From assembly GCA_000803105.1 (NCBI GenBank), contig JTDA01000007.1:1-64000 (forward strand): DNA of 64,000 nt, in the 5' to 3' direction. Origin of the DNA: Coprobacter secundus. Its GTDB lineage: Bacteria; Bacteroidota; Bacteroidia; Bacteroidales; Coprobacteraceae. The position numbers and the translations under genes were made by a program. Positions 1 through 64,000 of the stretch are shown here, in pieces. The notes below the pieces were generated by a model that was not told the DNA's origin, did not search any database, and worked only from the letters and a program-made list of their open reading frames with translations. Numbering within the stretch: the first letter of the stretch is position 1; every line of letters begins with the position of its first letter.

Positions 1-91
1 AAAGATACCTTTATATACATATTCCCTTTTTCAAAATATGATTAAGGGGATATGTTATAGAAATGACCAAATAAAGAAAAAAGTCTGATAA

Positions 92-275
92 AGCTTAGAT
101 ACTGTCTAAATTTAGCTCAGGTCAGCTTTGAAAGTATCTTTCGAGGATGTTTTTCTATTTTTATGAGGAGGATAACAGGTTATCTGACGAGTGAAAATGG
201 GAAAAAAGACCGAAAGAAAACACTAAAATGACCGGATAATATTTTTCTATTGGGAAGTTTAGATTAGCTCTTAGA
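92..275 (+). repeat. Intergenic palindromic repeat, copy A
   Basis: First copy of a dispersed repeat family (other copies near 3934, 28092, 32731, 47561, 50348, 51245, 56408 and 58891). The left end carries ACTGTCTAAATTTAGCTC and the right end reads, on the other strand, AAGAGCTAATCTAAACTTCC, so the ends are imperfect inverted repeats. Inside, TTTCTTTCGAGGATGTTTTT on the left pairs imperfectly with the GAAAAAAGACCGAAAGAAAA stretch on the right, so the element could fold into one long hairpin with a loop around TATGAGGAGGATAACAGG. It lies 65 bp upstream of the lipoprotein gene that starts at 340. No coding potential is evident. A miniature inverted-repeat element is the best reading, but no transposase for it is in the window. 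Confidence 0.75.
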
Positions 276-339
276 GCCGGTTCCAATTCTGTAAGGCTCA
301 TTTATCAAACTATAAAAAAATATTTTTAAATTTCCTGTA

Positions 340-1725
340 ATGAACAAATCAATTGCAATATGGCTATTGTTCGGACTTATAGGGCTGAGCGCATGTACGA
401 ATACGTCCAGCAGGATATTGTTTGACGGTACCGACGTCGATAATTGGTATACTTCAGGCAATGTCTCTGTAGAAGACAGTATATTGGTAATTTCTGGCCT
501 CGACTCCTATGCCGTGCTGAAAAACAGCAAATACAAAGATTTTGATTTAAATCTAAAAATGCGCACTGTTCAGGGAGGTAAAGGGTTCATCGGCATTCAT
601 ACCGATGACACGGGCAAAGGCTATCGAATTGCCGTTAATAATGATATAAAAGACCCGGTATGGTGGAAGATGACAGGTAGTCTGTTGTCGGTACGTAATC
701 TGACCAAAAGCTTGGTAAAAGATGGACAATGGTTCGATTTGAATATTCGGGTCGAAGGTCAAGCCGTTTCTGTAAAAGTAAATGGAACGGTAGTTGTAGA
801 ATACATTGAACCTGCCCGGCCGTGGCGCATATCTCCTAACGAAAATGCCGTATTGTCAGAAGGTACACTTTCTCTGGTAAGTGAAAGTAAAGGGAATATC
901 GAGTTCAAAGAAATTTCGATAAAGACATTGAACCGTAAAGACATTAATATCCCGGCACAAATAGCTGTTGCTAAAAATGAGCAAGACGACGATATTTTGA
1001 GACTCCACCAAGAAGACTTTCCGGTTCTGGACTACCATGTCCATTTAAAAGGAGGCTTTACTAAAGAAGCTGCGGCAAGGCAATCAAGGCGGACAGGCAT
1101 CAATTATGCCATAGCTCCTAACTGTGGTATAGGATTTACCGTTACTGATGATAAAGGCATATATGCTTTTCTCGACTCTATGCGCACACAGCCGTTTATA
1201 CTGGCTATGCAGGGCGAAGGACGCGAATGGGTAACTACTTTTTCAGAAAAAGCCAGAAATGAGTTTGATTTCATTTTTACAGATGCTCTGACCTTCACCG
1301 ATATGAAGGGCAGGAGAGTACGCCTTTGGATAAATGATGAAGTTATTATTGACGATGAGCAGAAATATATGGATATGATTGTCGATAAGACATGTCAGGT
1401 AATGAAAGAACCCGCTAATATTTTTGTAAATCCTTTTTTCTTGCCCGAACAGATGAGCGACAGGTATGACATGTTCTGGACAGATGAACGCGTAGAAAAA
1501 GTTATCGATGCGATAATAGAAAACGGAAAGGTACTTGAAATAAACGAATTGTACCATATTCCCAGCAAGGCTATTATTGCAAAGGCCAAGAAGGCTGGAG
1601 TGAAATTCAGCTTTGGCTCCAACAATGTAAGTCCGGAAGTCGGACGTTTGGAATATTCTATTCAGATGAAAAAAGAATGTGGCTTGACATCGCAAGATAT
1701 GTATAAGCCTCCGGTTAAATTATAA
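340..1725 (+). CDS. Lipoprotein with 3-keto-disaccharide-hydrolase-like (DUF1080) and PHP-like domains
   Basis: The 461-residue product begins with a lipoprotein signal peptide ending in LSAC (Cys19), so it should be anchored in an envelope membrane. Residues of about 26-195 look like the DUF1080 / 3-keto-disaccharide hydrolase family (LFDGTDVDNW near the start, then a beta-rich laminin-G-like pattern such as GFIGIHTDD and KVNGTVVVEY). From about residue 225 there is a second, PHP-like metal-dependent hydrolase region opening with LDYHVHLKGG, whose histidines could bind metal, and closing with FSFGSNN. The family name implies action on oxidised sugars; the substrate here is unknown. No carbohydrate genes are adjacent. 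A terminator follows at 1755-1789. The domain order, sugar-binding-like module then PHP module, is assigned by eye. Confidence 0.75.
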   Translation: MNKSIAIWLLFGLIGLSACTNTSSRILFDGTDVDNWYTSGNVSVEDSILVISGLDSYAVLKNSKYKDFDLNLKMRTVQGGKGFIGIHTDDTGKGYRIAVNNDIKDPVWWKMTGSLLSVRNLTKSLVKDGQWFDLNIRVEGQAVSVKVNGTVVVEYIEPARPWRISPNENAVLSEGTLSLVSESKGNIEFKEISIKTLNRKDINIPAQIAVAKNEQDDDILRLHQEDFPVLDYHVHLKGGFTKEAAARQSRRTGINYAIAPNCGIGFTVTDDKGIYAFLDSMRTQPFILAMQGEGREWVTTFSEKARNEFDFIFTDALTFTDMKGRRVRLWINDEVIIDDEQKYMDMIVDKTCQVMKEPANIFVNPFFLPEQMSDRYDMFWTDERVEKVIDAIIENGKVLEINELYHIPSKAIIAKAKKAGVKFSFGSNNVSPEVGRLEYSIQMKKECGLTSQDMYKPPVKL

Positions 1726-1754
1726 TAAAGAGGTAATAAAGATTGTTTTTAGGT

Positions 1755-1789
1755 AAAAACGCCCCGTCTTTCTCAAACAGGGCGTTTTT
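1755..1789. terminator. Bidirectional rho-independent terminator
   Basis: A 10-bp perfect stem, AAAAACGCCC paired with GGGCGTTTTT, surrounds a 15-nt loop. It has a T-run on either strand, so it can end both the lipoprotein gene to its left and the convergent dehydrogenase gene to its right. Confidence 0.9.
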
Positions 1790-1887
1790 GTTTATTATCA
1801 AGAGACAGCCGTACAATTTGCACAACTGGCTCTAAAGAAATTTTTTTATCCACGAGACTGGACAAAGAATTCTATCCACAAAATTAT

Positions 1888-2847
1888 CTACAAATTAGTT
1901 ACACTGTTTTTAGTACCTCCGTTCATAAAGCTCCTGAGGTTGTCGACAGCAATGCCCATTAATCGGTTACGTGCTTCAAATGTGGCCCATGCAATATGTG
2001 GAGTGATAAAACAATTCCGGGCAGTCAATAGCGGATTATCGGCTTTAGGAGGCTCGTTGGAAAGAACATCGACTCCGGCAGCAAATATTTTTTTACTGTT
2101 CAATGCTTGTGCAAGGTCAGTTTCATTGACTAATGGTCCCCGACTGGTATTGATAAGAATGGCAGTCGGTTTCATCATGTCGAGCACTTCTTTGTTTACA
2201 AAATTTCGAGTTTCAGGAGTCAACGGACTATGTAATGAGAGCACGTCACTCCGTTTGAACAACTCAGCTTTTGACACCGATACAATGTTTTCAGGCAATT
2301 GGCTTTGTTCCTTTGACGTAAAAGCGATGACTTTCATACCAAAAGCCAATGCAGCGTTAGCTACAGCCATTCCGATATGGCCCAGCCCGACAATACCCAT
2401 CGTTTTCCCGCTCAATTCGAAAAGGGGAGTATCCCAGAACGTAAAATCAGGACAATTGGTCCACTTTCCGTTTTTTACCTCATTCGTATAGTGGGCTATC
2501 CGGTTCGAAATATTCAGTAAGTGGGCAAATACCATCTGGACAACTGAGTCTGTACTATATGCTGGTATATTGGTTACGGTTATACCCATATCTTTAGCTG
2601 CACCGATATCGATGATATTATACCCAGTTGCCAAAACCCCGATATATTTCAAGTGCGGTAAAGACTCCATTATCTCCCTTTTAATACCTACTTTATTTGT
2701 CAAGATAGCATCAGCATATTTAGCACGTTCGATAATCAATTCTTTCGGAGTGCGTTCATATACCATACATTCGCCGAGTTCTTCCAACCCTTTCCAGGAA
2801 AGGTCTCCCGGATTCAAAGAATATCCGTCTAAAACAACAATTTTCAT
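1888..2847 (-). CDS. D-2-hydroxyacid dehydrogenase (glycerate/hydroxypyruvate-type)
   Basis: This 319-residue cytosolic enzyme belongs to the D-isomer-specific 2-hydroxyacid dehydrogenases, which reduce 2-keto acids with NAD(P)H. The Rossmann motif GLGHIG is near residue 155, followed by the usual downstream signatures HSPLTPETRNF, NTSRGPLVNE (catalytic Arg region), VDVLSNEPP (catalytic Glu) and TPHIAW (catalytic His). All are present and the length is normal, so the enzyme looks intact. The closest functional name is glycerate (hydroxypyruvate) dehydrogenase, but substrate cannot be read from the sequence. A TATATTTG -7 box lies on the minus strand at 2930-2937, giving a leader of roughly 75 nt. 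The gene appears monocistronic. Confidence 0.88.
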   Translation of the reverse strand: MKIVVLDGYSLNPGDLSWKGLEELGECMVYERTPKELIIERAKYADAILTNKVGIKREIMESLPHLKYIGVLATGYNIIDIGAAKDMGITVTNIPAYSTDSVVQMVFAHLLNISNRIAHYTNEVKNGKWTNCPDFTFWDTPLFELSGKTMGIVGLGHIGMAVANAALAFGMKVIAFTSKEQSQLPENIVSVSKAELFKRSDVLSLHSPLTPETRNFVNKEVLDMMKPTAILINTSRGPLVNETDLAQALNSKKIFAAGVDVLSNEPPKADNPLLTARNCFITPHIAWATFEARNRLMGIAVDNLRSFMNGGTKNSVTNL

Positions 2848-2929
2848 GTACCTTTTATTTTTATATGATTCAAAAACGACAATTTAAGAACTGTAAAGAA
2901 AAAATAATCTCGGCAATTCCAACAGTTCG

Positions 2930-2937
2930 CAAATATA
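2930..2937 (-). promoter_or_regulatory. -7 box for the hydroxyacid dehydrogenase gene
   Basis: TATATTTG on the minus strand matches the Bacteroidetes TAnnTTTG consensus. It sits 82 bp upstream of the start codon at 2847. No clear TTTG -33 element was found at the usual spacing. Confidence 0.45.
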
Positions 2938-3046
2938 TACAAAATACAATTCAGAATGTTTATCGGCCTTAAATAAGTCATCTTCTTTTTTATAAAATTC
3001 ATCGCCCTTTTGGCATGTAGGATGATATAGGATAATAGAAAATTTT

Positions 3047-3054
3047 TAACTTTG
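3047..3054 (+). promoter_or_regulatory. -7 box that favours the later start of the next gene
   Basis: TAACTTTG fits the Bacteroidetes -7 consensus. Transcription would begin at about 3058-3061, after the possible ATG at 3056, so translation should begin at the ATG at 3086. Confidence 0.6.
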
Positions 3055-3085
3055 CATGTACGTTAATATAAAAAACGAAAACAGG

Positions 3086-3925
3086 ATGAAAAAATGGGTA
3101 TATGCAATATCTGTTGTTGCAATTATAGTTTCTTGTACAGGCAAAAATAATAAGGCCGAAGAGCAATATAAAAAAGCAGAATTGCTTTTTGAACAAGGTG
3201 AACATAATAGAGCAAAAGAAGTAATTGACAGTATTGAAATTCTGTATCCCAACTCATTTGATGAGATAAAACAAGGTATGCAATTGATGCGTAAGATAAA
3301 TTTGAAAGAATACGAACGTAACCTGGCTTATGCAGACAGTATGTTGCAAGTAAGAAAGGACGATGTAGAACGTTTGAAGAAAGAATTTTACTTAGAAAAG
3401 GACGCCAAATATCAAGAAGAAGGAAATTATATATACAAGACCGAAAAGAATGCCGGTGTTATAAAACGCAGCTATGTACGAGCACAAGTAAGCGAACAGG
3501 GCCAAATGATGATTTCAAGCGTTTATTTTGGCCCGTCAGGTTTGAAGCACCAATCCATGCGCGTAGAAGCTCCTGACGGAACTTATGCTTTGACTGCTGT
3601 CATACCATACGATGGAGCACGTAATTTTAGTTTTACCAACGATGGCAATACGACAGAAGTCGTTACTTATAAAGGCCCTCAAATGATGTCGGTGGCCAAT
3701 TTCATTTATAATACTTCTGGTAAAATAAAAGTCAGTTATGAAGGCAAAAGACCATATTCGTTCTATCTCGACGACCGCTCCCGTAAAATGATTAATACTT
3801 CATACGAATTAGCTTCGGCTATGCGTGCGGTAAAGGATTTTACACGTGAACAAGCCATTGCTTCCAAGACTGTAGAAGTGTTGCGTCGTCAGATTGCAGA
3901 AAAAGAAGCAGAATTGAAGAAATAA
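3086..3925 (+). CDS. Hypothetical lipoprotein with helical ends
   Basis: From the ATG at 3086 the product is 279 residues and starts with a typical short lipoprotein signal, MKKWVYAISVVAIIVSC, with Cys17 as the lipid site. An in-frame ATG at 3056 would bury this signal and precedes the expected transcription start. Residues of about 20-100 are helical and repeat-like (EQYKKAELLFEQGEHNRAKE resembles a TPR helix pair). The middle is beta-rich (VRAQVSEQGQMMISSVYFG) and the last 35 residues are a charged coiled coil. Similar Bacteroidetes lipoproteins of unknown function exist. Function is not assigned. Repeat copy B begins 8 bp after the stop. Confidence 0.8.
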   Translation: MKKWVYAISVVAIIVSCTGKNNKAEEQYKKAELLFEQGEHNRAKEVIDSIEILYPNSFDEIKQGMQLMRKINLKEYERNLAYADSMLQVRKDDVERLKKEFYLEKDAKYQEEGNYIYKTEKNAGVIKRSYVRAQVSEQGQMMISSVYFGPSGLKHQSMRVEAPDGTYALTAVIPYDGARNFSFTNDGNTTEVVTYKGPQMMSVANFIYNTSGKIKVSYEGKRPYSFYLDDRSRKMINTSYELASAMRAVKDFTREQAIASKTVEVLRRQIAEKEAELKK

Positions 3926-3933
3926 TAATTTCT

Positions 3934-4117
3934 TAGAGCCCCCTGTCTAAATTTTACTCGAGGTCAAGTTTGAGAGCTTCTTTCAGGTCTCTCAGGATGT
4001 CTTTTTGTTTTTATGAAGAGGTCAACAGACTATCTGACGAATGAAAACAGAAAAAAGACCAAGAAAAAACACAAAAAGACCTGATGATATTTTCTTATTG
4101 AAAAAATTAAACGGTTC
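3934..4117 (+). repeat. Intergenic palindromic repeat, copy B
   Basis: This copy fills the gap between two convergent genes. The left end is TAGAGCCCCCTGTCTAAATT. The right end, on the opposite strand, is TAGGAACCGTTTAATTTTTT, so the ends are imperfect inverted repeats. The core shares AGGATGTCTTTTTGTTTTTA and ACTATCTGACGAATGAAAAC with copy A. Because it forms a long hairpin it may also end transcription from either side. Confidence 0.8.
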
Positions 4118-4196
4118 CTATATTTCCCCGGAAAACGAGATTCCGGAAGGAAATAAATAAGATGGCCATTTCGTCCGAGAGATTTAGATACATCCT

Positions 4197-5519
4197 TTAT
4201 TCTTTATACTTTATCCACTTGGCAATTTCCTTATAGCCGATTTTTTTTCCATACATCAGAATGCCTACACGATAGATGCGGCTCGAAATCCAGATTGCAC
4301 CGATAAATGAGGCAAATAAAATGGCAAGCGACAATACGATTTGCCAGGCAGGTACTCCGAACGGAATGCGTACCATCATTACAATAGGGGAGGTGAATGG
4401 AAATAATGAACTCCACAATGCAATACCGCTGTCAGGAGACTGTGCACTGTATATCCCGAGATATAGCGCAACAATAATGATGACTGTTACAGGTACCATA
4501 AATTGTTGAGTATCAGACTCACTATCGACAGCCGAGCCGATAGCTGCAAATAGAGAGGAATACAGCATATAACCGCCAATAAAAAACAAGATAAAGCAGA
4601 TAAACAATTCGGGAAAATGAATACCATTTATCAGATACTCGATATTGTCGAATGCTTCGGAAGGAAGCGTTGTTGCCGGTAAACCCTGCATTGAGCTTAG
4701 GGCATTTGTAGCTTCTGTACTCATTTTACCGGCACCAAACAATATTCCCATAGGAAAAATGATACCGGTGATGAATATAGCCCAGATGATAAATTGCGTA
4801 AGTCCTACCAGACCGATAGCCGTTATCTTGCCAAACATCAAGTCAAAAGGTTTTACGGACGATACCATGACTTCAACAATGCGGCTGGTCTTTTCCTGCA
4901 TTACCGCCTGCATTACTTGTACACCGTACAATAATAGGAACATATAAATGGCTATAGTCGAAATAATACCGATAATTGTAGCAAGTTCTGTAGAAGTTTC
5001 AGCCTCTGTCCCGTCTTCTTCGAGGCGTATAGTAGCTATATTTATATTTGTTTTCGAATCGGCAATGAGCTTTTTTATGTCAGGAATATTATATGACGCT
5101 ATTTTTTCCTCTGTCAAATAAGTATTTATAAGCTGTTCTACAGTGCTTTTAAAATCAACATTAACTTGTTTCTCAGAATAAATGACAATCCCCTTCGGGT
5201 TATTTAATAAATTGTCAGATATGACAATGTAAGCATACGTTTCTTCACTGTCTCCGTCTGTATCATATCGGGGAGTTATATGCTGAGTAGTATAGTGGAA
5301 AGAGTAATTGCCGGTGTCGGTAAATACACTTTCGTACAATCCGGTTTGGTCTGCAATTACGATATTCCGGTGTTCATTGTCCCCGGCTTTAGCCAGCCAT
5401 GTCGGTACCAGCATGACAGCAATAAATAGGAGAGGAGTAAGCAAAGTCATAAGGATAAACGATTTTTTCTTTACCCTTGACAGATATTCTTGTTGTATGA
5501 TGAGTGATATCTTATTCAT
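4197..5519 (-). CDS. ABC-2 type exporter permease (NatB-like)
   Basis: Membrane subunit of an ABC exporter, paired with the ATPase encoded just upstream. From the ATG at 5519 it is 440 residues. An N-terminal membrane helix (about 20-45) is followed by an extracytoplasmic domain of about 130 residues, then about five helices in the C-terminal half, the layout of NatB/ABC-2 permeases that extrude Na+ or unknown substrates. The start at 5519 overlaps the ATPase stop by 8 bp (ATGAATAA), which suggests translational coupling; an alternative start lies at 5531. The substrate is not known. The order dnaG - ATPase - permease on one strand suggests co-transcription. Confidence 0.83.
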   Translation of the reverse strand: MNKISLIIQQEYLSRVKKKSFILMTLLTPLLFIAVMLVPTWLAKAGDNEHRNIVIADQTGLYESVFTDTGNYSFHYTTQHITPRYDTDGDSEETYAYIVISDNLLNNPKGIVIYSEKQVNVDFKSTVEQLINTYLTEEKIASYNIPDIKKLIADSKTNINIATIRLEEDGTEAETSTELATIIGIISTIAIYMFLLLYGVQVMQAVMQEKTSRIVEVMVSSVKPFDLMFGKITAIGLVGLTQFIIWAIFITGIIFPMGILFGAGKMSTEATNALSSMQGLPATTLPSEAFDNIEYLINGIHFPELFICFILFFIGGYMLYSSLFAAIGSAVDSESDTQQFMVPVTVIIIVALYLGIYSAQSPDSGIALWSSLFPFTSPIVMMVRIPFGVPAWQIVLSLAILFASFIGAIWISSRIYRVGILMYGKKIGYKEIAKWIKYKE

Positions 5520-6426
5520 ATAGATTTGCATTTACGGTATCGATAAATATCTCATTCATAGTCGGTAGTATCTCTTCAAAAGCCGATAGCTGGCACAACC
5601 GTGCCAAATGCAAGATAAGCTCCGAAGGAGCAAGATTTCCGTTTTTCATGACAATACTCTCAACATAATCACCTTTTTGTCGTTTATCGATGATTTTATA
5701 TTCATGACTCAAAGATTCGGGGAGAGGAGCAGCAGTACGTATACGGAAAAGGTTTTTCTTATGTCTCTCTCTGATATCATGTACATGGCCCGATAATACA
5801 GCCTTAGAACGGTTTATTAACGTGATTTCATCACAAAGTTCCTCCACCGAATTCATATTATGAGTAGAAAATATAACAGTAGCACCTTTTTCCTTCAATT
5901 CTAATATTTCCTGTTTCAATAAGTTGGCATTCACAGGGTCAAAGCCGCTGAAAGGTTCGTCAAAAATCAATAATTCCGGTTTATGTATGACTGTAGTAAT
6001 AAATTGTATTTTTTGCTGCATACCTTTAGATAGCTCTTCGACTCTCTTTTTTTCCCAGTTTCCGATACCGAATTTTTCGAGCCAATAATGCATCTCATGT
6101 TGAGCATCGTTTTTGCTCATACCTTTCAGCCGGGCTAAGTAAACAATCTGTTCACCCACTTTCATTTTTTTATACAGACCACGCTCTTCCGGCAAGTAAC
6201 CGATGCGTGATATATCTTCCTCGCACAGGCACCGTTCCCTAATATTGACGATTCCGCTATCCGGAGCTGTTATCTGGTTGATAATACGTATAAGAGTTGT
6301 CTTGCCTGCACCATTAGGCCCCAGTAGCCCGTAAATACAATTTTCCGGAACCTGTACAGTTACACCATCCAAAGCACGGTGATTTTCATATTGCTTTATA
6401 ATGTTGAGAGCCTCCAGATAGTACAT
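5512..6426 (-). CDS. ABC transporter ATP-binding protein (NatA-like)
   Basis: ATPase subunit driving the neighbouring ABC-2 permease. From MYYLEALNIIKQYENHRALD the product is 304 residues. It shows Walker A GPNGAGKTTL, signature LSKGMQQ, Walker B LLIFDEPFSGFDP and the switch His in FSTHNM. The C-terminal 80 residues form the extra domain common in NatA/DrrA-type ATPases. The start at 6426 is preferred because the 14 extra residues of the upstream ATG (6468) are not part of the family and would overlap dnaG; with 6426 the gap to dnaG is 16 bp. Confidence 0.9.
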   Translation of the reverse strand: MYYLEALNIIKQYENHRALDGVTVQVPENCIYGLLGPNGAGKTTLIRIINQITAPDSGIVNIRERCLCEEDISRIGYLPEERGLYKKMKVGEQIVYLARLKGMSKNDAQHEMHYWLEKFGIGNWEKKRVEELSKGMQQKIQFITTVIHKPELLIFDEPFSGFDPVNANLLKQEILELKEKGATVIFSTHNMNSVEELCDEITLINRSKAVLSGHVHDIRERHKKNLFRIRTAAPLPESLSHEYKIIDKRQKGDYVESIVMKNGNLAPSELILHLARLCQLSAFEEILPTMNEIFIDTVNANLYE

Positions 6427-6442
6427 AAATGATATTATTTTT

Positions 6443-8443
6443 TTACAGAGGGCTGATGATACGTTCACCCAATTGTTTGGCTAAAGCAGCTTTCACTCCG
6501 TTCAAAGCTGTTATTTCACTCATTAGTTCGGTAATACGAGCAGTATCTTTCTCTTTTCCAGCTTTCTTTATTTCATCTCTCAGTTTTTTGATATTCATAC
6601 ATACGATGGCATTTTTCAGTTCAAACAAAGCTCTGGGAACAAGCTCGGCAAGTCGCTCTTCCTCGGTCTCTACCTTTTGAAATTTTGTATGTATTTTACT
6701 GAGCTGATATTTTTCACTTACCATATCCACCGCAGTTTTACTTATTTCCGGGTCAGGATGTGACAGGAAATACCGTTCCAGATGTTCTCCTTCACTCTCA
6801 TACTTATCGACAGCTTCACGGGCCATTTGCGAATATAACGGGTGTTGAAACTCTATCTCGTCCTGTTGAAGGTCAGCCATGATATAAGGCAATACAGCCC
6901 AGTCGAAAGTTTGGCCCGTTTCCTCATCCGGACAACTGAAAATTATCCGATGTCCGTAACGTATCATATATCTTACCAGAGACCGCTCAAAAGTATCCAG
7001 TGGAGATGCTGCTCTTCTTCTTGGAAGGTCGGGGGCGTTTTCAGAAGAAATATCCTGTTCTGTATTATCGTCCGACTTTTTGGTAACTTCAGCCTCCGCT
7101 GCAATATTGTCTTTAGACGGAGTATTCTCCTTGGTTATTTGGTCGAATTTCTTCTTATTGACTTCCCGCAAGAGAATCTCCTCGTTCACATCAAGCAAAC
7201 GGCTACACTCTTTGGTATATACCGAACGGACAATGGCATCGGGAATAATTGAGATACTCTGTACAATATCTGTAATCAAGGCAGCCCGTTTTATCGGGTC
7301 CTCTCCGGCACTCTCCAATAGAAGATTAGTTTTGAAACGAATAAAGTCCACTTCATGACTTTTGATATACTCTGTAAAGGATGCAGCACTCTGTTTTCTG
7401 GAAAACGAGTCCGGGTCATCACCGTCGGGCAACAACACGACCTTGATATTCATCCCCTCTTTCAAAATCAGGTCTATACCTCGCAAAGAAGCCTTTATTC
7501 CCGCAGCATCACCGTCATATAATACGATAATATTATTGGTAAACCGATGTATCAGCCGTATTTGGCCTGGAGTAAGTGAAGTTCCGGATGAAGCTACGAC
7601 ATTTTCGATGCCGGACTGGTGCATCGACAATACATCAGTATATCCCTCCACCAGAAAACAACAATCGTTTTTCACAATAGATTGTTTCGCATGATATATA
7701 CCGTACAATTCATTGCTTTTATGGTAAACCTCCGATTCAGGAGAGTTTACATACTTGGCCATTTTATCGTCCTTTTTCAAGATACGACCGCCAAAAGCAA
7801 GTACTTTACCCGACAAGCTGAAGACAGGAAAAATCACACGTCCGCGAAAACGGTCGCTGACATAGCCGTTTTGTCCCTCAAGACATAGTCCGGTTTTCAA
7901 TAAATAATCTTTTTTATAACCTCTCTTTTCTGCCTCTTTAAAGAGGGCGTCTCGCTGTTCGAGAGAATAACCGAGCGAAAATTTTTTGATAATATCATCC
8001 CTAAACCCTCTCTCGTGAAAATAAGCAAGTCCTACCGAACGACCCTCAGCATGTTCAAATAGAATATTGGTAAAGTATTCTTGTGCAAAGCTATTGACGA
8101 TGAGCATACTTTCCCGGTCACTTTGCATCTGCTTTTCTTCATCGGTAAGCTCCCGTTCTTTAATCTCGATATTATACTTTTTCGCCAGATATTTCAATGC
8201 CTCATAATACGAAAGCTGTTCATGCTCCATAATAAAATGAACAGCACTTCCTCCCTTGCCGCAACTGAAACATTTACATATACCTTTCGATGGGGATACG
8301 CTGAACGATGGCGTCTTTTCATCATGAAATGGACACAGTCCTATATAATTTACCCCCCTCTTTCGCAGGGTAACGAAATCAGAGACTACATCCAGAATAT
8401 TAGCAGCATTAATAATCCTATCAACGGTTGCTTGGTCTATCAT
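6443..8443 (-). CDS. dnaG: DNA primase
   Basis: Replication primase that lays down RNA primers with the DnaB helicase. The product, 666 residues from MIDQATVDRI, has the N-terminal CHC2 zinc-binding domain (CPFHDEKTPSF followed by CKCFSCGKGG, about residues 37-65), the catalytic core and a TOPRIM fold with FLVEGYTD and VLYDGDAAG. The C-terminal part (about 470-666) is the divergent helicase-binding region, rich in charged helices. The upstream ATG at 8488 adds 15 residues that are not typical of the family, so 8443 is used. The gene is followed by natA-like and natB-like genes on the same strand. Confidence 0.96.
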   Translation of the reverse strand: MIDQATVDRIINAANILDVVSDFVTLRKRGVNYIGLCPFHDEKTPSFSVSPSKGICKCFSCGKGGSAVHFIMEHEQLSYYEALKYLAKKYNIEIKERELTDEEKQMQSDRESMLIVNSFAQEYFTNILFEHAEGRSVGLAYFHERGFRDDIIKKFSLGYSLEQRDALFKEAEKRGYKKDYLLKTGLCLEGQNGYVSDRFRGRVIFPVFSLSGKVLAFGGRILKKDDKMAKYVNSPESEVYHKSNELYGIYHAKQSIVKNDCCFLVEGYTDVLSMHQSGIENVVASSGTSLTPGQIRLIHRFTNNIIVLYDGDAAGIKASLRGIDLILKEGMNIKVVLLPDGDDPDSFSRKQSAASFTEYIKSHEVDFIRFKTNLLLESAGEDPIKRAALITDIVQSISIIPDAIVRSVYTKECSRLLDVNEEILLREVNKKKFDQITKENTPSKDNIAAEAEVTKKSDDNTEQDISSENAPDLPRRRAASPLDTFERSLVRYMIRYGHRIIFSCPDEETGQTFDWAVLPYIMADLQQDEIEFQHPLYSQMAREAVDKYESEGEHLERYFLSHPDPEISKTAVDMVSEKYQLSKIHTKFQKVETEEERLAELVPRALFELKNAIVCMNIKKLRDEIKKAGKEKDTARITELMSEITALNGVKAALAKQLGERIISPL

Positions 8444-8563
8444 TTTCTTTACTTCCTTTCGGCAACGAAGATAATTAATTAATTGCAAAGGGGGAGGCTA
8501 CAAGTATATTTAAATTTTCCAAAAATAGAGTGAAGCCCATATCTTCTTATCATATTATACAAC

Positions 8564-8605
8564 AATCCTCCTGCTTTATTTTCAAATAACAAGAACAGGA
8601 GGATT
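8564..8605 (-). terminator. Hairpin after the secreted-protein gene
   Basis: A 10-bp perfect stem (AATCCTCCTG / CAGGAGGATT) lies between the end of the T9SS-tailed gene and the start of dnaG. The following T-run is weak (GTTGTAT), so termination is likely but not certain. Confidence 0.5.
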
Positions 8606-8672
8606 TTCTGAAAAAAGAGTTTAGAGCCGTAAGACCTTTTATTTTCAAATTTTATTTCAAAAAATTTTCTTT

Positions 8673-10463
8673 TTAATATACGAGTACTTTATTGTTATTG
8701 ACGATATAAATTCCCTTCGGCACTGAAACTACTTGTTTACCTGCTGTAACAGTCATACTCTTTACTATTTGTCCGTAGATATTTAATATTTGTACCTCCG
8801 AATTCTCTTGAGCTTCTACAAATATTTGATTTTTCCCTCCATAGACTTTTATATTTTGGTCTTGAGATACAGTGGCAGTAGTCAGCCCTGTGGGTAATTC
8901 CATTCCAGGAATTTCATAAGAAGAAATGGTAGCGACCCAGGAGCCGGCGTCTTTTCTACCATCCAAAGTAAATGATTCATCAACAAAACTGGTAGAAGAT
9001 GTTGCGCTACTACGAGTAAATGCCAGCAATTGCTTTCCATCGAATAAGCATCCCCATGCAGAAGCAGAACCACCTTTAACCAAGTTGTATTCATTATCTA
9101 TTGTCCATGTTTTACTATCGTACGTTAAAAGATAAACATTACCTAAAGCATAGCCGTATGTGTAGACTTTCCCATTCTCATCCTCATATGCGCCATAATA
9201 TCCTCCGATTGTTTTATCACCGATGGCACCGCCTTGCCATGTCCCGTCAGTTGCGCTGCATTTGATTAGGAATCCCGATTGTAAAGTACTCGAACCCGAA
9301 ATCAGAGCCTCTGATTTATCGGCTCCGAATCCACCTACGACATGTCCCATCAAATATAAACTTCCGTTCTGGATATCCATTTTCTTATTCTGGGTAGTAT
9401 GCTTGCCGTTACTGGCTGCAAAAGCTGGAAAATGTTTTACCCATGCGACAGACATATCGGTATTTACAGCACCTGCAATAATATCGTCAAAAGTAGTCGG
9501 TTGTATTGTAGTATCACCCAATTTTATTTCAGAAGTTTCCGTAGTACTGCCTTTTACCATACCTAAAAAATATATCTTTCCATCTGCATATGCTATATCA
9601 TTGATACTCTCTCTGGCAGCAGACCCTGTAGTGGTCACATGTCCCAGATAATTGCCTTCTTTATCCAGTTTCACTAAAAACAAGTCCCCTACAGTCCCTT
9701 GAGGATCACCATTCCATCCTTCGGTATTGTAAGGAGTCAATATGACCTTGTCTCCGCCCTCTTTAGTAAAAGTCATTTCTTTTCGGTAGTTCCCGGCGAT
9801 ATATAAATTCCCCTCATTATCCTCCGTTGCACCATAGAAGTAGAAACCTTGTGGAGTATATTCTTTGTAATAAGTTGCATTCGGTTCTCCGGAATAATCG
9901 ACATGAATCAGTTGAGTCCATTCAACAGCTCCATCAGTACTGATTTTGGCCAGTATTCCCTGGTATACCCAGTGACCCGGATATTCCCAGATGACATCCG
10001 TCGTTTCACCCTTAGCATCGACTAACGATACCAGCTTGCCGTTTCCAGCGGCATCATAATTGGTATGGTAGAATTTCAGTGCAAGAAACGCACCTCCGTC
10101 AACAGTAGGAGTATAAGCACAATCAGAAAGCGAAGCACCGCCCCAGCAGCTGTTTATCGACCAGATAAGATCTCCATTTTTTTCTAATTTCTGGAATACG
10201 ATATTTAAATTTCCTGATGAGCTGCTTCCATTATAAGGAGCTCCGGTTCCCAATATCTCTCCTTCATAAGAGATAGTATTGGATTCTCCTGAAGAACCGA
10301 AATTCGAAAATGCGAATATCTTTCCATCCGCACTTTTGGCAAGAGAGTGGGCATTAGTACCCATTGGAGCAATTAAAGGTTTTGCCCACTGAAAATTAAC
10401 GTCTCCGGCATAAGCGGATACCCCGCATACCATCGAAAAAACAAGCAGTAAAATCTTTTTCAT
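8673..10463 (-). CDS. Secreted protein with T9SS type A-like C-terminal tail
   Basis: The 596-residue product has a clear signal peptide (MKKILLLVFSMVCGVSAYAG). The body, about residues 25-510, is a series of beta-rich segments with recurring aromatic/glycine turns (for example GNLYIAGNYRKEM, GKIYFLGMVKG, GSLYLMGHVVGG), suggesting a propeller-like fold, but no named domain was recognised. The last 60 residues (VQILNIYGQIV ... VPKGIYIVNNNKVLVY) match the type A sorting tail of the type IX secretion system. The protein is therefore probably exported to the surface or medium. The gene stands alone; a TACTTTTG -7 box is at 10509-10516 on the minus strand. Confidence 0.78.
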   Translation of the reverse strand: MKKILLLVFSMVCGVSAYAGDVNFQWAKPLIAPMGTNAHSLAKSADGKIFAFSNFGSSGESNTISYEGEILGTGAPYNGSSSSGNLNIVFQKLEKNGDLIWSINSCWGGASLSDCAYTPTVDGGAFLALKFYHTNYDAAGNGKLVSLVDAKGETTDVIWEYPGHWVYQGILAKISTDGAVEWTQLIHVDYSGEPNATYYKEYTPQGFYFYGATEDNEGNLYIAGNYRKEMTFTKEGGDKVILTPYNTEGWNGDPQGTVGDLFLVKLDKEGNYLGHVTTTGSAARESINDIAYADGKIYFLGMVKGSTTETSEIKLGDTTIQPTTFDDIIAGAVNTDMSVAWVKHFPAFAASNGKHTTQNKKMDIQNGSLYLMGHVVGGFGADKSEALISGSSTLQSGFLIKCSATDGTWQGGAIGDKTIGGYYGAYEDENGKVYTYGYALGNVYLLTYDSKTWTIDNEYNLVKGGSASAWGCLFDGKQLLAFTRSSATSSTSFVDESFTLDGRKDAGSWVATISSYEIPGMELPTGLTTATVSQDQNIKVYGGKNQIFVEAQENSEVQILNIYGQIVKSMTVTAGKQVVSVPKGIYIVNNNKVLVY

Positions 10464-10508
10464 TGTCAGTCAATTTTTTAATATATTTATAATATATTTT
10501 ATCGTGGG

Positions 10509-10516
10509 CAAAAGTA
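10509..10516 (-). promoter_or_regulatory. -7 box for the secreted-protein gene
   Basis: TACTTTTG on the minus strand fits TAnnTTTG and lies 45 bp upstream of the start codon at 10463. The -33 element is unclear. Confidence 0.45.
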
Positions 10517-10605
10517 TATTTTGGATAAAAATTGTAAAATCCCTTGATTTAGGTATTTTGAAAAGAACGAATCGGTATTTGTAGGTATTGTTAAAAAAGT
10601 GATGT

Positions 10606-10642
10606 CATAAAAACAGTCGGACATAATTTTTATGCCCGACTT
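10606..10642 (-). terminator. Hairpin terminator downstream of the C-S lyase gene
   Basis: AGTCGG-A-CATAA pairs with TTATG-C-CCGACT around a 3-nt loop. On the minus strand the stem is followed by GTTTTTATG. It lies 163 bp past the C-S lyase stop codon and is the only terminator-like structure in the 342-bp gap at 10464-10805. The remaining gap holds nothing recognised apart from the -7 box at 10509. Confidence 0.5.
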
Positions 10643-10805
10643 AAAAAATAAAATGAGTATTGAGAGATATGGCATACATCCTGTCGGTGTATGTACAAAT
10701 AAATATTGAGCTACAAGTCAGAACACCTGTTCCGAACAAAAATGAAGACGAACGATTTTTTATTTTAATCTTTTCACGATTCTTTTTCCCAAATTATCAT
10801 GTAAA

Positions 10806-11975
10806 TTACTTTTTATATGCAAAATTTCTGAAGCGTTCCAGCCCTTCTATCAATACTGCACGAGGGCAGGCTATATTCCAGCGCATGAAACCTTCTCCCT
10901 CAGCACCATACATCCTACCGGCATTAAGCCATAGTCTTGCCTCATTGACCAATCGATGCTCGAGTTGCTCTGACGAAATTCTAAATTTACGACAATCCAT
11001 CCATACAAGATAAGTTCCTTCCAATATGGTAATTGGAAACCCCGGTAGATACGTTTTACAAAAGTCCCGCATGTACAGATAGTTCTGGTTCAGATAATCC
11101 AACAGTTGTTCCAGCCATTCCTCACTATCGTTATAGGCAGCTTGAGTAGCGATTACACCAAACGGATTGACATCGCACACCTCATTGTCATTAATCGCGC
11201 GGTCGATTTTAGCTCGGACAACATCATCTGCACAAACAATATTCGCAATTTGCAATCCGGCAATATTAAATGCTTTGCTGGGAGACAAACATGTTATCGA
11301 ATGGATAAGAAATTCATCTGAAATAGATGCGAATGGAGTATAAACATAATCTGGAAGAATTAGTTCGCAATGAATTTCATCTGCAACTACCATAACTCCA
11401 TTACGAATACAGATTTCTCCAATACGTGTCAGTTCCTCACGTGTCCATACTCGCCCGGCAGGATTATGCGGATTACAAAGTAACATCACCTTAACTTTCG
11501 GGTCAGTAGTTTTTCTCTCTAAATCGTCGAAATCGATGAAAAAAGAATTGTTGGCATAAATCAATGGAGAAGAGACTATCTCGCATCCATTATTGCGGAT
11601 AGAGGAGAAAAAACAGTTATAGACTGGTGTCTGTACCAGTACTCTATCTCCGGGTTGAGTCAGAGCCTTGATAATGGCCGACAAAGCAGGAACTACCCCC
11701 GATGTGTAAATAATCCATTCGCGTCCGATGGCCCAACCATGACGACGAACAAACCAATCTGTTACAGCCTTATAATAACTGTCAGGTACTCGGGTATATC
11801 CGAAGATACCATGCTCTACCCGCTGGCGCAAAGCATCGACGATAGCAGGAGCCGTACGGAAGTCCATATCAGCCACCCACATGGGTAGTACATCTTCATT
11901 TTTTGCACTATCCCATTTATAGGAACAAGTTCCACGACGAGGTACTTGCTCATCGAAGTTGTATTTCATATTCAT
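10806..11975 (-). CDS. PatB/MalY-type pyridoxal phosphate C-S lyase
   Basis: This 389-residue fold-type I aminotransferase-like enzyme belongs to the MalY/PatB group, which splits C-S bonds in cystathionine, cysteine and related thioethers. The usual N-terminal signature (LPMWVADMDFRTAPAI) and the PLP lysine in SPSKAFNIAG are present, as are CNPHNPAGRVW and VADEIHCEL. It is cytosolic. The gene starts 5 bp after the DUF3737 gene and is surely co-transcribed with it. Translation may start at 11975 or at the ATG at 11969; the AAGGTGA before them is better spaced for 11969. The pairing of DUF3737 with this enzyme is seen in other gut bacteria (from memory). Confidence 0.9.
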   Translation of the reverse strand: MNMKYNFDEQVPRRGTCSYKWDSAKNEDVLPMWVADMDFRTAPAIVDALRQRVEHGIFGYTRVPDSYYKAVTDWFVRRHGWAIGREWIIYTSGVVPALSAIIKALTQPGDRVLVQTPVYNCFFSSIRNNGCEIVSSPLIYANNSFFIDFDDLERKTTDPKVKVMLLCNPHNPAGRVWTREELTRIGEICIRNGVMVVADEIHCELILPDYVYTPFASISDEFLIHSITCLSPSKAFNIAGLQIANIVCADDVVRAKIDRAINDNEVCDVNPFGVIATQAAYNDSEEWLEQLLDYLNQNYLYMRDFCKTYLPGFPITILEGTYLVWMDCRKFRISSEQLEHRLVNEARLWLNAGRMYGAEGEGFMRWNIACPRAVLIEGLERFRNFAYKK

Positions 11976-11980
11976 TCACC

Positions 11981-12847
11981 TTATTTATTGAAACAAGTTT
12001 GCTCATCTCTGAGACGAATATCACAGTTAGCCGGAGCCTTGATATTCTCATCAATCGTTACCGAACCGATTGCATCGGCAACAATCCGTCCGGACATTGG
12101 GTTCTTGATGTTGGTTATAGCACCGCGAATATCTGCTTGCAATGTACTATATTCAAATGCTCGGTCACAATCAGTACCGAAGGTACAGTTTTCCAACACG
12201 AGGTCGTGTGCATAACAGAGTGGTTGTTCACCCGTTATATGACAATTTATCAGACGCAGATTTTTTGAATGCCAGCCGAGATATTCTCCATTCAGTTCAG
12301 AGTCGTAAATGGTTACATTCTCCACTTCCCAAAAAGCATCTTTCGTTGTAATTTTGGCATGATGTATCTCTACATTCTTCACATATTGGAAGACATACTT
12401 GCTATCGCTCTCCAAACCATCCACATAAATGTTATTGCTGAACATAAAAGGGTAGGTGCCTCCGTGCAATTTGAGATTTTTGATACGTATATCGTTGCAA
12501 CGCCAGAATACTTCATCTGCATCGTTCATTATGACGTTCTCGATATCGATTTCATTCATCTCACGAAACATTTTCGGAGCATCAATCACTGTATCTGTCA
12601 TTTTCAGGTGGTCACTATACCATAATGCCGAACGACCACCTACATCGAAATAACAGCGGTCTATCTTGAAACCATGTACATGCCAAAAAGGATAATTACC
12701 CTCAAAACGGCAATTGGTAGCTATAATGTTGCTGCACTCTTTTATAGCCGATTCGCCGGTGCGAATGGTCACATTGTCTATATGGAGGTCGTGAGATTCA
12801 AACAAAGGTCGTTCGCCTCCGAATTCGGTATCTTTTATTAATTTCAT
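11981..12847 (-). CDS. DUF3737 family protein (right-handed beta-helix-like)
   Basis: From MKLIKDTEFGGERPLF the product is 288 residues and consists almost entirely of short beta-strand repeats with N/D-rich turns (CSNIIATNCRFEGNYPFWH, CHITGEQPLCYAHDLVLENC), as expected of a pectate-lyase-like helix. The family is DUF3737; its function is unknown. There is no signal peptide, so it is probably cytosolic. The upstream ATG at 12943 adds 32 residues with no family match and lies before the expected transcription start (-7 box at 12941-12948), so 12847 is chosen. It is the first gene of a two-gene unit with the C-S lyase, behind an operator shared with the reductase-MATE unit. Confidence 0.88.
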   Translation of the reverse strand: MKLIKDTEFGGERPLFESHDLHIDNVTIRTGESAIKECSNIIATNCRFEGNYPFWHVHGFKIDRCYFDVGGRSALWYSDHLKMTDTVIDAPKMFREMNEIDIENVIMNDADEVFWRCNDIRIKNLKLHGGTYPFMFSNNIYVDGLESDSKYVFQYVKNVEIHHAKITTKDAFWEVENVTIYDSELNGEYLGWHSKNLRLINCHITGEQPLCYAHDLVLENCTFGTDCDRAFEYSTLQADIRGAITNIKNPMSGRIVADAIGSVTIDENIKAPANCDIRLRDEQTCFNK

Positions 12848-12940
12848 TTGTAATAATGTTTTAGTTGTCAGACTATTTGTTTCGAAAAAGACGCTCACTC
12901 CATTACTCTTGGAACCAACAGTCTCTCTATTTTTATATGG

Positions 12941-12948
12941 CAAAATTA
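12941..12948 (-). promoter_or_regulatory. -7 box of the DUF3737 - C-S lyase unit
   Basis: TAATTTTG on the minus strand fits TAnnTTTG. The upstream edge is exactly 21 bp from the 35-bp operator at 12970-13004. There is no good TTTG -33 element, which fits activator dependence. Confidence 0.6.
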
Positions 12949-12969
12949 AGTCAAAACCTCATTTCTCAT

Positions 12970-13004
12970 AGTAGATAAATTACAGATAAAATAACCTCAA
13001 TTAC
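12970..13004 (-). promoter_or_regulatory. Shared operator, copy 2
   Basis: On the plus strand this reads AGTAGATAAATTAC then AGATAAAATAACCTCAATTAC. It matches 16944-16978 at 30 of 35 positions. Read on the minus strand it has GTAATT twice, 21 bp apart, the spacing expected of direct half-sites for an AraC-family activator. It lies 21 bp upstream of the -7 box. Confidence 0.7.
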
Positions 13005-13071
13005 TGATATTGCCCCAAGCAATTATCAATAAAAAAACTCCAGCGTTCCTTTATCAAAACATCCAAACCTG

Positions 13072-14484
13072 TCACTCTTTTTTCATCCAACGTTCCCGCT
13101 TCAGGCGGATGAGAAAAATCGCGCCTCGGAAACAGAGTTCCACACACATAGCTATCCATACGCCTTTCAGCCCCAATGACGGTGCAAGTATAGCAGCCAG
13201 AGACAAACGCACGGCCCAGATACTGAAAAAATTCATCAGACACGGTACGAGTGTATCAGTTGCCCCGACGAAAACACCATAGGCGACAATCGACGCAGCA
13301 AACATCGGTTCTGCAAACGCTTCGATACGCAATGCCATCACACCCAGTTCACGAATTTCATCGACAGGAGTCATCAACCCGATAATTTGTGGTGCAAAAA
13401 GATACATGAATACCCCCATAATACCCATGACAACCATACCCATAAATACGGTCATGTGCGCAAAACTTCGGGTCAACTCACGGCGTTTTGCCCCCAAACT
13501 CTGGCCGACCAATGTAGTGGCAGCATCGGCAATACCATAGCCGGGCATATAGCAAAGACTTTCTGCGGTGATGGCAAACGAATTGGCAGCGATGGCAAAG
13601 ATACCTAATGGCGCTACGATAACTGTTGTCATAATTTGAGCCCCACAAATGACAATGTGCTCTATACCCATCGGTAGACCGATATGTAAAGCCTTTTTCA
13701 AAGTATTCAAGACTGGACGGAAACTACCACGTTCTCCGGTCAGACGCAATTCAGCGGAACGAGTCCAAAGGTATCTCAACAATATGGTAGCGACAACAAC
13801 TTCGGCAGCAGCTGTTCCCAAAGCAGCACCTTTGACTCCCAACCCTGCTCCCGGCATTGTAAAAAAGAAACCCGCTATGTTCCACTCACGCGAAGGAAAT
13901 ATCAAAAAGAAGTTGAATATGACATCGAGCACGCACATTACCACACCTAGCAGGCTCGGTACACGCATATTACCGCTACATCGGAGCATGCCTCCTGCAA
14001 GGAAATTCATCTGTAAAGCAGGGAGAAAAAGGGAAAAGATAAGAAAATAAAGCGACGCGTCGTGACGGATGGAAACATCGCCTCCCAGCCATTCAGGCAA
14101 AGCACTACTGATCGTTGCCCCTATTGACGCTAATAACAAACTGAAACAAAGCGTTGCTGTGACCGATTGACGTAATATGACCCTTGCCCCTCGCATGTCA
14201 CCGGCACCGATACGGTGTGCCACTTGTACAGAAAAACCCGTAGCAGCAGCTACACACAACCCCCAAAAGAGCCATGTGGTCGTCGAAACTAAACCGATAG
14301 CGGCTGATTCCTCGGCACCAAGACTGCCCACCATTGCCGCATCGATATATTGCATGACAATGGAAGAAAGTTGTGCTATAATAGCCGGTACACTCAATTG
14401 CACTGTCAGACGTAACTGTTGGGACAGAGTCATTGGCTTACCGTCTCGAATCATGGCGAGGAGAGCATCACTACGCATTTTCAT
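13072..14484 (-). CDS. MATE family multidrug efflux transporter
   Basis: Inner-membrane antiporter of the MATE family, which exports cationic drugs and other compounds in exchange for Na+ or H+. From the ATG at 14484 the product is 470 residues with about 12 membrane helices and typical segments (QLSVPAIIAQLSSIVMQYID near the start, GLPMGIEHIVICGAQIMTTV in the middle). The start codon overlaps the stop codon of the DUF418 gene as ATGA, which indicates translational coupling. Upstream ATGs inside the previous gene (up to 14565) give an unusual leader and are rejected. It is the last gene of the reductase unit. Confidence 0.9.
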   Translation of the reverse strand: MKMRSDALLAMIRDGKPMTLSQQLRLTVQLSVPAIIAQLSSIVMQYIDAAMVGSLGAEESAAIGLVSTTTWLFWGLCVAAATGFSVQVAHRIGAGDMRGARVILRQSVTATLCFSLLLASIGATISSALPEWLGGDVSIRHDASLYFLIFSLFLPALQMNFLAGGMLRCSGNMRVPSLLGVVMCVLDVIFNFFLIFPSREWNIAGFFFTMPGAGLGVKGAALGTAAAEVVVATILLRYLWTRSAELRLTGERGSFRPVLNTLKKALHIGLPMGIEHIVICGAQIMTTVIVAPLGIFAIAANSFAITAESLCYMPGYGIADAATTLVGQSLGAKRRELTRSFAHMTVFMGMVVMGIMGVFMYLFAPQIIGLMTPVDEIRELGVMALRIEAFAEPMFAASIVAYGVFVGATDTLVPCLMNFFSIWAVRLSLAAILAPSLGLKGVWIAMCVELCFRGAIFLIRLKRERWMKKE

Positions 14485-15731
14485 ACGCTTTTTTTCTTTA
14501 GGAGATTGAATACTCTTCCGTAAGTCAGCATACGCCATATCCATTCCAGTGGGCCAAATTGGCAATAATGTAACCAGACGTTACTGAATAGGGCTTGGAC
14601 TATCCATACTCCTATAGCAATCAAGATTACATAGACAAGTCCTGTTTCGGCACCAAAGCCCCATCCGATACCATAGAAAAGCAACATTCCGAACAATGAT
14701 TGCCCGATATAATTGGTAAGAGCCATACGTCCTGGCATGGCAAAGAAACGGAATATGCCCCATCGGGGATGACGTAAAAAACAGAGGCAGATACTTGCCA
14801 CATACGCAAAACTGAGTGGAAATACACTGGTAAAGTATAGTACGGAATGTGCTCCGAGGCTCTGCGGACAATTATTCATAATACTCCATGCATAGAAAAG
14901 AGACAATGGCAATCCGAAACCGAATCCATAACGGGCAATCTGCCGCAATACGGGTCGGCGGCTCTCCAAATCGGCATAGAGGCGATTACGACCGATATAG
15001 AACCCCAAGAGAAACAGTCCCAATACTTTAAAGTAGCGATTGCCGTCGATAAATTCCTGAATTCGGACCAGTGCTCCCTGAACAAGAAATTTAAAAGTTC
15101 CACTATAATGTTTTGCATCGCGTAACCAATAAGCAAAGTTTTCATCCGTAATGCCATATTTGTCACAATAGGTTTGCTGAAGTTTTACAACAGAAGCTGA
15201 CGGATAAATGCCGGAAAGTTCCACGGTAAAATCTACCGCTATGGGAACAGCTAACAATCCGAAAGCCGATACCAGTAACATCCGGTTAGAGACATTACGG
15301 AAAAGCGGTAACAACATCCCCAACAAAGCATAAAGCATCAGAATATCTCCACTCCAAAGAAACATCAAGTGCAAAAAACCGACCGATAACAATATCACCA
15401 TCCGTCGATAAAAAATACGGAAACCGTTGGTTCCACGCTCCACGGCATTGGCGATGATAATCGAAAATCCTATACCGAACAACAACGAGAAAATGGTGTA
15501 GAATTTCCCGTCGACAAAGGTATATTGCAAATAACGCACAATCCGGTCAACATCTACGGTCGACATGGATTCTGTTGCCTCCGTCGGAAGGAACGAATAG
15601 AGCGAAAACTCCGTAAAATTGGCCAGTGCAATACCCAACAAAGCCACTCCACGCAACACGTCCAAAATAATGTGTCGCTCAGACGGCTTGACCGGCATAG
15701 CCACACGACAAGAAGCAGACTTCGCTTTCAT
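14481..15731 (-). CDS. DUF418 family membrane protein (YeiB-like)
   Basis: The 416-residue product has about ten membrane helices. It shows family marks: the opening RHIILDVLRGVALLGIALANF, the loop FVDGKFYTIFSLLFGIGFSI and a C-terminal DUF418 region with GRMALTNYIGQSLFGMLLFY and GPLEWIWRMLTYG. Such proteins are related to acyltransferase-3-type membrane enzymes; their substrate is unknown. The gene starts 3 bp after the acetyltransferase stop and overlaps the MATE start by 4 bp, so it is in the middle of a tight operon. Confidence 0.88.
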   Translation of the reverse strand: MKAKSASCRVAMPVKPSERHIILDVLRGVALLGIALANFTEFSLYSFLPTEATESMSTVDVDRIVRYLQYTFVDGKFYTIFSLLFGIGFSIIIANAVERGTNGFRIFYRRMVILLSVGFLHLMFLWSGDILMLYALLGMLLPLFRNVSNRMLLVSAFGLLAVPIAVDFTVELSGIYPSASVVKLQQTYCDKYGITDENFAYWLRDAKHYSGTFKFLVQGALVRIQEFIDGNRYFKVLGLFLLGFYIGRNRLYADLESRRPVLRQIARYGFGFGLPLSLFYAWSIMNNCPQSLGAHSVLYFTSVFPLSFAYVASICLCFLRHPRWGIFRFFAMPGRMALTNYIGQSLFGMLLFYGIGWGFGAETGLVYVILIAIGVWIVQALFSNVWLHYCQFGPLEWIWRMLTYGRVFNLLKKKSV

Positions 15732-15734
15732 GAA

Positions 15735-16325
15735 CTACAGCTTTTGGGGAATATGTTTGTTGATGTCAATATGGCGGATACACTTCGCCGGAACACCACC
15801 TACAATAGTATTTCCCGCCACGTCTTTTGTAACGACAGACCCGGCTGCAATGATAGCGTTATCACCGATTGTCACGCCACGCAGGATAGTACTGTTCGAG
15901 CCAACCCAAACATTTTTACCCAGTCTAATCGGTGCTGGATACATCGAAGCACGGTCATCTGGTGCAATGCCATGATTGAGCGTAGCAAAAACCACATTAT
16001 GACCGATAAGACAACCGTCTCCCAGCGTTATCCCCCCATGGTCCTGAAAATGGCAACAAGCATTGATAAAGACATTCCGGCCGATTGTGATATTTTTTCC
16101 AAAATCAGTATAAAATGGAGGGAATATCTTGAACGTACTGTCCACAGGTTTATCGAGCAGTCGCGACATCAGGACACGGAGTTCCTCCTGTGTATGATAA
16201 GCGTTATTTATTTCGAAAGTAATGCGTCGAGCTTCGTCACTCATCTTATCCATGAATTGACAAATCTCCGGGGTATCAAGACTCCCTCCGGAACAAATAT
16301 GCTTCAGAAAATCACCAAGTGTCAT
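15735..16325 (-). CDS. Sugar O-acetyltransferase, hexapeptide-repeat type
   Basis: A 196-residue cytosolic acetyl-CoA-dependent transferase of the maltose/galactoside O-acetyltransferase group. After an N-terminal helical part ([19 protein letters not shown]) comes the left-handed beta-helix with hexapeptide repeats ([37 protein letters not shown]) and the catalytic His in TLNHG. The C-terminus shows [17 protein letters not shown]. It is intact. The acceptor sugar cannot be told. It lies 12 bp after the reductase gene and 3 bp before DUF418 and is part of their operon. Confidence 0.9.
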
Positions 16326-16337
16326 TTATTGCCCCCC

Positions 16338-16877
16338 TTATGCACGTTTACCCATCTCAAATGCTTCTTGCAACTTCGGATTGCCTTTAATCTCCCCGAC
16401 ATGCCATACCCCGCCACAAAAGACTGTGCCTTTTATCACCGGGTTCTCCAGGCAGTCGAGAAATCCCATAAAGTTGGCAACAATACGGCCCATAATTTCC
16501 TCGTTCTCTTCAGCCGCCGTGGCGATAAAATAAAACTCCTTATTCTTCATCTCTGTATAAGGACCACAGCAACGGTCAATCAATATCTTCATTTGAGCAC
16601 TCATAGCATAAAAATAGACCGGCGTCCCCATGACAATTACATCTGCAGCAAGCATCTTGCCAATAATCTCTGCAGCATCGTCCTTTTGTGGACAAGGTTT
16701 TTGGTATTGGCTACACACACCACATCCCGTGCAAGGGTAGATGGTCTTATTTCGCAGAAAGATTTTTTCTACTTGATTTTTACCTTCTATAGCTCCGCGC
16801 ATGAATTCGTTGCAAAGCGTGTCCGAATTACCACCTAAACGGGGACTGGACGATAAAATCAGAATATTTTTTGACAT
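16338..16877 (-). CDS. Flavodoxin-family NAD(P)H-dependent reductase
   Basis: A 179-residue flavoprotein of the NADPH-dependent FMN reductase / iron-sulfur flavoprotein type. The phosphate-binding loop SSSPRLGGNSDTL lies at the start and GTPVYFYAMSAQMKILIDR gives the flavin-binding side. Between them lies a cysteine cluster, CTGCGVCSQYQKPCPQ, typical of this subfamily; whether it holds a cluster here is unknown. The protein is cytosolic. It is the first gene of a four-gene unit (reductase, acetyltransferase, DUF418, MATE). A TACATTTG -7 box is at 16915-16922 and the operator at 16944-16978. Confidence 0.9.
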   Translation of the reverse strand: MSKNILILSSSPRLGGNSDTLCNEFMRGAIEGKNQVEKIFLRNKTIYPCTGCGVCSQYQKPCPQKDDAAEIIGKMLAADVIVMGTPVYFYAMSAQMKILIDRCCGPYTEMKNKEFYFIATAAEENEEIMGRIVANFMGFLDCLENPVIKGTVFCGGVWHVGEIKGNPKLQEAFEMGKRA

Positions 16878-16914
16878 GGTTTTATATCTTTGATATATAT
16901 TTCATTTTCGTATA

Positions 16915-16922
16915 CAAATGTA
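16915..16922 (-). promoter_or_regulatory. -7 box of the reductase - MATE unit
   Basis: TACATTTG on the minus strand fits TAnnTTTG and is 38 bp upstream of the start codon. As for the DUF3737 unit, there is no TTTG -33 element; the operator begins 21 bp upstream. Confidence 0.6.
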
Positions 16923-16943
16923 GTGAAGAAGTTTATACTACAC

Positions 16944-16978
16944 AGTAGATAAATTACGGATATTATAACCCTAATTAC
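16944..16978 (-). promoter_or_regulatory. Shared operator, copy 1
   Basis: Plus-strand sequence AGTAGATAAATTAC then GGATATTATAACCCTAATTAC. It has two GTAATT half-sites 21 bp apart on the minus strand and matches the site at 12970-13004, with the same distance to the -7 box. The two sites share nothing else in their flanks. Confidence 0.7.
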
Positions 16979-17068
16979 ATATTTTTGGAAAAATAAATGC
17001 AATGCAAATAAAAAGAGTATTTTTTTTATCCGGGAAATAGTGGTTGAAGGCAGCAATTCAGGCAAAAC

Positions 17069-17089
17069 AAGTTTGGACAATCGGCTCTT
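17069..17089 (+). repeat. Possible remnant of the palindromic repeat (right end only)
   Basis: AGTTTGGACAATCGGCTCTT matches the right terminus of repeat copies C and E (TTTGGACAACAGCTCTT). It abuts the umuC stop codon. The rest of the element is not recognisable upstream, so this is a truncated copy or a chance match. Confidence 0.35.
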
Positions 17090-18361
17090 CTATTTACAAT
17101 TCAAAACAATGATGTCATTTATATTAGTAGTATATCGCCGGCTGATATACTGGCTTTTAAGGCTCCACTTCCGGAAACAATTGGGAGGTTGGGCACAACT
17201 GCGGAGAGTATCGGTTCCATATTTACGGTTTACCGTATCGATGACAGAGAGAATCTTAGCTTGTTTATGTCGGTCAGTAGCGTCGAAAAGACTACATTGG
17301 ACATTGGATGCAGACGTAATGTCAGAAACAATGACTCCAGCTTTTTTGTATTTATATCCCGGACGGTAAATCTGTTTCAATGACATCCGGGCATATTTGA
17401 TAAGTTCTCCGGGATTGGCAGAAGGGACAGGAAGATGTACCGTTATAGACGGATAATACTGGGGAACTTCTTTCTTGAACCGGTTTGTATATAGAAACAC
17501 AGTAATAATCCCCGCTACACTTTTCTGGCCCCGTAATTTACGAGCACAAGATGCGGTAAAGTATGCCACCGATTCCAGAAGAACCGGAAAATCCGAAATT
17601 TCTTCTCCAAAACTCCGAGACGTACAGATGTTTTGCTTACCGGACGGATTTTGCTCAATAGCTATACAAGAGATACCTTTAAGTTCAAGCCATGTACGTA
17701 CCCCCGTGACAGACATTTGCTTCCGTATCCAACTTTCGTTTTTTTGTATGAAATCCCATGCCGTTTCGATACCGTAATAGTTGAGCTTTTGCTTGTATTG
17801 CCTGCCTATGCCCCACACGTCTTCAATAGGAAAACACTTTAAGGCTTTGACACGCTTCTCCTCACTATCGATAATACAGACATTTTTATATCCCGGATAC
17901 TTTTTTGCATACCTGTTCGCTATTTTTGCCAAAGTTTTTGTAGGTGCAATTCCAAGACAGACAGGAATACCGGTATTTTTACGGATGGTTTTCGTAAGCT
18001 GTTGGGCATAATCGGGAAGAGAGGACATTTGAAATCCCTCGAAGTTGATAAACGCTTCATCAATAGAATAAATTTCTATCTCAGGAACAAGCCGGTCTAT
18101 TGTTGTCATCACCCGATGCGACATATCTCCATATAAAGAATAATTGCTGGAAAATACGGCCACATGATTCGTCTCTATCAACTCCCTGATTTGAAATACC
18201 GGAATTCCCATTTTTATTCCGAGGGCTTTAGCTTCATTACTACGGGCAACCACACAACCATCATTATTACTGAGTACAATAACAGGCTGCCCAGCTAAAG
18301 ACGGATCGAACACCCGCTCACAAGAAACGAAAAAATTGTTACAATCGATAAGCCCTATCAT
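17090..18361 (-). CDS. umuC: Y-family translesion DNA polymerase V catalytic subunit
   Basis: Error-prone polymerase that copies past DNA lesions, working with processed UmuD. From [18 protein letters not shown] the product is 423 residues. The Y-family catalytic residues are visible: Asp in LIDCNNFF, the DE of YSIDEAF and the helix-hairpin-helix region [23 protein letters not shown] and [19 protein letters not shown] are typical. The C-terminal UmuC-specific part ([11 protein letters not shown]) is complete. The ATG at 18439 would overlap umuD and add an untypical leader, so 18361 is chosen; the gap to umuD is 55 bp. The stop codon abuts a possible repeat remnant. Confidence 0.93.
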
Positions 18362-18416
18362 AGAATACCCACACTGTTCTTCAGAAACAAAGAAAACAAT
18401 TAATTGTGTTAAACGG

Positions 18417-18860
18417 TTATTTTCTTGCCTTTTTAACAATATAGGTAACGACTCCCCATATTATAAATTCATTTTCCGGTGTTATCAGTATAGGAGAATA
18501 CTCAGGATTAGCCGGAACGAGCCGAATCTCTTTTTTTTCCTTGTTCACATTTACATACTTTACCGTAAATTCTCCGTCAATGAAGCATACGGCAATATCT
18601 CCGTCTCTCAAGTCAAGAGACTTATCGATAACGAGAATATCCATATCGTCAATATGAGCGTCAGTCATCGAGTTGCCGTCGACTCTTGCCAGAAAAGTAC
18701 TTTCCGGATTTTTAATTAGCTCCCTGTTCAAGTCTATAGCAATATCGATATAATCTTGTGCCGGAGATGGGAAACCTGCCCGTATGCCTTGGTCGGCGAA
18801 AGGAACGGATATCGCAGTTTTTGTTTCCACAGGATACAGGGTAATTCGACCTTTTTTCAT
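18417..18860 (-). CDS. umuD: UmuD-like self-cleaving protease subunit (S24/LexA family)
   Basis: The 147-residue protein is the partner of UmuC. It has an Ala28-Gly29 cleavage site ([12 protein letters not shown]), the nucleophilic Ser64 in GNSMTDA and the general-base Lys101 in FTVKYVN, the full set needed for RecA-stimulated self-cleavage. Length matches the family. It heads the umuDC operon. No classical LexA box was recognised in the 97-bp gap before the divergent small gene; the SOS operator of this group is not known to me. Confidence 0.93.
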
Positions 18861-18957
18861 TGTTTTTTGTTTTATAACAACAGTCGCACCTGAATGTATC
18901 TCTGTTTTTAGAATATTTACATCAGGGAAAATACAACTTTATATAAAATAAGACAAG

Positions 18958-19185
18958 ATGAAAGAGTATACAAAACGCGAGACCCAGATAATTATTGCCT
19001 GGGCAAAAGAATGTAAGTTCGAAGGGGCATTTGATTTATCGAAGGCCGAACACATCGAAGATGTACAAATGTTTCTCGATGCAGAAGTATGTCAAATTCA
19101 GGCACACGAAGGAAATCCGGTATTTAATTCGTCGATAGACCGCCTGTACAGGCTCAAAAAGGCTTTAGAAGAGGCAGGAAAATAA
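18958..19185 (+). CDS. Small hypothetical protein divergent from umuDC
   Basis: A 75-residue acidic, helical protein (TKRETQIIIAWAKECKFEG, then HIEDVQMFLDAEVCQIQA). It has no signal peptide and no recognised domain. It shares a 97-bp intergenic region with umuD and could be controlled with it. Codon use and an acceptable start suggest it is real, but this is inference from one sequence. Similar short proteins accompany umuD-like genes in some Bacteroidales (from memory, unverified). Confidence 0.6.
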   Translation: MKEYTKRETQIIIAWAKECKFEGAFDLSKAEHIEDVQMFLDAEVCQIQAHEGNPVFNSSIDRLYRLKKALEEAGK

Positions 19186-19296
19186 TAATAGTTCCGGATT
19201 CCTAATTACTCCTCTCTATTTTCGAGAGGATAACTTCATATATGTCTGACAAAGATTCGCTCAAATACAATCAGAAAGAGCAGGCTGCGGTTTTTC

Positions 19297-19365
19297 CTTG
19301 CATTTGAGAATTCTTTGATTTTGAAAAAGAATAGTATTATAAAATCTGAAAAATAAGAATGCAAG
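19297..19365. repeat. Imperfect inverted repeat in the gap after the small gene
   Basis: CTTGCATTTGAGAATTCTTT on the left pairs imperfectly, over about 25 bp, with a right arm ending AATAAGAATGCAAG; the loop is about 18 nt. There is no T-run. It lies in the 259-bp gap at 19186-19444, which otherwise holds a short CCTCTC/GAGAGG hairpin at 19211-19229 and a coding-like stretch next to the following gene. Confidence 0.45.
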
Positions 19366-19444
19366 TAATTACGACAACCTAAAATAATTCTTTTCAAATA
19401 TGTAATTCGCATCTTTTAAGCGTTCTTTATATTCTTCTTCTTTG

Positions 19445-20182
19445 TTATGGTTTCAATTCACCATTGCATTCTGGTAATCTCCGATTTACTGACATTATTT
19501 TGTCGAAGCGGGCAATTATATATTCCCATTCTGTGTACAGGTAGTTTCCATGGTCTTTAATTTTATCGGGAGATAAGTCTTTCAGTATATTTTGATATTT
19601 CAAATGTATATGTCCGAAAAGCCACCTGTAATAGTAATAATCATATCTGAGGGCATTTGCAGTTACATAATTATAGTTGTAGTTGGAAAGGAGACTGAAA
19701 AGACGTGTTATTTGCATAAAGTCTAAGTAATATTTATATGTCTCGGTATTGACTAACTGATCCATTTCCTTTTCTAAATTGAGATAGCCACAGGCCTCGC
19801 ATTTTAGTATACGGGTTAGTTCCTCGTCTATTTGCTTGTTTTGTAATTTTGAAACCAAAATATCACAACTTTTACGGCAGCGAACAATGGTATCACTGTT
19901 AAATCGTTCTATTACATTAAGGATTTGTGCGTCGTAGTTTTGTCTCGCAAATTTAAAGTTGGTTTTGATTTCTTCCTCATGAGATATACTTGCTCTGTTT
20001 TGTTGCCATATCGTGTAGATTACCGCTATAAATGATGTACTGGAAAGCAGTATCGATGTATATTGAAGCCAAAACTCCGTTACACTGGGTCGAGTACCAT
20101 ACAAGAAACTGACAAGAATAGGAAATAATACAATGGCAAGGATAAGTAAAACTATTGTGGCTATCAATATATATTTTTTCAT
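19445..20182 (-). CDS. Membrane-anchored hypothetical protein, possibly abortive-infection-like
   Basis: The 245-residue product starts with two membrane helices (about residues 5-30 and 40-62) and continues with a cytosolic helical domain (QNYDAQILNVIERFNSDTIV, LRYDYYYYRWLFGHIHLKYQ). Two helices followed by such a domain resembles the putative phage abortive-infection family PutAbiC, but that is a weak by-eye match. The neighbours are not defence genes. Just past the stop codon, the +1 frame continues as NKEEEYKERLKDANYIFEKN, so the true C-terminus may be lost by a frameshift. The base composition is AT-rich. A -7 box (TATATTTG) is at 20197-20204. Confidence 0.65.
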   Translation of the reverse strand: MKKYILIATIVLLILAIVLFPILVSFLYGTRPSVTEFWLQYTSILLSSTSFIAVIYTIWQQNRASISHEEEIKTNFKFARQNYDAQILNVIERFNSDTIVRCRKSCDILVSKLQNKQIDEELTRILKCEACGYLNLEKEMDQLVNTETYKYYLDFMQITRLFSLLSNYNYNYVTANALRYDYYYYRWLFGHIHLKYQNILKDLSPDKIKDHGNYLYTEWEYIIARFDKIMSVNRRLPECNGELKP

Positions 20183-20555
20183 GTCGTATTTTTTTACAAA
20201 TATAGAAAATTATATATTGCAAATTGCTTTTCTACTGCATTAAACACCTTGCTTTATAAGCATTAACTGTAGATTTTCTTCAAATTATCTCAAGACAGGC
20301 CTACTTTGACCGATAGAGGTGAGGATACCTGTCAAGCTTGCATAACTACCTGAAATAAAACGAAAAATTTACTCTCGTTATTAAAAAACCAAGTGAAACA
20401 ATAAATCAATTTACGATTCTCTTATTCCTATTACTCATAATAATTAAATCTTAAGTCATATCCATTTTTTTTGACTCTTTATGAAAGAACTGTACAAATC
20501 TTTTGTACTAAAAAGATAAAAATAAACGTTAATTATATCTTTTTAAAGCATAGAT
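20183..20555. other. Intergenic stretch with one distant inverted repeat
   Basis: The 443-bp gap between the membrane protein and the FISUMP-like gene holds the -7 box for the membrane protein (20197-20204) and a GACAGG...CCTGTC pair at 20294-20299 and 20338-20343 with a long loop and no T-run. The FISUMP promoter follows at 20556-20586. Nothing else was recognised. Confidence 0.4.
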
Positions 20556-20586
20556 TTTGAAAACGGTGGCAACATGTCTATCTTTG
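20556..20586 (+). promoter_or_regulatory. Promoter of the FISUMP-like lipoprotein gene
   Basis: TTTG at 20556-20559, a 19-nt spacer and TATCTTTG at 20579-20586 give a full match to the Bacteroidetes -33 / -7 consensus. Transcription should start at about 20590. Confidence 0.8.
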
Positions 20587-20625
20587 TTCGTTTCTTTTCG
20601 ATGATATATTCTAAAATAAAAAAAT

Positions 20626-21474
20626 ATGAACGTAAAAAATTTGTTGATTATGGCGGTAACCACTGCAATGTCTTTCGGATTTGCCGCATGTTCTTCTGAC
20701 GATGATGATGACACAAGCGGATTACTTTATAATGATGTAAATTCGGAATATAATGACTATGTCAGTGTCTGTGGGATAAAGTGGGCGAGAGGTAATCTCC
20801 AACATTTGGGTGAAGAGTGGAAGATTGCCGACCATCAGTGGGAATATTTTAATTATGTCGATGGAAATACCGGGTCATCTGTCACTCAAAGTTCTTCACA
20901 AATGGATCATTTCAATTGGGGTGTATGCGGAGTAAATGCTTTGACTACCAGTTTTACCGTTTGTGCAAAGAAAGTATCCCAAGATATAAGCGGCAAGATG
21001 TTTACCGACGAGGCATGTACTGCTGAGACCACAGACTTTTCTGCCGCATCGTATGGCGATATCGCTTATTGGGCAACTCAAGGCTCATGGCGGTTGCCGA
21101 CACAGGCAGAATTAGAAAAACTGTACAATGAGGCCTCGTACCAGTACGGATATTATACGACAGAAGACGGTAAGGACGTTTACGGATATTTGTTTACACC
21201 TCCGAAGAAAAGCGGTCGTATAGAAAATACTACAGCACGTCAGATTACTGACGAAGAATTGATAGGCGGGCTCTTCCTTCCGGCAACCGGCTGCCGTATC
21301 AACCCGGGAACAGTAGTCTCTAACGGAGGAAAAGTAGGTTATTATTGGACATCCCAATATCGTAATGCCGGTAATAACGATTATGCCTATTATTTGGAGT
21401 TGCAACCGACTCAGATCCGTTGGGCAGGAAATGCCAGTTACTATGGACGGTCGGTACGTCCTGTAAAAAATTGA
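20626..21474 (+). CDS. Lipoprotein with FISUMP-like (DUF1566-type) domain
   Basis: The 282-residue product has a lipoprotein signal (MNVKNLLIMAVTTAMSFGFA then ACSSDDDDD, Cys22) with an acidic stretch after the cysteine that in Bacteroidetes is linked to surface export. The body carries the features of the Fibrobacter succinogenes major paralogous domain: WRLPTQAEL, YYWTSQYRNA and a C-terminal YYGRSVRPVKN, a C-type-lectin-like fold. The ligand is unknown. Its own strong promoter and terminator mark a single-gene unit. Confidence 0.8.
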   Translation: MNVKNLLIMAVTTAMSFGFAACSSDDDDDTSGLLYNDVNSEYNDYVSVCGIKWARGNLQHLGEEWKIADHQWEYFNYVDGNTGSSVTQSSSQMDHFNWGVCGVNALTTSFTVCAKKVSQDISGKMFTDEACTAETTDFSAASYGDIAYWATQGSWRLPTQAELEKLYNEASYQYGYYTTEDGKDVYGYLFTPPKKSGRIENTTARQITDEELIGGLFLPATGCRINPGTVVSNGGKVGYYWTSQYRNAGNNDYAYYLELQPTQIRWAGNASYYGRSVRPVKN

Positions 21475-21518
21475 TTTTACAACCACGACAGGCTGCAAGA
21501 AATATCAGACATATTAAT

Positions 21519-21550
21519 CGTTGCTGGCTCAATCCGGCAACGATTTTTTT
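21519..21550 (+). terminator. Rho-independent terminator of the FISUMP-like gene
   Basis: CGTTGCTGG pairs with CCGGCAACG (one G-T pair) around a 6-nt loop and is followed by A and seven Ts. Confidence 0.88.
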
Positions 21551-21701
21551 CAGATTTAGCTATTACAATAAATTGGATATTCTATTGTTTCTGTCTGGCT
21601 TATATTTTACTATTGGCAAATTTATCTTCCATAGAATAAGAGTTGGTAGTCTTTTACCTCTTCATATATGAGATTCTTTGTATATAAGAAAGCGTATAAA
21701 C

Positions 21702-21767
21702 AAAAAAAGGTTGTCATCACGACAACCAATCTTCATTAACCTTAAATCTAATACTATGAAAAACACA
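21702..21767 (-). ncRNA. Small RNA gene, copy 1 (Bacteroidales-1-like)
   Basis: On the minus strand a TATATTTG -7 box (21771-21778) is followed by about 65 nt containing GTATTAGATTTAAGGTTAAT and ending in the terminator hairpin GGTTGTC-GTGAT-GACAACC with seven Us. From the -7 box to the T-run it differs from the copy at 32996-33060 at only four positions. The layout, a Bacteroidetes promoter directly followed by a short RNA and terminator, resembles the published Bacteroidales-1 candidate RNA; the match is from memory. A short ATG frame on the plus strand here is not considered coding. It lies in the 476-bp gap at 21475-21950. Confidence 0.7.
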
Positions 21768-21770
21768 ATG

Positions 21771-21800
21771 CAAATATAGATGATATATGTTATATAACAT
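21771..21800 (-). promoter_or_regulatory. Promoter of small RNA copy 1 with upstream palindrome
   Basis: The -7 box TATATTTG (21771-21778) is preceded on the minus strand, 8 bp upstream, by the perfect palindrome ATGTTATATAACAT (21787-21800). The same arrangement occurs at copy 2, so the palindrome is probably a binding site covering the -15 to -33 region. Confidence 0.6.
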
Positions 21801-21895
21801 AATTATTTGATGATAAAATGCTTTTAATTAACATTAATTATCCTTTCAAAAGATTTATGATTGTCACAATGACAATACTTTAGTTGATAATCATG

Positions 21896-21903
21896 TATAT
21901 TTG
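21896..21903 (+). promoter_or_regulatory. -7 box of the esterase-like lipoprotein gene
   Basis: TATATTTG fits the -7 consensus and lies 48 bp upstream of the start codon at 21951. The -33 element is weak. Confidence 0.5.
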
Positions 21904-21950
21904 TCTATCATTAGAATCATCTACGTTAAAAATAAAGTTTTTTTATAAAA

Positions 21951-23111
21951 ATGAAGTCAATAATTTATTGGTCAGCATTACTATCAAGTGCATTATTTAT
22001 GACTCAATGTGCAAACAGCAAGAAGATAACCCAGAAAAATGATACCCCTAAAGAACGGAATTTTGCTTATCAAGATAGTTTTTCATCTTCAGTTTATTAT
22101 CAAGACCTCTATAACTGTGCCGAAATGAAATATGCATTCAAAGGCACCACATATAAGGAGTTTGAAATCTGGCAAAAAGAATTTAGGGATAAATTAAAAG
22201 AAAGACTGGGTATCACTAAGTTAGAAAAACAATTGGCCTCATTTGAAGTTAAAGCTCGGAAGATTGATTCAGAAGATATAGGATATGCCATTAGAGAAAG
22301 ATGGGAGATATGGACTGAGCCCAACGTACCTCTGCCGTTTGTATTATTATTGCCTAAAAATAAAGAAGGAAAATTGCCCTTAATGATAACACCGCATGGG
22401 CATGGAAAAAATACGGAAACCTATGCCGGGATATATCTCTCTGAACAAGAGCGTATTGAAGGTGAAGTGGGTGAACGAAATGTCGCTGTACAGGCAGTAC
22501 AAAATGGTTTTATTGCAATTGCTCCTACTTCGAGAGGTTTCGGGAAGACTCGTACCCCGGAAGATAAGGCAAAAGATATACCGTATTCCTGTCGTACATT
22601 ATTGATGCAAGATTTGCTGGTTGGACGTACACCTATCGGAGACAGAGTGTGGGATATTTCCAAACTGATAGATTGGGCATTGGCAGAATTACCCGTTGAT
22701 AAGAAAAATATTATTGTTTCCGGTAATTCCGGAGGAGGTACTACAACCCTTTTTGCCGGAGCGTGTGACACCCGTATATCGATGTCAATTCCTGCTTCAT
22801 ATTTCAGCACATTTACAAAAAGTATTGGAGCAATGTATCATTGCGACTGCAATTACATCCCGGGGATATTGGAATACGGTGAGATGGCCGATATTGCAGG
22901 ATTGACAGCCCCTCGCTTATTCTGTGCTTTAAATGGGAAAAAAGATCCTATGTTTCCTTTGAAAGAGGCTCAAAAAGCTTTTGCAGACCTGAAGAAAATA
23001 TATACAGCAGCTGGAGTGCCTGATAATTGTGAGCTTTATATCGGTAATGAGGGACATCGCTACTATAAAACAGGAGCATGGAATTTTATAAATAAGCATC
23101 TGTCAAAATAG
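21951..23111 (+). CDS. Alpha/beta-hydrolase lipoprotein (esterase/acetyl xylan esterase-like)
   Basis: The 386-residue product has a lipoprotein signal ending MTQC (Cys20). The body is an alpha/beta hydrolase: oxyanion-side MITPHGHGKN, nucleophile elbow GNSGGG and a final His in NEGHRYY, with the acid probably in the NGKKDPMFPL segment. The two-part layout (N-terminal helical extension, then hydrolase with a dienelactone-hydrolase-like core) resembles Bacteroidetes acetyl xylan esterase-like proteins. The substrate is unknown. It is convergent with the GH84 gene, from which it is separated by a strong shared terminator. Confidence 0.8.
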   Translation: MKSIIYWSALLSSALFMTQCANSKKITQKNDTPKERNFAYQDSFSSSVYYQDLYNCAEMKYAFKGTTYKEFEIWQKEFRDKLKERLGITKLEKQLASFEVKARKIDSEDIGYAIRERWEIWTEPNVPLPFVLLLPKNKEGKLPLMITPHGHGKNTETYAGIYLSEQERIEGEVGERNVAVQAVQNGFIAIAPTSRGFGKTRTPEDKAKDIPYSCRTLLMQDLLVGRTPIGDRVWDISKLIDWALAELPVDKKNIIVSGNSGGGTTTLFAGACDTRISMSIPASYFSTFTKSIGAMYHCDCNYIPGILEYGEMADIAGLTAPRLFCALNGKKDPMFPLKEAQKAFADLKKIYTAAGVPDNCELYIGNEGHRYYKTGAWNFINKHLSK

Positions 23112-23130
23112 AATAGGTCTTTATAATAAA

Positions 23131-23183
23131 AAAACAGAAAAAGCCGTGTAGAGTAAAACTTAAAACACGGCTTTTTCTGTTTT
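23131..23183. terminator. Bidirectional terminator between convergent genes
   Basis: A perfect 19-bp stem (AAAACAGAAAAAGCCGTGT / ACACGGCTTTTTCTGTTTT) with a 15-nt loop. The A- and T-rich arms give a T-run in both directions. Confidence 0.93.
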
Positions 23184-23209
23184 GGATGCGATAAAATATC
23201 TTTAGTTAT

Positions 23210-25780
23210 CTATTTGAATTGAGGAACAATTTCAAATAATTCTACATCACCTTCTATCTGTATTTGAGATACACCATCACTAAGCTCCGTTGTATAATAT
23301 GCTGAGTCGATAGCGGTCTCAGACACCGGTGTACCATCCGTTTTGAGTTGTTTGATTTTAGCGGAAGACGTAGCTGCAATCGGTTTTATCAATAAAATAT
23401 AACCTTTGACATTTTCCGGCACTTCAAAAGTAAGAATACCCTGATTTTTATAAGATGTACCTAAACGTTTGTCAAACGCATAAAGGGCTTCTTGCTGGTT
23501 TTCCGCATCCAAATGAAATCCTAAATTTTCAATCCGAACCGGATTCACATCAAACGAACGTATGGCAGCATAATTTGTCCGGGCAGATTCGAGCCTTTTC
23601 AATCGCACATATCTGGCTTTTACAGGCTCTCCGTTCCACTGAATCACATATTGCTTTTTCAGCTCTTTAGATAAAGGCGTCCAGGCTGTTCCGTCTTCAG
23701 AATATTCCAGTAGTGCATGGTCGAAGTAGTCAACGTCATCAACAGAGTTCCTTCCTTGCAAAATAGAAATATCGGAAATATTCCGGACACTTCCCAAATC
23801 TATCCCTATCCAGTCTCCCGTCTTTTGAGCAATACCGGAAGTGTAATAAGTTGTAGAGTCGTTATCGAACATCAGTTTGGACAACGTCGTTTTAGCATTA
23901 TTGAATGAACCTATACCTTTATAATACATCGGAGTTTCACCCATCAGCCTTGCCAAAAATCCATAACCCATATCATCCATGGCATTTTCATAAAACGGCT
24001 GTAGTTTCATGGTCCCCGATTTATGAGCTTCGTAATTTTCCCGCTCTTCCTTACTCATCAGGTTTTGTACATATTTGTTCCAAAAAACAGCATTATCCTG
24101 ACCAGAATGATAAATACGCATAAGTTCTAATGCCAGTTTTCCCCTCGTCCCTAATTTGCCGAACTCTATAAGCCAAGGTTGCAACTCTTTGAACAATACA
24201 CGATTGGTACATCCGTTCTTAATCTCTTCAGGAGCTTTTTCTACTCTGTCAAATTCTTCCCGGAGAGCCTGATAATCGCTTTCAGTCCAATTGTCCATTC
24301 TGAAAGTGTTTGTTTCCCACGATTCATCTCTGCGATAGCCGGTTTCCGTGTCACAAGAATGGATGGCAAAAGTCCGGTACGCTTCTTTTGCTTCGGGCAT
24401 CAATTCTCCTAAACCTCTTTCCCAATTGTCTATAGGATTATAGTTTGCTGTATTCCATGAATAATCGGCAACCCCGTACAAAGCCAGCTTCGAAGCCTCG
24501 CCATGCTCCATCGGGTTACTGGCTATACCGCATAAATGGGTACTGTTAAGAGACGTATTCAGTCCGTATACCGGACCTTGTAAAATTATATTCCGTACAT
24601 AGTCGGTAACCGGATAGTTCCACCAGAAATAGGCCGGTCTTTTGATGCGGGAGTTTACCCAGTCCAACGTCTCTTTTGTCAAATCACTACAAACGACATC
24701 CCCTGTCCAGAAAACCTCGACCGATGGGTCAAGTGTCTCTCCGTATATGGCCAAACTTCCTTGGGGAGTCGGGTTGGCCCAAAGTCTGGAGTAGTCGGTC
24801 GGGCAGACAATTAAAGACGATACATCCCCTTTTGCTTTCACAAAGTCATTGGTCAATCTGTTCAGCAATTCCGTCTGCTTCACCGGATTAGTTCCTTCTC
24901 CCGAAATATCATCGAAAAAGATAGCAAAAGAACGCACACCGAGGTCATACATCCAGTTGAATTTGTTAATGAGGTTTTTATAATCTTCCTCATTCCATTT
25001 GATATCCTGTCCCGGGTGTATAGCCCAGACAAAATCCACCCGGTTCCGCTTACAAGCCTGTATCAGCTCCGCAATGTTCTTAGCCTCTTTTTCAGGATAT
25101 GGAAGTCTCCAGTTCGGGCAGCTGTGATAAGGGTCGTCTTTGGGACCATACAGATAAGTATTCATTTTGAATTTACCGTAAAAATCAATCAATGACATCC
25201 TTACATCATGTGACCAAGGAGTTCCGTAAAATCCCTCGACTACACCCCTGTATTTCAAGTCCGGGTAATCATTTATTTCCAGATAAGGCAATTTCCCTCC
25301 CGCTGTCGCCGGGCTTTCAACAAGTTGTCTGAGGGTCTGTATTCCATAAAAAGCACCTTTTTCGTCATAACCTGTAATCGATATCCCCTTACTGTCTATA
25401 CTCATGACATATGAGCCCGATATAGCTTTTGCCCCTCGTTTTGATGCCACCTTCGTTCCGAAATCAATAGAAAGTTTCACCCCTTTTTTATTAAAGGTGA
25501 CAAAACCCAAATCGTTGGAAAATTTATCTTGTCTGTCTTTTAGACATACTCCTTCTGATATATTGAGCGTACTTTCTTTATGGAAAACCAATCTTTGCGG
25601 AGTAGGGTTGATGATTATTCCCTGATGATCCAATTTTTTACCGGGAACAGGCAAAACGTCTTGAGATTCCGATCTTTGGGAGGACAAATCAAAATCACTC
25701 TCCTGAGCAGAAAGTGTTCCACATATCAATGCTCCGGCAACCCAAATAACCAGTGATTTTTTACAATTAATCATTTTCAT
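23210..25780 (-). CDS. GH84 beta-N-acetylglucosaminidase with discoidin-like domain
   Basis: An exported 856-residue glycoside hydrolase of family 84, which removes terminal beta-linked GlcNAc by substrate-assisted catalysis. A signal peptide (about 1-25) is followed by a GH20b-like N-terminal domain (about 55-155). The catalytic barrel contains YRGVVEGFYGTPWSH (about 177-191) and the catalytic Asp pair D290-D291 in FFDDISGEG. A helical region follows, then an F5/8 type C (discoidin-like) carbohydrate-binding domain around 630-760 (DWIGIDLGSVRNISDISI). The order matches the well-known Bacteroides enzyme. Likely role: trimming host or mucin-type glycans in the periplasm. Start at 25780 or at the second Met (25774). 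Confidence 0.94.
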   Translation of the reverse strand: MKMINCKKSLVIWVAGALICGTLSAQESDFDLSSQRSESQDVLPVPGKKLDHQGIIINPTPQRLVFHKESTLNISEGVCLKDRQDKFSNDLGFVTFNKKGVKLSIDFGTKVASKRGAKAISGSYVMSIDSKGISITGYDEKGAFYGIQTLRQLVESPATAGGKLPYLEINDYPDLKYRGVVEGFYGTPWSHDVRMSLIDFYGKFKMNTYLYGPKDDPYHSCPNWRLPYPEKEAKNIAELIQACKRNRVDFVWAIHPGQDIKWNEEDYKNLINKFNWMYDLGVRSFAIFFDDISGEGTNPVKQTELLNRLTNDFVKAKGDVSSLIVCPTDYSRLWANPTPQGSLAIYGETLDPSVEVFWTGDVVCSDLTKETLDWVNSRIKRPAYFWWNYPVTDYVRNIILQGPVYGLNTSLNSTHLCGIASNPMEHGEASKLALYGVADYSWNTANYNPIDNWERGLGELMPEAKEAYRTFAIHSCDTETGYRRDESWETNTFRMDNWTESDYQALREEFDRVEKAPEEIKNGCTNRVLFKELQPWLIEFGKLGTRGKLALELMRIYHSGQDNAVFWNKYVQNLMSKEERENYEAHKSGTMKLQPFYENAMDDMGYGFLARLMGETPMYYKGIGSFNNAKTTLSKLMFDNDSTTYYTSGIAQKTGDWIGIDLGSVRNISDISILQGRNSVDDVDYFDHALLEYSEDGTAWTPLSKELKKQYVIQWNGEPVKARYVRLKRLESARTNYAAIRSFDVNPVRIENLGFHLDAENQQEALYAFDKRLGTSYKNQGILTFEVPENVKGYILLIKPIAATSSAKIKQLKTDGTPVSETAIDSAYYTTELSDGVSQIQIEGDVELFEIVPQFK

Positions 25781-25844
25781 AATAAAAATATATTATACAT
25801 GGCATCTTATTTCTAAAAATAGTTATTAAAAATAGAAAACTTAA

Positions 25845-25874
25845 CAAAGTTAATTAATTATCTTATCCAGACAA
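25845..25874 (-). promoter_or_regulatory. Promoter of the GH84 gene
   Basis: On the minus strand TTG (25874-25872), a 19-nt spacer and TAACTTTG (25852-25845) match the -33 / -7 consensus. The start codon is 65 bp downstream. Confidence 0.65.
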
Positions 25875-25894
25875 CTACTCCGATATCTTTAATT

Positions 25895-27037
25895 CTATTT
25901 TTTTACTAAAAATCTTTTACTTAACCATTTTCTTACCGGTTCGTCATACAACTTCAGACAGAGATACGCCAATAGAATGTTTCCGAAGAATAAGCCCAAA
26001 GCGACAGGCCAAGTTTGGGAAAAAGTTAGTTTTTCTCCCCAAACCCATGCATAGAACAAGTACATGAAAGGATAATGTACAATATACAGAGGATAGGATA
26101 TATCTCCCAAAAACTTACAGATTCTTGATGTTCCTTTGTCTGTTGTCTTTCCCGAAGCTCCCAGATATACCAGTATCGGGAAAATGATAATAGAACATAC
26201 CGAATCGTAAATACCATTCATCCATAAAGCTTCGGTTCCTCCGATGTGAGGTACGGAGAGAAGAACAGCGATTGTCAAACTACATATCCAAAAAGCTCCT
26301 CGGATATGTACCGGTTTGAAAACACGGGACATCAGCAATCCCATAGAGAACGAAAACAGCAGTCGAAGAAAACCTCCGAGCAGATTGTAATCCAATAATG
26401 ACCAGCCTACACCCAAATGTCCGAAACCGGAAAGGTTGGAGATGGCAAATGACGCCAATCCGATTCCGGCAAAAATGACAAGAACTGTAAGAGCCTTGGT
26501 AGACATTCTACGTATAAACAACGCATACAGAAGATTACCGATATATTCGAAAAATAAAGACCAGCTGGGCCCATTTAGCGGATACATCTCTCCATTGCCG
26601 CGAACCTCATGGCCTGAACCCGGTATTGCCGGAATCAAGAACAGATTGAGAAGCATTGCGAGCATCAACATGGATATGGAAACTTGTGTACCATCCCATT
26701 TTTCACAACCTTGTATATAGAATGTAATAGCCCCTAAAACGGCTCCCATAACGACCATCGGGTGCAGACGTATCAACCGGCGCTTTATAAAATCTTTTAT
26801 TGTCATGGATGTTTTCCAGCGGTCGTCATAAGCATAACCGATAACAAATCCTGATAAAATAAAGAAAAAGTCGACAGCCAGATACCCATGATTGAATCGT
26901 TGGTCGATGGGACTTGTTGCAAAACCTTCAAATACATGATACCATATGACAAGGAGGGCTGCAACACCTCTAAGGCCATCCAGCAGTTCGTAATGCGGTT
27001 TAGTGTCTGCAAAAGCAGCGGAAGAAATTTTTTGCAT
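25895..27037 (-). CDS. Acyltransferase family 3 membrane protein
   Basis: A 380-residue integral membrane O-acyltransferase of the OafA/acyltransferase-3 family, with about ten helices. The N-terminal signature is present: YELLDGLRGVAALLVIWYHV, followed by AVDFFFILSGFVIGYAYDDR with the conserved catalytic-type His in WYHV and the RLIRLHPM loop. C-terminal IVHYPFMYLFYAW and DEPVRKWLSKR are also typical. It may acetylate a surface polysaccharide or other glycan; the substrate is unknown. The gene is alone; a TATCTTTG -7 box lies at 27087-27094 on the minus strand. Confidence 0.9.
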   Translation of the reverse strand: MQKISSAAFADTKPHYELLDGLRGVAALLVIWYHVFEGFATSPIDQRFNHGYLAVDFFFILSGFVIGYAYDDRWKTSMTIKDFIKRRLIRLHPMVVMGAVLGAITFYIQGCEKWDGTQVSISMLMLAMLLNLFLIPAIPGSGHEVRGNGEMYPLNGPSWSLFFEYIGNLLYALFIRRMSTKALTVLVIFAGIGLASFAISNLSGFGHLGVGWSLLDYNLLGGFLRLLFSFSMGLLMSRVFKPVHIRGAFWICSLTIAVLLSVPHIGGTEALWMNGIYDSVCSIIIFPILVYLGASGKTTDKGTSRICKFLGDISYPLYIVHYPFMYLFYAWVWGEKLTFSQTWPVALGLFFGNILLAYLCLKLYDEPVRKWLSKRFLVKK

Positions 27038-27435
27038 GATGAATTTATAAATTATATTATTGTAATCAGCGCATTTTATGATGCCGCAAAGATAAGTAAC
27101 TTACAAATTCTAAAATTTGTCCTGCGTCAAAATATTAAGATTTATCCAAAATTTATTGAAGAAAAATACAATGAGACACAGAGATATTTTATAACATTCA
27201 GCAACAAGCCTCAGCTCGTTTTGACAACGAGCAAATAATTTATCTCTAATTTGCATTAGAACTCATAGCAAAGAAAATCAATCCTTTATACTGTAATGAT
27301 TATTTCACATTTTCTGGAGACCGGTACATTTCCCCTTTTCTGTAAATGATATGTGCCAAACATTTTTTTTCTAAACCCTCTGCCCGACAAGAAGCTTCAA
27401 CCCTGTATAATTTGAAAATACCTGTCTTGTCATAA
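27038..27435. other. Intergenic stretch
   Basis: The 398-bp gap holds the -7 box for the acyltransferase gene (27087-27094) and a 7-bp hairpin GCTCGTT-TTGAC-AACGAGC at 27214-27232 without a T-run. Otherwise nothing is recognised. Confidence 0.4.
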
Positions 27436-27999
27436 CTATTTTTGAGCTCTGAGACGACTGAGTGTCGAGAGCGTTATACCCAGATAAGACGCGATATATC
27501 CCAGCTGTACCCGCTGGCACACCTGGGGAAACTGTTGCATAAACTTCTTATATCTTTCCTTGGCCGATAGAGTAAGATGCTCTTTATGGGAACGGTGCAA
27601 GCGCCGGTATTCGTTCTGATGAATAATTCTCCCCCAATTAGCCAGTTCGATATTAGTCTGGAAAAGCCGGAGCAAATCATTTAGTGATATCCTATAAGCA
27701 ACAACATCCTCAAGTGTTTCTACAAATTCCTCGCTCATTTTATTATAGTATAGCTCATCCATACTGAAAACGATACTCCCTTCCCACGCAAAAGACGTCG
27801 TTATTTCTTCACCGTTTACCAGCCAGAAAGAACGAGTCATCCCTTTTTCAATAAAATAAGCCGATTTACAAAACTGGTTTGCTTTTATCAGTTGAAATCT
27901 TTTAGGAAAATGGCACAAACTCACATTTTCTTTAAGCGTTTGTATGGTATCGTCGGAAATCGGATATAAAGAATTTATTTTATCTATCACATTCTTCAT
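27436..27999 (-). CDS. Crp/Fnr family transcriptional regulator
   Basis: A 187-residue cyclic-nucleotide-binding-fold regulator. The N-terminal beta-roll runs over about residues 20-110 (FQLIKANQFCKSAYFIEKGM, VNGEEITTSFAWEG) and the C-terminal DNA-binding part contains YIASYLGITLSTLSRLRAQK, a helix-turn-helix as in the Bacteroidetes Crp/Fnr-like group. The effector is unknown; no Fnr-type cysteine set is seen. A -7 box TATATTTG is on the minus strand at 28032-28039. Repeat copy C lies upstream. The neighbouring acyltransferase is on the same strand but nearly 400 bp away, so joint control is uncertain. Confidence 0.85.
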   Translation of the reverse strand: MKNVIDKINSLYPISDDTIQTLKENVSLCHFPKRFQLIKANQFCKSAYFIEKGMTRSFWLVNGEEITTSFAWEGSIVFSMDELYYNKMSEEFVETLEDVVAYRISLNDLLRLFQTNIELANWGRIIHQNEYRRLHRSHKEHLTLSAKERYKKFMQQFPQVCQRVQLGYIASYLGITLSTLSRLRAQK

Positions 28000-28031
28000 A
28001 AAGCAAATTCATAATTATTTTCTGTCATCGT

Positions 28032-28039
28032 CAAATATA
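28032..28039 (-). promoter_or_regulatory. -7 box of the Crp-family regulator gene
   Basis: TATATTTG on the minus strand, 32 bp upstream of the start codon; no clear -33 element. Confidence 0.45.
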
Positions 28040-28091
28040 ACAAAAATAACCAAGAGCCGGAGAAAAATATATTAAGATAATTATCAGCTCA

Positions 28092-28250
28092 AAGAGCCCT
28101 GGCTGAATTTTGCTCGGGCCAGGTGTATGAATATCTTTCGAGGATGTTTTTCTGTTTTTAATAGCAGGCTATTTGACAAGTGAAAACGAAAAAAAGACCG
28201 GAAGAAAATGCAAATAATTTCCTTATCGGAAAATTTGGACAACAGCTCTT
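28092..28250 (+). repeat. Intergenic palindromic repeat, copy C
   Basis: One of the clearest copies. The left terminus AAGAGCCCTGGCTGAATTTT and the right terminus on the opposite strand, AAGAGCTGTTGTCCAAATTT, are inverted repeats. The core keeps TCTTTCGAGGATGTTTTTCT and GTGAAAACGAAAAAAAGACC. It sits 41 bp after the aat stop codon and before the Crp-family promoter. An open frame running through its right part (28180-28386) is not coding. Confidence 0.85.
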
Positions 28251-28291
28251 AATCTCAGCGCGAGAACTCGAAAAAATCAATGAAACCCCTC

Positions 28292-28930
28292 TCATTTCCG
28301 CAAATATCCCATATAGGTATCATAATCTATGTGTCGGCCTCCCATGGATAGCAGATGAGGAGTTTCAAACTGGCAATCTATCATGACACCGCCATTTTCA
28401 TGAAAAAAGTCTGCCAAGTAAACAAGAGCCAGTTTTGAAGCATTAGGAACCAATGAAAACATACTTTCACCGAAAAAACATCGTCCCAATGTCACCCCAT
28501 AAAGTCCGCCCGCTAATGCATCTTTATCCCATACCTCTACACTGGCGGCAAATCCCTGCTCATACAAGCGGGTATATGCCTCTGTCATTTCCGGTCCGAG
28601 CCAAGCCCCGTTTTGATGGATACGCAAACGGCTGCAATGATATATGACCTCATTAAAAGCCCGATTGATGGTTATACGATATTTTCCCTTATGGATAAGG
28701 GTGCGCATAGAGTGGGAGACATGTATCTCATTCGGGAAAATGACAAAGCGGTCTAAAGGGCACCACCATTGTATAATACCTTCTCGAAAAGCATACCAGG
28801 GAAATATTCCGTTAGAGTAAGCCAGTATAAGCCGGTCGATGGAAAGATCACCACCCACAGCCAGCAATCCGTCCGGGTCCCCGTAATGAGGGTCGGGAAA
28901 TATAAGCTCATCGGTCAGTCTGTAAACCAT
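28292..28930 (-). CDS. aat: Leucyl/phenylalanyl-tRNA-protein transferase
   Basis: Transfers Leu or Phe from aminoacyl-tRNA to the N-terminus of proteins starting with Lys or Arg, marking them for ClpS-ClpA-ClpP. The 212-residue product shows the family opening FPDPHYGDPDGLLAVGGDL and SNGIFPWY, then WWCPLDRFVIFP, VEVWDKDALAGGLYGVTLG and the CFFGESMFS region. It is intact and cytosolic. It starts 3 bp after clpA and is the last gene of clpS-clpA-aat. Confidence 0.95.
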   Translation of the reverse strand: MVYRLTDELIFPDPHYGDPDGLLAVGGDLSIDRLILAYSNGIFPWYAFREGIIQWWCPLDRFVIFPNEIHVSHSMRTLIHKGKYRITINRAFNEVIYHCSRLRIHQNGAWLGPEMTEAYTRLYEQGFAASVEVWDKDALAGGLYGVTLGRCFFGESMFSLVPNASKLALVYLADFFHENGGVMIDCQFETPHLLSMGGRHIDYDTYMGYLRK

Positions 28931-28933
28931 CTT

Positions 28934-31207
28934 CTAATCCCTCCCGGCATTAGTTTCTTCATCTATACTTTTTTCAGATTCCGTAAGCTGTAGTTTCAAT
29001 GTATCATCTTCAACAAGAACAGAAGTCTTTCCTCCTTTTTTCAAAGACCCGAATAAGATTTCCCGCATCAAAAGAGGTTTCAGGGATGAAGCTATGACCC
29101 GGTCCATTTCCCGGGCACCGTATTCAGGTAAAAAACCTCGTAGAAGTAACCATTTCCGAGCCTCATCTCTAAGTTCCATGGATATTCGTCGCGCTGTCAA
29201 TTTCTGATTCAATTCTCCAAGTTTTTTGTCAAGGATAAGTGAAGCCATTCGGTAATCCATATCATGAAAGACGACTGTGGCTGACAGCCGGTTTATGAAT
29301 TCCGGTTTGAAAGTCTTCTTCACCTGCTTAAGCATGACTTCTCCGGCAGCTATTCGGCTGTTGAACCCGACAGAAGCTTGACGGGCATATTGCGCACCGG
29401 CATTGGAAGTCATGATGAATATCACATGGCGGCAATCGGCTTTACGCCCTTTATTATCAGTAAGTACCGCATAGTCCATTACCTGTAGTAAAATATTGAA
29501 TATATCGGGATGAGCCTTTTCTATCTCGTCAAGCAGCAATACGCAGTTAGGTGTTTTCCGTATCGCATCAGTCAGTAGTCCCCCGTCTTCATATCCCACA
29601 TAACCTGCCGGAGAGCCGATAAGCTTGGCGACGGTATGTTTCTCCGTATACTCGCTCATATCGAACCGTTGCAAAGATATGCCCAATTCAGAAGCAAGAA
29701 CTTTGGCCACCTCTGTTTTTCCTACTCCGGTAGGGCCGACAAAAAGAAAGCTGGCCAATGGCTTGTTCTCGTCCAGCAATCCGGCTTTCGACATCTGTAC
29801 AGCCTCCACTACTTGGCGCACAGCTTCGTCCTGACCATATATTTTTGCACTGATACGTTCGTACAAAGTCTCTAGAGTAGAAGCATCATCTTCCTTCATC
29901 GCAAGCGCATCGACTTTACAAACACGGGCCAGTATCTCCGTAATCAGGTTTTTATCTACTGTTTGTTGTTGAGCCGAAGGGGTAGGATGCATTTCCCTGT
30001 AAGCTCCGGCTTCATCCACCAAATCAATCGCCTTGTCAGGAAGAAATCTGTCATTGATATAGCGGGCACTTGCCCTGACGGCATAAGGAATGACATCAAG
30101 TTCATAAACTACCCCGTGATATGATTCATATTTCTCCTTCAAGCCCTCCACGATATGTATTGTCTCCTCTATACTTGGCTCCAGTATATCTATTTGTTGA
30201 AAACGACGAACCAAACCTTTACTGCGGGAAAAATATCGGTTAAATTCTTCATAAGTCGTAGAACCTATGAAACGTATGTCCCCGTTTTCCAGATAAGGTT
30301 TCAGCATATTGGACGCATCCATAGAGCCATCTCCCGTACGTCCGGCACCGATGAGGTTGTGTATTTCATCGATATAGACAATGGCATGCCCTTCATTTTG
30401 TACACCATCCATGATTGCTTTCAACCGTTTTTCAAAATCCCCCCTATACTGAGTACCGGCCAGCAAAGCCCCCAAATCCAACTCGTAAATACGGAAACCC
30501 CGAAGCCGTTCAGGGACGTTACCCGCTTCGATACGGGCAGCCAATCCATAAGCGAGAGAAGTCTTTCCCACACCGGGTTCACCGACATGAAGCGGATTAT
30601 TCTTCTCCTTGCGGCAAAGCACCTGTATCGTACGTTCCAACTCGCTTTCCCGGCCTATAAGTGGATTATGTTCCTTTAAGCAATCATTGAGACACGTTAC
30701 ATAACTTTTCCAACCCTCTTTTTTCCCCTGTTCATCAGAGATAGGCATTTCATCCTCGTATTCAACCGCTTCATACTGAGAAATCAGGCAACTAAGAAAC
30801 TCAGGCATTTCTTCACCCAAAGTCTCTTTGAGAAAATGACAAGCCCACGAATCCTGTAATCGGAGCATTCCCTGTATAAGGTGGGGGACATCCAGTTCCT
30901 CGGCGCTCGAGTAGTTGAGCATTATATAAGCATGTTGTAGCAAAGAGTTGAGCTGAGCCGAAATCTCCAGATGATATTCCACACCTTCAGGGATACTTTC
31001 TATCTCTTTTGTCAGATAAGCTTCTATGCGGTCAGCAAGCTCTTGAATGTTGCAGAAACAGTCTTCCAGTGCATTTATAAACGGTCTTTGGGTGAGAAAA
31101 GCACATAACAGATGTTCCGGCATGATAAATTCATGCCGCAATTCAGTAGCTTTATGTTGTGCGTAAGAAAATGCAACGTCGACAAACTCTGTATTTTTTA
31201 TATCCAT
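28934..31207 (-). CDS. clpA: ATP-dependent Clp protease ATP-binding subunit ClpA
   Basis: Two-ring AAA+ unfoldase that feeds N-degron and other substrates to ClpP. The 757-residue product has the Clp N-domain (about 1-145), first Walker A GEPGVGKTS (about 210), Walker B VYIDEIHNL, second Walker A GPTGVGKTEVAK (about 485) and second Walker B LLLDEIEKAH. The loop that docks on ClpP is present as a VGF tripeptide (QASVGFNSR). clpP is not in the window. It is preceded by clpS (17-bp gap) and followed by aat (3 bp). Confidence 0.95.
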   Translation of the reverse strand: MDIKNTEFVDVAFSYAQHKATELRHEFIMPEHLLCAFLTQRPFINALEDCFCNIQELADRIEAYLTKEIESIPEGVEYHLEISAQLNSLLQHAYIMLNYSSAEELDVPHLIQGMLRLQDSWACHFLKETLGEEMPEFLSCLISQYEAVEYEDEMPISDEQGKKEGWKSYVTCLNDCLKEHNPLIGRESELERTIQVLCRKEKNNPLHVGEPGVGKTSLAYGLAARIEAGNVPERLRGFRIYELDLGALLAGTQYRGDFEKRLKAIMDGVQNEGHAIVYIDEIHNLIGAGRTGDGSMDASNMLKPYLENGDIRFIGSTTYEEFNRYFSRSKGLVRRFQQIDILEPSIEETIHIVEGLKEKYESYHGVVYELDVIPYAVRASARYINDRFLPDKAIDLVDEAGAYREMHPTPSAQQQTVDKNLITEILARVCKVDALAMKEDDASTLETLYERISAKIYGQDEAVRQVVEAVQMSKAGLLDENKPLASFLFVGPTGVGKTEVAKVLASELGISLQRFDMSEYTEKHTVAKLIGSPAGYVGYEDGGLLTDAIRKTPNCVLLLDEIEKAHPDIFNILLQVMDYAVLTDNKGRKADCRHVIFIMTSNAGAQYARQASVGFNSRIAAGEVMLKQVKKTFKPEFINRLSATVVFHDMDYRMASLILDKKLGELNQKLTARRISMELRDEARKWLLLRGFLPEYGAREMDRVIASSLKPLLMREILFGSLKKGGKTSVLVEDDTLKLQLTESEKSIDEETNAGRD

Positions 31208-31224
31208 ATTTTTCCTTCGATAAC

Positions 31225-31533
31225 TTATTCATCTTCTGGCTCTACAGTAAGTCGGAGGGGAAAGCCCTTACTTCGAGCCATATGGGTAGCTTTTTGTACT
31301 TTAGACAACGCAATGTCATAAGAATAGACTCCGACTACGGCAGAATTGCTTTTATGTACCTGTAGCATAAGCCGTTCCGCTTCGGCCTGCGATTTGAAGA
31401 AAACAGTAGTAAGTATTTCCACAACAAAATCCATGGTTGTGAAATCATCATTGAAAATTCTTACTTTAAACCTCCGCGGCTCATGTATATCTACGCGTTC
31501 TTTATTCTTGAAAGAAGATTGTTGCTGTTCCAT
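31225..31533 (-). CDS. clpS: ClpS adaptor of the N-degron pathway
   Basis: A 102-residue adaptor that binds N-terminal Leu, Phe, Tyr or Trp and hands substrates to ClpA. After a short charged tail (about 1-22) the conserved core shows RIFNDDFTTMDFVVEIL, with the Asn-Asp-Asp ligand pocket, then the VHKSNSAVVGVYSYDIA region. Length is normal. It is the first gene of clpS-clpA-aat. Confidence 0.95.
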   Translation of the reverse strand: MEQQQSSFKNKERVDIHEPRRFKVRIFNDDFTTMDFVVEILTTVFFKSQAEAERLMLQVHKSNSAVVGVYSYDIALSKVQKATHMARSKGFPLRLTVEPEDE

Positions 31534-31657
31534 AATGAGACAAAAATACGAAAAATACGCATTCTATACATCACTTTCATTTAAGTAAAATCGATGATTA
31601 GACGAGAAACGAGGCAGCCTCACTTTTTTTGATATTCGGTTTATAGCTTTGTAGTAT

Positions 31658-32590
31658 TTACCACAGAAGCCATTCGTCGAAATCCACCCCATATGCCCGT
31701 TCTTTCTCCATACACATTCCTAAAAACATTCCGACATTAGAGCTGAATGTACCGACAAACAGTTCTGACATTCTCAATATTTCCATTGAAGCAAACAATT
31801 TTATCAAGTCTTTTTTCTTGCTTTCTTTATCCTGACTTTGAAATTTTGCATGGAAATATCCTCTTTCCGAAGATTCTGTCAAAGAATAGAAACGCCACTG
31901 AGGATAATTTTGCTTCAACGTCTCAATGATTCTATAATCATCAGTTAAGACAAAAGCTTTTCTCAACAAAGACAATTTTTCCGCTTTATCGATATATGCC
32001 GAGCATTGCAACAATTCATGTTCGGTAAACTTATCGCCACCACGAATATGAAACCCGATATATTTATCCGGTAAATCCAGAGGCTGTATCAATTTCCGTA
32101 TCTCACTCAAAGTCTCGGGATTGAAGCGATAAATCATTTTTATGATTTCATGAGCGACAGTGCGCAAATCTCCTTTCAGCTCTAATTGAGGAATAGAATA
32201 CTCGATTCGGGCACATGAGACCTGCCGGAATTTGCAAAATAAGTCAAACGTAAGATAAGTATGCTTGTGCTTCAATCGCCATAGTAAATACTCCCAACGG
32301 GCCAGACCGTGAACAGAGAACCAAGGGTTTTCAGTACGTGCATTATATTTATGGTGAAACTTGTCATTCACCTCCTCACAAAAAGGTAAAAAATAATCTT
32401 GCCAACCATCTTTATATCCGAAATTTGCATCTGCCGAATACATAGAAAATCTTATCTGGGATTTCAGACAATAAATCATGGCCAATACCATATTGTTGAA
32501 TTCTGAATAAAAGCCGGAATCACAACCCAAATGGAAAATTAATTTCCAGTAAGAAAAAGAATCATTGACCTCTTTATACTTTTGTATCAT
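31658..32590 (-). CDS. NodZ/FUT8-like glycosyltransferase, probable fucosyltransferase
   Basis: A 310-residue protein with no signal peptide. The C-terminal half has the nucleotide-binding hallmark of GT23-type / O-fucosyltransferase-like enzymes: IGFHIRGGDKFTEHE (about residue 195), a middle segment KAFVLTDDYRIIETL and ELFVGTFSSNVGMFL near the end, with an acidic Asp in GVDFDEW. The N-terminal half contains GFYSEFNNMVLAMIYCLKSQ, comparable to the start of the NodZ/FUT8 domain. A GDP-fucose donor is a family-based guess. No glycan-biosynthesis genes lie next to it, so the acceptor cannot be told. Promoter not recognised. Confidence 0.72.
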   Translation of the reverse strand: MIQKYKEVNDSFSYWKLIFHLGCDSGFYSEFNNMVLAMIYCLKSQIRFSMYSADANFGYKDGWQDYFLPFCEEVNDKFHHKYNARTENPWFSVHGLARWEYLLWRLKHKHTYLTFDLFCKFRQVSCARIEYSIPQLELKGDLRTVAHEIIKMIYRFNPETLSEIRKLIQPLDLPDKYIGFHIRGGDKFTEHELLQCSAYIDKAEKLSLLRKAFVLTDDYRIIETLKQNYPQWRFYSLTESSERGYFHAKFQSQDKESKKKDLIKLFASMEILRMSELFVGTFSSNVGMFLGMCMEKERAYGVDFDEWLLW

Positions 32591-32730
32591 AATGCAAACA
32601 AAAACGAATCAGTATAAAATATTAAATATAAATAATTAAAAATCAAAATATTAATCCAGAAATTATTTCAAAAAAATAAATATTGTCGATATTATGTATA
32701 CAAAGATAACCAATAATTTTAAAAATAAAT

Positions 32731-32917
32731 TAGAGCCTGTTCATCTTTCGTTCGGGCCGGCTTTGGAAATTTCTTTAGAGATACTTTTTCTATTTTATCT
32801 TTCCTTTCGAGAAGGGCAGGAACGTACGACAGTGAAATGCCCACCATCGACAAACACTACAATCTCACCTCACTCAACAACAAATTACTTTTTTTGGAAA
32901 AATCAAACAAGCTCTTA
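32731..32917 (+). repeat. Intergenic palindromic repeat, copy D (diverged)
   Basis: The left end TAGAGCCTGTTCATCTTTCG and, on the opposite strand, the right end TAAGAGCTTGTTTGATTTTT keep the inverted termini. The core is degraded: GGCCGGCTTTGGAAATTTCT and ACTTTTTCTATTTTATC are recognisable, the rest is not. Same orientation as the others. Confidence 0.6.
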
Positions 32918-32995
32918 TTGGAATTATGGATAATCGTATATTTTCAACACACCATTGGAGTACTTGTTTTTGTCTAAAAAACAATACGAATTTAT

Positions 32996-33060
32996 AAAAA
33001 AAGGTTGTCTCACGACAACCAATCTTCATTAACCTTAAATCTAATACCATGAAAAACACA
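32996..33060 (-). ncRNA. Small RNA gene, copy 2 (Bacteroidales-1-like)
   Basis: Minus-strand RNA of about 65 nt with the same parts as the copy at 21702: -7 box, GGTATTAGATTTAAGGTTAA, terminator GGTTGTC-GTGA-GACAACC and seven Us. The loop is one base shorter. It lies between the glycosyltransferase and chromate transporter genes. A target or role cannot be inferred from this window. Confidence 0.7.
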
Positions 33061-33063
33061 GTA

Positions 33064-33094
33064 CAAATATATAGAATTTTATGTTACATAACAT
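33064..33094 (-). promoter_or_regulatory. Promoter of small RNA copy 2 with upstream palindrome
   Basis: TATATTTG at 33064-33071, with ATGTTA-CA-TAACAT at 33081-33094 9 bp upstream. The half-sites are the same as at copy 1 although the two spacer bases differ. Confidence 0.6.
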
Positions 33095-33158
33095 AATTAT
33101 TCGGCAGAAAAACGCATAAGTTAACATTAATTATATTTTAAGCGAATTTCGCTGTAAT

Positions 33159-33686
33159 TTACCAATACAATATCAGCCCCGCAACACCGGCCAGACATAT
33201 CATCGATATAGGATGAAGATTATATTTCCAAAGCAGGATAAATGACATTACAAAAATAATCAAGCTTTTATAATCAATAAAATTTTCTTTGTTTATCAGT
33301 AATAGAACTGCCGCTGCAATCAGAGAAACAGTCATCGGTCTCAATCCGGCAAAAGCAACTTTTAGAAATTTATTGGTCCTGAATTTGACAAAACAATACG
33401 AAATAGCGAGCACCATTAAAAAGGAGGGGAGACATACCGCTATCGTAGCAACTACGGCACCCCAGACACTCCCGGTTGCCGAGTAGCCGATGTATGTTGC
33501 GCTGTTGATGCCGATGGGGCCGGGAGTCATTTGTGATATGGCCACGATATCGGTAAAAGACTTCAGGTCGAGCCAGTGATACTTGTCGACAACTTCATGC
33601 TGTATCAGTGACAACATGGCATATCCTCCGCCAAATCCCAAAATACCGATTTTCAGGTAAACCCACAATAACTGCCAGTATATCAT
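33159..33686 (-). CDS. Chromate transporter family half-protein, second gene
   Basis: A 175-residue membrane protein of the CHR family with about five helices. It contains the family motif region GFGGGYAMLSLIQHEVVDK near the start and SQMTPGPIGINSATYIGY. Short CHR proteins work in pairs encoded by adjacent genes and are thought to extrude chromate or take part in sulfate-linked anion transport. The gene overlaps its partner by 4 bp (start of this gene, stop of 33683-34228). Whether it gives chromate resistance is not known. Confidence 0.88.
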   Translation of the reverse strand: MIYWQLLWVYLKIGILGFGGGYAMLSLIQHEVVDKYHWLDLKSFTDIVAISQMTPGPIGINSATYIGYSATGSVWGAVVATIAVCLPSFLMVLAISYCFVKFRTNKFLKVAFAGLRPMTVSLIAAAVLLLINKENFIDYKSLIIFVMSFILLWKYNLHPISMICLAGVAGLILYW

Positions 33687-34228
33687 ATTTTACCACCTAT
33701 CTTTTCTTTTATCCAGAATGTGTAAACGAATCCTCCTACGATAGCCCCCAGTACGATATATGCAGGAGATATTCCTGCCAACCATATAAGTAGTGCTCCT
33801 GCAATTACGAATATGATATTCAGGCCTCTTAACCGGATGGCTCGTGCAGTATGGATACAAGGCACGAGAATCAGAGCCACCACTGCAGGTCGTATCCCGT
33901 TAAATATTTTTGATATCCATACATTATCTTGAAAATGAGTAAAAAATACAGCAATCGATAACATGACTGCAAAAGCCGGTAAGATACTGCCCAAAGCGCA
34001 GACTATGCTACCTTTTATTTTTCTTAATCGGTACCCCACGAAAATAGATATATTGACGGCAAATACACCCGGCAGTGATTGCGTAACAGCAAAAATATCC
34101 ATGAAATCTTTGGAGTCGAGCCAACCTTTGTTTACAATTTCCCTCTCTATCAGAGGTATCATGGCATATCCTCCACCGATAGTAAACATTCCGATTTTAG
34201 CAAAAGTAAAAAACAGTGTCCAATACAT
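33683..34228 (-). CDS. Chromate transporter family half-protein, first gene
   Basis: A 181-residue homologue of the next gene, with about five membrane helices. It shows TIGGGYAMIPLIEREIVNKG and SLPGVFAVNISIFVGYR, corresponding to the partner's motifs, which suggests duplication. It is translated first and is coupled to its partner by the 4-bp overlap. No regulator lies nearby on the same transcript; the upstream LytTR regulator gene (34303-35052) is on the same strand with a 74-bp gap. Confidence 0.88.
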   Translation of the reverse strand: MYWTLFFTFAKIGMFTIGGGYAMIPLIEREIVNKGWLDSKDFMDIFAVTQSLPGVFAVNISIFVGYRLRKIKGSIVCALGSILPAFAVMLSIAVFFTHFQDNVWISKIFNGIRPAVVALILVPCIHTARAIRLRGLNIIFVIAGALLIWLAGISPAYIVLGAIVGGFVYTFWIKEKIGGKI

Positions 34229-34302
34229 TGATATAAAGCCCTCTCCGGTGTATATGCAAAATAAGAGAAAACAAAATTAGCCATTTTTTAGAAATATGAA
34301 AG

Positions 34303-35052
34303 CTATTCTTGAGAAGGATTACCATGAGCCTTCACCGAACGACGGTTCAAAAATTCTGCAAATTCATTTTTATATGAATCCGAAATGGGAATATACTGTT
34401 TCCCAAAAACAATGCGGTTACGCTCGATAATTTTGATTTTATCCGGTTGTACGATAAATGAGCGATGCACTCTCATAAAGCGGGACGAAGGGAGCATTTC
34501 TTCCATAGATTTCAGGCTCATCAAAGAAAGTACAGGATGAGGCTCATCTTCAAGATAGATTTTTATATAGTCTTTCAAACCTTCGATATACAATATTTTC
34601 TTTAGCTCTATCTGCCGAAGTTTATAATCCGATTTTACAAAAATCGATTCTATTCCAGTATTGCCATTTTCTGTTTGGACATGTTTATTTTTCAGTTCAA
34701 ACCACTCAACAGCCCTGTTGCACGCCTCCAGAAAGTCTGCATAACTGATAGGTTTCAGCAGATAATCTATAGCCGGGATTTTATAACTGTCGACAGCATA
34801 TTGGCTGAAAGCTGTCGTAAATATGATACGACATCTGTTCCGTATCATTTTGGAAAGTTCCATTCCATTTATATCAGGCATCTGTATATCGAGAAAAGCC
34901 AAGTCTATATCGTCCCGATTAATAAAGTCAAGAGCCGAAATTGCATCGGTAAATTTGCCGCACAATGTAAGGAAGGGTGTTTTTTGCACGTAACTTTCAA
35001 GCAAGTCCAAAGCCAAAGGCTCATCATCTACAATACAGCATTTCAGGTTCAT
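34303..35052 (-). CDS. LytTR response regulator
   Basis: A 249-residue regulator that works with the histidine kinase encoded just upstream. The receiver domain (about 1-120) has CCIVDDEPLALDLL, the phosphoacceptor Asp in FLDIQMPDI and the Lys in YLLKPISY. The C-terminal LytTR DNA-binding domain (about 145-240) includes ILYIEGLKDYIKIYL and MRVHRSFIV. It overlaps the kinase gene by 4 bp (ATGA). Likely target: the efflux operon that lies upstream on the same strand, by context only. Confidence 0.92.
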   Translation of the reverse strand: MNLKCCIVDDEPLALDLLESYVQKTPFLTLCGKFTDAISALDFINRDDIDLAFLDIQMPDINGMELSKMIRNRCRIIFTTAFSQYAVDSYKIPAIDYLLKPISYADFLEACNRAVEWFELKNKHVQTENGNTGIESIFVKSDYKLRQIELKKILYIEGLKDYIKIYLEDEPHPVLSLMSLKSMEEMLPSSRFMRVHRSFIVQPDKIKIIERNRIVFGKQYIPISDSYKNEFAEFLNRRSVKAHGNPSQE

Positions 35053-36122
35053 TTGTATTCCGGTTTTAGGAACAAGGTTAGCAACGTAGAATACCGGTCA
35101 CCGGTTTGTTCCGTATGTAACAAATAACTATTAGGATACAGTAGTTCGAGCCGTCTCCTTAGATTTTCCAATCCTATGCCCGAACCGCTTTTATCATGTT
35201 CATTTTTAGGGAAAAAGCTGTTTTCGATACAACAACTGATTTTTTCTTGTGGCACGATTTCAATGCAAATACTGACAAACGACTGGCAAGTATTGCTCAC
35301 ACCATGCTTGAACGCATTCTCTATCAACGAAATAAACAAGAGTGGAGCAATATTCATACCTGCTGCAGCTTGAGGAAGTGATACATCCAACTTCACCTTG
35401 TCCGATAAGCGTAACCTCATCAGTTCTATATAATTCCGTATAAAGTCAAGTTCTTTTTCCAATGGAACATAATTGCCTGTATTCTCGTACAAGACATACC
35501 GCAACAGTTTGCTCAGGTCATGTACAGCCTGTTGTGCCTTCTCAGGGCTGAAAGCGATAAGAGAATAGATATTATTGAGAGTATTGAACAAAAAATGCGG
35601 ATTCAACTGGTTCTGCAAATTTTTCAATTCAGCCTCGGCTCGTCTTTTCTCCAGTTCCTTTTGGGTATTTTCCGATTCTATCCACTGGGATGTCATTTTT
35701 ATAGCCACACTCAACCCCGCTGCAAGAAAAAGAGAAAATACATCTCGTGTAAGGAAAAAAAAGTCTCGATACCATGCCCTGGGCCTCATTTTTACCATCT
35801 CCGGAGGAGGTGGGAAGTTTATGAAGTTCAAGTCTTTCCAGTACCGTATGCCCATACTGACAATGATGATGAGCAACAAATTCCAAAACAAATACTTATA
35901 CGTTTGCTTTTTAAATAGAAATTTGTCAATGAGATAGAAATAATTGATATAAAAGACAACAGCCAAGGAAAAAGGAATAATAAAAAAATCCCAATAACGT
36001 ATTATACGACGGCCGGCAAAATTTTCTTCAAAAAAGAACAGAGGCAGCCCGATAATAAGTCCCCATACAATAGCATGTATAGTGACTTGTAATATTCTAT
36101 TTTTTTGTATATGCCCGCTCAT
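35049..36122 (-). CDS. LytS-type sensor histidine kinase
   Basis: A 357-residue membrane kinase. About four membrane helices occupy residues 10-135, followed by a short coiled coil (TQKELEKRRAEAELKNLQNQ), the His_kinase domain with phosphoacceptor His in NPHFLFNTLNNIY and the ATPase part with LLFISLIENAFKHG and SGSGIGLENLRRRLELLYP. There is no separate extracytoplasmic sensor domain. It pairs with the LytTR regulator. A TATTTTTG -7 box lies at 36140-36147. The efflux operon upstream ends 206 bp away, so the pair may be read from its own promoter or by readthrough. Confidence 0.92.
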   Translation of the reverse strand: MSGHIQKNRILQVTIHAIVWGLIIGLPLFFFEENFAGRRIIRYWDFFIIPFSLAVVFYINYFYLIDKFLFKKQTYKYLFWNLLLIIIVSMGIRYWKDLNFINFPPPPEMVKMRPRAWYRDFFFLTRDVFSLFLAAGLSVAIKMTSQWIESENTQKELEKRRAEAELKNLQNQLNPHFLFNTLNNIYSLIAFSPEKAQQAVHDLSKLLRYVLYENTGNYVPLEKELDFIRNYIELMRLRLSDKVKLDVSLPQAAAGMNIAPLLFISLIENAFKHGVSNTCQSFVSICIEIVPQEKISCCIENSFFPKNEHDKSGSGIGLENLRRRLELLYPNSYLLHTEQTGDRYSTLLTLFLKPEYK

Positions 36123-36139
36123 AAAAACAATCTGTTATA

Positions 36140-36147
36140 CAAAAATA
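36140..36147 (-). promoter_or_regulatory. -7 box of the kinase-regulator pair
   Basis: TATTTTTG on the minus strand, 17 bp upstream of the kinase start; close to the start, so the leader would be very short. Confidence 0.35.
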
Positions 36148-36328
36148 CAATTATAAATGGATAAATAACCGAAAAATAGTTCGAATTTCCACCTGTTCTT
36201 TTAAGGAAAAAATATACAATTCTCTCTATCATCACCGATATTTTTCTTCCTGCAGGAAATTATATCCCCCCCCTTACTGAAGCAAGGGAAAGGACAAGGT
36301 ATCCAAATCTCCCCCGGCTGTTACAATA

Positions 36329-37549
36329 TTACTCGTATCTTATAGCATCTATCGGATCGAGATCCGCGGCCTTTTTAGCCGGATACCAACCGAAAAATAT
36401 CCCGGTAACGGTACATACGGCAAAAGACAGAAATATACTCCACGGCTGTATATATATAGGCCAGTGGGCAATATTTTTTACAACCCAGCTTGCACCGCAA
36501 CCGATAAGGACACCGATAATACCACCCGTTATACTGATTAGGATAGCCTCTATGAGAAATTGGCTCAGTATATCGATACCTCGGGCCCCAACGGACATGC
36601 GGAGACCGATTTCCCGAGTCCTTTCCGTTACCGACACATACATGATATTCATAATACCTATACCTCCGACAATCAACGATATTCCGGCAATACATGCGAG
36701 CAGGGTCGTCATCAAGTCGGTAGTGGAATTCAACATACTGCTCAGTTCCTGTTGGCTACGAATCGTAAAGTCATCCTCATCGCTATCTTTCAATCGGTGT
36801 TCACGTCGTAAGATAGTACTGATTTCTTCTGTTGCATAGTCAGTCATATCTTCCGATAAGGCAGAAGCATATATCCCGTTCAGGTAAGTAATAGCCAGTA
36901 TCCGTTTCATTACTGTAGTGTAAGGAGCCAGCACGACATCGTCTTGGTCCATACCCATGGAATTGTAACCTTTCGATTCCAATACACCCACAATCTGAAA
37001 AGGTATTTTATTGAACCTGATGACATGTCCCACAGGATCACTGCCATCCGGGAACAGGTTATCGACAATGGTCTTCCCGATAACGCAAACTTTCGCTGAA
37101 CTCTGAATATCGGCTTCGGTAAACATCTCACCACTCTCTATTTTAAGCTGTCTTATCTCTAAATAGTCGAGTCCGACACCATAAATTGTCGAAGGATAAT
37201 TGTTCGAGCCGTTGATTAGCTGTCCCGAAGAAGATACGTTGGGACTTATCGCTGCAATGAAATTTGTCTCGTCTCGTAGTTTCTCATAATTTTCGAGTTT
37301 CAACGTTTGCATTTCCGAAGGGTCACGACGCACCCCGCCACGCATGTCACCTCCCGGGTGAATCATAATCATATTTGACCCCATTTCCGCGATTTGGGTC
37401 TGGATGCTTTTCTTCGAGCCTTGTCCGATAGCCAACATCGTAATGACCGAAGCCACACCGATAATGATACCCAACATGGTCAAGAAAGCTCGCAACTTAT
37501 TGTTGGCAAGAGCCCGAAGGGCTATTTTGAATAAATTGGTTCCGTTCAT
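36329..37549 (-). CDS. MacB-type ABC transporter permease
   Basis: A 406-residue inner-membrane subunit with four helices, one at the N-terminus (about 20-45) and three in the C-terminal part, and a large periplasmic domain between (about 50-280). This is the MacB_PCD/FtsX layout: SVITMLAIGQGSKKSIQTQI after the first helix and IMYVSVTERTREIGLRMSVG in the C-terminal part. It transmits ATP hydrolysis to extrusion through the adaptor and TolC. Unlike E. coli MacB, the ATPase is a separate protein encoded 10 bp upstream. Confidence 0.92.
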   Translation of the reverse strand: MNGTNLFKIALRALANNKLRAFLTMLGIIIGVASVITMLAIGQGSKKSIQTQIAEMGSNMIMIHPGGDMRGGVRRDPSEMQTLKLENYEKLRDETNFIAAISPNVSSSGQLINGSNNYPSTIYGVGLDYLEIRQLKIESGEMFTEADIQSSAKVCVIGKTIVDNLFPDGSDPVGHVIRFNKIPFQIVGVLESKGYNSMGMDQDDVVLAPYTTVMKRILAITYLNGIYASALSEDMTDYATEEISTILRREHRLKDSDEDDFTIRSQQELSSMLNSTTDLMTTLLACIAGISLIVGGIGIMNIMYVSVTERTREIGLRMSVGARGIDILSQFLIEAILISITGGIIGVLIGCGASWVVKNIAHWPIYIQPWSIFLSFAVCTVTGIFFGWYPAKKAADLDPIDAIRYE

Positions 37550-37559
37550 ATTCTATATC

Positions 37560-38306
37560 TTAATCATCATCATTCTTCGGCAATGCGGCCAGAGCTACGC
37601 TCGCTGAGAGAATATTTTTGTTTACAGTATCTTCTATGACATGCCCGTCGCGCAGACGTATGTTTCTGCTACTGTATTGGGCTATATCCGGATTATGTGT
37701 TACGAAAATAATCGTACGCCCTTCGGCATGAAGTTTCTGAAACAAGACCAGTATTTCAAAGGAAGTACGCGTATCCAAATTTCCGGTAGCTTCGTCAGCC
37801 AAAATAACAGCCGGATTGTTTACCAATGCCCGGGCAATAGCGACTCGTTGCATCTGCCCCCCCGACATTTGATTCGATTTATGTTCCAGCCGGTCACCTA
37901 AGCCCACAGCTTTCAAAGCCTCTATTGCCCGATTCCTGCGTTCGGCCGCACCGACTTTCGCATTATACATAAGTGGCAATTCCACATTTTCGACAGCTGT
38001 CGTTTTAGGCAGCAAATTATAATTTTGAAACACAAAACCGATTTTTCGATTCCTTAATATTGCCCGTTCAGACTTGCTCATAGTACGTACCGAAATACCG
38101 TCAAGGTAATATTCTCCGCTCGAAGGAGTATCAAGACAACCTAAAGTGTTCAGTAACGTAGATTTTCCCGAACCCGAAGTTCCCATAATCGTTACGAATT
38201 CCCCCTCATTAATCGTAAATGTGATACCTCGCAAGGCATGTACGATTTCATCACCGACTTGGAAATTTCGTTTGATATTTTGCAGTTCGATAACCTTTTT
38301 ACTCAT
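37560..38306 (-). CDS. ABC transporter ATP-binding protein (MacB/LolD-type)
   Basis: The 248-residue ATPase has Walker A GTSGSGKSTLLN, Q-loop FVFQNYNLLP, signature MSGGQMQRVAIARAL, Walker B VILADEATGNLD and switch His FVTHNPD. The insertion pattern is that of the MacB/LolD/FtsE group. It powers the adjacent permease. It starts 11 bp after the adaptor gene and ends 10 bp before the permease gene. Confidence 0.94.
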   Translation of the reverse strand: MSKKVIELQNIKRNFQVGDEIVHALRGITFTINEGEFVTIMGTSGSGKSTLLNTLGCLDTPSSGEYYLDGISVRTMSKSERAILRNRKIGFVFQNYNLLPKTTAVENVELPLMYNAKVGAAERRNRAIEALKAVGLGDRLEHKSNQMSGGQMQRVAIARALVNNPAVILADEATGNLDTRTSFEILVLFQKLHAEGRTIIFVTHNPDIAQYSSRNIRLRDGHVIEDTVNKNILSASVALAALPKNDDD

Positions 38307-38317
38307 CGCTATCTCCT

Positions 38318-39550
38318 TTATTTTTTCTTTTTATTGCTTCCCGGAGGGCCAGGCATGAACGGACTTCTTTCTGCCGATTCACCTTGAGGGTTCATTTCGG
38401 GAGCTTGACCTGTATTTCCGATAGTCGCTTCACTTATCACTTGGGTACCTTCCGCTATACCTCCGGTTATTTCAGTAAGTATACCGTTACTTATACCTAT
38501 CTTTACCGGATGTGCCGTAAATGTATTTCCCTCCTTAGTCCACAATTTATGCTCTCCCTCGCAATCTTTAATGATATCTTCTTTTTCCACTAAGGGAACT
38601 TCCGGAGTAAACCGTAGAGCCTTTGCCGGAACACTGAGAACATCTTTTTTGTCCAGAATATAAATAGTAACATTGGCTGTCAGACGAGGTTTTAGTTTTA
38701 AATCGGGATTCTGTGCCGAAATGACAACTTCGTATGTAATGACACTTTCGCTGCTCGTACTGCTGCTACTTGTGCTGCTACTGCTCGTACTACCCAGGCG
38801 TATTTGCGTAACTTTTCCTTCGAAAACGTCGTTCGGATAAGCATCTACCGTAAAACTGACCCGTTGGCCTTCCTCTACACCACCTATATCAGCTTCATCG
38901 ACATCCGCTACAACCTGCATCTGAGTCAGGTCGGCTGCAATGGTAAACAGGGTAGGAGTTTCAAATCCGGCTGCAACCGTTTGGCCTTCCTCCACCGCCC
39001 GGTCTATAACTACTCCGTCGATAGGAGAAGTAATCGTAGCATACGATAAGTTGCGTTCAGCCTTTGCCAGAGAAGCCTTGCTGCTCTCATATTCGCTTTT
39101 TGCCTTTTCGTAATTATAAGTGGCAAGTTCGTAATCTGTATCGCTGATTAACTTTTTCTCATATAGCCCCTTGTTACGTGCATAATTTTTTTGCTGATAT
39201 TCATATTCAGCTTTACTTCCGTCATAATTGGCCTTTGCCGACTGGAGCTCGCTTTGCAAAGTTACTTTATCCATTTCAGCGATTAATTGGCCTTTAGTTA
39301 CTATGGAATTATAATCGGCATATAATTTATCGATGATACCCGATACCTGCGTACCCACTTGAACCTCAGTTACAGGTTCGATAGTTCCGGTGGCTGTGAC
39401 AGAATTTGAAATATCCCCTTTACTTACCGAGGCTGTGATATATGAAATTTTGTGCTTGGGAGCAGAGCCTCCGGCTATCCAGACGATAATTCCCGCTATA
39501 ACGATAATCGCAATAACGATGAGAATGATTTTCTTTGCTTTTGTCTTCAT
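38318..39550 (-). CDS. MacA-type periplasmic efflux adaptor
   Basis: The 410-residue membrane-fusion protein has an N-terminal anchor helix (IILIVIAIIVIAGIIVWIAG) and no lipobox. It continues with a lipoyl/barrel-sandwich region split by a coiled-coil hairpin (about 75-200, YDGSKAEYEYQQKNYARNKG), a beta-barrel region and a low-complexity serine stretch (about 255-270, SSSTSSSSTSSES). It ends in a basic tail (SNKKKK). It links the ABC permease to the outer-membrane TolC-like channel. The Ser-rich insert is unusual for the family but in frame. Confidence 0.92.
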   Translation of the reverse strand: MKTKAKKIILIVIAIIVIAGIIVWIAGGSAPKHKISYITASVSKGDISNSVTATGTIEPVTEVQVGTQVSGIIDKLYADYNSIVTKGQLIAEMDKVTLQSELQSAKANYDGSKAEYEYQQKNYARNKGLYEKKLISDTDYELATYNYEKAKSEYESSKASLAKAERNLSYATITSPIDGVVIDRAVEEGQTVAAGFETPTLFTIAADLTQMQVVADVDEADIGGVEEGQRVSFTVDAYPNDVFEGKVTQIRLGSTSSSSTSSSSTSSESVITYEVVISAQNPDLKLKPRLTANVTIYILDKKDVLSVPAKALRFTPEVPLVEKEDIIKDCEGEHKLWTKEGNTFTAHPVKIGISNGILTEITGGIAEGTQVISEATIGNTGQAPEMNPQGESAERSPFMPGPPGSNKKKK

Positions 39551-39568
39551 ATTATATTACATAAATTT

Positions 39569-40909
39569 TTATCCGTTTATTTTTATAGGCTTGTCCTGAT
39601 AGAAATTGAGCAGTTGGAGATTTAGTATGGCCATATACTTGGCTTGTAACTGTTCTTGTTGCGCAGAGAGATAATTGTTCTTTTCCGTAAGCAGTTCTAC
39701 CGTATTCTTCATCCCCAGATAAAATTGTTCTTCCGCAAGTTCATAACTCAATTGGCTGGCTTTCAATTGTTCCGATGCCGCATTATATTGGTTTTGAGAT
39801 GACCGTGCATCCTGATAGATTGACTCTATGGTCTTCAACAGCTCTTTTTGACTGTTCAGATAATCAAGCTTGCTGGCCTCAAGTTGTAACTTGGCTTTTT
39901 CTACGGCCGATTTATTCTCCCGATTACTATAAATAGGCACAGATAAGGTAACACCTATATTTTCATTGAATTTATTTTTCATCTGAGTCCCAAAACCGTA
40001 ATCACTCCCCGTAATATGCCCTGTTCCAATACCGGCATTCAAGGAAATCTGTGGGAAATAGCCTGATTTGGCATTTACCTTTTCCAACTCGGCCATATTG
40101 ATAGATAATTTGCTGCTTTGAATACTTGGTATAAATCCGAGAGCTATATTATACACCGATTCTTTTGACGGCAGGGGAGTCAATATATCACTATCATCGA
40201 GATTAGGTACATATACCGACAGTTCATCTGTAATTTCAAGTTCGAGTAGCTGTTTCAAGTCAAGAATAAGTTCTTCGAGTGACGATTGGGACACTACCAA
40301 CTGATACTTGTCTTGACTGTATTGTGACTCCAGTTGAGCATAATCGCTTTTCGAGATAGAACCGGCATTGAGTAACTCTTTTGAACGTTCACATTGGGCT
40401 TTGGAAACTTCCACTGTCTGTTCATTGATTTTTACAGACTCCATTGCATATAATATCTGCAAATAAGCCGTTGTAATTGCTATCTCAATATCATCTGCCG
40501 AAGCATCGATTTCCAATTGTTGTATCTGTTCTTGCAATTCCTGTTGCTTGATGGTATTTTTCCGTTTTCCACCATTGTACAAAGTATAAGAAGCATTTAA
40601 CCCGTAACTCCCGGTATAGCTGTTTCTACTGGTTCCCGTATTTCCCGGAGCAGGATAATTGGTATACCCGTGAGATGTAGAAAACGATAACGAAGGAAAC
40701 AACTGGGCCTTTGCCAGTTTCGTATCTATCCGGCTTTCATTCAGCGAAATTTTGTTCTTCTTTATTTGGATATTCTGCTCATGAGCATAGCGGATACAGT
40801 CGTCGAGTGTCCACTCTTTCGGTTTTTCCTGAGCCGGAAGTATTGCCGGAGTCAACAACATCAATCCGCTCAAGCTGCAAATGTGTATTATAGACGTGAT
40901 TTTTGCCAT
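39569..40909 (-). CDS. TolC-like outer-membrane efflux channel protein
   Basis: A 446-residue outer membrane factor with a signal peptide (about 1-26, ending ILPAQ). It has the two long-helix repeats of the TolC family: WTLDDCIRYAHEQNIQIKKN at the start, SLSFSTSHGYTNYP, and in the second repeat GFIPSIQSSKLSINMAELEK and YFPQISLNAGIG. It is the first gene of the efflux operon tolC-like, macA-like, ATPase, permease; the spacing between genes is 10-18 bp. The export substrate is unknown. Confidence 0.93.
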   Translation of the reverse strand: MAKITSIIHICSLSGLMLLTPAILPAQEKPKEWTLDDCIRYAHEQNIQIKKNKISLNESRIDTKLAKAQLFPSLSFSTSHGYTNYPAPGNTGTSRNSYTGSYGLNASYTLYNGGKRKNTIKQQELQEQIQQLEIDASADDIEIAITTAYLQILYAMESVKINEQTVEVSKAQCERSKELLNAGSISKSDYAQLESQYSQDKYQLVVSQSSLEELILDLKQLLELEITDELSVYVPNLDDSDILTPLPSKESVYNIALGFIPSIQSSKLSINMAELEKVNAKSGYFPQISLNAGIGTGHITGSDYGFGTQMKNKFNENIGVTLSVPIYSNRENKSAVEKAKLQLEASKLDYLNSQKELLKTIESIYQDARSSQNQYNAASEQLKASQLSYELAEEQFYLGMKNTVELLTEKNNYLSAQQEQLQAKYMAILNLQLLNFYQDKPIKING

Positions 40910-40928
40910 AAAAAATATATTTTATTAG

Positions 40929-40959
40929 CAAACTTACCCTTAACACATATCGCATACAA
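40929..40959 (-). promoter_or_regulatory. Promoter of the efflux operon
   Basis: On the minus strand TTG (40959-40957), a 20-nt spacer and TAAGTTTG (40936-40929). The start codon of the TolC-like gene is 20 bp downstream. No further operator was recognised. Confidence 0.6.
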
Positions 40960-41108
40960 TTATTATATAGAATCTCCGTTCTTTTATCGACGAATTATCT
41001 GTTTTTAACGATAAATGACGATACCACGAGCACGTCAAAAGTTTTCATCGTGAAAATATACAAATTTTTCCTCATTACACAGGCTGGAAAACAAGAATCG
41101 ATACCTCG

Positions 41109-43688
41109 TTATTTGACCAATAATTTCAACGTTTTGGATTTACTTTTCCCGATAATTTGTAAAAAATATATACCTTTTTTCCCTGTCATTGCAACGCTGT
41201 TCCATTCTCCGCTTGCATCGATTGTCCCATGCAATAAGACACTTCCATTTACGTTTATAATGCGAAAATCGAAATGACCATTTTCGTTTAAGATGCGAAT
41301 ACGGATATTTTGGTTACAACCTTGTATAACTTCAATATCGATATCGTTATTCATCGTTGTCGGGATATTTTCGATACCACTCAACAGAGGTGTATCAAAC
41401 TGCATCTCTTCTCCATATACAGTACATTTGTCCGTTTTTGCATAAGCTCGATAGACATATGTAGAGTTTTCCGCCAAATTATATATCCAAGCAGACATTT
41501 TTTGTCCTTTAGCAGTAACAGTCTGAGGGGTGCCGTGCCAGGTTAGATTATCTCCTTTGTTCATTATCCAATATTCAAAACCCTGCTCGATTATCTCATC
41601 GGTTCCTCTCAAGACGTACCCTTTTATCTGGGCTGAATTCGATGCAACTTCCGGTTCCGAATAGGTATGTATGATAGGCTCGAAATAGCTGTAATCACTT
41701 GGATCGAAAGTAACCCAGTCTCCATAATAATAATTGTTGGTTCGAGACTTATAAAATGCTCTCACATTATAATAAAAAGCCGATTGCAGATTCTTGATAT
41801 AACCTTCGATTTGACCATTGTAAATAGCCCCATAACCTTCATTAGAAGGCAAAGAAGCAGGGGCATCATATTTTCTCCATTGAAAGCCTACATTTGTTTC
41901 ATTTTCATCAATATTGGTAATCGTGGAAACAATAGCACAAGAATTTGAGACAGCTTTGACATTTGGTGTCGATAATATAAGAGGTTCTGTCTTGAATGTA
42001 GACACCGCAGAAGTCGTATAGCCGTTATTCGTTCTGACAAAAAAAGTTATGGTATATTCAGTTTCTGGGTCGAGATTCGTCAACTGAAGGTTATCACCTT
42101 GCACATTTTCATTGTCGAACCCGAATGACTCGATTGTTGCATCTCCTGCTGAAATTATACCCTGGCAATTTACAGAAGTAGAAGAAGTGATCCCTTCAAG
42201 CTTCAATAAAATAGCATCGGTCGTAAACTCTTTATTATCTGAAAAAAAATACTTATCCTTACCATAAAAAGCATAAGATTTGATGGAATAAGTCGTATTG
42301 GGATCTAAATTATCGAGTGTTACATTTCCATTGGCATCTGCTTTATAATAGATACCGTTGAAGTATACACCGCGTTCTTCATATACGGTTTCATCTCGGG
42401 AAGCCGGGCAATGTACAGTCAATGTAGTCTGTGTATGTGATTTCAAAGTCAAATCAACCTTCGGAATTACAGTTGAGACTGACATGTGACCCGTCATCTC
42501 TTTTCCATTGAGTATATAAGCTATATAAATCTCATAAGACTTTCCTATTTCCAGGTCAGACAGGTTGTAAAAGCCGTCATTGTCTGGTTTGAGTTCTGTC
42601 CCGTCAGAAGTATATACTTTAGTAATCTGAGCATTATCAACATTGAAATAGTCCCCGAAATCTACTGTAAATCTCACGGATTTCAAAGACGGTTGAGCTT
42701 CTATTCTGAATGGATTCTCTATGTCATAAAGATTCTTTATATTGCTGAACTTTGCGTCTATAATTTTTTCATGCTCCGAAGCATATGCATAGATTACGCT
42801 ACCTCCGGTCCGCCATAATGCATTTTGTCCGAAAGTAATATTTTTAGACAAAAACACCAATGGTTTAGCCGAGACATCTCGTAGAGCCTGTATGCCTATT
42901 TTGTTAATAGAGGCAGGTAAAACCAATCGGCGTATCGAAGAACAATTACTAAATGCATAATCATCAATTGTCGTAACGTTTCCGAATATATTTACAATTT
43001 GCAAATTTGAACATTTGTAAAATAAATATTTTCCGATGTTTGTAACATTCTTTCCTAAAGTTACTGAACGGAGAGTTTCACTTCTCCCGAAAGGGGCTCC
43101 CTCGTACCATCCTATAACACTATTTTCTTTAGGCAAAGAATATGTTATAGGTCTATTGATAATCACGCTGTCAAGAATACAGTCTTCAAAAGTCCCATAA
43201 TAAGTATATTTTTTCGTTGTAGAATAGATTCGTCTATAATTCAAATTCAATAAGTCCTCTGACTCATCTATAATTAAATTTTTCAGATTGGAACATCTAT
43301 AAAATGTATGCCCCGGAAGCGAAGTTACCTGTTGGGGTATGTTTATCTGCCTCAGTTGGGAACATTTGTAAAAAGCATAGTCTCCTATAGTTCTTACATT
43401 TGCACCTATCCGAATTTCTTCTATAGTTTGATTATATGCAAAAGCATATTCATCTATATACATGACAATGTACATTTTGTCCTGATAATATACGACATAT
43501 GGTATTTCCAACCTTTTATCAGGAAAATTTTCATAATTACCGGAATCTTCCTTTTTTTCATATGTAACAGTCGCTATACTATAAGTATCGTCCAAATTAT
43601 AATATATTCCATCTATACATACATCATAAACAAAGATATTGGAACAATAAAATGCAAAAATAGTACATAGAATAATTATTACTTTCAT
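41109..43688 (-). CDS. BspA-like leucine-rich repeat surface protein with T9SS-like tail
   Basis: The 859-residue product starts with a signal peptide (about 1-20). From about residue 75 to 320 it has BspA/LRR_5 repeats (LRQINIPQQVTSLPGHTFYR, LKNLIIDE, LRSVTLGKNVTNIGKYLFYK, IRRLVLPASINKIGIQAL). Residues of about 330-785 are a series of fibronectin-III-like segments (for example DLEIGKSYEIYIAYILNGKE). The last 80 residues resemble a type IX secretion tail (GHFDFRIINVNGSVLLHGTI, KGIYFLQIIG). BspA-like proteins bind host or matrix proteins; this role is inferred. The gene stands alone and no convincing -7 box was found. Confidence 0.82.
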   Translation of the reverse strand: MKVIIILCTIFAFYCSNIFVYDVCIDGIYYNLDDTYSIATVTYEKKEDSGNYENFPDKRLEIPYVVYYQDKMYIVMYIDEYAFAYNQTIEEIRIGANVRTIGDYAFYKCSQLRQINIPQQVTSLPGHTFYRCSNLKNLIIDESEDLLNLNYRRIYSTTKKYTYYGTFEDCILDSVIINRPITYSLPKENSVIGWYEGAPFGRSETLRSVTLGKNVTNIGKYLFYKCSNLQIVNIFGNVTTIDDYAFSNCSSIRRLVLPASINKIGIQALRDVSAKPLVFLSKNITFGQNALWRTGGSVIYAYASEHEKIIDAKFSNIKNLYDIENPFRIEAQPSLKSVRFTVDFGDYFNVDNAQITKVYTSDGTELKPDNDGFYNLSDLEIGKSYEIYIAYILNGKEMTGHMSVSTVIPKVDLTLKSHTQTTLTVHCPASRDETVYEERGVYFNGIYYKADANGNVTLDNLDPNTTYSIKSYAFYGKDKYFFSDNKEFTTDAILLKLEGITSSTSVNCQGIISAGDATIESFGFDNENVQGDNLQLTNLDPETEYTITFFVRTNNGYTTSAVSTFKTEPLILSTPNVKAVSNSCAIVSTITNIDENETNVGFQWRKYDAPASLPSNEGYGAIYNGQIEGYIKNLQSAFYYNVRAFYKSRTNNYYYGDWVTFDPSDYSYFEPIIHTYSEPEVASNSAQIKGYVLRGTDEIIEQGFEYWIMNKGDNLTWHGTPQTVTAKGQKMSAWIYNLAENSTYVYRAYAKTDKCTVYGEEMQFDTPLLSGIENIPTTMNNDIDIEVIQGCNQNIRIRILNENGHFDFRIINVNGSVLLHGTIDASGEWNSVAMTGKKGIYFLQIIGKSKSKTLKLLVK

Positions 43689-43977
43689 TTTTCTATTTAT
43701 AATAAATTTATATTTGTTTGTAAAAATAACACAAATCTCTTTTCTCAGATTGAGAATTTATAATCCATATAAAATGTTTATGAAGTGCAAAAATAATGCA
43801 ATTCTGTTAATCATGACAAAACATATAAAATAAAAAAAATGACTTTTTTATTTTAATTTATATAATATAATTTCGATAACAACTGAACTACACAAAATAT
43901 TTTTTCAAAATATAAGAGACCCTCTTTTAACTTTTTGCTTATTTTATCATCTAATGTAATAAATCAGTTTATTTTAC
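43689..43977. other. AT-rich region between the BspA-like and sigma-factor genes
   Basis: The 289-bp region between these divergent genes is very AT-rich. No clear -33 / -7 pair, repeat or hairpin with T-run was found. It must hold the promoters of both genes. Confidence 0.4.
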
Positions 43978-44532
43978 ATGTCAAAGGAACAACAAGACCC
44001 TATATTAGAATGGATACTCAATCCGGATACGCAGGCCGAAGGTTTCGAAAGTTTGATAAAAACATATCGAGAACCTTTGTACTGGCATATACGCCGATTG
44101 GTTGTTTCTCATGAGGATGCAGAAGATGCATTGCAAAATACATTTATGAATGTATATCGTTCCATTGATACATTTAGGAGAGACAGTTCATTGCGGACAT
44201 GGCTTTATAAGATAGCGACAAACGAGGCTCTTACCATATTGCGCAATCGTAAGCTCGAATATACTTCATATGACAACGAGGCATGTGAACAACTTATAGA
44301 TAGGCTCTATGCAGATAATGAAATAGATGGAGACAATATATTGCTGAAATTCCAGGAAGCTATCCTTCGATTACCTCCCAAACAGCAATTAGTGTTCAAT
44401 TTGAGATATTATGATGAAATGAGCTACGAAGAAATCAGTCAGTTGACAGGAACGTCGGTAGGTTCTTTGAAGACTGGATATCACTATGCTGCCGAGAAAA
44501 TAAAAAAATACATGATGGATAGTCAGATATGA
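43978..44532 (+). CDS. ECF-type RNA polymerase sigma factor
   Basis: The 184-residue sigma-70 family member has region 2 (YREPLYWHIRRLVVSHEDAE, ALQNTFMNVYRSIDTF, LRTWLYKIATNEAL) and region 4 (RLPPKQQLVFNLRYYDEMSY then EEISQLTGTSVGSLKTGYHY). Region 3 is absent, as usual. It heads a three-gene set: the next gene, a one-helix membrane protein, overlaps by 4 bp and probably encodes the cognate regulator, and a Spy-like periplasmic protein follows. The stimulus is not known, but the Spy-like gene suggests envelope stress. Confidence 0.92.
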   Translation: MSKEQQDPILEWILNPDTQAEGFESLIKTYREPLYWHIRRLVVSHEDAEDALQNTFMNVYRSIDTFRRDSSLRTWLYKIATNEALTILRNRKLEYTSYDNEACEQLIDRLYADNEIDGDNILLKFQEAILRLPPKQQLVFNLRYYDEMSYEEISQLTGTSVGSLKTGYHYAAEKIKKYMMDSQI

Positions 44533-45023
44533 AAAAAAAAGATTTTGATTTCAACCAAGTTGGCAAAAAAATGCCATATAAAGTAAACGACAATTTTTTT
44601 GAGGACGTAACTTCCAAGATTCTCGAACAATTGGAAAAAGAAGAAAAAAACAAGTTACGTTATGTACGTCCACACCGTCGCCATATATTGTATTGGAGTA
44701 GCTCTGTCGCTGCACTTATTGCATTGGTCTTTTTATGGCAGGTTATTTATCACGCTGACAAGCCAAACTCTTTTATATCGGAAAATCGAACAGAAAAAAA
44801 TGTTTCCCAATCACAAAACATACTTCCGATATTGACCGATACTCAAGCTACCGCATATCGACCGAGTAATGCTTATATCGAAGACATATCGGTAGCATAT
44901 AATCCTGAACCGGTTTCAGAGATCACACAAGCAGCAGATAGCCTTATACAAAACATTTCGGACGAAGAATTACTACTACTGGCCGAGATGATTGGAGTGA
45001 ATACATATGAATATAAAAACTAA
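44529..45023 (+). CDS. Membrane protein, probable anti-sigma factor
   Basis: The 164-residue protein has a charged cytosolic N-terminal part (about 1-50, with FEDVTSKILEQLEKEEKNKL), a single membrane helix (about 55-75, WSSSVAALIALVFLWQVIY) and an extracytoplasmic tail (about 80-164). Length and topology, with translation coupled to the sigma factor (ATGA overlap), fit an anti-sigma factor, though no classical zinc-binding anti-sigma motif is visible. The assignment rests mainly on context. Confidence 0.65.
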   Translation: MKKKDFDFNQVGKKMPYKVNDNFFEDVTSKILEQLEKEEKNKLRYVRPHRRHILYWSSSVAALIALVFLWQVIYHADKPNSFISENRTEKNVSQSQNILPILTDTQATAYRPSNAYIEDISVAYNPEPVSEITQAADSLIQNISDEELLLLAEMIGVNTYEYKN

Positions 45024-45036
45024 AAAAGCAATAATT

Positions 45037-45525
45037 ATGATAAAGATACTGGTAAATAGTTTTATGGTGATTACTTTGTTTTTGTCATTACCTCTGAATG
45101 CTCAACCACAAAAACCGCTGAAACCTAAAAATGTACAAATGGCTATGATTGACGCCACCCTTTCAGAGATACAAACGGCATTATCCTTGACCGAAGAGCA
45201 AATGGCAATCCTTCGTCCGGCATATATTCTCTATCAAAAGAGAGTAACCCGGTTAAATGCCGACAACAACCGCCAATTCAACCGGGTAAGAGTAGATACT
45301 CTGACCGACGAACAAGCCGAAAAACTATTGAAGGAGTCTATTACCCGTAGCCGCCAAATTATCGCAGCCAAAGAAAAGTTTAATGCATCAATCAGTACAT
45401 TGCTGACTCCTCGGCAAATCATGCGTATACATCAAATCGATTCTTCTTTCAGACACCGGATAAGAGACATATACGATGCCCGACGTCCCGGACTAAAAGG
45501 CAAAGACAATATCAAACATAAATAA
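45037..45525 (+). CDS. Spy/CpxP-like periplasmic protein
   Basis: From MIKILVNSFMVITLFLSLPL the product is 162 residues with a signal peptide ending LNAQ. The mature part is helical and has LTxxQ-like repeats, the mark of Spy/CpxP-type chaperones: LSLTEEQMAIL, DTLTDEQAEKLL and LLTPRQIMRIHQI. It is likely to be controlled by the sigma factor at 43978. The ATG at 45007 overlaps the previous gene by 17 bp and would place the signal behind a basic stretch, so 45037 is preferred. It is convergent with, and only 2 bp from, the sulfatase gene. Confidence 0.7.
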   Translation: MIKILVNSFMVITLFLSLPLNAQPQKPLKPKNVQMAMIDATLSEIQTALSLTEEQMAILRPAYILYQKRVTRLNADNNRQFNRVRVDTLTDEQAEKLLKESITRSRQIIAAKEKFNASISTLLTPRQIMRIHQIDSSFRHRIRDIYDARRPGLKGKDNIKHK

Positions 45526-45527
45526 AA

Positions 45528-47504
45528 CTATTCAGGAATATACCCTTTGTATTTTCCTGTCAGTTCATGCTTCATTAAATACTGTGCCGCTTGTAACATG
45601 GAAAAAGCATAACTTTTCATACTATCCTGTAAAGCCGGTTGCACCGACGGACCAGCTTCCTCGCTGTTCTCAACTTGTAACAGCCATTCTTGCCCATTAT
45701 CGGGCTGGTTTATATAAAAGAAATTTTTGTTTATACAACCGATAGCATCGTCGGAAGTAAAGAAGATGTAAGGACGTTTTTCACGCATCAAATCGATTCC
45801 GAAACTATTATTTGTATAGTCGATATTCAACATTCCGAGTAGGGTAGGAGCAATATCGATTTGGCCGCCTAACTCATCATTGGCTTGTGGTGTGATGAAG
45901 CCCGGACTGTAAAACAAGCAAGGCACATGATTATAAGACAATGGCATATCACTTTTTAGTTCTCCGACTTTTTTGCCATGATCTCCCACAAATACAAAGA
46001 TAGTATTCTTAAACCAAGGTTCGGACGAAGCTTTTTTCATAAATTCACCGATAGCATGGTCCGCAAACTCGACAATACGCATTTCGTCCGTCTGGCTATG
46101 GGATTTGAAATCTTTGGGTATTACATAAGGCGGATGGTTGCTGATACTCAGCAATACACCGAAAAATGGCTTACCCGTTTTAAACTCTTGGTTAAAGATA
46201 TCCAACGCATATTCATATAGAAAATCATCTTGCACGCCAAAACTGTTGACAACTTTTTCTCGTGGATAATTTTCTTGTGCATAGATTTGCTTAAATCCGT
46301 TTGTCCGCAAAAAACCGTTCATATTATCATATTGAGACTCGTGAGTCATAAAAAATAGGGTCTCATAACCGTTATCCTGCAATATGGTAGGCAATCCCGC
46401 ATAAAACGGAATAACGGCTCCTTTCATCGAGTTTCGCTTCATCAGAGCCGGATAGGAATACAATACCGAGTGTATGGCATGATTGGTATGAGTCCCGGCA
46501 GAATAAAATCTGTCGAAGCAGAGCGACTGTCGGGCTAAACTGTCGAGAGTAGGGGTGAGGTTTTCTGTATTCCCGTAGCGGTTTAACAATTTGGCCGACA
46601 TCGATTCCATGAATACCAATACGACATTTCGGTGCTCAGGTGACTTTTCTGCAACAATTTTCCGTGCAATAGGAGATATCTCTGGTATAGAATCTGTTAT
46701 TCCCAACTCTTTACGGACAAGACCGAGTGCTGCATTTTCATCCATCAGCTCCAATCCTTTATTTTCAGACTTAGAAGCCTCCAAAGAGCTCCTCAGAAGA
46801 TTAAAAGATGGGCTTATACCCAATTGGTTAAGGAAAGTATTGTTACAATAATAGGCAGCACTGACACGTATAGGATTATATCCTGTACGCCCCCTGATAC
46901 CGAACATGCAGGCTCCGATAAGCAATGCCGAACAGATGAAGATTAACGATTTTGTCTTTATTCCCGTATTTCTCCGATGTGATATGGAAAAGTCCCTGAC
47001 AGTCAATTTCAAAATACGTTTGGAAAGAAAGCAAAATAAAGCAATCATAAGTATCAGAAAAGCCATAGCCAATAAATATGAAGCCTCTCCGAACATCATT
47101 CCGGCCGTAGTGCCTACATATCCGAACCAGTTGAAGATAGATGCATTTATATGTTTAAAGAAATAATCAAAATAAGGAATATCCGCAGCCGATATAGTGA
47201 AAGCGACACCATAAAAAATACAGAAAAATATATTTATACCCCGATATATATTTCTATTATAACAGTTAAAAACTGCTGATAAAGAACATATTACCAAAGG
47301 CAACAGCAGTATATAGCACGCTACCACATTATCCATCCATACACCTCGCAAGAATGCTTCTGCTATAATACCGAATTTCCGGCTGGTTTCATCAATATAT
47401 CCGAACCCTTGTATGAGGAGAACTAAACGGAACAATGAGAAAAAAAATAGTCCGAGTATATGTATCGAAATAAGGTAACGCAATGATTGCAAATATGACT
47501 TCAT
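45528..47504 (-). CDS. LtaS-like membrane sulfatase/phosphoglycerol-transferase family protein
   Basis: A 658-residue protein with five N-terminal membrane helices (about 1-200) and a C-terminal extracytoplasmic alkaline-phosphatase-fold domain (about 280-620). That domain shows the metal-site Glu in VVLVFMESMSAKL, a probable Thr nucleophile in GTHTNHAIHS, FFMTHESQYDNM and VFVGDHGKK. The Bacteroidetes members of this family may modify surface glycans or lipids with phosphoglycerol or phosphoethanolamine; the product here is unknown. A -7 box, TACATTTG, is at 47546-47553. It runs convergent to the Spy-like gene. Confidence 0.86.
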   Translation of the reverse strand: MKSYLQSLRYLISIHILGLFFFSLFRLVLLIQGFGYIDETSRKFGIIAEAFLRGVWMDNVVACYILLLPLVICSLSAVFNCYNRNIYRGINIFFCIFYGVAFTISAADIPYFDYFFKHINASIFNWFGYVGTTAGMMFGEASYLLAMAFLILMIALFCFLSKRILKLTVRDFSISHRRNTGIKTKSLIFICSALLIGACMFGIRGRTGYNPIRVSAAYYCNNTFLNQLGISPSFNLLRSSLEASKSENKGLELMDENAALGLVRKELGITDSIPEISPIARKIVAEKSPEHRNVVLVFMESMSAKLLNRYGNTENLTPTLDSLARQSLCFDRFYSAGTHTNHAIHSVLYSYPALMKRNSMKGAVIPFYAGLPTILQDNGYETLFFMTHESQYDNMNGFLRTNGFKQIYAQENYPREKVVNSFGVQDDFLYEYALDIFNQEFKTGKPFFGVLLSISNHPPYVIPKDFKSHSQTDEMRIVEFADHAIGEFMKKASSEPWFKNTIFVFVGDHGKKVGELKSDMPLSYNHVPCLFYSPGFITPQANDELGGQIDIAPTLLGMLNIDYTNNSFGIDLMREKRPYIFFTSDDAIGCINKNFFYINQPDNGQEWLLQVENSEEAGPSVQPALQDSMKSYAFSMLQAAQYLMKHELTGKYKGYIPE

Positions 47505-47545
47505 TCCTGTATATTTTTTGATAAGAAATTATTTTTTGAGAATTT

Positions 47546-47553
47546 CAAATGTA
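47546..47553 (-). promoter_or_regulatory. -7 box of the sulfatase gene
   Basis: TACATTTG on the minus strand, 41 bp upstream of the start codon; repeat copy E begins 8 bp further upstream. Confidence 0.45.
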
Positions 47554-47560
47554 TATGATT

Positions 47561-47743
47561 CAAAAAGTTTTTTTTATTTTACTCGAAACCGGCTTTGAAA
47601 ATTTCTTTCAAGGCTGTTTTTCTGTTTACATAAAGATGATAGTGGGTTATTTGACAGTTGCAGACGGAAAACAAGCCCAAAGAAAACACATAGATAACCG
47701 ACTATATTACTTTATTGGAAAATTTGAACAAGCTTTGGCTCTT
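47561..47743 (+). repeat. Intergenic palindromic repeat, copy E
   Basis: The right end is well kept (ATTGGAAAATTTGAACAAGC then TTTGGCTCTT), the left end is worn. The core has GGCTTTGAAAATTTCTTTCA and GGTTATTTGACAGTTGCAGA. It lies 30 bp past the thioesterase stop codon and just upstream of the sulfatase promoter. An open frame through it (47549-47995) is not coding. Confidence 0.7.
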
Positions 47744-47773
47744 TATCTGATTTGTAATACCGTATGTATAGGG

Positions 47774-48262
47774 TTACAATGGATTTTCCTCTCGCTCTTC
47801 CACCGGACAATCGCAAAAATGAAATTCAGTACGAGCTTTTTCTTTAGGAAAAAGGAAATAAGTACATACAGCCCTGGTACACAACTCATTCTGCATATTG
47901 TAAATACAAGCGGCAATTTGTACCAGATTTCGTTTCTGTTCCTGTACAGACGCTCTCAAAACAATACGGTCGTCGGTAGTATATATCGGCTTTAGGTAAC
48001 GTATTTCCATTTTTGAAGTAACACCGCTGGTCTGGAACTTACGAAACACCACCCACCCACATATTTCATCGGCTAAAGCTGCTTGTATACCTCCATGCAA
48101 AGTATTTATCCAACCCTGATATTCCGGTCGTGGCTGCCATACACTCACGATATCATCTCCATCTTCATAAAATTCCATTTTTAACCCCAAATGATTGTCC
48201 GGAGCACAACCATAGCAATGATAACCATCCATTCCTTGCCACGGGTTTATTATTTTTTTCAT
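47774..48262 (-). CDS. PaaI-like hotdog-fold thioesterase
   Basis: A 162-residue cytosolic protein of the PaaI/acyl-CoA thioesterase group. Family marks are YQGWINTLHGGIQAALADEI, with the His-Gly-Gly of the active helix and its Asp, and SKMEIRYLKPIYTTDDRIVL. The substrate acyl-CoA is unknown. It follows purA on the same strand, separated by a hairpin terminator, so it probably has its own promoter. Length normal. Confidence 0.88.
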   Translation of the reverse strand: MKKIINPWQGMDGYHCYGCAPDNHLGLKMEFYEDGDDIVSVWQPRPEYQGWINTLHGGIQAALADEICGWVVFRKFQTSGVTSKMEIRYLKPIYTTDDRIVLRASVQEQKRNLVQIAACIYNMQNELCTRAVCTYFLFPKEKARTEFHFCDCPVEEREENPL

Positions 48263-48290
48263 CTCGAATAGTGTTTTTGAATATTTACCG

Positions 48291-48332
48291 GAAAAAATAC
48301 GCCCCAGCTTCCGACATTAGAAGCACGGGGCG
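48291..48332 (-). terminator. Rho-independent terminator of purA
   Basis: CGCCCC-A-GCTTC and GAAGC-AC-GGGGCG form a two-part stem around an 8-nt loop. On the minus strand it is followed by TATTTTTTCC. Confidence 0.85.
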
Positions 48333-48360
48333 CTCGCATTTTGTAAGCTGCGAGAATATT

Positions 48361-49638
48361 TTAGTTTTCCTCTTCGGTATAGCGCACGATTGTCTGCTCA
48401 CGATCAGGCCCTACCGAAACGATTTTGATAGGAACTTCAAGTTCGTTTTCAAGGAAAGAGAGATATGCATTAAATTCTTCCGGGAATTCATCTTCACTTT
48501 GCATTTTGGTCATATCACACTGCCATCCGGGAAGCTCGACATATACCGGTTCTATATCATCACCGATTTCAAAGGGGAACTGCTCGGTCTCCTTCCCGTT
48601 TATTTTGTAAGCGACACATGCTTTTATCGTTTCAAATGTATCGAGCACATCGCTTTTCATCATTATCAGATGGGTGACACCGTCTACCATAATGGCATAC
48701 TTCAAAGCGACAAGGTCTATCCAACCGCAACGGCGCGAACGTCCGGTAACGGCACCGAATTCATGGCCGATAGCCCGTATTTTTTCCCCGGTTTCATCAA
48801 AAAGTTCAGTAGGAAAAGGCCCGCTGCCCACACGGGTACAATAAGCCTTGAATATACCGTATACATTTCCGATTTTATTGGGTGCTACACCCAAACCCGT
48901 ACAAGCCCCAGCACATATCGTATTGGACGAAGTTACGAACGGATATGAACCGAAATCGATATCGAGTAGTGTGCCTTGAGCACCTTCCGCTAAAACTGAC
49001 TTGCCCGATTTCAAATAATCATTGATAACATGCTCGCTATCTATCAAATTGAATTTTTTCAAATATTCGACAGCCTCAAACCATTGCGTCTCAAGCTCGG
49101 TAATATCATAATCATAACTCAATGATTTTAATATAGCCTCATGTCTTGCCTTAGCTTTAGCGTATTTCTCGTCAAAATTATGCAATAAATCGCCTACGCG
49201 CAATCCGTTACGGCTTATTTTATCGGTATACGTCGGACCGATACCCTTTCCGGTTGTCCCGATTTTTGCATCACCCTTAGCCGCCTCATAAGCTGCATCG
49301 AGAATGCGATGTGTCGGGAGAATAAGATGCGCTTTTTTAGAAATGTAGAGTTGTTTAGTCAGGTCGTGCCCACTTTCGGCAAGACTTTCGGCCTCGATTT
49401 TGAACAACAACGGGTCGAGAACCACACCATTGCCTATAATGTTTATCTTTCCCCCTTGAAAAATACCCGAAGGAATAGAACGGAGTACATATTTCTGTCC
49501 GTCGAATTCTAATGTATGGCCGGCATTGGGACCTCCCTGAAAACGGGTGATAACATCATAATTGGGAGTAAGTACATCTACAACCTTGCCTTTACCTTCG
49601 TCTCCCCATTGTAATCCTAACAAAACATCTACTTTCAT
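48361..49638 (-). CDS. purA: Adenylosuccinate synthetase
   Basis: Catalyses the first committed step of AMP synthesis from IMP, aspartate and GTP. The 425-residue product shows the N-terminal GLQWGDEGKGKVVDVL, TRFQGGPNAGHTLEFDGQKY, GTTGKGIGPTYTDKISRNGL, AEGAQGTLLDIDFGSYPFVT and VTGRSRRCGWIDLVALK. All are standard active-site segments, so it is complete and cytosolic. The fur-like gene lies 47 bp upstream with its own terminator. Confidence 0.97.
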   Translation of the reverse strand: MKVDVLLGLQWGDEGKGKVVDVLTPNYDVITRFQGGPNAGHTLEFDGQKYVLRSIPSGIFQGGKINIIGNGVVLDPLLFKIEAESLAESGHDLTKQLYISKKAHLILPTHRILDAAYEAAKGDAKIGTTGKGIGPTYTDKISRNGLRVGDLLHNFDEKYAKAKARHEAILKSLSYDYDITELETQWFEAVEYLKKFNLIDSEHVINDYLKSGKSVLAEGAQGTLLDIDFGSYPFVTSSNTICAGACTGLGVAPNKIGNVYGIFKAYCTRVGSGPFPTELFDETGEKIRAIGHEFGAVTGRSRRCGWIDLVALKYAIMVDGVTHLIMMKSDVLDTFETIKACVAYKINGKETEQFPFEIGDDIEPVYVELPGWQCDMTKMQSEDEFPEEFNAYLSFLENELEVPIKIVSVGPDREQTIVRYTEEEN

Positions 49639-49671
49639 TGGTATAATATTATAGTAATTATTTTCTTATTC

Positions 49672-49699
49672 AAAAAAAATCCGTCTTATTTACGGACGG
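49672..49699 (-). terminator. Terminator overlapping the end of the fur-like gene
   Basis: On the minus strand CCGTC and GACGG form a 5-bp stem that encloses the stop codon and is followed by A and eight Ts. The 3' arm and T-run lie before purA. Confidence 0.75.
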
Positions 49700-50162
49700 T
49701 TTGTTTCTTTTTCTTTTCAGCTTGTGCACATCGGTTACAAACTCCATACACATAAAGCGAGTAATATGATGCTGTAAATTTTCCGAATTTTTTATTCGAC
49801 AATATATCGATAATTTCCTGGTCTTTGACTTCCTGTACCTTTCCACATCGGGTACAAATAAGATGATGGTGATTTACTGTATTATAAGATTTCTCATATT
49901 GAGCCGGATTGTTTCCAAACTGATGTTTCCTCACCAATCCCGCATCTACAAAAAGGTCTATAGAATTGTATACAGTCGCCTTACTCACACGGTATTTGCT
50001 ATTTACCATAAAATCGTACAAGGAATCTACGTCGAAATGTTCATTCGTCGAATATATCTTATCCAGTATCGCATACCGTTCCGGTGTTTTTCGAAGCTTC
50101 TTTGCCTCTAAATACTGGGTCAGCTTCTGTCTAACGACTTCTTTTGTTTTCTCTTCGGGCAT
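49686..50162 (-). CDS. Fur family metal-responsive transcriptional repressor
   Basis: The 158-residue regulator has the winged-helix domain (about 15-85, TPERYAILDKIYSTNEHFDV, SKATVYNSIDLFVDAGLV) and a C-terminal dimerisation part with metal ligands in NHHHLICTRCGKVQEV and the second Cys pair VCNRCAQ. It may be Fur, PerR or Zur; the sequence does not decide. The in-frame ATG at 50222 lies upstream of the -7 box at 50183-50190, so 50162 is the better start. It is followed by its terminator and purA. Confidence 0.9.
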   Translation of the reverse strand: MPEEKTKEVVRQKLTQYLEAKKLRKTPERYAILDKIYSTNEHFDVDSLYDFMVNSKYRVSKATVYNSIDLFVDAGLVRKHQFGNNPAQYEKSYNTVNHHHLICTRCGKVQEVKDQEIIDILSNKKFGKFTASYYSLYVYGVCNRCAQAEKKKKQTVRK

Positions 50163-50182
50163 AGTTTTTAACTCACAGCAGA

Positions 50183-50190
50183 CAAAGATA
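50183..50190 (-). promoter_or_regulatory. -7 box of the fur-like gene
   Basis: TATCTTTG on the minus strand, 20 bp upstream of the ATG at 50162, supporting that start. Confidence 0.55.
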
Positions 50191-50347
50191 CATATATTTT
50201 TTTTAATATCCGATAGCGACAAATAAATTAAAAGAGGAGATTACGCACTTCAGAAAGAAAGATAAATGCAAATTTTTTAAGAGCAAGATAAAGCGATTTA
50301 TACATTATCAAGGGCTCTCTAATATCTATGGAAATAGAGATTTACGA

Positions 50348-50515
50348 TAAAAGCCCTTTTAAATTTTGTCCGGGGTCAGCTTTGTGTTTCCTTTTGTGGC
50401 TGCTTTAAGGACAATAGCAAGTATGTGACGAAAAAAACAGAGAGCCTGCCTCAAAAGGAAACGCAAAAAAGGACTGAAAAATCATTTTTATTGAAAATTT
50501 TAAACGACTGGCTCT
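50348..50515 (+). repeat. Intergenic palindromic repeat, copy F (second loop type)
   Basis: It begins TAAAAGCCCTTTTAAATTTT and ends ATTGAAAATTTTAAACGACT then GGCTCT. The central part has GGACAATAGCAAGTATGTGA, shared with copy G but not with the others, so the family has at least two central variants. The right end runs into the coding sequence of the DNA alkylation repair gene, whose last five codons (SEPVV) and stop codon come from it. Confidence 0.75.
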
Positions 50516-51174
50516 GAGTATAAAAAATAAAATTCGTCTATAATATCCTCGGCAATACTTTTATTTAGAGGAGAATGATTCTTCCAAGATTCGGTTGCTG
50601 TTTTTATGGTCAACGCTGTCGGCCTATCAATTTGCAAGATACGTTTTACACAGTTTATAGCAGCATGAAGAGTAGTTATCGAAAAGCTGCTGGCATTTGT
50701 ATCTATGATATCCATAATACAAATCGGGACTTCTGCTGTAAATACATTTTTGGCCATAGCCAGTCGTGTTATCAACTGAAATCCCGTATAGCGGAGCATT
50801 TCATTATCAGAGCTTATCCATTTGAGAGCTTTATCGAGAGCAAAAGGAACTTTCTCAAACAGATTCATGCAACACATATCGGCAATCTCTCTGTATACGA
50901 TTGTATCGGCCCAGTGCTGCATTATCTCGGGTGTCAACTCCTGTGCAGGATATAATAAAGTGGCCAGAATTTTAGATTCCCGAATATTTTCTTTCCACAA
51001 CAATTCAGCAAGTTCCGCGTTTGGAGAATATTTTTCAGCGATGCGCTTTATCAAAGGAAGGGTAAGACCGAAATTTATCTTATAATCCATACCTTTTTCC
51101 CGCATGCTGGTCGATACGATACCATTCATGGCCATACGGAACTGTCGCTTTATTTCACGTATTTGAGCATCCAT
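50500..51174 (-). CDS. DNA alkylation repair protein (AlkD-like)
   Basis: The 224-residue helical repeat protein belongs to the AlkD-type DNA glycosylase-like family (ALK/HEAT-like repeats), which removes alkylated bases. Family features are MDYKINFGLTLPLIKRIAEK, ELLWKENIRESKILATLLYP and ALKWISSDNEMLRYTGFQLI. No signal peptide; cytosolic. Its last five codons and stop codon come from the end of repeat copy F, a possible late change to the C-terminus that does not affect the core. Whether the enzyme is active here cannot be told. Confidence 0.85.
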   Translation of the reverse strand: MDAQIREIKRQFRMAMNGIVSTSMREKGMDYKINFGLTLPLIKRIAEKYSPNAELAELLWKENIRESKILATLLYPAQELTPEIMQHWADTIVYREIADMCCMNLFEKVPFALDKALKWISSDNEMLRYTGFQLITRLAMAKNVFTAEVPICIMDIIDTNASSFSITTLHAAINCVKRILQIDRPTALTIKTATESWKNHSPLNKSIAEDIIDEFYFLYSEPVV

Positions 51175-51244
51175 ATTTTATCAGTTGATAAGTAAAATAA
51201 CCAACGATTAACAAAGAATACGACAATTCATTACTAATCGTTGG

Positions 51245-51345
51245 TTAAGAGACTGTTTCTATTTTATTCGAGCCTGCTTTGTGAATTTTCTTTATGAGAA
51301 AATTCTGACTGTTTTTTTAGAGTTCTACGAACAATAGCAAGCTAA
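51245..51345 (+). repeat. Intergenic palindromic repeat, copy G (right part lost)
   Basis: The left end TTAAGAGACTGTTTCTATTT and the GAGCCTGCTTTGTGAATTTT core are recognisable. CGAACAATAGCAAGCTAAAA matches the central variant of copy F. The right terminus is not recognisable and the element fades before the DPP III stop codon at 51374. Confidence 0.55.
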
Positions 51346-51373
51346 AAACCTTACCCAAAATATATCCGGTTTA

Positions 51374-53413
51374 TTAATAATTGTATGTCGGTAAATTAGA
51401 ATAATCTTTCGAATAACGTAACATTTGGTCTATGTAACTCTCGTTATAAGAAATAGTCACATCCGTAATATTTCCTTTCTTATCAGTTACAGCTGTATAA
51501 ACAGGATTTACAAAGCCCTTATAAGGAGCAATATTCAACTTTTCATAACGGTTGAGTACCTCTTTGTGCAATTCTGGATCTACTTTGACACCATAAGTTT
51601 CTACCAAGTCCCGTCCGGCTTCGTAATCTCCGGTAGACTTTATCCGTTGTATTTCAGCCAATAACTCTCCCAACAAAGAACGCATTTTTGCATAATCATT
51701 AATGACGACAAACGTTTTGCCATCCTTTTTCTTCATTTCTACAACATTGTCCTTTTGCCCTTTTTCAAAAACATAACGGGCAATAAGTTGTCTGTTTCTC
51801 ATATGGGCTTCTTCAATATTCTTGCCTGGTTCTATACGTGTAAGCTGGGTCATGAGCCCGTTCATCATATATTTATAATATTCCGATTTATAAGCCTCAG
51901 CATTGGGCAATAACTTTAATTCTACAATTTTCGGATCTGCCATATAATATAAAGCAAACAAGTCGGCACGGGCTTCTTCAAGAGTAGAACTGTGGGCTTT
52001 CAGCGCATCGGGATCTGTGCCCGGAAGCAATTTTCCCGAAGCATGCCCCAGACATTCATGTAAGTCTGTATGTAAATTATCAGCCTGAAATCCGTATTTT
52101 TCCATCAATTCTCTTTCTTTATCACTCCATACAAACTCTTCAGCAAATCCGTTGCCTTGAGCCGCTTTATCATAAGCTTCAGTGATATTTTCTATCGTTA
52201 CCGATTTAGAACCATGCTCGTGACGTATCCAATTGGAATTGGGCAAATTGATACCGATAGCCGTAGAAGGATAAGTATCTCCCCCAAGAATAGCAGCTGT
52301 AATGACTTTTGCCGACACACCTTTTACTTTCTCTTTTTTAAAGCGGTTGTCCACAGGCGAATTATCCTCAAACCATTGAGCATTGGCGCTAATGATGTGA
52401 GTTCTTTCGGAGGCTTCTTTATTTTTGAAATTAACCAGAGCTTCCCAACTGGCCTTCATCCCCAAAGGATCACCATACGTTTCGGTAAATCCGTTGACAA
52501 AATCAATATCAGAGTCCAAGTCATTTACCCATAAAATAGCATATTCGTCAAACTCTTTCAGATTTCCGGTCTTATTATAAGAGATAAGCTTCTCTATGAC
52601 AGCTTTTTGCTGAGCATTTTCCGCTACAGATGCAGCCTTTTCAAGCCAATACACAATTTTTTCAAGAGCTTTTGAGTAGAGGCCTCCTACTTTATATACA
52701 CGCTCCTCGATTTTCCCATTTCTCTTTACCAACCGGCTATTCAGCCCATACGAAACAGGCCTCAAATCGTTCGGATTTTTCATCTTATTGTAAAAAGCCT
52801 CGGCTTCAGCTTGTGTTACACCATCATAGTAATTCCCGGCAGAAGTCAGTACAAGGTCTTCTCCTTCCGCCTGATTTACCCGCTTAGCATCTATGGTAGG
52901 ATCAAAAATAACTGGAGATATGTTTGCAAGTAATTGGTTTACCGTCTCACCTTTTTGAAGAGGCAAATATCGGGTATCGACAGACTTTACAGCTTTTTCA
53001 AAAAATTCCTGTCCGAATCCGGGAACAAATTTATCGGTAGAGTAGTGGTGGTGTATACCGTTGGCAAACCATACTTGTTTCAGATAGGTTTCCAAAGCCT
53101 TGAAATCATCGGAATTTCTATCACCTTTATACTGAGTATAAACTGCTTCGAGAGTTCTCCGGATAGCCAAATTCCATTTACAGTTCTGGTCATAAATAAT
53201 ATCGCGTCCCTCTATTGCCGCTTGAGACAGATAATATAATAATTTCTTTTGTTGCAATGTCAATTTTTCGAACCCCGGAACTTTATATCGCAATACTTCC
53301 AGGTCTGCAAAACGGTCGACCCTGTAAAACGGATCGACACTCTCGACCGAAGCGATGCCGGTCGATACGGAGAAAGCAGTTGCTGCAATCATCATAGAAA
53401 TAGTTTTTTTCAT
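51374..53413 (-). CDS. Dipeptidyl peptidase III-type zinc exopeptidase (M49)
   Basis: A 679-residue protease that removes dipeptides from the N-terminus of oligopeptides. Catalytic motif HECLGH at H452-H457 and the third zinc ligand Glu in EEARAD (E479-D484) are the M49 set, in the bacterial HEXXGH form rather than the longer eukaryotic one. An N-terminal signal peptide is probable (ISMMIAATAFSVSTGIA), so the protein is likely periplasmic. Length and order fit the Bacteroides enzyme. Promoter at 53472-53502 on the minus strand. Confidence 0.92.
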   Translation of the reverse strand: MKKTISMMIAATAFSVSTGIASVESVDPFYRVDRFADLEVLRYKVPGFEKLTLQQKKLLYYLSQAAIEGRDIIYDQNCKWNLAIRRTLEAVYTQYKGDRNSDDFKALETYLKQVWFANGIHHHYSTDKFVPGFGQEFFEKAVKSVDTRYLPLQKGETVNQLLANISPVIFDPTIDAKRVNQAEGEDLVLTSAGNYYDGVTQAEAEAFYNKMKNPNDLRPVSYGLNSRLVKRNGKIEERVYKVGGLYSKALEKIVYWLEKAASVAENAQQKAVIEKLISYNKTGNLKEFDEYAILWVNDLDSDIDFVNGFTETYGDPLGMKASWEALVNFKNKEASERTHIISANAQWFEDNSPVDNRFKKEKVKGVSAKVITAAILGGDTYPSTAIGINLPNSNWIRHEHGSKSVTIENITEAYDKAAQGNGFAEEFVWSDKERELMEKYGFQADNLHTDLHECLGHASGKLLPGTDPDALKAHSSTLEEARADLFALYYMADPKIVELKLLPNAEAYKSEYYKYMMNGLMTQLTRIEPGKNIEEAHMRNRQLIARYVFEKGQKDNVVEMKKKDGKTFVVINDYAKMRSLLGELLAEIQRIKSTGDYEAGRDLVETYGVKVDPELHKEVLNRYEKLNIAPYKGFVNPVYTAVTDKKGNITDVTISYNESYIDQMLRYSKDYSNLPTYNY

Positions 53414-53471
53414 AATTTATAAATAACTTCTTGTTTTTCGGATTTCTATCCTTTCTCATATTTCACAATGG

Positions 53472-53502
53472 CAAAGTTAATGAAATATATTTTTCTCCCC
53501 AA
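53472..53502 (-). promoter_or_regulatory. Promoter of the DPP III gene
   Basis: On the minus strand TTG (53502-53500), a 20-nt spacer and TAACTTTG (53479-53472). The start codon is 58 bp downstream. Confidence 0.65.
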
Positions 53503-53524
53503 TTCGCAAACTAATAATGAAAAA

Positions 53525-53564
53525 TAAACCCCGTAAAAGTTTTATAAGGCTTTTACAGGGTTTA
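53525..53564 (-). terminator. Rho-independent terminator of the SusD-like gene
   Basis: TAAACCC-C-GTAAAAG pairs with CTTTTAC-A-GGGTTTA (one mismatch) around a 10-nt loop; on the minus strand it is followed by TTTTTC. Confidence 0.8.
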
Positions 53565-53588
53565 TCGCATTTTTTATTTCGGCTACCG

Positions 53589-55544
53589 TTAATATCCCGG
53601 ATTTTGTGTAAGATTTGGATTTTCCTTCATAGCATCTGTCGGTATTGGCAATAACTGATGCTTGTTTTGGGCATCCGGCATAGATGCCACATAGATGCCC
53701 CACCTTCTCAGGTTGAAGTATGTTGCAGACTCGAGTAACATCTCATTATTCCAAGTATTCCAAAGTACACGGCGTAACTCATCCTGTGTAAGTCCGTTCT
53801 CGATAGGAGGATATCCTCTAAACAGCCGGGTCTGATTTATATATTCATAAGCCTCCATGGTACGACCGGTTTCGAGAGCAGCTTCTGCAGCCGTGAACAT
53901 AATCTCACAATAACGTACCGGATGATAATACAGGCCTTTCGCATATTTAAAGTCGGAATCATCATATCCTCCTAAAATTACGTTATTTCCGTTTTTCTGT
54001 GAAAATACCAACGAACTATCTGCCGGCAGACTGTAATTGCCGGTACTGATAATTTTTTTACACTGGTCAAGTGCCCTATCATATTCTCTATCGGATAAAT
54101 ATATGCGCGATACCAAAGCCGATACGGCTGTAGAATACTCAGAAGGGAGCATATTGATAAGGTAATTCATATAGTCAACCAGTGCGTCATTGTTTCTCGG
54201 AGGCATCTGCCCTGTTATATCGTTGATAACGGAGACTTCACCGAAAAATTTTGATAATTCCGAATATATCAATGCACATTCGGCTTGCATACGTAAAGAA
54301 GCCGTGGCCCATTCCGATTTTACATTTTCGGGACAATCATTCGAATTGGTAAACTTGTCATTTGCCTGTAAATAGCTATTTATCAAACTATATCCACTAT
54401 TCCATATATTCTCTCCCCATTGATTAAAATAGTTGGAATTGAACATATTAGGAACTTCAATATATCCTATCAATTTAGCATCTGTTTCTCGGGTCAAATT
54501 AAGGAAACTTTTCAACTGTTTGTTCCACTCATCCTTCTGAGATTGTAACATTTGAGCCCAATCAGTAGAAGGCGCAATACGATTACTTGTCAGATAAACT
54601 ACCGAACTCTTTAATGTCTCTCCATCGGCATAACGGATGTATCTTTGAGGTATACCATTGACTTTATCGCTGTTATCGATTATTCCGTCACCATTTACAT
54701 CGGCAAATTTTAAATCGCCCGGTTTCGGTGTCGATATGATATAGCTCGGCCATGCATCTATTTCTACTTGGCTGGTAAATATCCCTTCTACCATGAAACC
54801 ATCATATATATTGCTGAGAGAATCGCCAGAAATAGCAGTATAACTTATTTCCGGTTCATTATGCTTTACCGAAACTTCGCCATTTGCATCAGTATAATAT
54901 ACACCCAGTGTCTTGCCGTCGGCAGTATACACCGTAACCTCTGCCCCTTCTATCGGTCTTCCCTGAACAGAGTCCATCACAGACCAATTTGTATTACAAC
55001 GTTTCACCGAAATAATAGCCTCTTTGTCTGTAGTAGAAGGGATCGAGTCGATAGATTCATTTACGGGAATGACCTCAGGAACAATATACATATAACTGTT
55101 TCCAATCTTCATTCCGGCAGTTTCAATAGGTATACCGTTTATGGCAACAATCGAATTTTGATTGGTAACCAATAAAGGTTCATTGCTGACACTGGTCAAT
55201 AATAATGAATCCTTCAACTCATCTATACTATAAGCGCCACGAGCAATGTGACGTTTGATATTTTCCTGGTTCAGTTGATTTTCAGAAACTTCAGAGCGAA
55301 CCTTTAATTCCTGATTTTTAACAGCAAATACAGTAAGCTGATTTGTTTCTACATCCGGAATAGAAACTTTTTTAAGCTCTTCGGTAAAATCACTTATTTC
55401 TGGAATTTTTTCCAGTTCTTCAATAACTTCTTGCACCTCCTTATCGGCTGGCGACAATTCTGCTGGATCGTCATTTTCTTCACATGAAATAAGACATAGA
55501 CTCACCAGACTCAAAAAAAAAGCTGATAATCGTAAAAATTTCAT
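53589..55544 (-). CDS. FAS1 - SusD-like fusion lipoprotein (orphan)
   Basis: From MKFLRLSAFFLSLVSLCLIS the 651-residue product has a lipobox with Cys21. Residues of about 45-155 resemble a fasciclin (FAS1) domain (ISDFTEELKKV, VAINGIPIETAG). Residues of about 180-250 form a beta-sandwich with GRPIEGAEVTVYTADGKTLG. Around 280-293 is a calcium-loop-like DVNGDGIIDNSDKV, a motif more usual in TonB-linked SusC proteins. The C-terminal half is SusD/RagB-like, with TPR helices (VSALVSRIYLSDREYDRALD) and the closing FNLRRWGIYVA and LLPIPTDAMKENPNLTQNPG. No SusC gene is adjacent. Glycan or protein ligand unknown. The ATG at 55577 precedes the signal and is not used. Confidence 0.82.
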   Translation of the reverse strand: MKFLRLSAFFLSLVSLCLISCEENDDPAELSPADKEVQEVIEELEKIPEISDFTEELKKVSIPDVETNQLTVFAVKNQELKVRSEVSENQLNQENIKRHIARGAYSIDELKDSLLLTSVSNEPLLVTNQNSIVAINGIPIETAGMKIGNSYMYIVPEVIPVNESIDSIPSTTDKEAIISVKRCNTNWSVMDSVQGRPIEGAEVTVYTADGKTLGVYYTDANGEVSVKHNEPEISYTAISGDSLSNIYDGFMVEGIFTSQVEIDAWPSYIISTPKPGDLKFADVNGDGIIDNSDKVNGIPQRYIRYADGETLKSSVVYLTSNRIAPSTDWAQMLQSQKDEWNKQLKSFLNLTRETDAKLIGYIEVPNMFNSNYFNQWGENIWNSGYSLINSYLQANDKFTNSNDCPENVKSEWATASLRMQAECALIYSELSKFFGEVSVINDITGQMPPRNNDALVDYMNYLINMLPSEYSTAVSALVSRIYLSDREYDRALDQCKKIISTGNYSLPADSSLVFSQKNGNNVILGGYDDSDFKYAKGLYYHPVRYCEIMFTAAEAALETGRTMEAYEYINQTRLFRGYPPIENGLTQDELRRVLWNTWNNEMLLESATYFNLRRWGIYVASMPDAQNKHQLLPIPTDAMKENPNLTQNPGY

Positions 55545-55717
55545 ATTATGTGGATTATTTTTATAATATATTTGCAATATTACAAAATAAATTAGATGTC
55601 GACAATAATATGTGAAATAAAATTTAATTTTATAAATATATTTGAGAATCTATAAATTATGATTGTCATAATTATCTTTTTTCTATCAACAAAAGAATGA
55701 GCCGCTTGTTTCTTTAT

Positions 55718-55725
55718 TAACTTTG
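55718..55725 (+). promoter_or_regulatory. -7 box of the small outer-membrane protein gene
   Basis: TAACTTTG fits the -7 consensus and is 19 bp upstream of the start codon at 55745. AAGGAG at 55736-55741 is a possible ribosome binding site. No -33 element at the usual distance. Confidence 0.55.
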
Positions 55726-55744
55726 CATAAATAATAAGGAGAAT

Positions 55745-56410
55745 ATGAAAATAAGGGTTAAGATTACTTGTTTTTTTCTGTTTGCTTGCTTTCTTATGAT
55801 GGCACAGACCGGAGAGAAAAAACGACCTTTCCGTTTTGAAAAAGTTGATTCCGAAACAGAAAGAAAGATTTTGCAAAATGAGCAGTCTGTCAATCAGACG
55901 ACAGCTGATTATCGGGTAATAGAAGAAAAAGAACCACAGCCTGAACCGGTCCGGACACGAAAAAAAGGTAAGATAGAATTAGGAGGTTCGTTCGGCATGA
56001 CTTTTTCCAACGGAACCTCTATCAATATCTCTCCTCAAGTAGGATATCGCATAAACTCCTATTTTTCTTTTGGTGGCGGTATCAGTTACAACTACTATCG
56101 CTACAATACTTGGGACGATAGTCGATATACAATGAACTATATGGGACTTAACCTATATGCCCGAGTCAAACCTATTCCTTATATAACAATTCAAGCTCAA
56201 CCGGAAGTACAACGCAACTGGGGACGTAGAGACGGGCACTCATATAAAGGAGAAGTAATACCTTGTTTCTTGGTTGGGGCAGGGGCAAACCTCCCGATAG
56301 CCGGTAATAGCGGTATATCTGTGATGTTATATTATGATGTCGTACAAAATAAATTTACTCCTTACGGAAATAAAATATTTTATTCCGTAGGATATAGTTT
56401 TGGATTTTAG
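55745..56410 (+). CDS. Small outer-membrane beta-barrel protein
   Basis: The 221-residue product has a signal peptide (about 1-20, MKIRVKITCFFLFACFLMMA). A charged linker (about 22-75) leads to a likely eight-strand barrel: GSFGMTFSNGTSINISPQVG, YFSFGGGISYNYYRYNTWD, MNYMGLNLYARVKPIP. It ends in Phe (SVGYSFGF), the usual signal for barrel insertion. It is an OmpX/porin-like protein of unknown role. The TAG stop codon overlaps the first bases (TAGAGCC) of repeat copy H. Confidence 0.75.
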   Translation: MKIRVKITCFFLFACFLMMAQTGEKKRPFRFEKVDSETERKILQNEQSVNQTTADYRVIEEKEPQPEPVRTRKKGKIELGGSFGMTFSNGTSINISPQVGYRINSYFSFGGGISYNYYRYNTWDDSRYTMNYMGLNLYARVKPIPYITIQAQPEVQRNWGRRDGHSYKGEVIPCFLVGAGANLPIAGNSGISVMLYYDVVQNKFTPYGNKIFYSVGYSFGF

Positions 56411-56545
56411 AGCCGGTTTAATTTTTTATTCGAACCTCGTCCTTTGAAAATTTCTTTTGAGGATGCTTTTAGAGCAGTATCAAACAAATGAACGCAAGAA
56501 AACCAAACCGATAGATAATATAAAATAGGCCCGACAAAACTTTAT
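56408..56545 (+). repeat. Intergenic palindromic repeat, copy H
   Basis: The left end TAGAGCCGGTTTAATTTTTT is well kept, and its first three bases are the stop codon of the barrel gene. The core GAAAATTTCTTTTGAGGATG and the right arm GAACGCAAGAAAACC are recognisable; the right terminus is worn. It lies between two convergent genes. Confidence 0.6.
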
Positions 56546-56603
56546 GCAAAAATTCATGCGGCTTTGAATATCGTTAAATGAATCTTTCTTAAAGCAGCAG
56601 ATT

Positions 56604-57266
56604 TTATTCTATCTTTTCAATCATCAGGTCTGGCAATTGCTGAATGTATTTGAACACATTCCCTTCCTCGCTATGATTTCGATTTTTAATGACGATAGTA
56701 ACGTGATACACAACATGATTTTCTCTCCATTCCTGCTTGGCTTCATAACTGATGATACGATAATTTTTCTGCAATACCATGTCCGTTATCTTAGATAAAT
56801 TATCGGGATTTCCGGTCGAAAATTGTATCATAGCACTATGAAATCCAACTTTTTTGAAAATTATGGTCAACAACTCAAGCCCCAACAATGTAAATATGGT
56901 TGCCGATATACCGAGCCAATACATGCCGCTGCCAATAGCCAGACCTATACCGGAGGTTGCCCATAGTCCTGCCGCAGTTGTCAATCCCCTTACAAACTGT
57001 TTCTGTATAATGATTGTCCCTGCACCGATAAACCCGATGCCACTTACGACTTGGGCTGCTACCCGACTGGGATCGAAATCTATATGATGTTCCTTCGCTA
57101 TTTGCATAAAACCATATTGAGACACAATCATAATAAGTGCGCTTCCCAACGATACCAGAAAATGAGTTCTGAATCCGGCTTCTTTAGCTCGATACTCTCT
57201 GTCAAGTCCTATAATAGCTCCCAATATACCGGCAGTAAACAATCGTAAAATAAATTCCCCTGTCAT
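56604..57266 (-). CDS. MgtC/SapB family membrane protein
   Basis: A 220-residue protein with about five membrane helices in the first 145 residues and a C-terminal cytosolic ACT-like domain. Family signatures are GAIIGLDREYRAKEAGFRTH, RVAAQVVSGIGFIGAGTIII and GLTTAAGLWATSGIGLAIGS. Such proteins are tied to growth at low Mg2+ and, in pathogens, to survival in macrophages; here the role is unknown. -7 box TATATTTG at 57321-57328 on the minus strand. Confidence 0.9.
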   Translation of the reverse strand: MTGEFILRLFTAGILGAIIGLDREYRAKEAGFRTHFLVSLGSALIMIVSQYGFMQIAKEHHIDFDPSRVAAQVVSGIGFIGAGTIIIQKQFVRGLTTAAGLWATSGIGLAIGSGMYWLGISATIFTLLGLELLTIIFKKVGFHSAMIQFSTGNPDNLSKITDMVLQKNYRIISYEAKQEWRENHVVYHVTIVIKNRNHSEEGNVFKYIQQLPDLMIEKIE

Positions 57267-57602
57267 ATCATTCCTTTATAAACTGTATCATAACAAATCC
57301 GGGACATATCCGGTTTATGACAAATATACATAAAGATTTTTGATTGTTTATCATATTTGACTTCCTTAAAAATGTTTCCATATCGAAAGATGAAGAGACG
57401 GAAGATATTATCGTACATTTTATTTTTAAAATATTATTTTATTGGAGAAAAAAGTATTGGCTATACTCTTTTATAATCTGAATCGAATAACTAATTTTGC
57501 CCATCTTTTTATAAAAAGCTTTGACGAATATTGATTCTATAAAAAAAGGTTGGAGTATTTGCTTATTGAAAGTTTATTTTTTAGTGTTTTTTTAGAATAG
57601 AA
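57267..57602. other. Intergenic stretch before the MFS transporter gene
   Basis: The 336-bp gap contains the -7 box of the MgtC gene (57321-57328). A weak resemblance to the right end of the palindromic repeat around 57440-57475 is not convincing. The promoter of the MFS gene was not identified. Nothing else is recognised. Confidence 0.35.
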
Positions 57603-58805
57603 ATGATGGAAGAGAAAAAAAAGAATACAAAACCTGTTTTGTGGAACAGCAACTACTTGAAAGTATGGATAGCTAATTTTATGCTTTTTTTTGCATTTTA
57701 TTTGCTCGCCCCCTTGTTACCGCTTTATTTACGAGATACTTTTTCCGCCGGAAAAGCGATGATAGGTATTGTACTAAGTGGATATACGATTACAGCCTTG
57801 ATAGTCCGGCCATTTAGCGGATTTGTTGTCGACAGTTTCTCCCGTAAAAAGGTTCTGCTGCTTTGTTATTTCTGCTTTGCCTTGTTCTTTGCAGGCTATT
57901 TCATCACGGGTTCCCTCATTCTTTTTGCTGCCATTCGTACTTTACACGGTGCACCTTTTGGTGCGACGACTGTCGCGAGCAGTACTATGGCTGTAGATGT
58001 CTTGCATCCCGAACGTCGGAGCGAGGGCATCGGATATTATGGACTGAGCAATAACATAGCTATGGCAATAGGACCTTCGATAGGACTTTATATCTATCAC
58101 ACAATCCATAACTTCAATATACTGTTTGCCATGTCTCTTGTAATCGCATTCATCGGCCTGGCTATCAATTCTACCATCAAGTGCCGCGAACGCCAACCGA
58201 TACAGAAGAATCAAAAAGTTTCTCTTGACCGATTTATCCTTCTACCGGGATGGAGCGAGGGCCTTTGTATTACAGCATTTTCTTTTTCATTCGGTATTAT
58301 CTCTACATACATAGCCATATACAGCCAAGAAGTTATGCACATAACTTCCGGCTCAGGAACATTCTTTATGCTCTTGGCTATTGGTCTTATAATGTCGAGA
58401 ATTATCGGGAGTAAGTCCCTCCGAGAAGGTAAAATTGTACATAACGCCTCTGCCGGAATGCTGATGTCAATGTGCGGTTATCTGGTTTTCACAGCTATAC
58501 CCAATATATACGGATACTATGCTGCTGCACTTATGATAGGTCTCGGAAACGGACACATGTATCCGGCTATGCAGACAATGTTTATCAATCTGGCACCCCA
58601 TGAGCGACGAGGGACAGCCAATTCCACTATACTCACATCTTGGGACATAGGTGTCGGTATCGGTATTATTGGAGGAGGCGCTGTAGCTGAACATCACGGA
58701 GGTTACTCTGCTGCATTTTGGCTCGCTTTTGCAATAAATGCCATTGGTGTCATTTTTTATTTCCTTTATGCACGCAAGAGCTTTCTGCGCCACCGTCTTC
58801 GTTAG
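57603..58805 (+). CDS. Major facilitator superfamily transporter
   Basis: A 400-residue MFS exporter with about 12 membrane helices. The cytosolic loop between helices 2 and 3 has the usual MFS form, FSRKKVLLLCYFC, and the sixth-to-seventh linker lies around residue 200. Residues FMLFFAFYLLAPLLPLYLRD at the start and TILTSWDIGVGIGIIGGGAV in the second half are typical of drug or sugar exporters. The substrate is not determined. Start at 57603, or at the second Met (57606). Repeat copy I follows the gene. Confidence 0.9.
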   Translation: MMEEKKKNTKPVLWNSNYLKVWIANFMLFFAFYLLAPLLPLYLRDTFSAGKAMIGIVLSGYTITALIVRPFSGFVVDSFSRKKVLLLCYFCFALFFAGYFITGSLILFAAIRTLHGAPFGATTVASSTMAVDVLHPERRSEGIGYYGLSNNIAMAIGPSIGLYIYHTIHNFNILFAMSLVIAFIGLAINSTIKCRERQPIQKNQKVSLDRFILLPGWSEGLCITAFSFSFGIISTYIAIYSQEVMHITSGSGTFFMLLAIGLIMSRIIGSKSLREGKIVHNASAGMLMSMCGYLVFTAIPNIYGYYAAALMIGLGNGHMYPAMQTMFINLAPHERRGTANSTILTSWDIGVGIGIIGGGAVAEHHGGYSAAFWLAFAINAIGVIFYFLYARKSFLRHRLR

Positions 58806-58890
58806 TTGATTTTTTAATGTCACCATTTGGAAAAGCAGATAAAGAACAATAAACCTATGAAATTACCAGATAGAAAATTTTAGATAAATC

Positions 58891-59067
58891 TAAGGGCTTC
58901 GCTAAATTTTGCTCAGGTCAAGTTTGAAAATTTCTTTCGAAGATGTTTTTCTGTTTTTATGAGGAGGATACGGGCTATCCAACGAGTGAAAACGAGAAAT
59001 ATAACGAAAGAAAACGCAAAAATGTTCCGGCAATATTTTCCTATTGGAAAAGTTAGACTGGTTCTAA
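58891..59067 (+). repeat. Intergenic palindromic repeat, copy I
   Basis: A full copy with ends TAAGGGCTTCGCTAAATTTT and, on the opposite strand, TTAGAACCAGTCTAACTTTT. The core TTTCTTTCGAAGATGTTTTT and TTTTTATGAGGAGGATACGG is nearly identical to copy A, and the right arm GAAAGAAAACGCAAAAATG pairs back to it. It lies between two plus-strand genes, 86 bp after the MFS stop and 67 bp before the dehydrogenase start. Apart from it the 329-bp gap holds no recognised signal. Confidence 0.85.
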
Positions 59068-59134
59068 GTTGTGAATTTCATCAATTACTTGTAATATTGC
59101 ACAGGTTTTTAGCCATAAAGTAACGAATAAAATT

Positions 59135-61939
59135 ATGGGAAATTCAGATTATGTTTCTTTCCTGAAAGAAATAGCCCGTTTCATTCCGGACAATCGGATA
59201 TATACCGACGATTTGCGTCGATTGGCATGGGGGACAGATGCCGGTTTTTACCGTTTGATTCCTAAAATGGTAGTTCGTTCCGATAATGAACAAGAAATAT
59301 CTCGAATACTTTCATTGTCAGGAAAATATCATATTCCCTTAACCTTCAGAGCTGCCGGTACGAGTCTGTCAGGACAAAGTATCAGCGATTCAGTATTGGT
59401 AGTTGCGGGAAAGAATTGGGAAAGTTATTCCGTTTCCTCCACCGGAGACCGGATTACCTTGCAACCAGGGCTTACAGGTGGAAGGGTAAATGAAATATTA
59501 AAACCCTACGGCCGAAAGTTTGCCCCTGACCCGGCATCGGTAAAATCCGCTATGGTGGGTGGTATTATCGCCAATAATGCTTCAGGGATGAACTGCGGTA
59601 CCCATGCCAATAGTGATAAAGTGATGCTTTCGGCCCGTATTATCTTGTCAGATGGTACGATATTAGATACAGGTGATGAAAAAAGCCGACATGATTTTAT
59701 CCACAGTCATCCGGAATTTATACAAAAAATAGAGTCGGTCAGAGACCGCATAAGAAAAGATTCTGAATTAGTCTCGCGTATTCGTCGCAAATATTCCATT
59801 AAGAATGTAGTGGGACTTAATCTGTTCCCATTTATAGAATATGATGATCCGTTTGACATCATCGCCCATTCGATAGTAGGCTCAGAAGGCACACTTGCTT
59901 TCTTATCGGAAGTGACGATGAAAACCGAAGAAGATTTGCCCTATAAGGCGAGTGCCATGGTTTATTTCAGCGATATAAGAGAAGCTTGTAAAGCTGTCGT
60001 TGCTATGAAAAAGGCCCCTGTCGTCAATGCCGAGATGTTAGACAAGAAGTCTCTACAATCGGTCAATGATACCACAGGAGAAGGGCTTACAGCCATTCTT
60101 ACCGAAACCAAAGGGCATACCAGAGAAGAATTGGTCGATAATATACATAAGATTGAAGATATTTTAAGTTCATTCAATACATTTACACCGGTACATTTTA
60201 CTGATAAAGAAAGTGAATATGCCTCTTACTGGGCTATTCGTTCCGGTATATTTCCTTCTGTCGGAGGGACACGACGCCCGGGAACAACATGTCTGATTGA
60301 AGACGTAGCTTTTCATATAGAAGATTTACCCCAAGCAACCTTCGAATTACAACAATTACTCGAAAAGAATGGTTACTTCGATGCATGTATATACGGACAT
60401 GCTTTAGAGGGAAATTTTCACTTTATAATAAATCAGGCATTTGATACTGACGAAGAAGTAGCAAGGTACGAACAACTGATGAATGATGTCATAACTCTAG
60501 TAGTTGACAAATACGACGGTTCTTTAAAGGCCGAACATGGTACAGGGAGAAATATGGCTCCTTTTGTAAAATATGAATGGGGAGAGACGGCTTACCAATA
60601 TATGCGGGAAATAAAAGAAATTTTCGATTCCAAGTATCGTTTGAATCCCGGCGTTATTTTCAATGATGACCCGAAATGCCATTTGAAAAACTTTAAGCCG
60701 TTACCTTTGACAAACGAACATATCGACAAATGTATCGAATGTGGTTTTTGTGAAGTCAACTGCCTTTCCTGCGGATTTACTCTTTCCTCCCGCCAGCGCA
60801 TCGTCATCCGTCGAGAAATATCGCGTCTAAGTCGATTGCCGGGAAAAGAAAAGCAAATGGAATTACTTGAGAAACAATACAAATATCCCGGGAACCAAAC
60901 CTGTGCCGGTGATGGGCTCTGCTCCATGTCATGCCCGATGGGAATCAATGTGGGCGACCTTACACATGACATCCGTCAAAGTCATTTGCCTAAAGGAAGC
61001 TTAGGATATAAAGCCGGAGACTTCGCAGCTCGTCATTTATCAGGTATAGAATCTGCATTGCGTCCGGTACTTTCCGTTGCCAATACCGCACATTCCCTGT
61101 TAGGAAGTAAAGCTATGGCCTCCCTAACTCGCGGGCTTCGCTATTTATCCGGCTCTAAAATGCCTCTATGGACACCAGCTATGCCCAAGGCTCGTTATCC
61201 ACATAAAACAGCTCAGAAAAATAAACCACTAAAAGTCGTCTATTTCCCAAGTTGCATCAATCAGACGATGGGAGTATCGCAACATTCTCCGGAAAGTACG
61301 CCACTTATCGATAAAACTGTCCATTTGCTGCAAAAAGCCGGTTATGAAGTAATTTTCCCGCCACATATGGAACGCCTTTGTTGCGGAACTATATGGGAGA
61401 GCAAAGGCATGCCGGATATTGCCGACAGGAAATCAGCAGAACTTGAAGCGGCCTTATATGAAGCCAGTAATGAAGGATTGTATCCGGTACTTTGTGACCA
61501 AAGCCCATGCCTGTATCGCATGCGTCACACGATAAAGAAAATAAAGTTATATGAACCGGTAGAGTTTATTAATACATTTTTACTTGATAAACTTGTCTTC
61601 AAAAAAATTGATGAACCGATAGCCATACACATTACTTGTTCTATGAGAAAAATGGGACTCGATAAGCAACTGATAGAACTGGCTGGAAGATGTACTTCTA
61701 ATGTCTTGGTGCCTGAAGGTGTCGGATGCTGTGGATTTGCTGGAGACAAAGGTTTCACTCAACCGGAACTCAATGCCTACGCTTTGCGAAAATTACGTCC
61801 GCAGATAGAAAAAGCAGGAATAAAGACCGGATACAGTAATAGCCGTACTTGTGAAATCGGTTTAGAGACCAATTCCGGTATTCCTTATATTTCGATTATC
61901 TATCTGGTAGATAAATGCACTACTCCGGTCGGGCAATAG
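59135..61939 (+). CDS. FAD-linked dehydrogenase fused to Fe-S and CCG domains (D-lactate/glycolate-type)
   Basis: The 934-residue protein fuses the parts of an FAD-dependent 2-hydroxyacid dehydrogenase. Residues of about 45-205 are the FAD-binding domain (TFRAAGTSLSGQSISDSVLV, PGLTGGRVNEILKPYGRKFA). Residues of about 240-520 are the FAD-oxidase C-domain (AEHGTGRNMAPFVKYEWG). Then comes a 4Fe-4S-type part with CIECGFCEVNC and CAGDGLCSMSCPMG. The last part has two CCG modules (RLCCGTIWESKGM and GVGCCGFAGDKGF) that resemble heterodisulfide-reductase-type electron modules. It probably oxidises D-lactate or glycolate and passes electrons to quinone. Cytosolic side; no signal peptide. Confidence 0.9.
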   Translation: MGNSDYVSFLKEIARFIPDNRIYTDDLRRLAWGTDAGFYRLIPKMVVRSDNEQEISRILSLSGKYHIPLTFRAAGTSLSGQSISDSVLVVAGKNWESYSVSSTGDRITLQPGLTGGRVNEILKPYGRKFAPDPASVKSAMVGGIIANNASGMNCGTHANSDKVMLSARIILSDGTILDTGDEKSRHDFIHSHPEFIQKIESVRDRIRKDSELVSRIRRKYSIKNVVGLNLFPFIEYDDPFDIIAHSIVGSEGTLAFLSEVTMKTEEDLPYKASAMVYFSDIREACKAVVAMKKAPVVNAEMLDKKSLQSVNDTTGEGLTAILTETKGHTREELVDNIHKIEDILSSFNTFTPVHFTDKESEYASYWAIRSGIFPSVGGTRRPGTTCLIEDVAFHIEDLPQATFELQQLLEKNGYFDACIYGHALEGNFHFIINQAFDTDEEVARYEQLMNDVITLVVDKYDGSLKAEHGTGRNMAPFVKYEWGETAYQYMREIKEIFDSKYRLNPGVIFNDDPKCHLKNFKPLPLTNEHIDKCIECGFCEVNCLSCGFTLSSRQRIVIRREISRLSRLPGKEKQMELLEKQYKYPGNQTCAGDGLCSMSCPMGINVGDLTHDIRQSHLPKGSLGYKAGDFAARHLSGIESALRPVLSVANTAHSLLGSKAMASLTRGLRYLSGSKMPLWTPAMPKARYPHKTAQKNKPLKVVYFPSCINQTMGVSQHSPESTPLIDKTVHLLQKAGYEVIFPPHMERLCCGTIWESKGMPDIADRKSAELEAALYEASNEGLYPVLCDQSPCLYRMRHTIKKIKLYEPVEFINTFLLDKLVFKKIDEPIAIHITCSMRKMGLDKQLIELAGRCTSNVLVPEGVGCCGFAGDKGFTQPELNAYALRKLRPQIEKAGIKTGYSNSRTCEIGLETNSGIPYISIIYLVDKCTTPVGQ

Positions 61940-61959
61940 TCGCTTATGACCGGAGTAGT
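61919..61959 (+). terminator. Rho-independent terminator spanning the dehydrogenase stop codon
   Basis: A perfect 12-bp stem (ACTACTCCGGTC / GACCGGAGTAGT) encloses the stop codon at 61937-61939 in its 17-nt loop and is followed by ATATTTTATAAT. The last three codons are part of the stem. Confidence 0.75.
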
Positions 61960-62002
61960 ATATTTTATAATAAGGAATAAGGCAAAACTATGAAAAGAGA
62001 AT

Positions 62003-63007
62003 CTACAACTTATTACTATCTAACCATTCGAATATAGTCTCATAAGTTTTCTCCCGGGCACTTTTTTGAGACAGAATAAGGTCATGCAGACCTTCCGGTA
62101 TCACGGCTTCCGTAACATGAGGTCCTAATCGTTTACCATATTTTTCAATGTCTTTCACATCAAGTACTGCATCTCCCTTCTGATGCTCTGGAGTCCAGTC
62201 ATCACCATAAACTGATTGACTCGAAAACATGACCAAAACAGGGCAGGGGATATCCAAGCCTCGGTGTACTTTCTTTTGTCCTCGATGTATCGCCCTTATC
62301 CAGCCACTGGTCACAGGAGGTGATTGTTTGAATTTTTTACTCGTATCATATATCCATTCTCCATGATGGTCTATAAGAAGACTTTCGGCATAAGCAGTAG
62401 ATTTACTTTGCTTTATTTTAATATTAGGAGAAAATAAGCCTAAAAACGATACAACAGGAATCAAAATCTTTTCCTTCATCCAACTTTGATTCATATCGAG
62501 AAACGGACTGTTCAGAATCAGCCCTTTAACCGAAAGACTATTCCTACGTTCATTACAATAAAGTGCAGTGATAAGTCCCCCTGTCGAATGACCCATTAAT
62601 ATGATTTCTGTATTCCCCTCCGATTTCATAATGCTAAGTGTAGTATCAATATCAGCAAAGTACTCATTGAGATTATGCACTTGAAAAGCCGTCTGGCTGG
62701 CCATTAGCGACCGTCCGTATTTCCGAAGGTCGACAGCATAAAAATTGTAACACGAATCGTTGAAGATTTGGGCCAATTGACTTTGGAAAAAATAATCATT
62801 ATATCCATGCACATATAATAGAGCTTTATGTGTAGGGACCCTGGCTTCTCGCCGGATAACAGTCGTGATTACTTTCCCGTCATAATCATCAGGCATATTC
62901 AATGTTTGCATCTCGAATCGTCCGCCTAAGACATCCATCGAATATTGAGCTTTTACACAAACTACTGACAGGACGAAAAATAAGAATAGAAAAATACTCC
63001 GTTTCAT
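62003..63007 (-). CDS. Exported alpha/beta hydrolase (serine aminopeptidase S33/lysophospholipase-like)
   Basis: The 334-residue product has a signal peptide (about 1-21, ending VCVKA), so it is probably periplasmic. The alpha/beta hydrolase core shows HGYNDYFFQSQLA (oxyanion side), nucleophile elbow GHSTGG with VILMGHSTGGLITALYC-type spacing, a probable catalytic acid in FSSQSVYGDDW and the last His in EGLHDLILS. This is the pattern of monoglyceride-lipase or S33-like enzymes. Substrate unknown. It follows the marR gene by 26 bp and is probably in one unit with it. Confidence 0.85.
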   Translation of the reverse strand: MKRSIFLFLFFVLSVVCVKAQYSMDVLGGRFEMQTLNMPDDYDGKVITTVIRREARVPTHKALLYVHGYNDYFFQSQLAQIFNDSCYNFYAVDLRKYGRSLMASQTAFQVHNLNEYFADIDTTLSIMKSEGNTEIILMGHSTGGLITALYCNERRNSLSVKGLILNSPFLDMNQSWMKEKILIPVVSFLGLFSPNIKIKQSKSTAYAESLLIDHHGEWIYDTSKKFKQSPPVTSGWIRAIHRGQKKVHRGLDIPCPVLVMFSSQSVYGDDWTPEHQKGDAVLDVKDIEKYGKRLGPHVTEAVIPEGLHDLILSQKSAREKTYETIFEWLDSNKL

Positions 63008-63033
63008 TATTGATTTTAAAATAGTGACGAACT

Positions 63034-63489
63034 TTATTCGTCGAGCGATTTTTTAATATTGTTGAAAACCTTATTAAGTAAATTTTGCGCTGTTTCTACC
63101 TCTTCATTCGTAAACCCTTGCAAAGCAGCATCTCTGGTTTCTGTAACGATAGATTGAGTCGCTTCGTCCAGCTCTCTGCCTTTCTCGGTCAGAGTAATAA
63201 TATTTATACGTCTATCCTCCCGGCTGGCCGACCGTACCACCAACCCTTGTTTTTCCAAATTATCAATAAGACGTGTCATACTGGGTTTGTCTTTAAAAGT
63301 GGCATTACACAATTCTTGCTGATTGACACCATCTTTTAACCATAAGTAATAAAGCACAGTCCATTGTTCCGGTGTAATATCTATATTTTCTTTACGAAAA
63401 CTACGATAAAGCTTCCGATTAATAGCTGCAGATATCTTGCCGCTCAGAACGACAAATACAGTTTCAATATCTAACGACGAAAAGTTCAT
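63034..63489 (-). CDS. MarR family transcriptional regulator
   Basis: A 151-residue winged-helix regulator with a helical N-terminal dimerisation part (about 1-30), a helix-turn-helix (NQQELCNATFKDKPSMTRLI) and a wing (VVRSASREDRRINIITLTEK). It may sense a small phenolic or other ligand. It is the first gene before the hydrolase and lies divergent from rpsF, an order known in Bacteroidales. A -7 box TACCTTTG lies at 63512-63519 on the minus strand. Confidence 0.92.
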   Translation of the reverse strand: MNFSSLDIETVFVVLSGKISAAINRKLYRSFRKENIDITPEQWTVLYYLWLKDGVNQQELCNATFKDKPSMTRLIDNLEKQGLVVRSASREDRRINIITLTEKGRELDEATQSIVTETRDAALQGFTNEEVETAQNLLNKVFNNIKKSLDE

Positions 63490-63511
63490 AAGGTAATAAT
63501 TGTTTAGGCAA

Positions 63512-63519
63512 CAAAGGTA
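63512..63519 (-). promoter_or_regulatory. -7 box of the marR - hydrolase unit
   Basis: TACCTTTG on the minus strand, 22 bp upstream of the marR start. It matches the consensus; the -33 element is not clear. Confidence 0.55.
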
Positions 63520-63615
63520 AGTTTTTTTGTCCTATTAAGAAAGGGCTATCGTAAAAAAAATGTTACGAGCAATCTGTAAATAAAGGGGGGAAAGTATAAA
63601 ATTTGTCGAAATATC

Positions 63616-63645
63616 TTGCAGGTATATAAATAATTACTACCTTTG
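63616..63645 (+). promoter_or_regulatory. Promoter of rpsF
   Basis: TTG at 63616-63618, a 19-nt spacer and TACCTTTG at 63638-63645. This is a good Bacteroidetes promoter 46 bp before the ribosomal protein gene. Confidence 0.7.
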
Positions 63646-63691
63646 CACCGCATTAGAAAAATTTTAAACAAACAAGTTAATTTGAATGAGT

Positions 63692-64000
63692 ATGAATCAT
63701 TATGAAACCGTTTTCATTTTAACTCCCGTTTTATCTGACGTACAGATGAAGGAAGCGGTAGACAAATTCAAAGAAGTTTTAGTATCGGAAGGTGCTGAGA
63801 TTATCAATGAAGAAAACTGGGGATTGCGCAAACTGGCTTATCCTATCCAAAAAAAGTCAACTGGTTTTTATCAGTTATTGGAATTTAACGCAGATCCGTC
63901 TGTTATCGCTAAATTGGAAATCAATTTCCGTCGGGACGAACGAGTTATCCGTTTCTTGACATTCAAAATGGATAAGTTCGCTGCAGAATACGCTGCAAAA
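63692..64000 (+). CDS. rpsF: 30S ribosomal protein S6 (5' part; runs off the window)
   Basis: [18 protein letters not shown] starts the protein; 103 complete codons lie inside the window and the 3' end is missing, probably by about 10 codons. Typical S6 features are YETVFIL, the [20 protein letters not shown] segment and [14 protein letters not shown]. It binds 16S rRNA with S18. An ATG at 63686 would give MSMNHYE and cannot be ruled out as the start. rpsR and rplI normally follow it; this cannot be seen here. Confidence 0.96.

Follow-up and report, generated by a model that had tools for sequence, protein, structure and literature searches.

Repeat copies in the window

The window, the whole 64,000-nucleotide stretch of Coprobacter secundus DNA analysed here, contains nine copies of a short repeat of about 160-190 bp that lacks an open reading frame and ends in terminal inverted repeats (Table 1). 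The repeat family proposed in the initial annotation is real: all nine of its places are matched on the + strand by R1, a covariance model built from alignment A3 (19 genome copies), with E-values from 1.2e-34 to 6.5e-5. An R1 search of the window yields no tenth copy at E<=0.001, and its two opposite-strand matches are the same palindromes read in reverse. The copies at 32730, 56407 and 51246 are diverged (36-54 bits).

Table 1. Repeat copies in the window and the ends of the best copy (TSD, target-site duplication; TIR, terminal inverted repeat)
Feature	Position	Strand	Score (bits)	Remarks
Best copy in the window	95-273 (model bounds)	+	198.7	TSD TTA at 95-97 and 271-273; element proper 98-270
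5' TIR of copy 95-273	98-114	+		family consensus GAGCCTGTYTAAATTTT
3' TIR of copy 95-273	254-270	-
Copy	3936-4121	+	151	R1 match; between convergent gene ends
Copy	28092-28251	+	142.6	R1 match; between two - strand genes
Diverged copy	32730-32917	+	51.9	TSD TTA/TTA; element 32733-32914
Copy	47561-47738	+	144.7	R1 match
Diverged copy	50348-50517	+	78.7	R1 match; FUR-family gene and DNA-alkylation-repair-like gene either side
Truncated copy	51246-51350 (right bound estimated)	+	36.1 (over 51246-51411)	R1 match
Diverged copy	56407-56568	+	53.6	R1 match; between convergent gene ends
Copy	58891-59067	+	180.4	TSD TAA/TAA; element 58894-59064

The copy at 28092 has a cNMP-binding gene and a Leu/Phe-tRNA transferase gene as its neighbours, and at 51246 the 3' part of the model overruns the conserved end of an M49-peptidase gene (51374). 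Orthologous gaps examined in relatives, with flanks that are only about 75% identical, lack the copies: the copy at 51246 is not seen in the orthologous gaps of genomes G001-G004, nor that at 50348 in the aligned gaps of G001, G003 and G004. The gap holding copy 47561 measures 835 bp here versus 73 bp in the G002 orthologue, a difference that also includes a thioesterase-family gene (47774-48262).

Copy number and distribution

Further copies, which the initial annotation had named as a check, are abundant in the same genome (G000), with at least 90 raw matches at E<=0.1 and a list of 76 distinct places drawn from them. Some of the raw matches represent one place on both strands and 150 candidates were scored, making the number a lower bound; opposite-strand duplicates and matches weaker than about E 0.017 were removed from the list. 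The end pattern, with at most three mismatches, occurs at 57 places in this genome versus 2 for the reversed pattern. The congener G001 has at least 142 listed matches (150 candidates scored), of which 141 were used after removal of one opposite-strand duplicate. The siting between genes that had been described is borne out in both genomes: of 55 copies inspected in G000, 4 overlap an open reading frame of at least 90 aa, as do 2 of the 51 inspected in G001, and some of these frames may be spurious.

The family is a patchily spread mobile element of the Bacteroidales. Within the genus it occurs in two of five genomes, the present one included, at E<=1e-6; two of the four congeners are devoid of any match and a third has one weak match. 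At E<=1e-5, 27 of 31 genomes have no match, and order-wide 7 of 393 genomes match. The exact core pattern has no match in genome contigs or viral contigs, in collections that may omit records near the window's genome, and plasmid and phage records contain no match to two window copies (one per collection) or to a copy from the relative G309. A search of 25 loci (24 of 80, plus L061) returned one match, the known copy in L061.

Orientation of the copies

In the window's own genome, 68 of 71 copies on contigs with at least two copies lie in the contig-majority orientation, versus a random mean of 45.5, and 68 was reached in 0 of 200,000 random trials. These 71 exclude the ambiguous contigs C28 and C34 and the single-copy contigs C6 and C16; the single copy of C6 is oriented contrary to the C-rich strand. 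Fourfold sites identify the majority strand as C-rich in 8 of the 10 contigs with at least two copies and as its opposite in C12, with C18 undecided. Both counts speak for an insertion process in this genome that was tied to the replication fork, like that of Tn7-TnsE or IS200/IS605, and so fixed the orientation. However, all four copies of C12 are opposite with a strong skew, and three contigs (C10, C11 and C24) have only a weak fourfold skew, with sign flips between stretches of C10 and C11. By raw GC skew, C24, C11 and the larger part of C10 run contrary, and orientation at first seemed unlinked to replication. Fourfold-site skew altered this reading for the same three contigs and left it standing for C12. 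Furthermore, no bias is present in G001, where 68 of 141 listed copies lie on the C-rich strand and 134 copies form 70 orientation runs versus 67.8 expected, or in G309, where 11 of 29 copies do so under a weak skew. Fork coupling is a possible explanation, though less likely than not. A test in G001 for age-dependent loss of wrongly oriented copies shows no trend with score. The contrast between the two congeners makes fork-coupled insertion or orientation-dependent hairpin loss directly testable.

Relative to the flanking genes, copies in the four arrangements (++, +-, --, -+) number 12/13/12/10 in G000 and 17/11/8/13 in G001. Orientation is thus random with respect to the genes, and the possibility that it follows them is rejected.

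The inner hairpin

A one-strand hairpin is kept between distant genera by two-sided changes. Across four lineages, 92.6% of cells are paired compared to 83.0% in shuffles, and two-sided change occurs at 24 of 43 pairs, a number reached in 0 of 500 shuffles, which leave relatedness uncorrected, and compared to at most 11 in slid controls. The consensus fold has 43 pairs on the top strand (-22.9) and 5 on the bottom strand (-3.8), and the strands of copy 95-273 fold at -46.7 and -23.2 kcal/mol, respectively. The top strand is the better folder in 34 of 44 copies in G000 and in 16 of 17 copies from other genomes. The compensatory-change analysis suggested earlier gives a strong signal between genera but a weak one within one genome. 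RNAalifold yields no consensus structure on either strand for 58 distinct rows of G001, and for 19 copies of G000 its consensus has only 9 pairs. Arm-templated repair is another source of compensatory change in palindromic DNA and requires no selection.

Decay at consensus Watson-Crick pairs is close to symmetric in 50 G001 rows, with G.T and A.C counts of 171 and 149 in the inner stem and 74 and 62 in the terminal inverted repeats. Because this decay within a genome has no strand preference, the hairpin probably serves the element rather than the host genes. Selection on the element thereby becomes separable from host use, with covariation between genera and a strand preference in the inner hairpin while single copies decay. 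A more specific proposal is that mobility requires one strand of the element to fold, either as RNA or as single-stranded DNA, into a hairpin whose fixed C[AG]GG tip is under selection for mobilisation in several Bacteroidales families, and that in one species insertion was locked to fork direction, giving same-oriented runs over hundreds of kilobases; in this combined form it is rather doubtful.

A structured non-coding RNA with its own promoter, spreading as a mobile element and acting as RNA in the cell or in transposition, would account for the covariation between genera and for the conserved tip GC[AG]GGC, which all 16 copies from other lineages carry, against 15 of 30 in G001 and 8 of 30 in G000. 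It is unlikely given that the copies decay, that the window has no Rfam match at gathering score, and that four loci compared with Rfam at E<=1 gave only a 23.8-bit hit to a microRNA family, far under its cut-off.

A role in the service of the host, as a terminator or a stabiliser of mRNA retained in the gaps between genes, is very unlikely. The strong hairpin on one strand speaks for it, as does copy 47561, which contains the strongest terminator-like site of window positions 45000-60000. However, this stretch holds 10 such sites versus 11.2 in shuffles, hence no enrichment, and the random orientation to genes, the strand-symmetric decay and the congeners with no copies or one weak match argue against such a role. 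As a general function, the terminator or stabilising hairpin considered in the initial annotation is therefore not upheld; what it leaves is the one site within copy 47561.

Ends, target site and transposase

The 20-bp end described initially does recur inverted, but it consists of a 3-bp target duplication, TWA, followed by a 17-bp inverted repeat, GAGCCTGTYTAAATTTT. In G000 and G001, 44 copies give 45 end pairs, one copy in L111 being counted with two right ends. TWA stands on both sides in 21 of these, with 17 direct versus 4 inverted agreements (Fisher p=0.0046, the test omitting the 24 of 45 pairs without TWA on both sides); directly equal flanks are found in only 17 of all 45. In G309, a recently active relative, the duplication is direct in 30 of 40 listed copies with both ends and fails in 10; among the 35 listed copies with TWA at both ends, 29 are direct versus 6 inverted (Fisher p=1.3e-4, five of the 40 omitted). 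The listed G309 copies are near-identical, 27 of 40 being exactly 188 bp long.

The middle base of TWA is variable, yet the two ends of a copy agree in it directly and not inversely; the duplication is therefore 3 bp long and not TA, in G000 and G001 as in G309. An IS630/mariner-type MITE inserting at TA, proposed from the TA-GAGCC...GGCTC-TA seen at many ends, is highly improbable in view of this direct agreement of the middle base (17 versus 4, and 29 versus 6 among the listed TWA/TWA pairs of G309). The broader proposal of a MITE is supported. The family consists of small mobile elements without genes, and the MITE reading draws on their inverted ends and target duplications, their high copy number, their location in gene gaps, their patchiness in the genus and the near-identical copies in G309.

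The 17-bp end is GAxCCTGTCTA-like, and a TNA target with a 3-bp duplication is present. ISLrh, of the IS1031 subgroup of IS5, has a 17-bp inverted repeat, GAACCTGTCTAGTATCT, a TNA target and a 3-bp repeat in the part of its description drawn on here (PMC12016507). At the level of sequence, the ends and target of the element agree with this published subgroup.

A matching transposase, which the initial annotation expected for a MITE, was not found bounded by element ends in the families and stretches examined. Three PF01609 hits in G000 and G001 and one PF13586 hit among the five genomes of the genus are without element ends. Open reading frames enclosed by inverted ends or adjoining lone ends look ordinary on visual inspection of the three longest in each stretch, with the remainder taken in beside nine lone ends, and ten run against Pfam include no transposase.

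Proposed mode of mobilisation

The best explanation, with a probability of roughly 0.8, is a non-autonomous MITE family of about 160-190 bp, most likely moved in trans by an IS1031-type IS5 transposase acting on the 17-bp ends, with a hairpin that aids the element and inserted copies that decay with no general host role. Such a transposase would recognise the ends and duplicate the 3-bp TWA target on insertion. The folded strand, as RNA or single-stranded DNA, would help the element to move or persist, and inserted copies would decay without general service to the host. The model is supported by the target duplications, the near-identical G309 copies, the likeness to ISLrh, the patchiness, the hairpin shared between genera, the symmetric decay and the random orientation to genes. 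It is weakened by the search for a transposase with these ends, which found none, by copies in which the target duplication fails and by the weak consensus folding within a genome. The family thus adds to the Bacteroidales a mobile element whose ends and target are clearly defined.

Comparison with known systems

A literature search on MITEs with Bacteroides and on palindromic repeats of Bacteroidetes, with subscription papers and ISfinder outside its scope, gave no description of the family among the matches listed. RUP, ERIC, Correia and similar hairpin MITEs are likewise short, gene-less, palindromic and present in many copies, but differ in ends and hosts; the insertion target of RUP, which moves with IS630, is TA. 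REP/REPIN sequences with RAYT are also folded palindromes with one preferred strand. REPs, however, serve as single-strand substrates of HUH enzymes and are not known to have 17-bp inverted ends or target duplications. Closer in host are BrickBuilt and MITE464/PgRS of Porphyromonas gingivalis, Bacteroidales MITEs whose GAG.. ends (GAGACCTTCGCA, GAGACTGTTGCA) have been likened to IS5, BrickBuilt also being intergenic (PMC4596501, PMC10969869). As far as the portions of these accounts used here extend, they differ in end sequences and in having internal tandem repeats rather than one long hairpin, and BrickBuilt has target duplications of other length and sequence. The IS1031 subgroup of IS5 is represented by ISLrh, the consulted part of whose description (PMC12016507) gives ends GAGCCTGTCTA.. 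near the 17-bp ends GAACCTGTCTA.. of the element, together with the TNA target and 3-bp duplication; the element differs in its lack of a transposase gene, its length of 160-190 bp, its hairpin and its host phylum.

Distribution and copy number

The repeats are a real family of miniature elements (MITEs, short non-autonomous transposons without a gene) with a patchy spread and IS1031-like ends, and the hairpin on one of their strands is apparently under selection. A covariance model (R1), built on 19 own-genome copies (alignment A3), recovered all nine places claimed in the initial annotation (9/9), each on the plus strand of the window. No tenth copy emerged at E ≤ 0.001, the remaining hits being these palindromes matched on the opposite strand, and the window copies are without an Rfam match at gathering scores. 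In the own genome (G000; 4.14 Mb, 45 contigs, the window being C7:1-64000), the proposed genome-wide profile search yielded at least 90 raw hits at E ≤ 0.1, and at least 76 distinct element places are present. In the congener G001 (one contig, 3.44 Mb) it yielded at least 142 at E ≤ 0.001, with 150 candidates scored in each search.

Matches at E ≤ 1e-5 were obtained in 4 of 31 genomes (own plus 30 relatives) and, with at most six candidates scored per genome, in 7 of 393 genomes of the order, while within the genus two of five genomes, own counted, match at E ≤ 1e-6. The carriers in the order are G000, G001, G003 (weak), G023, G309, G142 and G260, with G023 and G309 both belonging to a single genus in another family. 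Mean pairwise identity among the 30 best copies of each genome is 0.77 inside G000 and 0.82 inside G001, and for 14 of the 30 G000 copies the closest relative is a G001 copy, not another G000 copy. The adenylosuccinate synthetase of the own genome is, among the records listed, most similar to that of an uncultured Parabacteroides MAG (85% identity).

Copies 47561, 50348 and 51246 are missing from aligned congener gaps (at 51246, 61 bp in congener G002 vs 188 bp in the window), but the flanks are only ~75% identical, too diverged for base-exact empty sites. At 47561 the gap-size difference between congener and window also takes in a gene, and copy 51246, whose 3' part reaches into a conserved gene end, is truncated.

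Derivatives of ~50-80 bp without the hairpin core also occur in G000, and the ~70-bp forms among the features tabulated are possible deletions by replication slippage. A viral contig carries a 39-bp palindrome of the element end. G309 also has a ~75-bp element ending in ..AAATTTG, and the tandem repeats of its stretch L286 resemble the element end, perhaps by chance.

Coordinates of element copies and other features (C, contig; L, stretch of a contig)
Feature	Location	Strand	Remark
Element copies in the window	95, 3936, 28092, 32730, 47561, 50348, 51246, 56407, 58891	+	
Near-uniform copy orientation per contig	G000 C7, C4, C10, C11, C12, C15, C24 (window, L092-L111)		Unlike G001
~70-bp forms, both ends kept, hairpin core lost	L103:11221-11291, L113:10327-10398, L092:16893-16963, L115:2863-2935		Similar junctions
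Copies abutting or slightly overlapping	G001 C1:3128713-3128749, 3246523-3246865		End bases in common
PF01609 transposase gene	L153 (G001 C1:1713666-1714394)		Between inverted GAGGGTGTAT.AAAATT ends
Fic-family ORF (PF02661)	L104:11705-13306 (G000 C11)		Between two diverged-subfamily copies, starts ~1.4 kb apart
~75-bp tandem repeats in an ORF	L286:2170-2440 (G309 C14)		
Two paralogous FopS (RF04319) sRNA genes	Window 21699-21766, 32993-33059	-	~80 bits each

Apparent selection on the hairpin

The majority consensus of G001 has folding energies of -80.2 kcal/mol (top strand) and -51.5 kcal/mol (bottom strand), and the top strand is the better fold in 34 of 44 G000 copies and in 16 of 17 copies from other genomes. 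In alignment A5 (15 copies, six genomes), 92.6% of cells are paired vs 83.0% in shuffles, and 24 of the 43 consensus pairs show two-sided change vs 13.3 in shuffles (0/500), slid versions giving at most 11; the reverse strand has just 5 consensus pairs. When the majority sequences of four lineages are compared, one lineage being represented by a single sequence, both sides differ at 18/43 pairs. The long stem and apex hold 46 G.T cells vs 6 A.C, under a structure derivation that had allowed G.U, and the tip GC[AG]GGC is intact in 16/16 copies from other lineages, 15/30 from G001 and 8/30 from G000.

The compensatory change anticipated for a hairpin is present between genomes, but within G001 it barely exceeds shuffles (34 two-sided pairs vs 30.0, 66/500; 79 two-sided cells vs 61.7, 1/500). 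RNAalifold returned no consensus structure for 58 distinct G001 rows, and in 50 G001 rows the deviations from consensus Watson-Crick pairing are near-symmetric both in the stem (G.T 171 vs A.C 149) and in the terminal inverted repeats (74 vs 62). We infer that selection works on the element lineage, with neutral decay once copies have inserted. Alternatively, part of the covariation could stem from arm-templated repair of the palindromes. Use of the hairpin by the host, including the terminator or RNA-stabilising role suggested initially, is counted against by these G001 results, by copy orientation that is random to flanking genes in G000 and G001 alike, and by terminator-like sites that are not enriched in window positions 45000-60000 (10 vs 11.2 in shuffles), although copy 47561 contains one.

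Orientation of copies

Among the matches listed, G000 copies are clustered, with none on C2, C3, C5, C9 and C13. On the ten contigs with at least two copies, 68 of 71 copies follow the majority orientation of their contig, against a chance mean of 45.5, and 68 was reached in 0 of 200000 trials. Judged by skew at fourfold sites, eight contigs have the C-rich strand as their majority strand, C12 has the opposite and C18 is undecided; in C10, C11 and C24, however, this skew is weak and raw GC skew disagrees. Fork-coupled insertion may have set the orientation in G000; coupling of insertion to the replication fork is described for Tn7-TnsE and IS200/IS605 (PMC5371812). The bias is absent from G001, with ori at ~2.32 Mb and ter at ~0.535 Mb by skew (68/141 copies on the C-rich strand), and from G309 (11/29). 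Stretches L127 (C8) and L118 (C21) of G000 have ~51% GC and strong skew, against 33-47% GC in the other G000 stretches read, and are possibly integrated mobile regions.

Search for a mobilising transposase

The matching transposase that had been expected was not encountered with element ends among PF01609 loci, PF13586 loci or end-bounded ORFs. Element ends are absent from all three PF01609 loci (two in G000, one in G001) and from the single PF13586 locus in the genus (five genomes). Where inverted ends lie 0.7-2.7 kb apart (13 intervals), the DNA between them contains genes of ordinary appearance or lacks any ORF of 150 aa; by eye, the same applied to 20 G309 stretches surrounding ends, and Pfam found 0 transposases in ten ORFs from end-bounded or end-flanking stretches. 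The L153 transposase gene is presumably IS1182-like. The Fic-family ORF of L104 lies in a composite transposon-like arrangement.

Element ends and target duplication

The element termini consist of GAGCCTGTYTAAATTTT and its inverse. In G000 and G001 stretches, 45 end pairs from 44 copies were compared, and in the 21 with TWA at both sides agreement is direct in 17 vs inverse in 4 (Fisher p=0.0046). The end pattern occurs at least 54 times forward and at least 57 times reverse in G309, vs 0 for a control pattern. Among the matches listed there, 40 copies have both ends, of which 27 are exactly 188 bp long and 30 are flanked by a 3-bp repeat in direct orientation (16 TTA, 13 TAA, 1 CTA; Fisher p=1.3e-4 for the 35 copies with TWA at both sides). 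The duplication is therefore 3 bp, and the TA target initially proposed has to be abandoned. The abutting G001 copies look as if one had inserted into the TWA of another. The IS1031 group likewise has a TNA target and a 3-bp repeat, and ISLrh, an element of this subgroup of IS5, has the 17-bp end GAACCTGTCTAGTATCT (PMC12016507).
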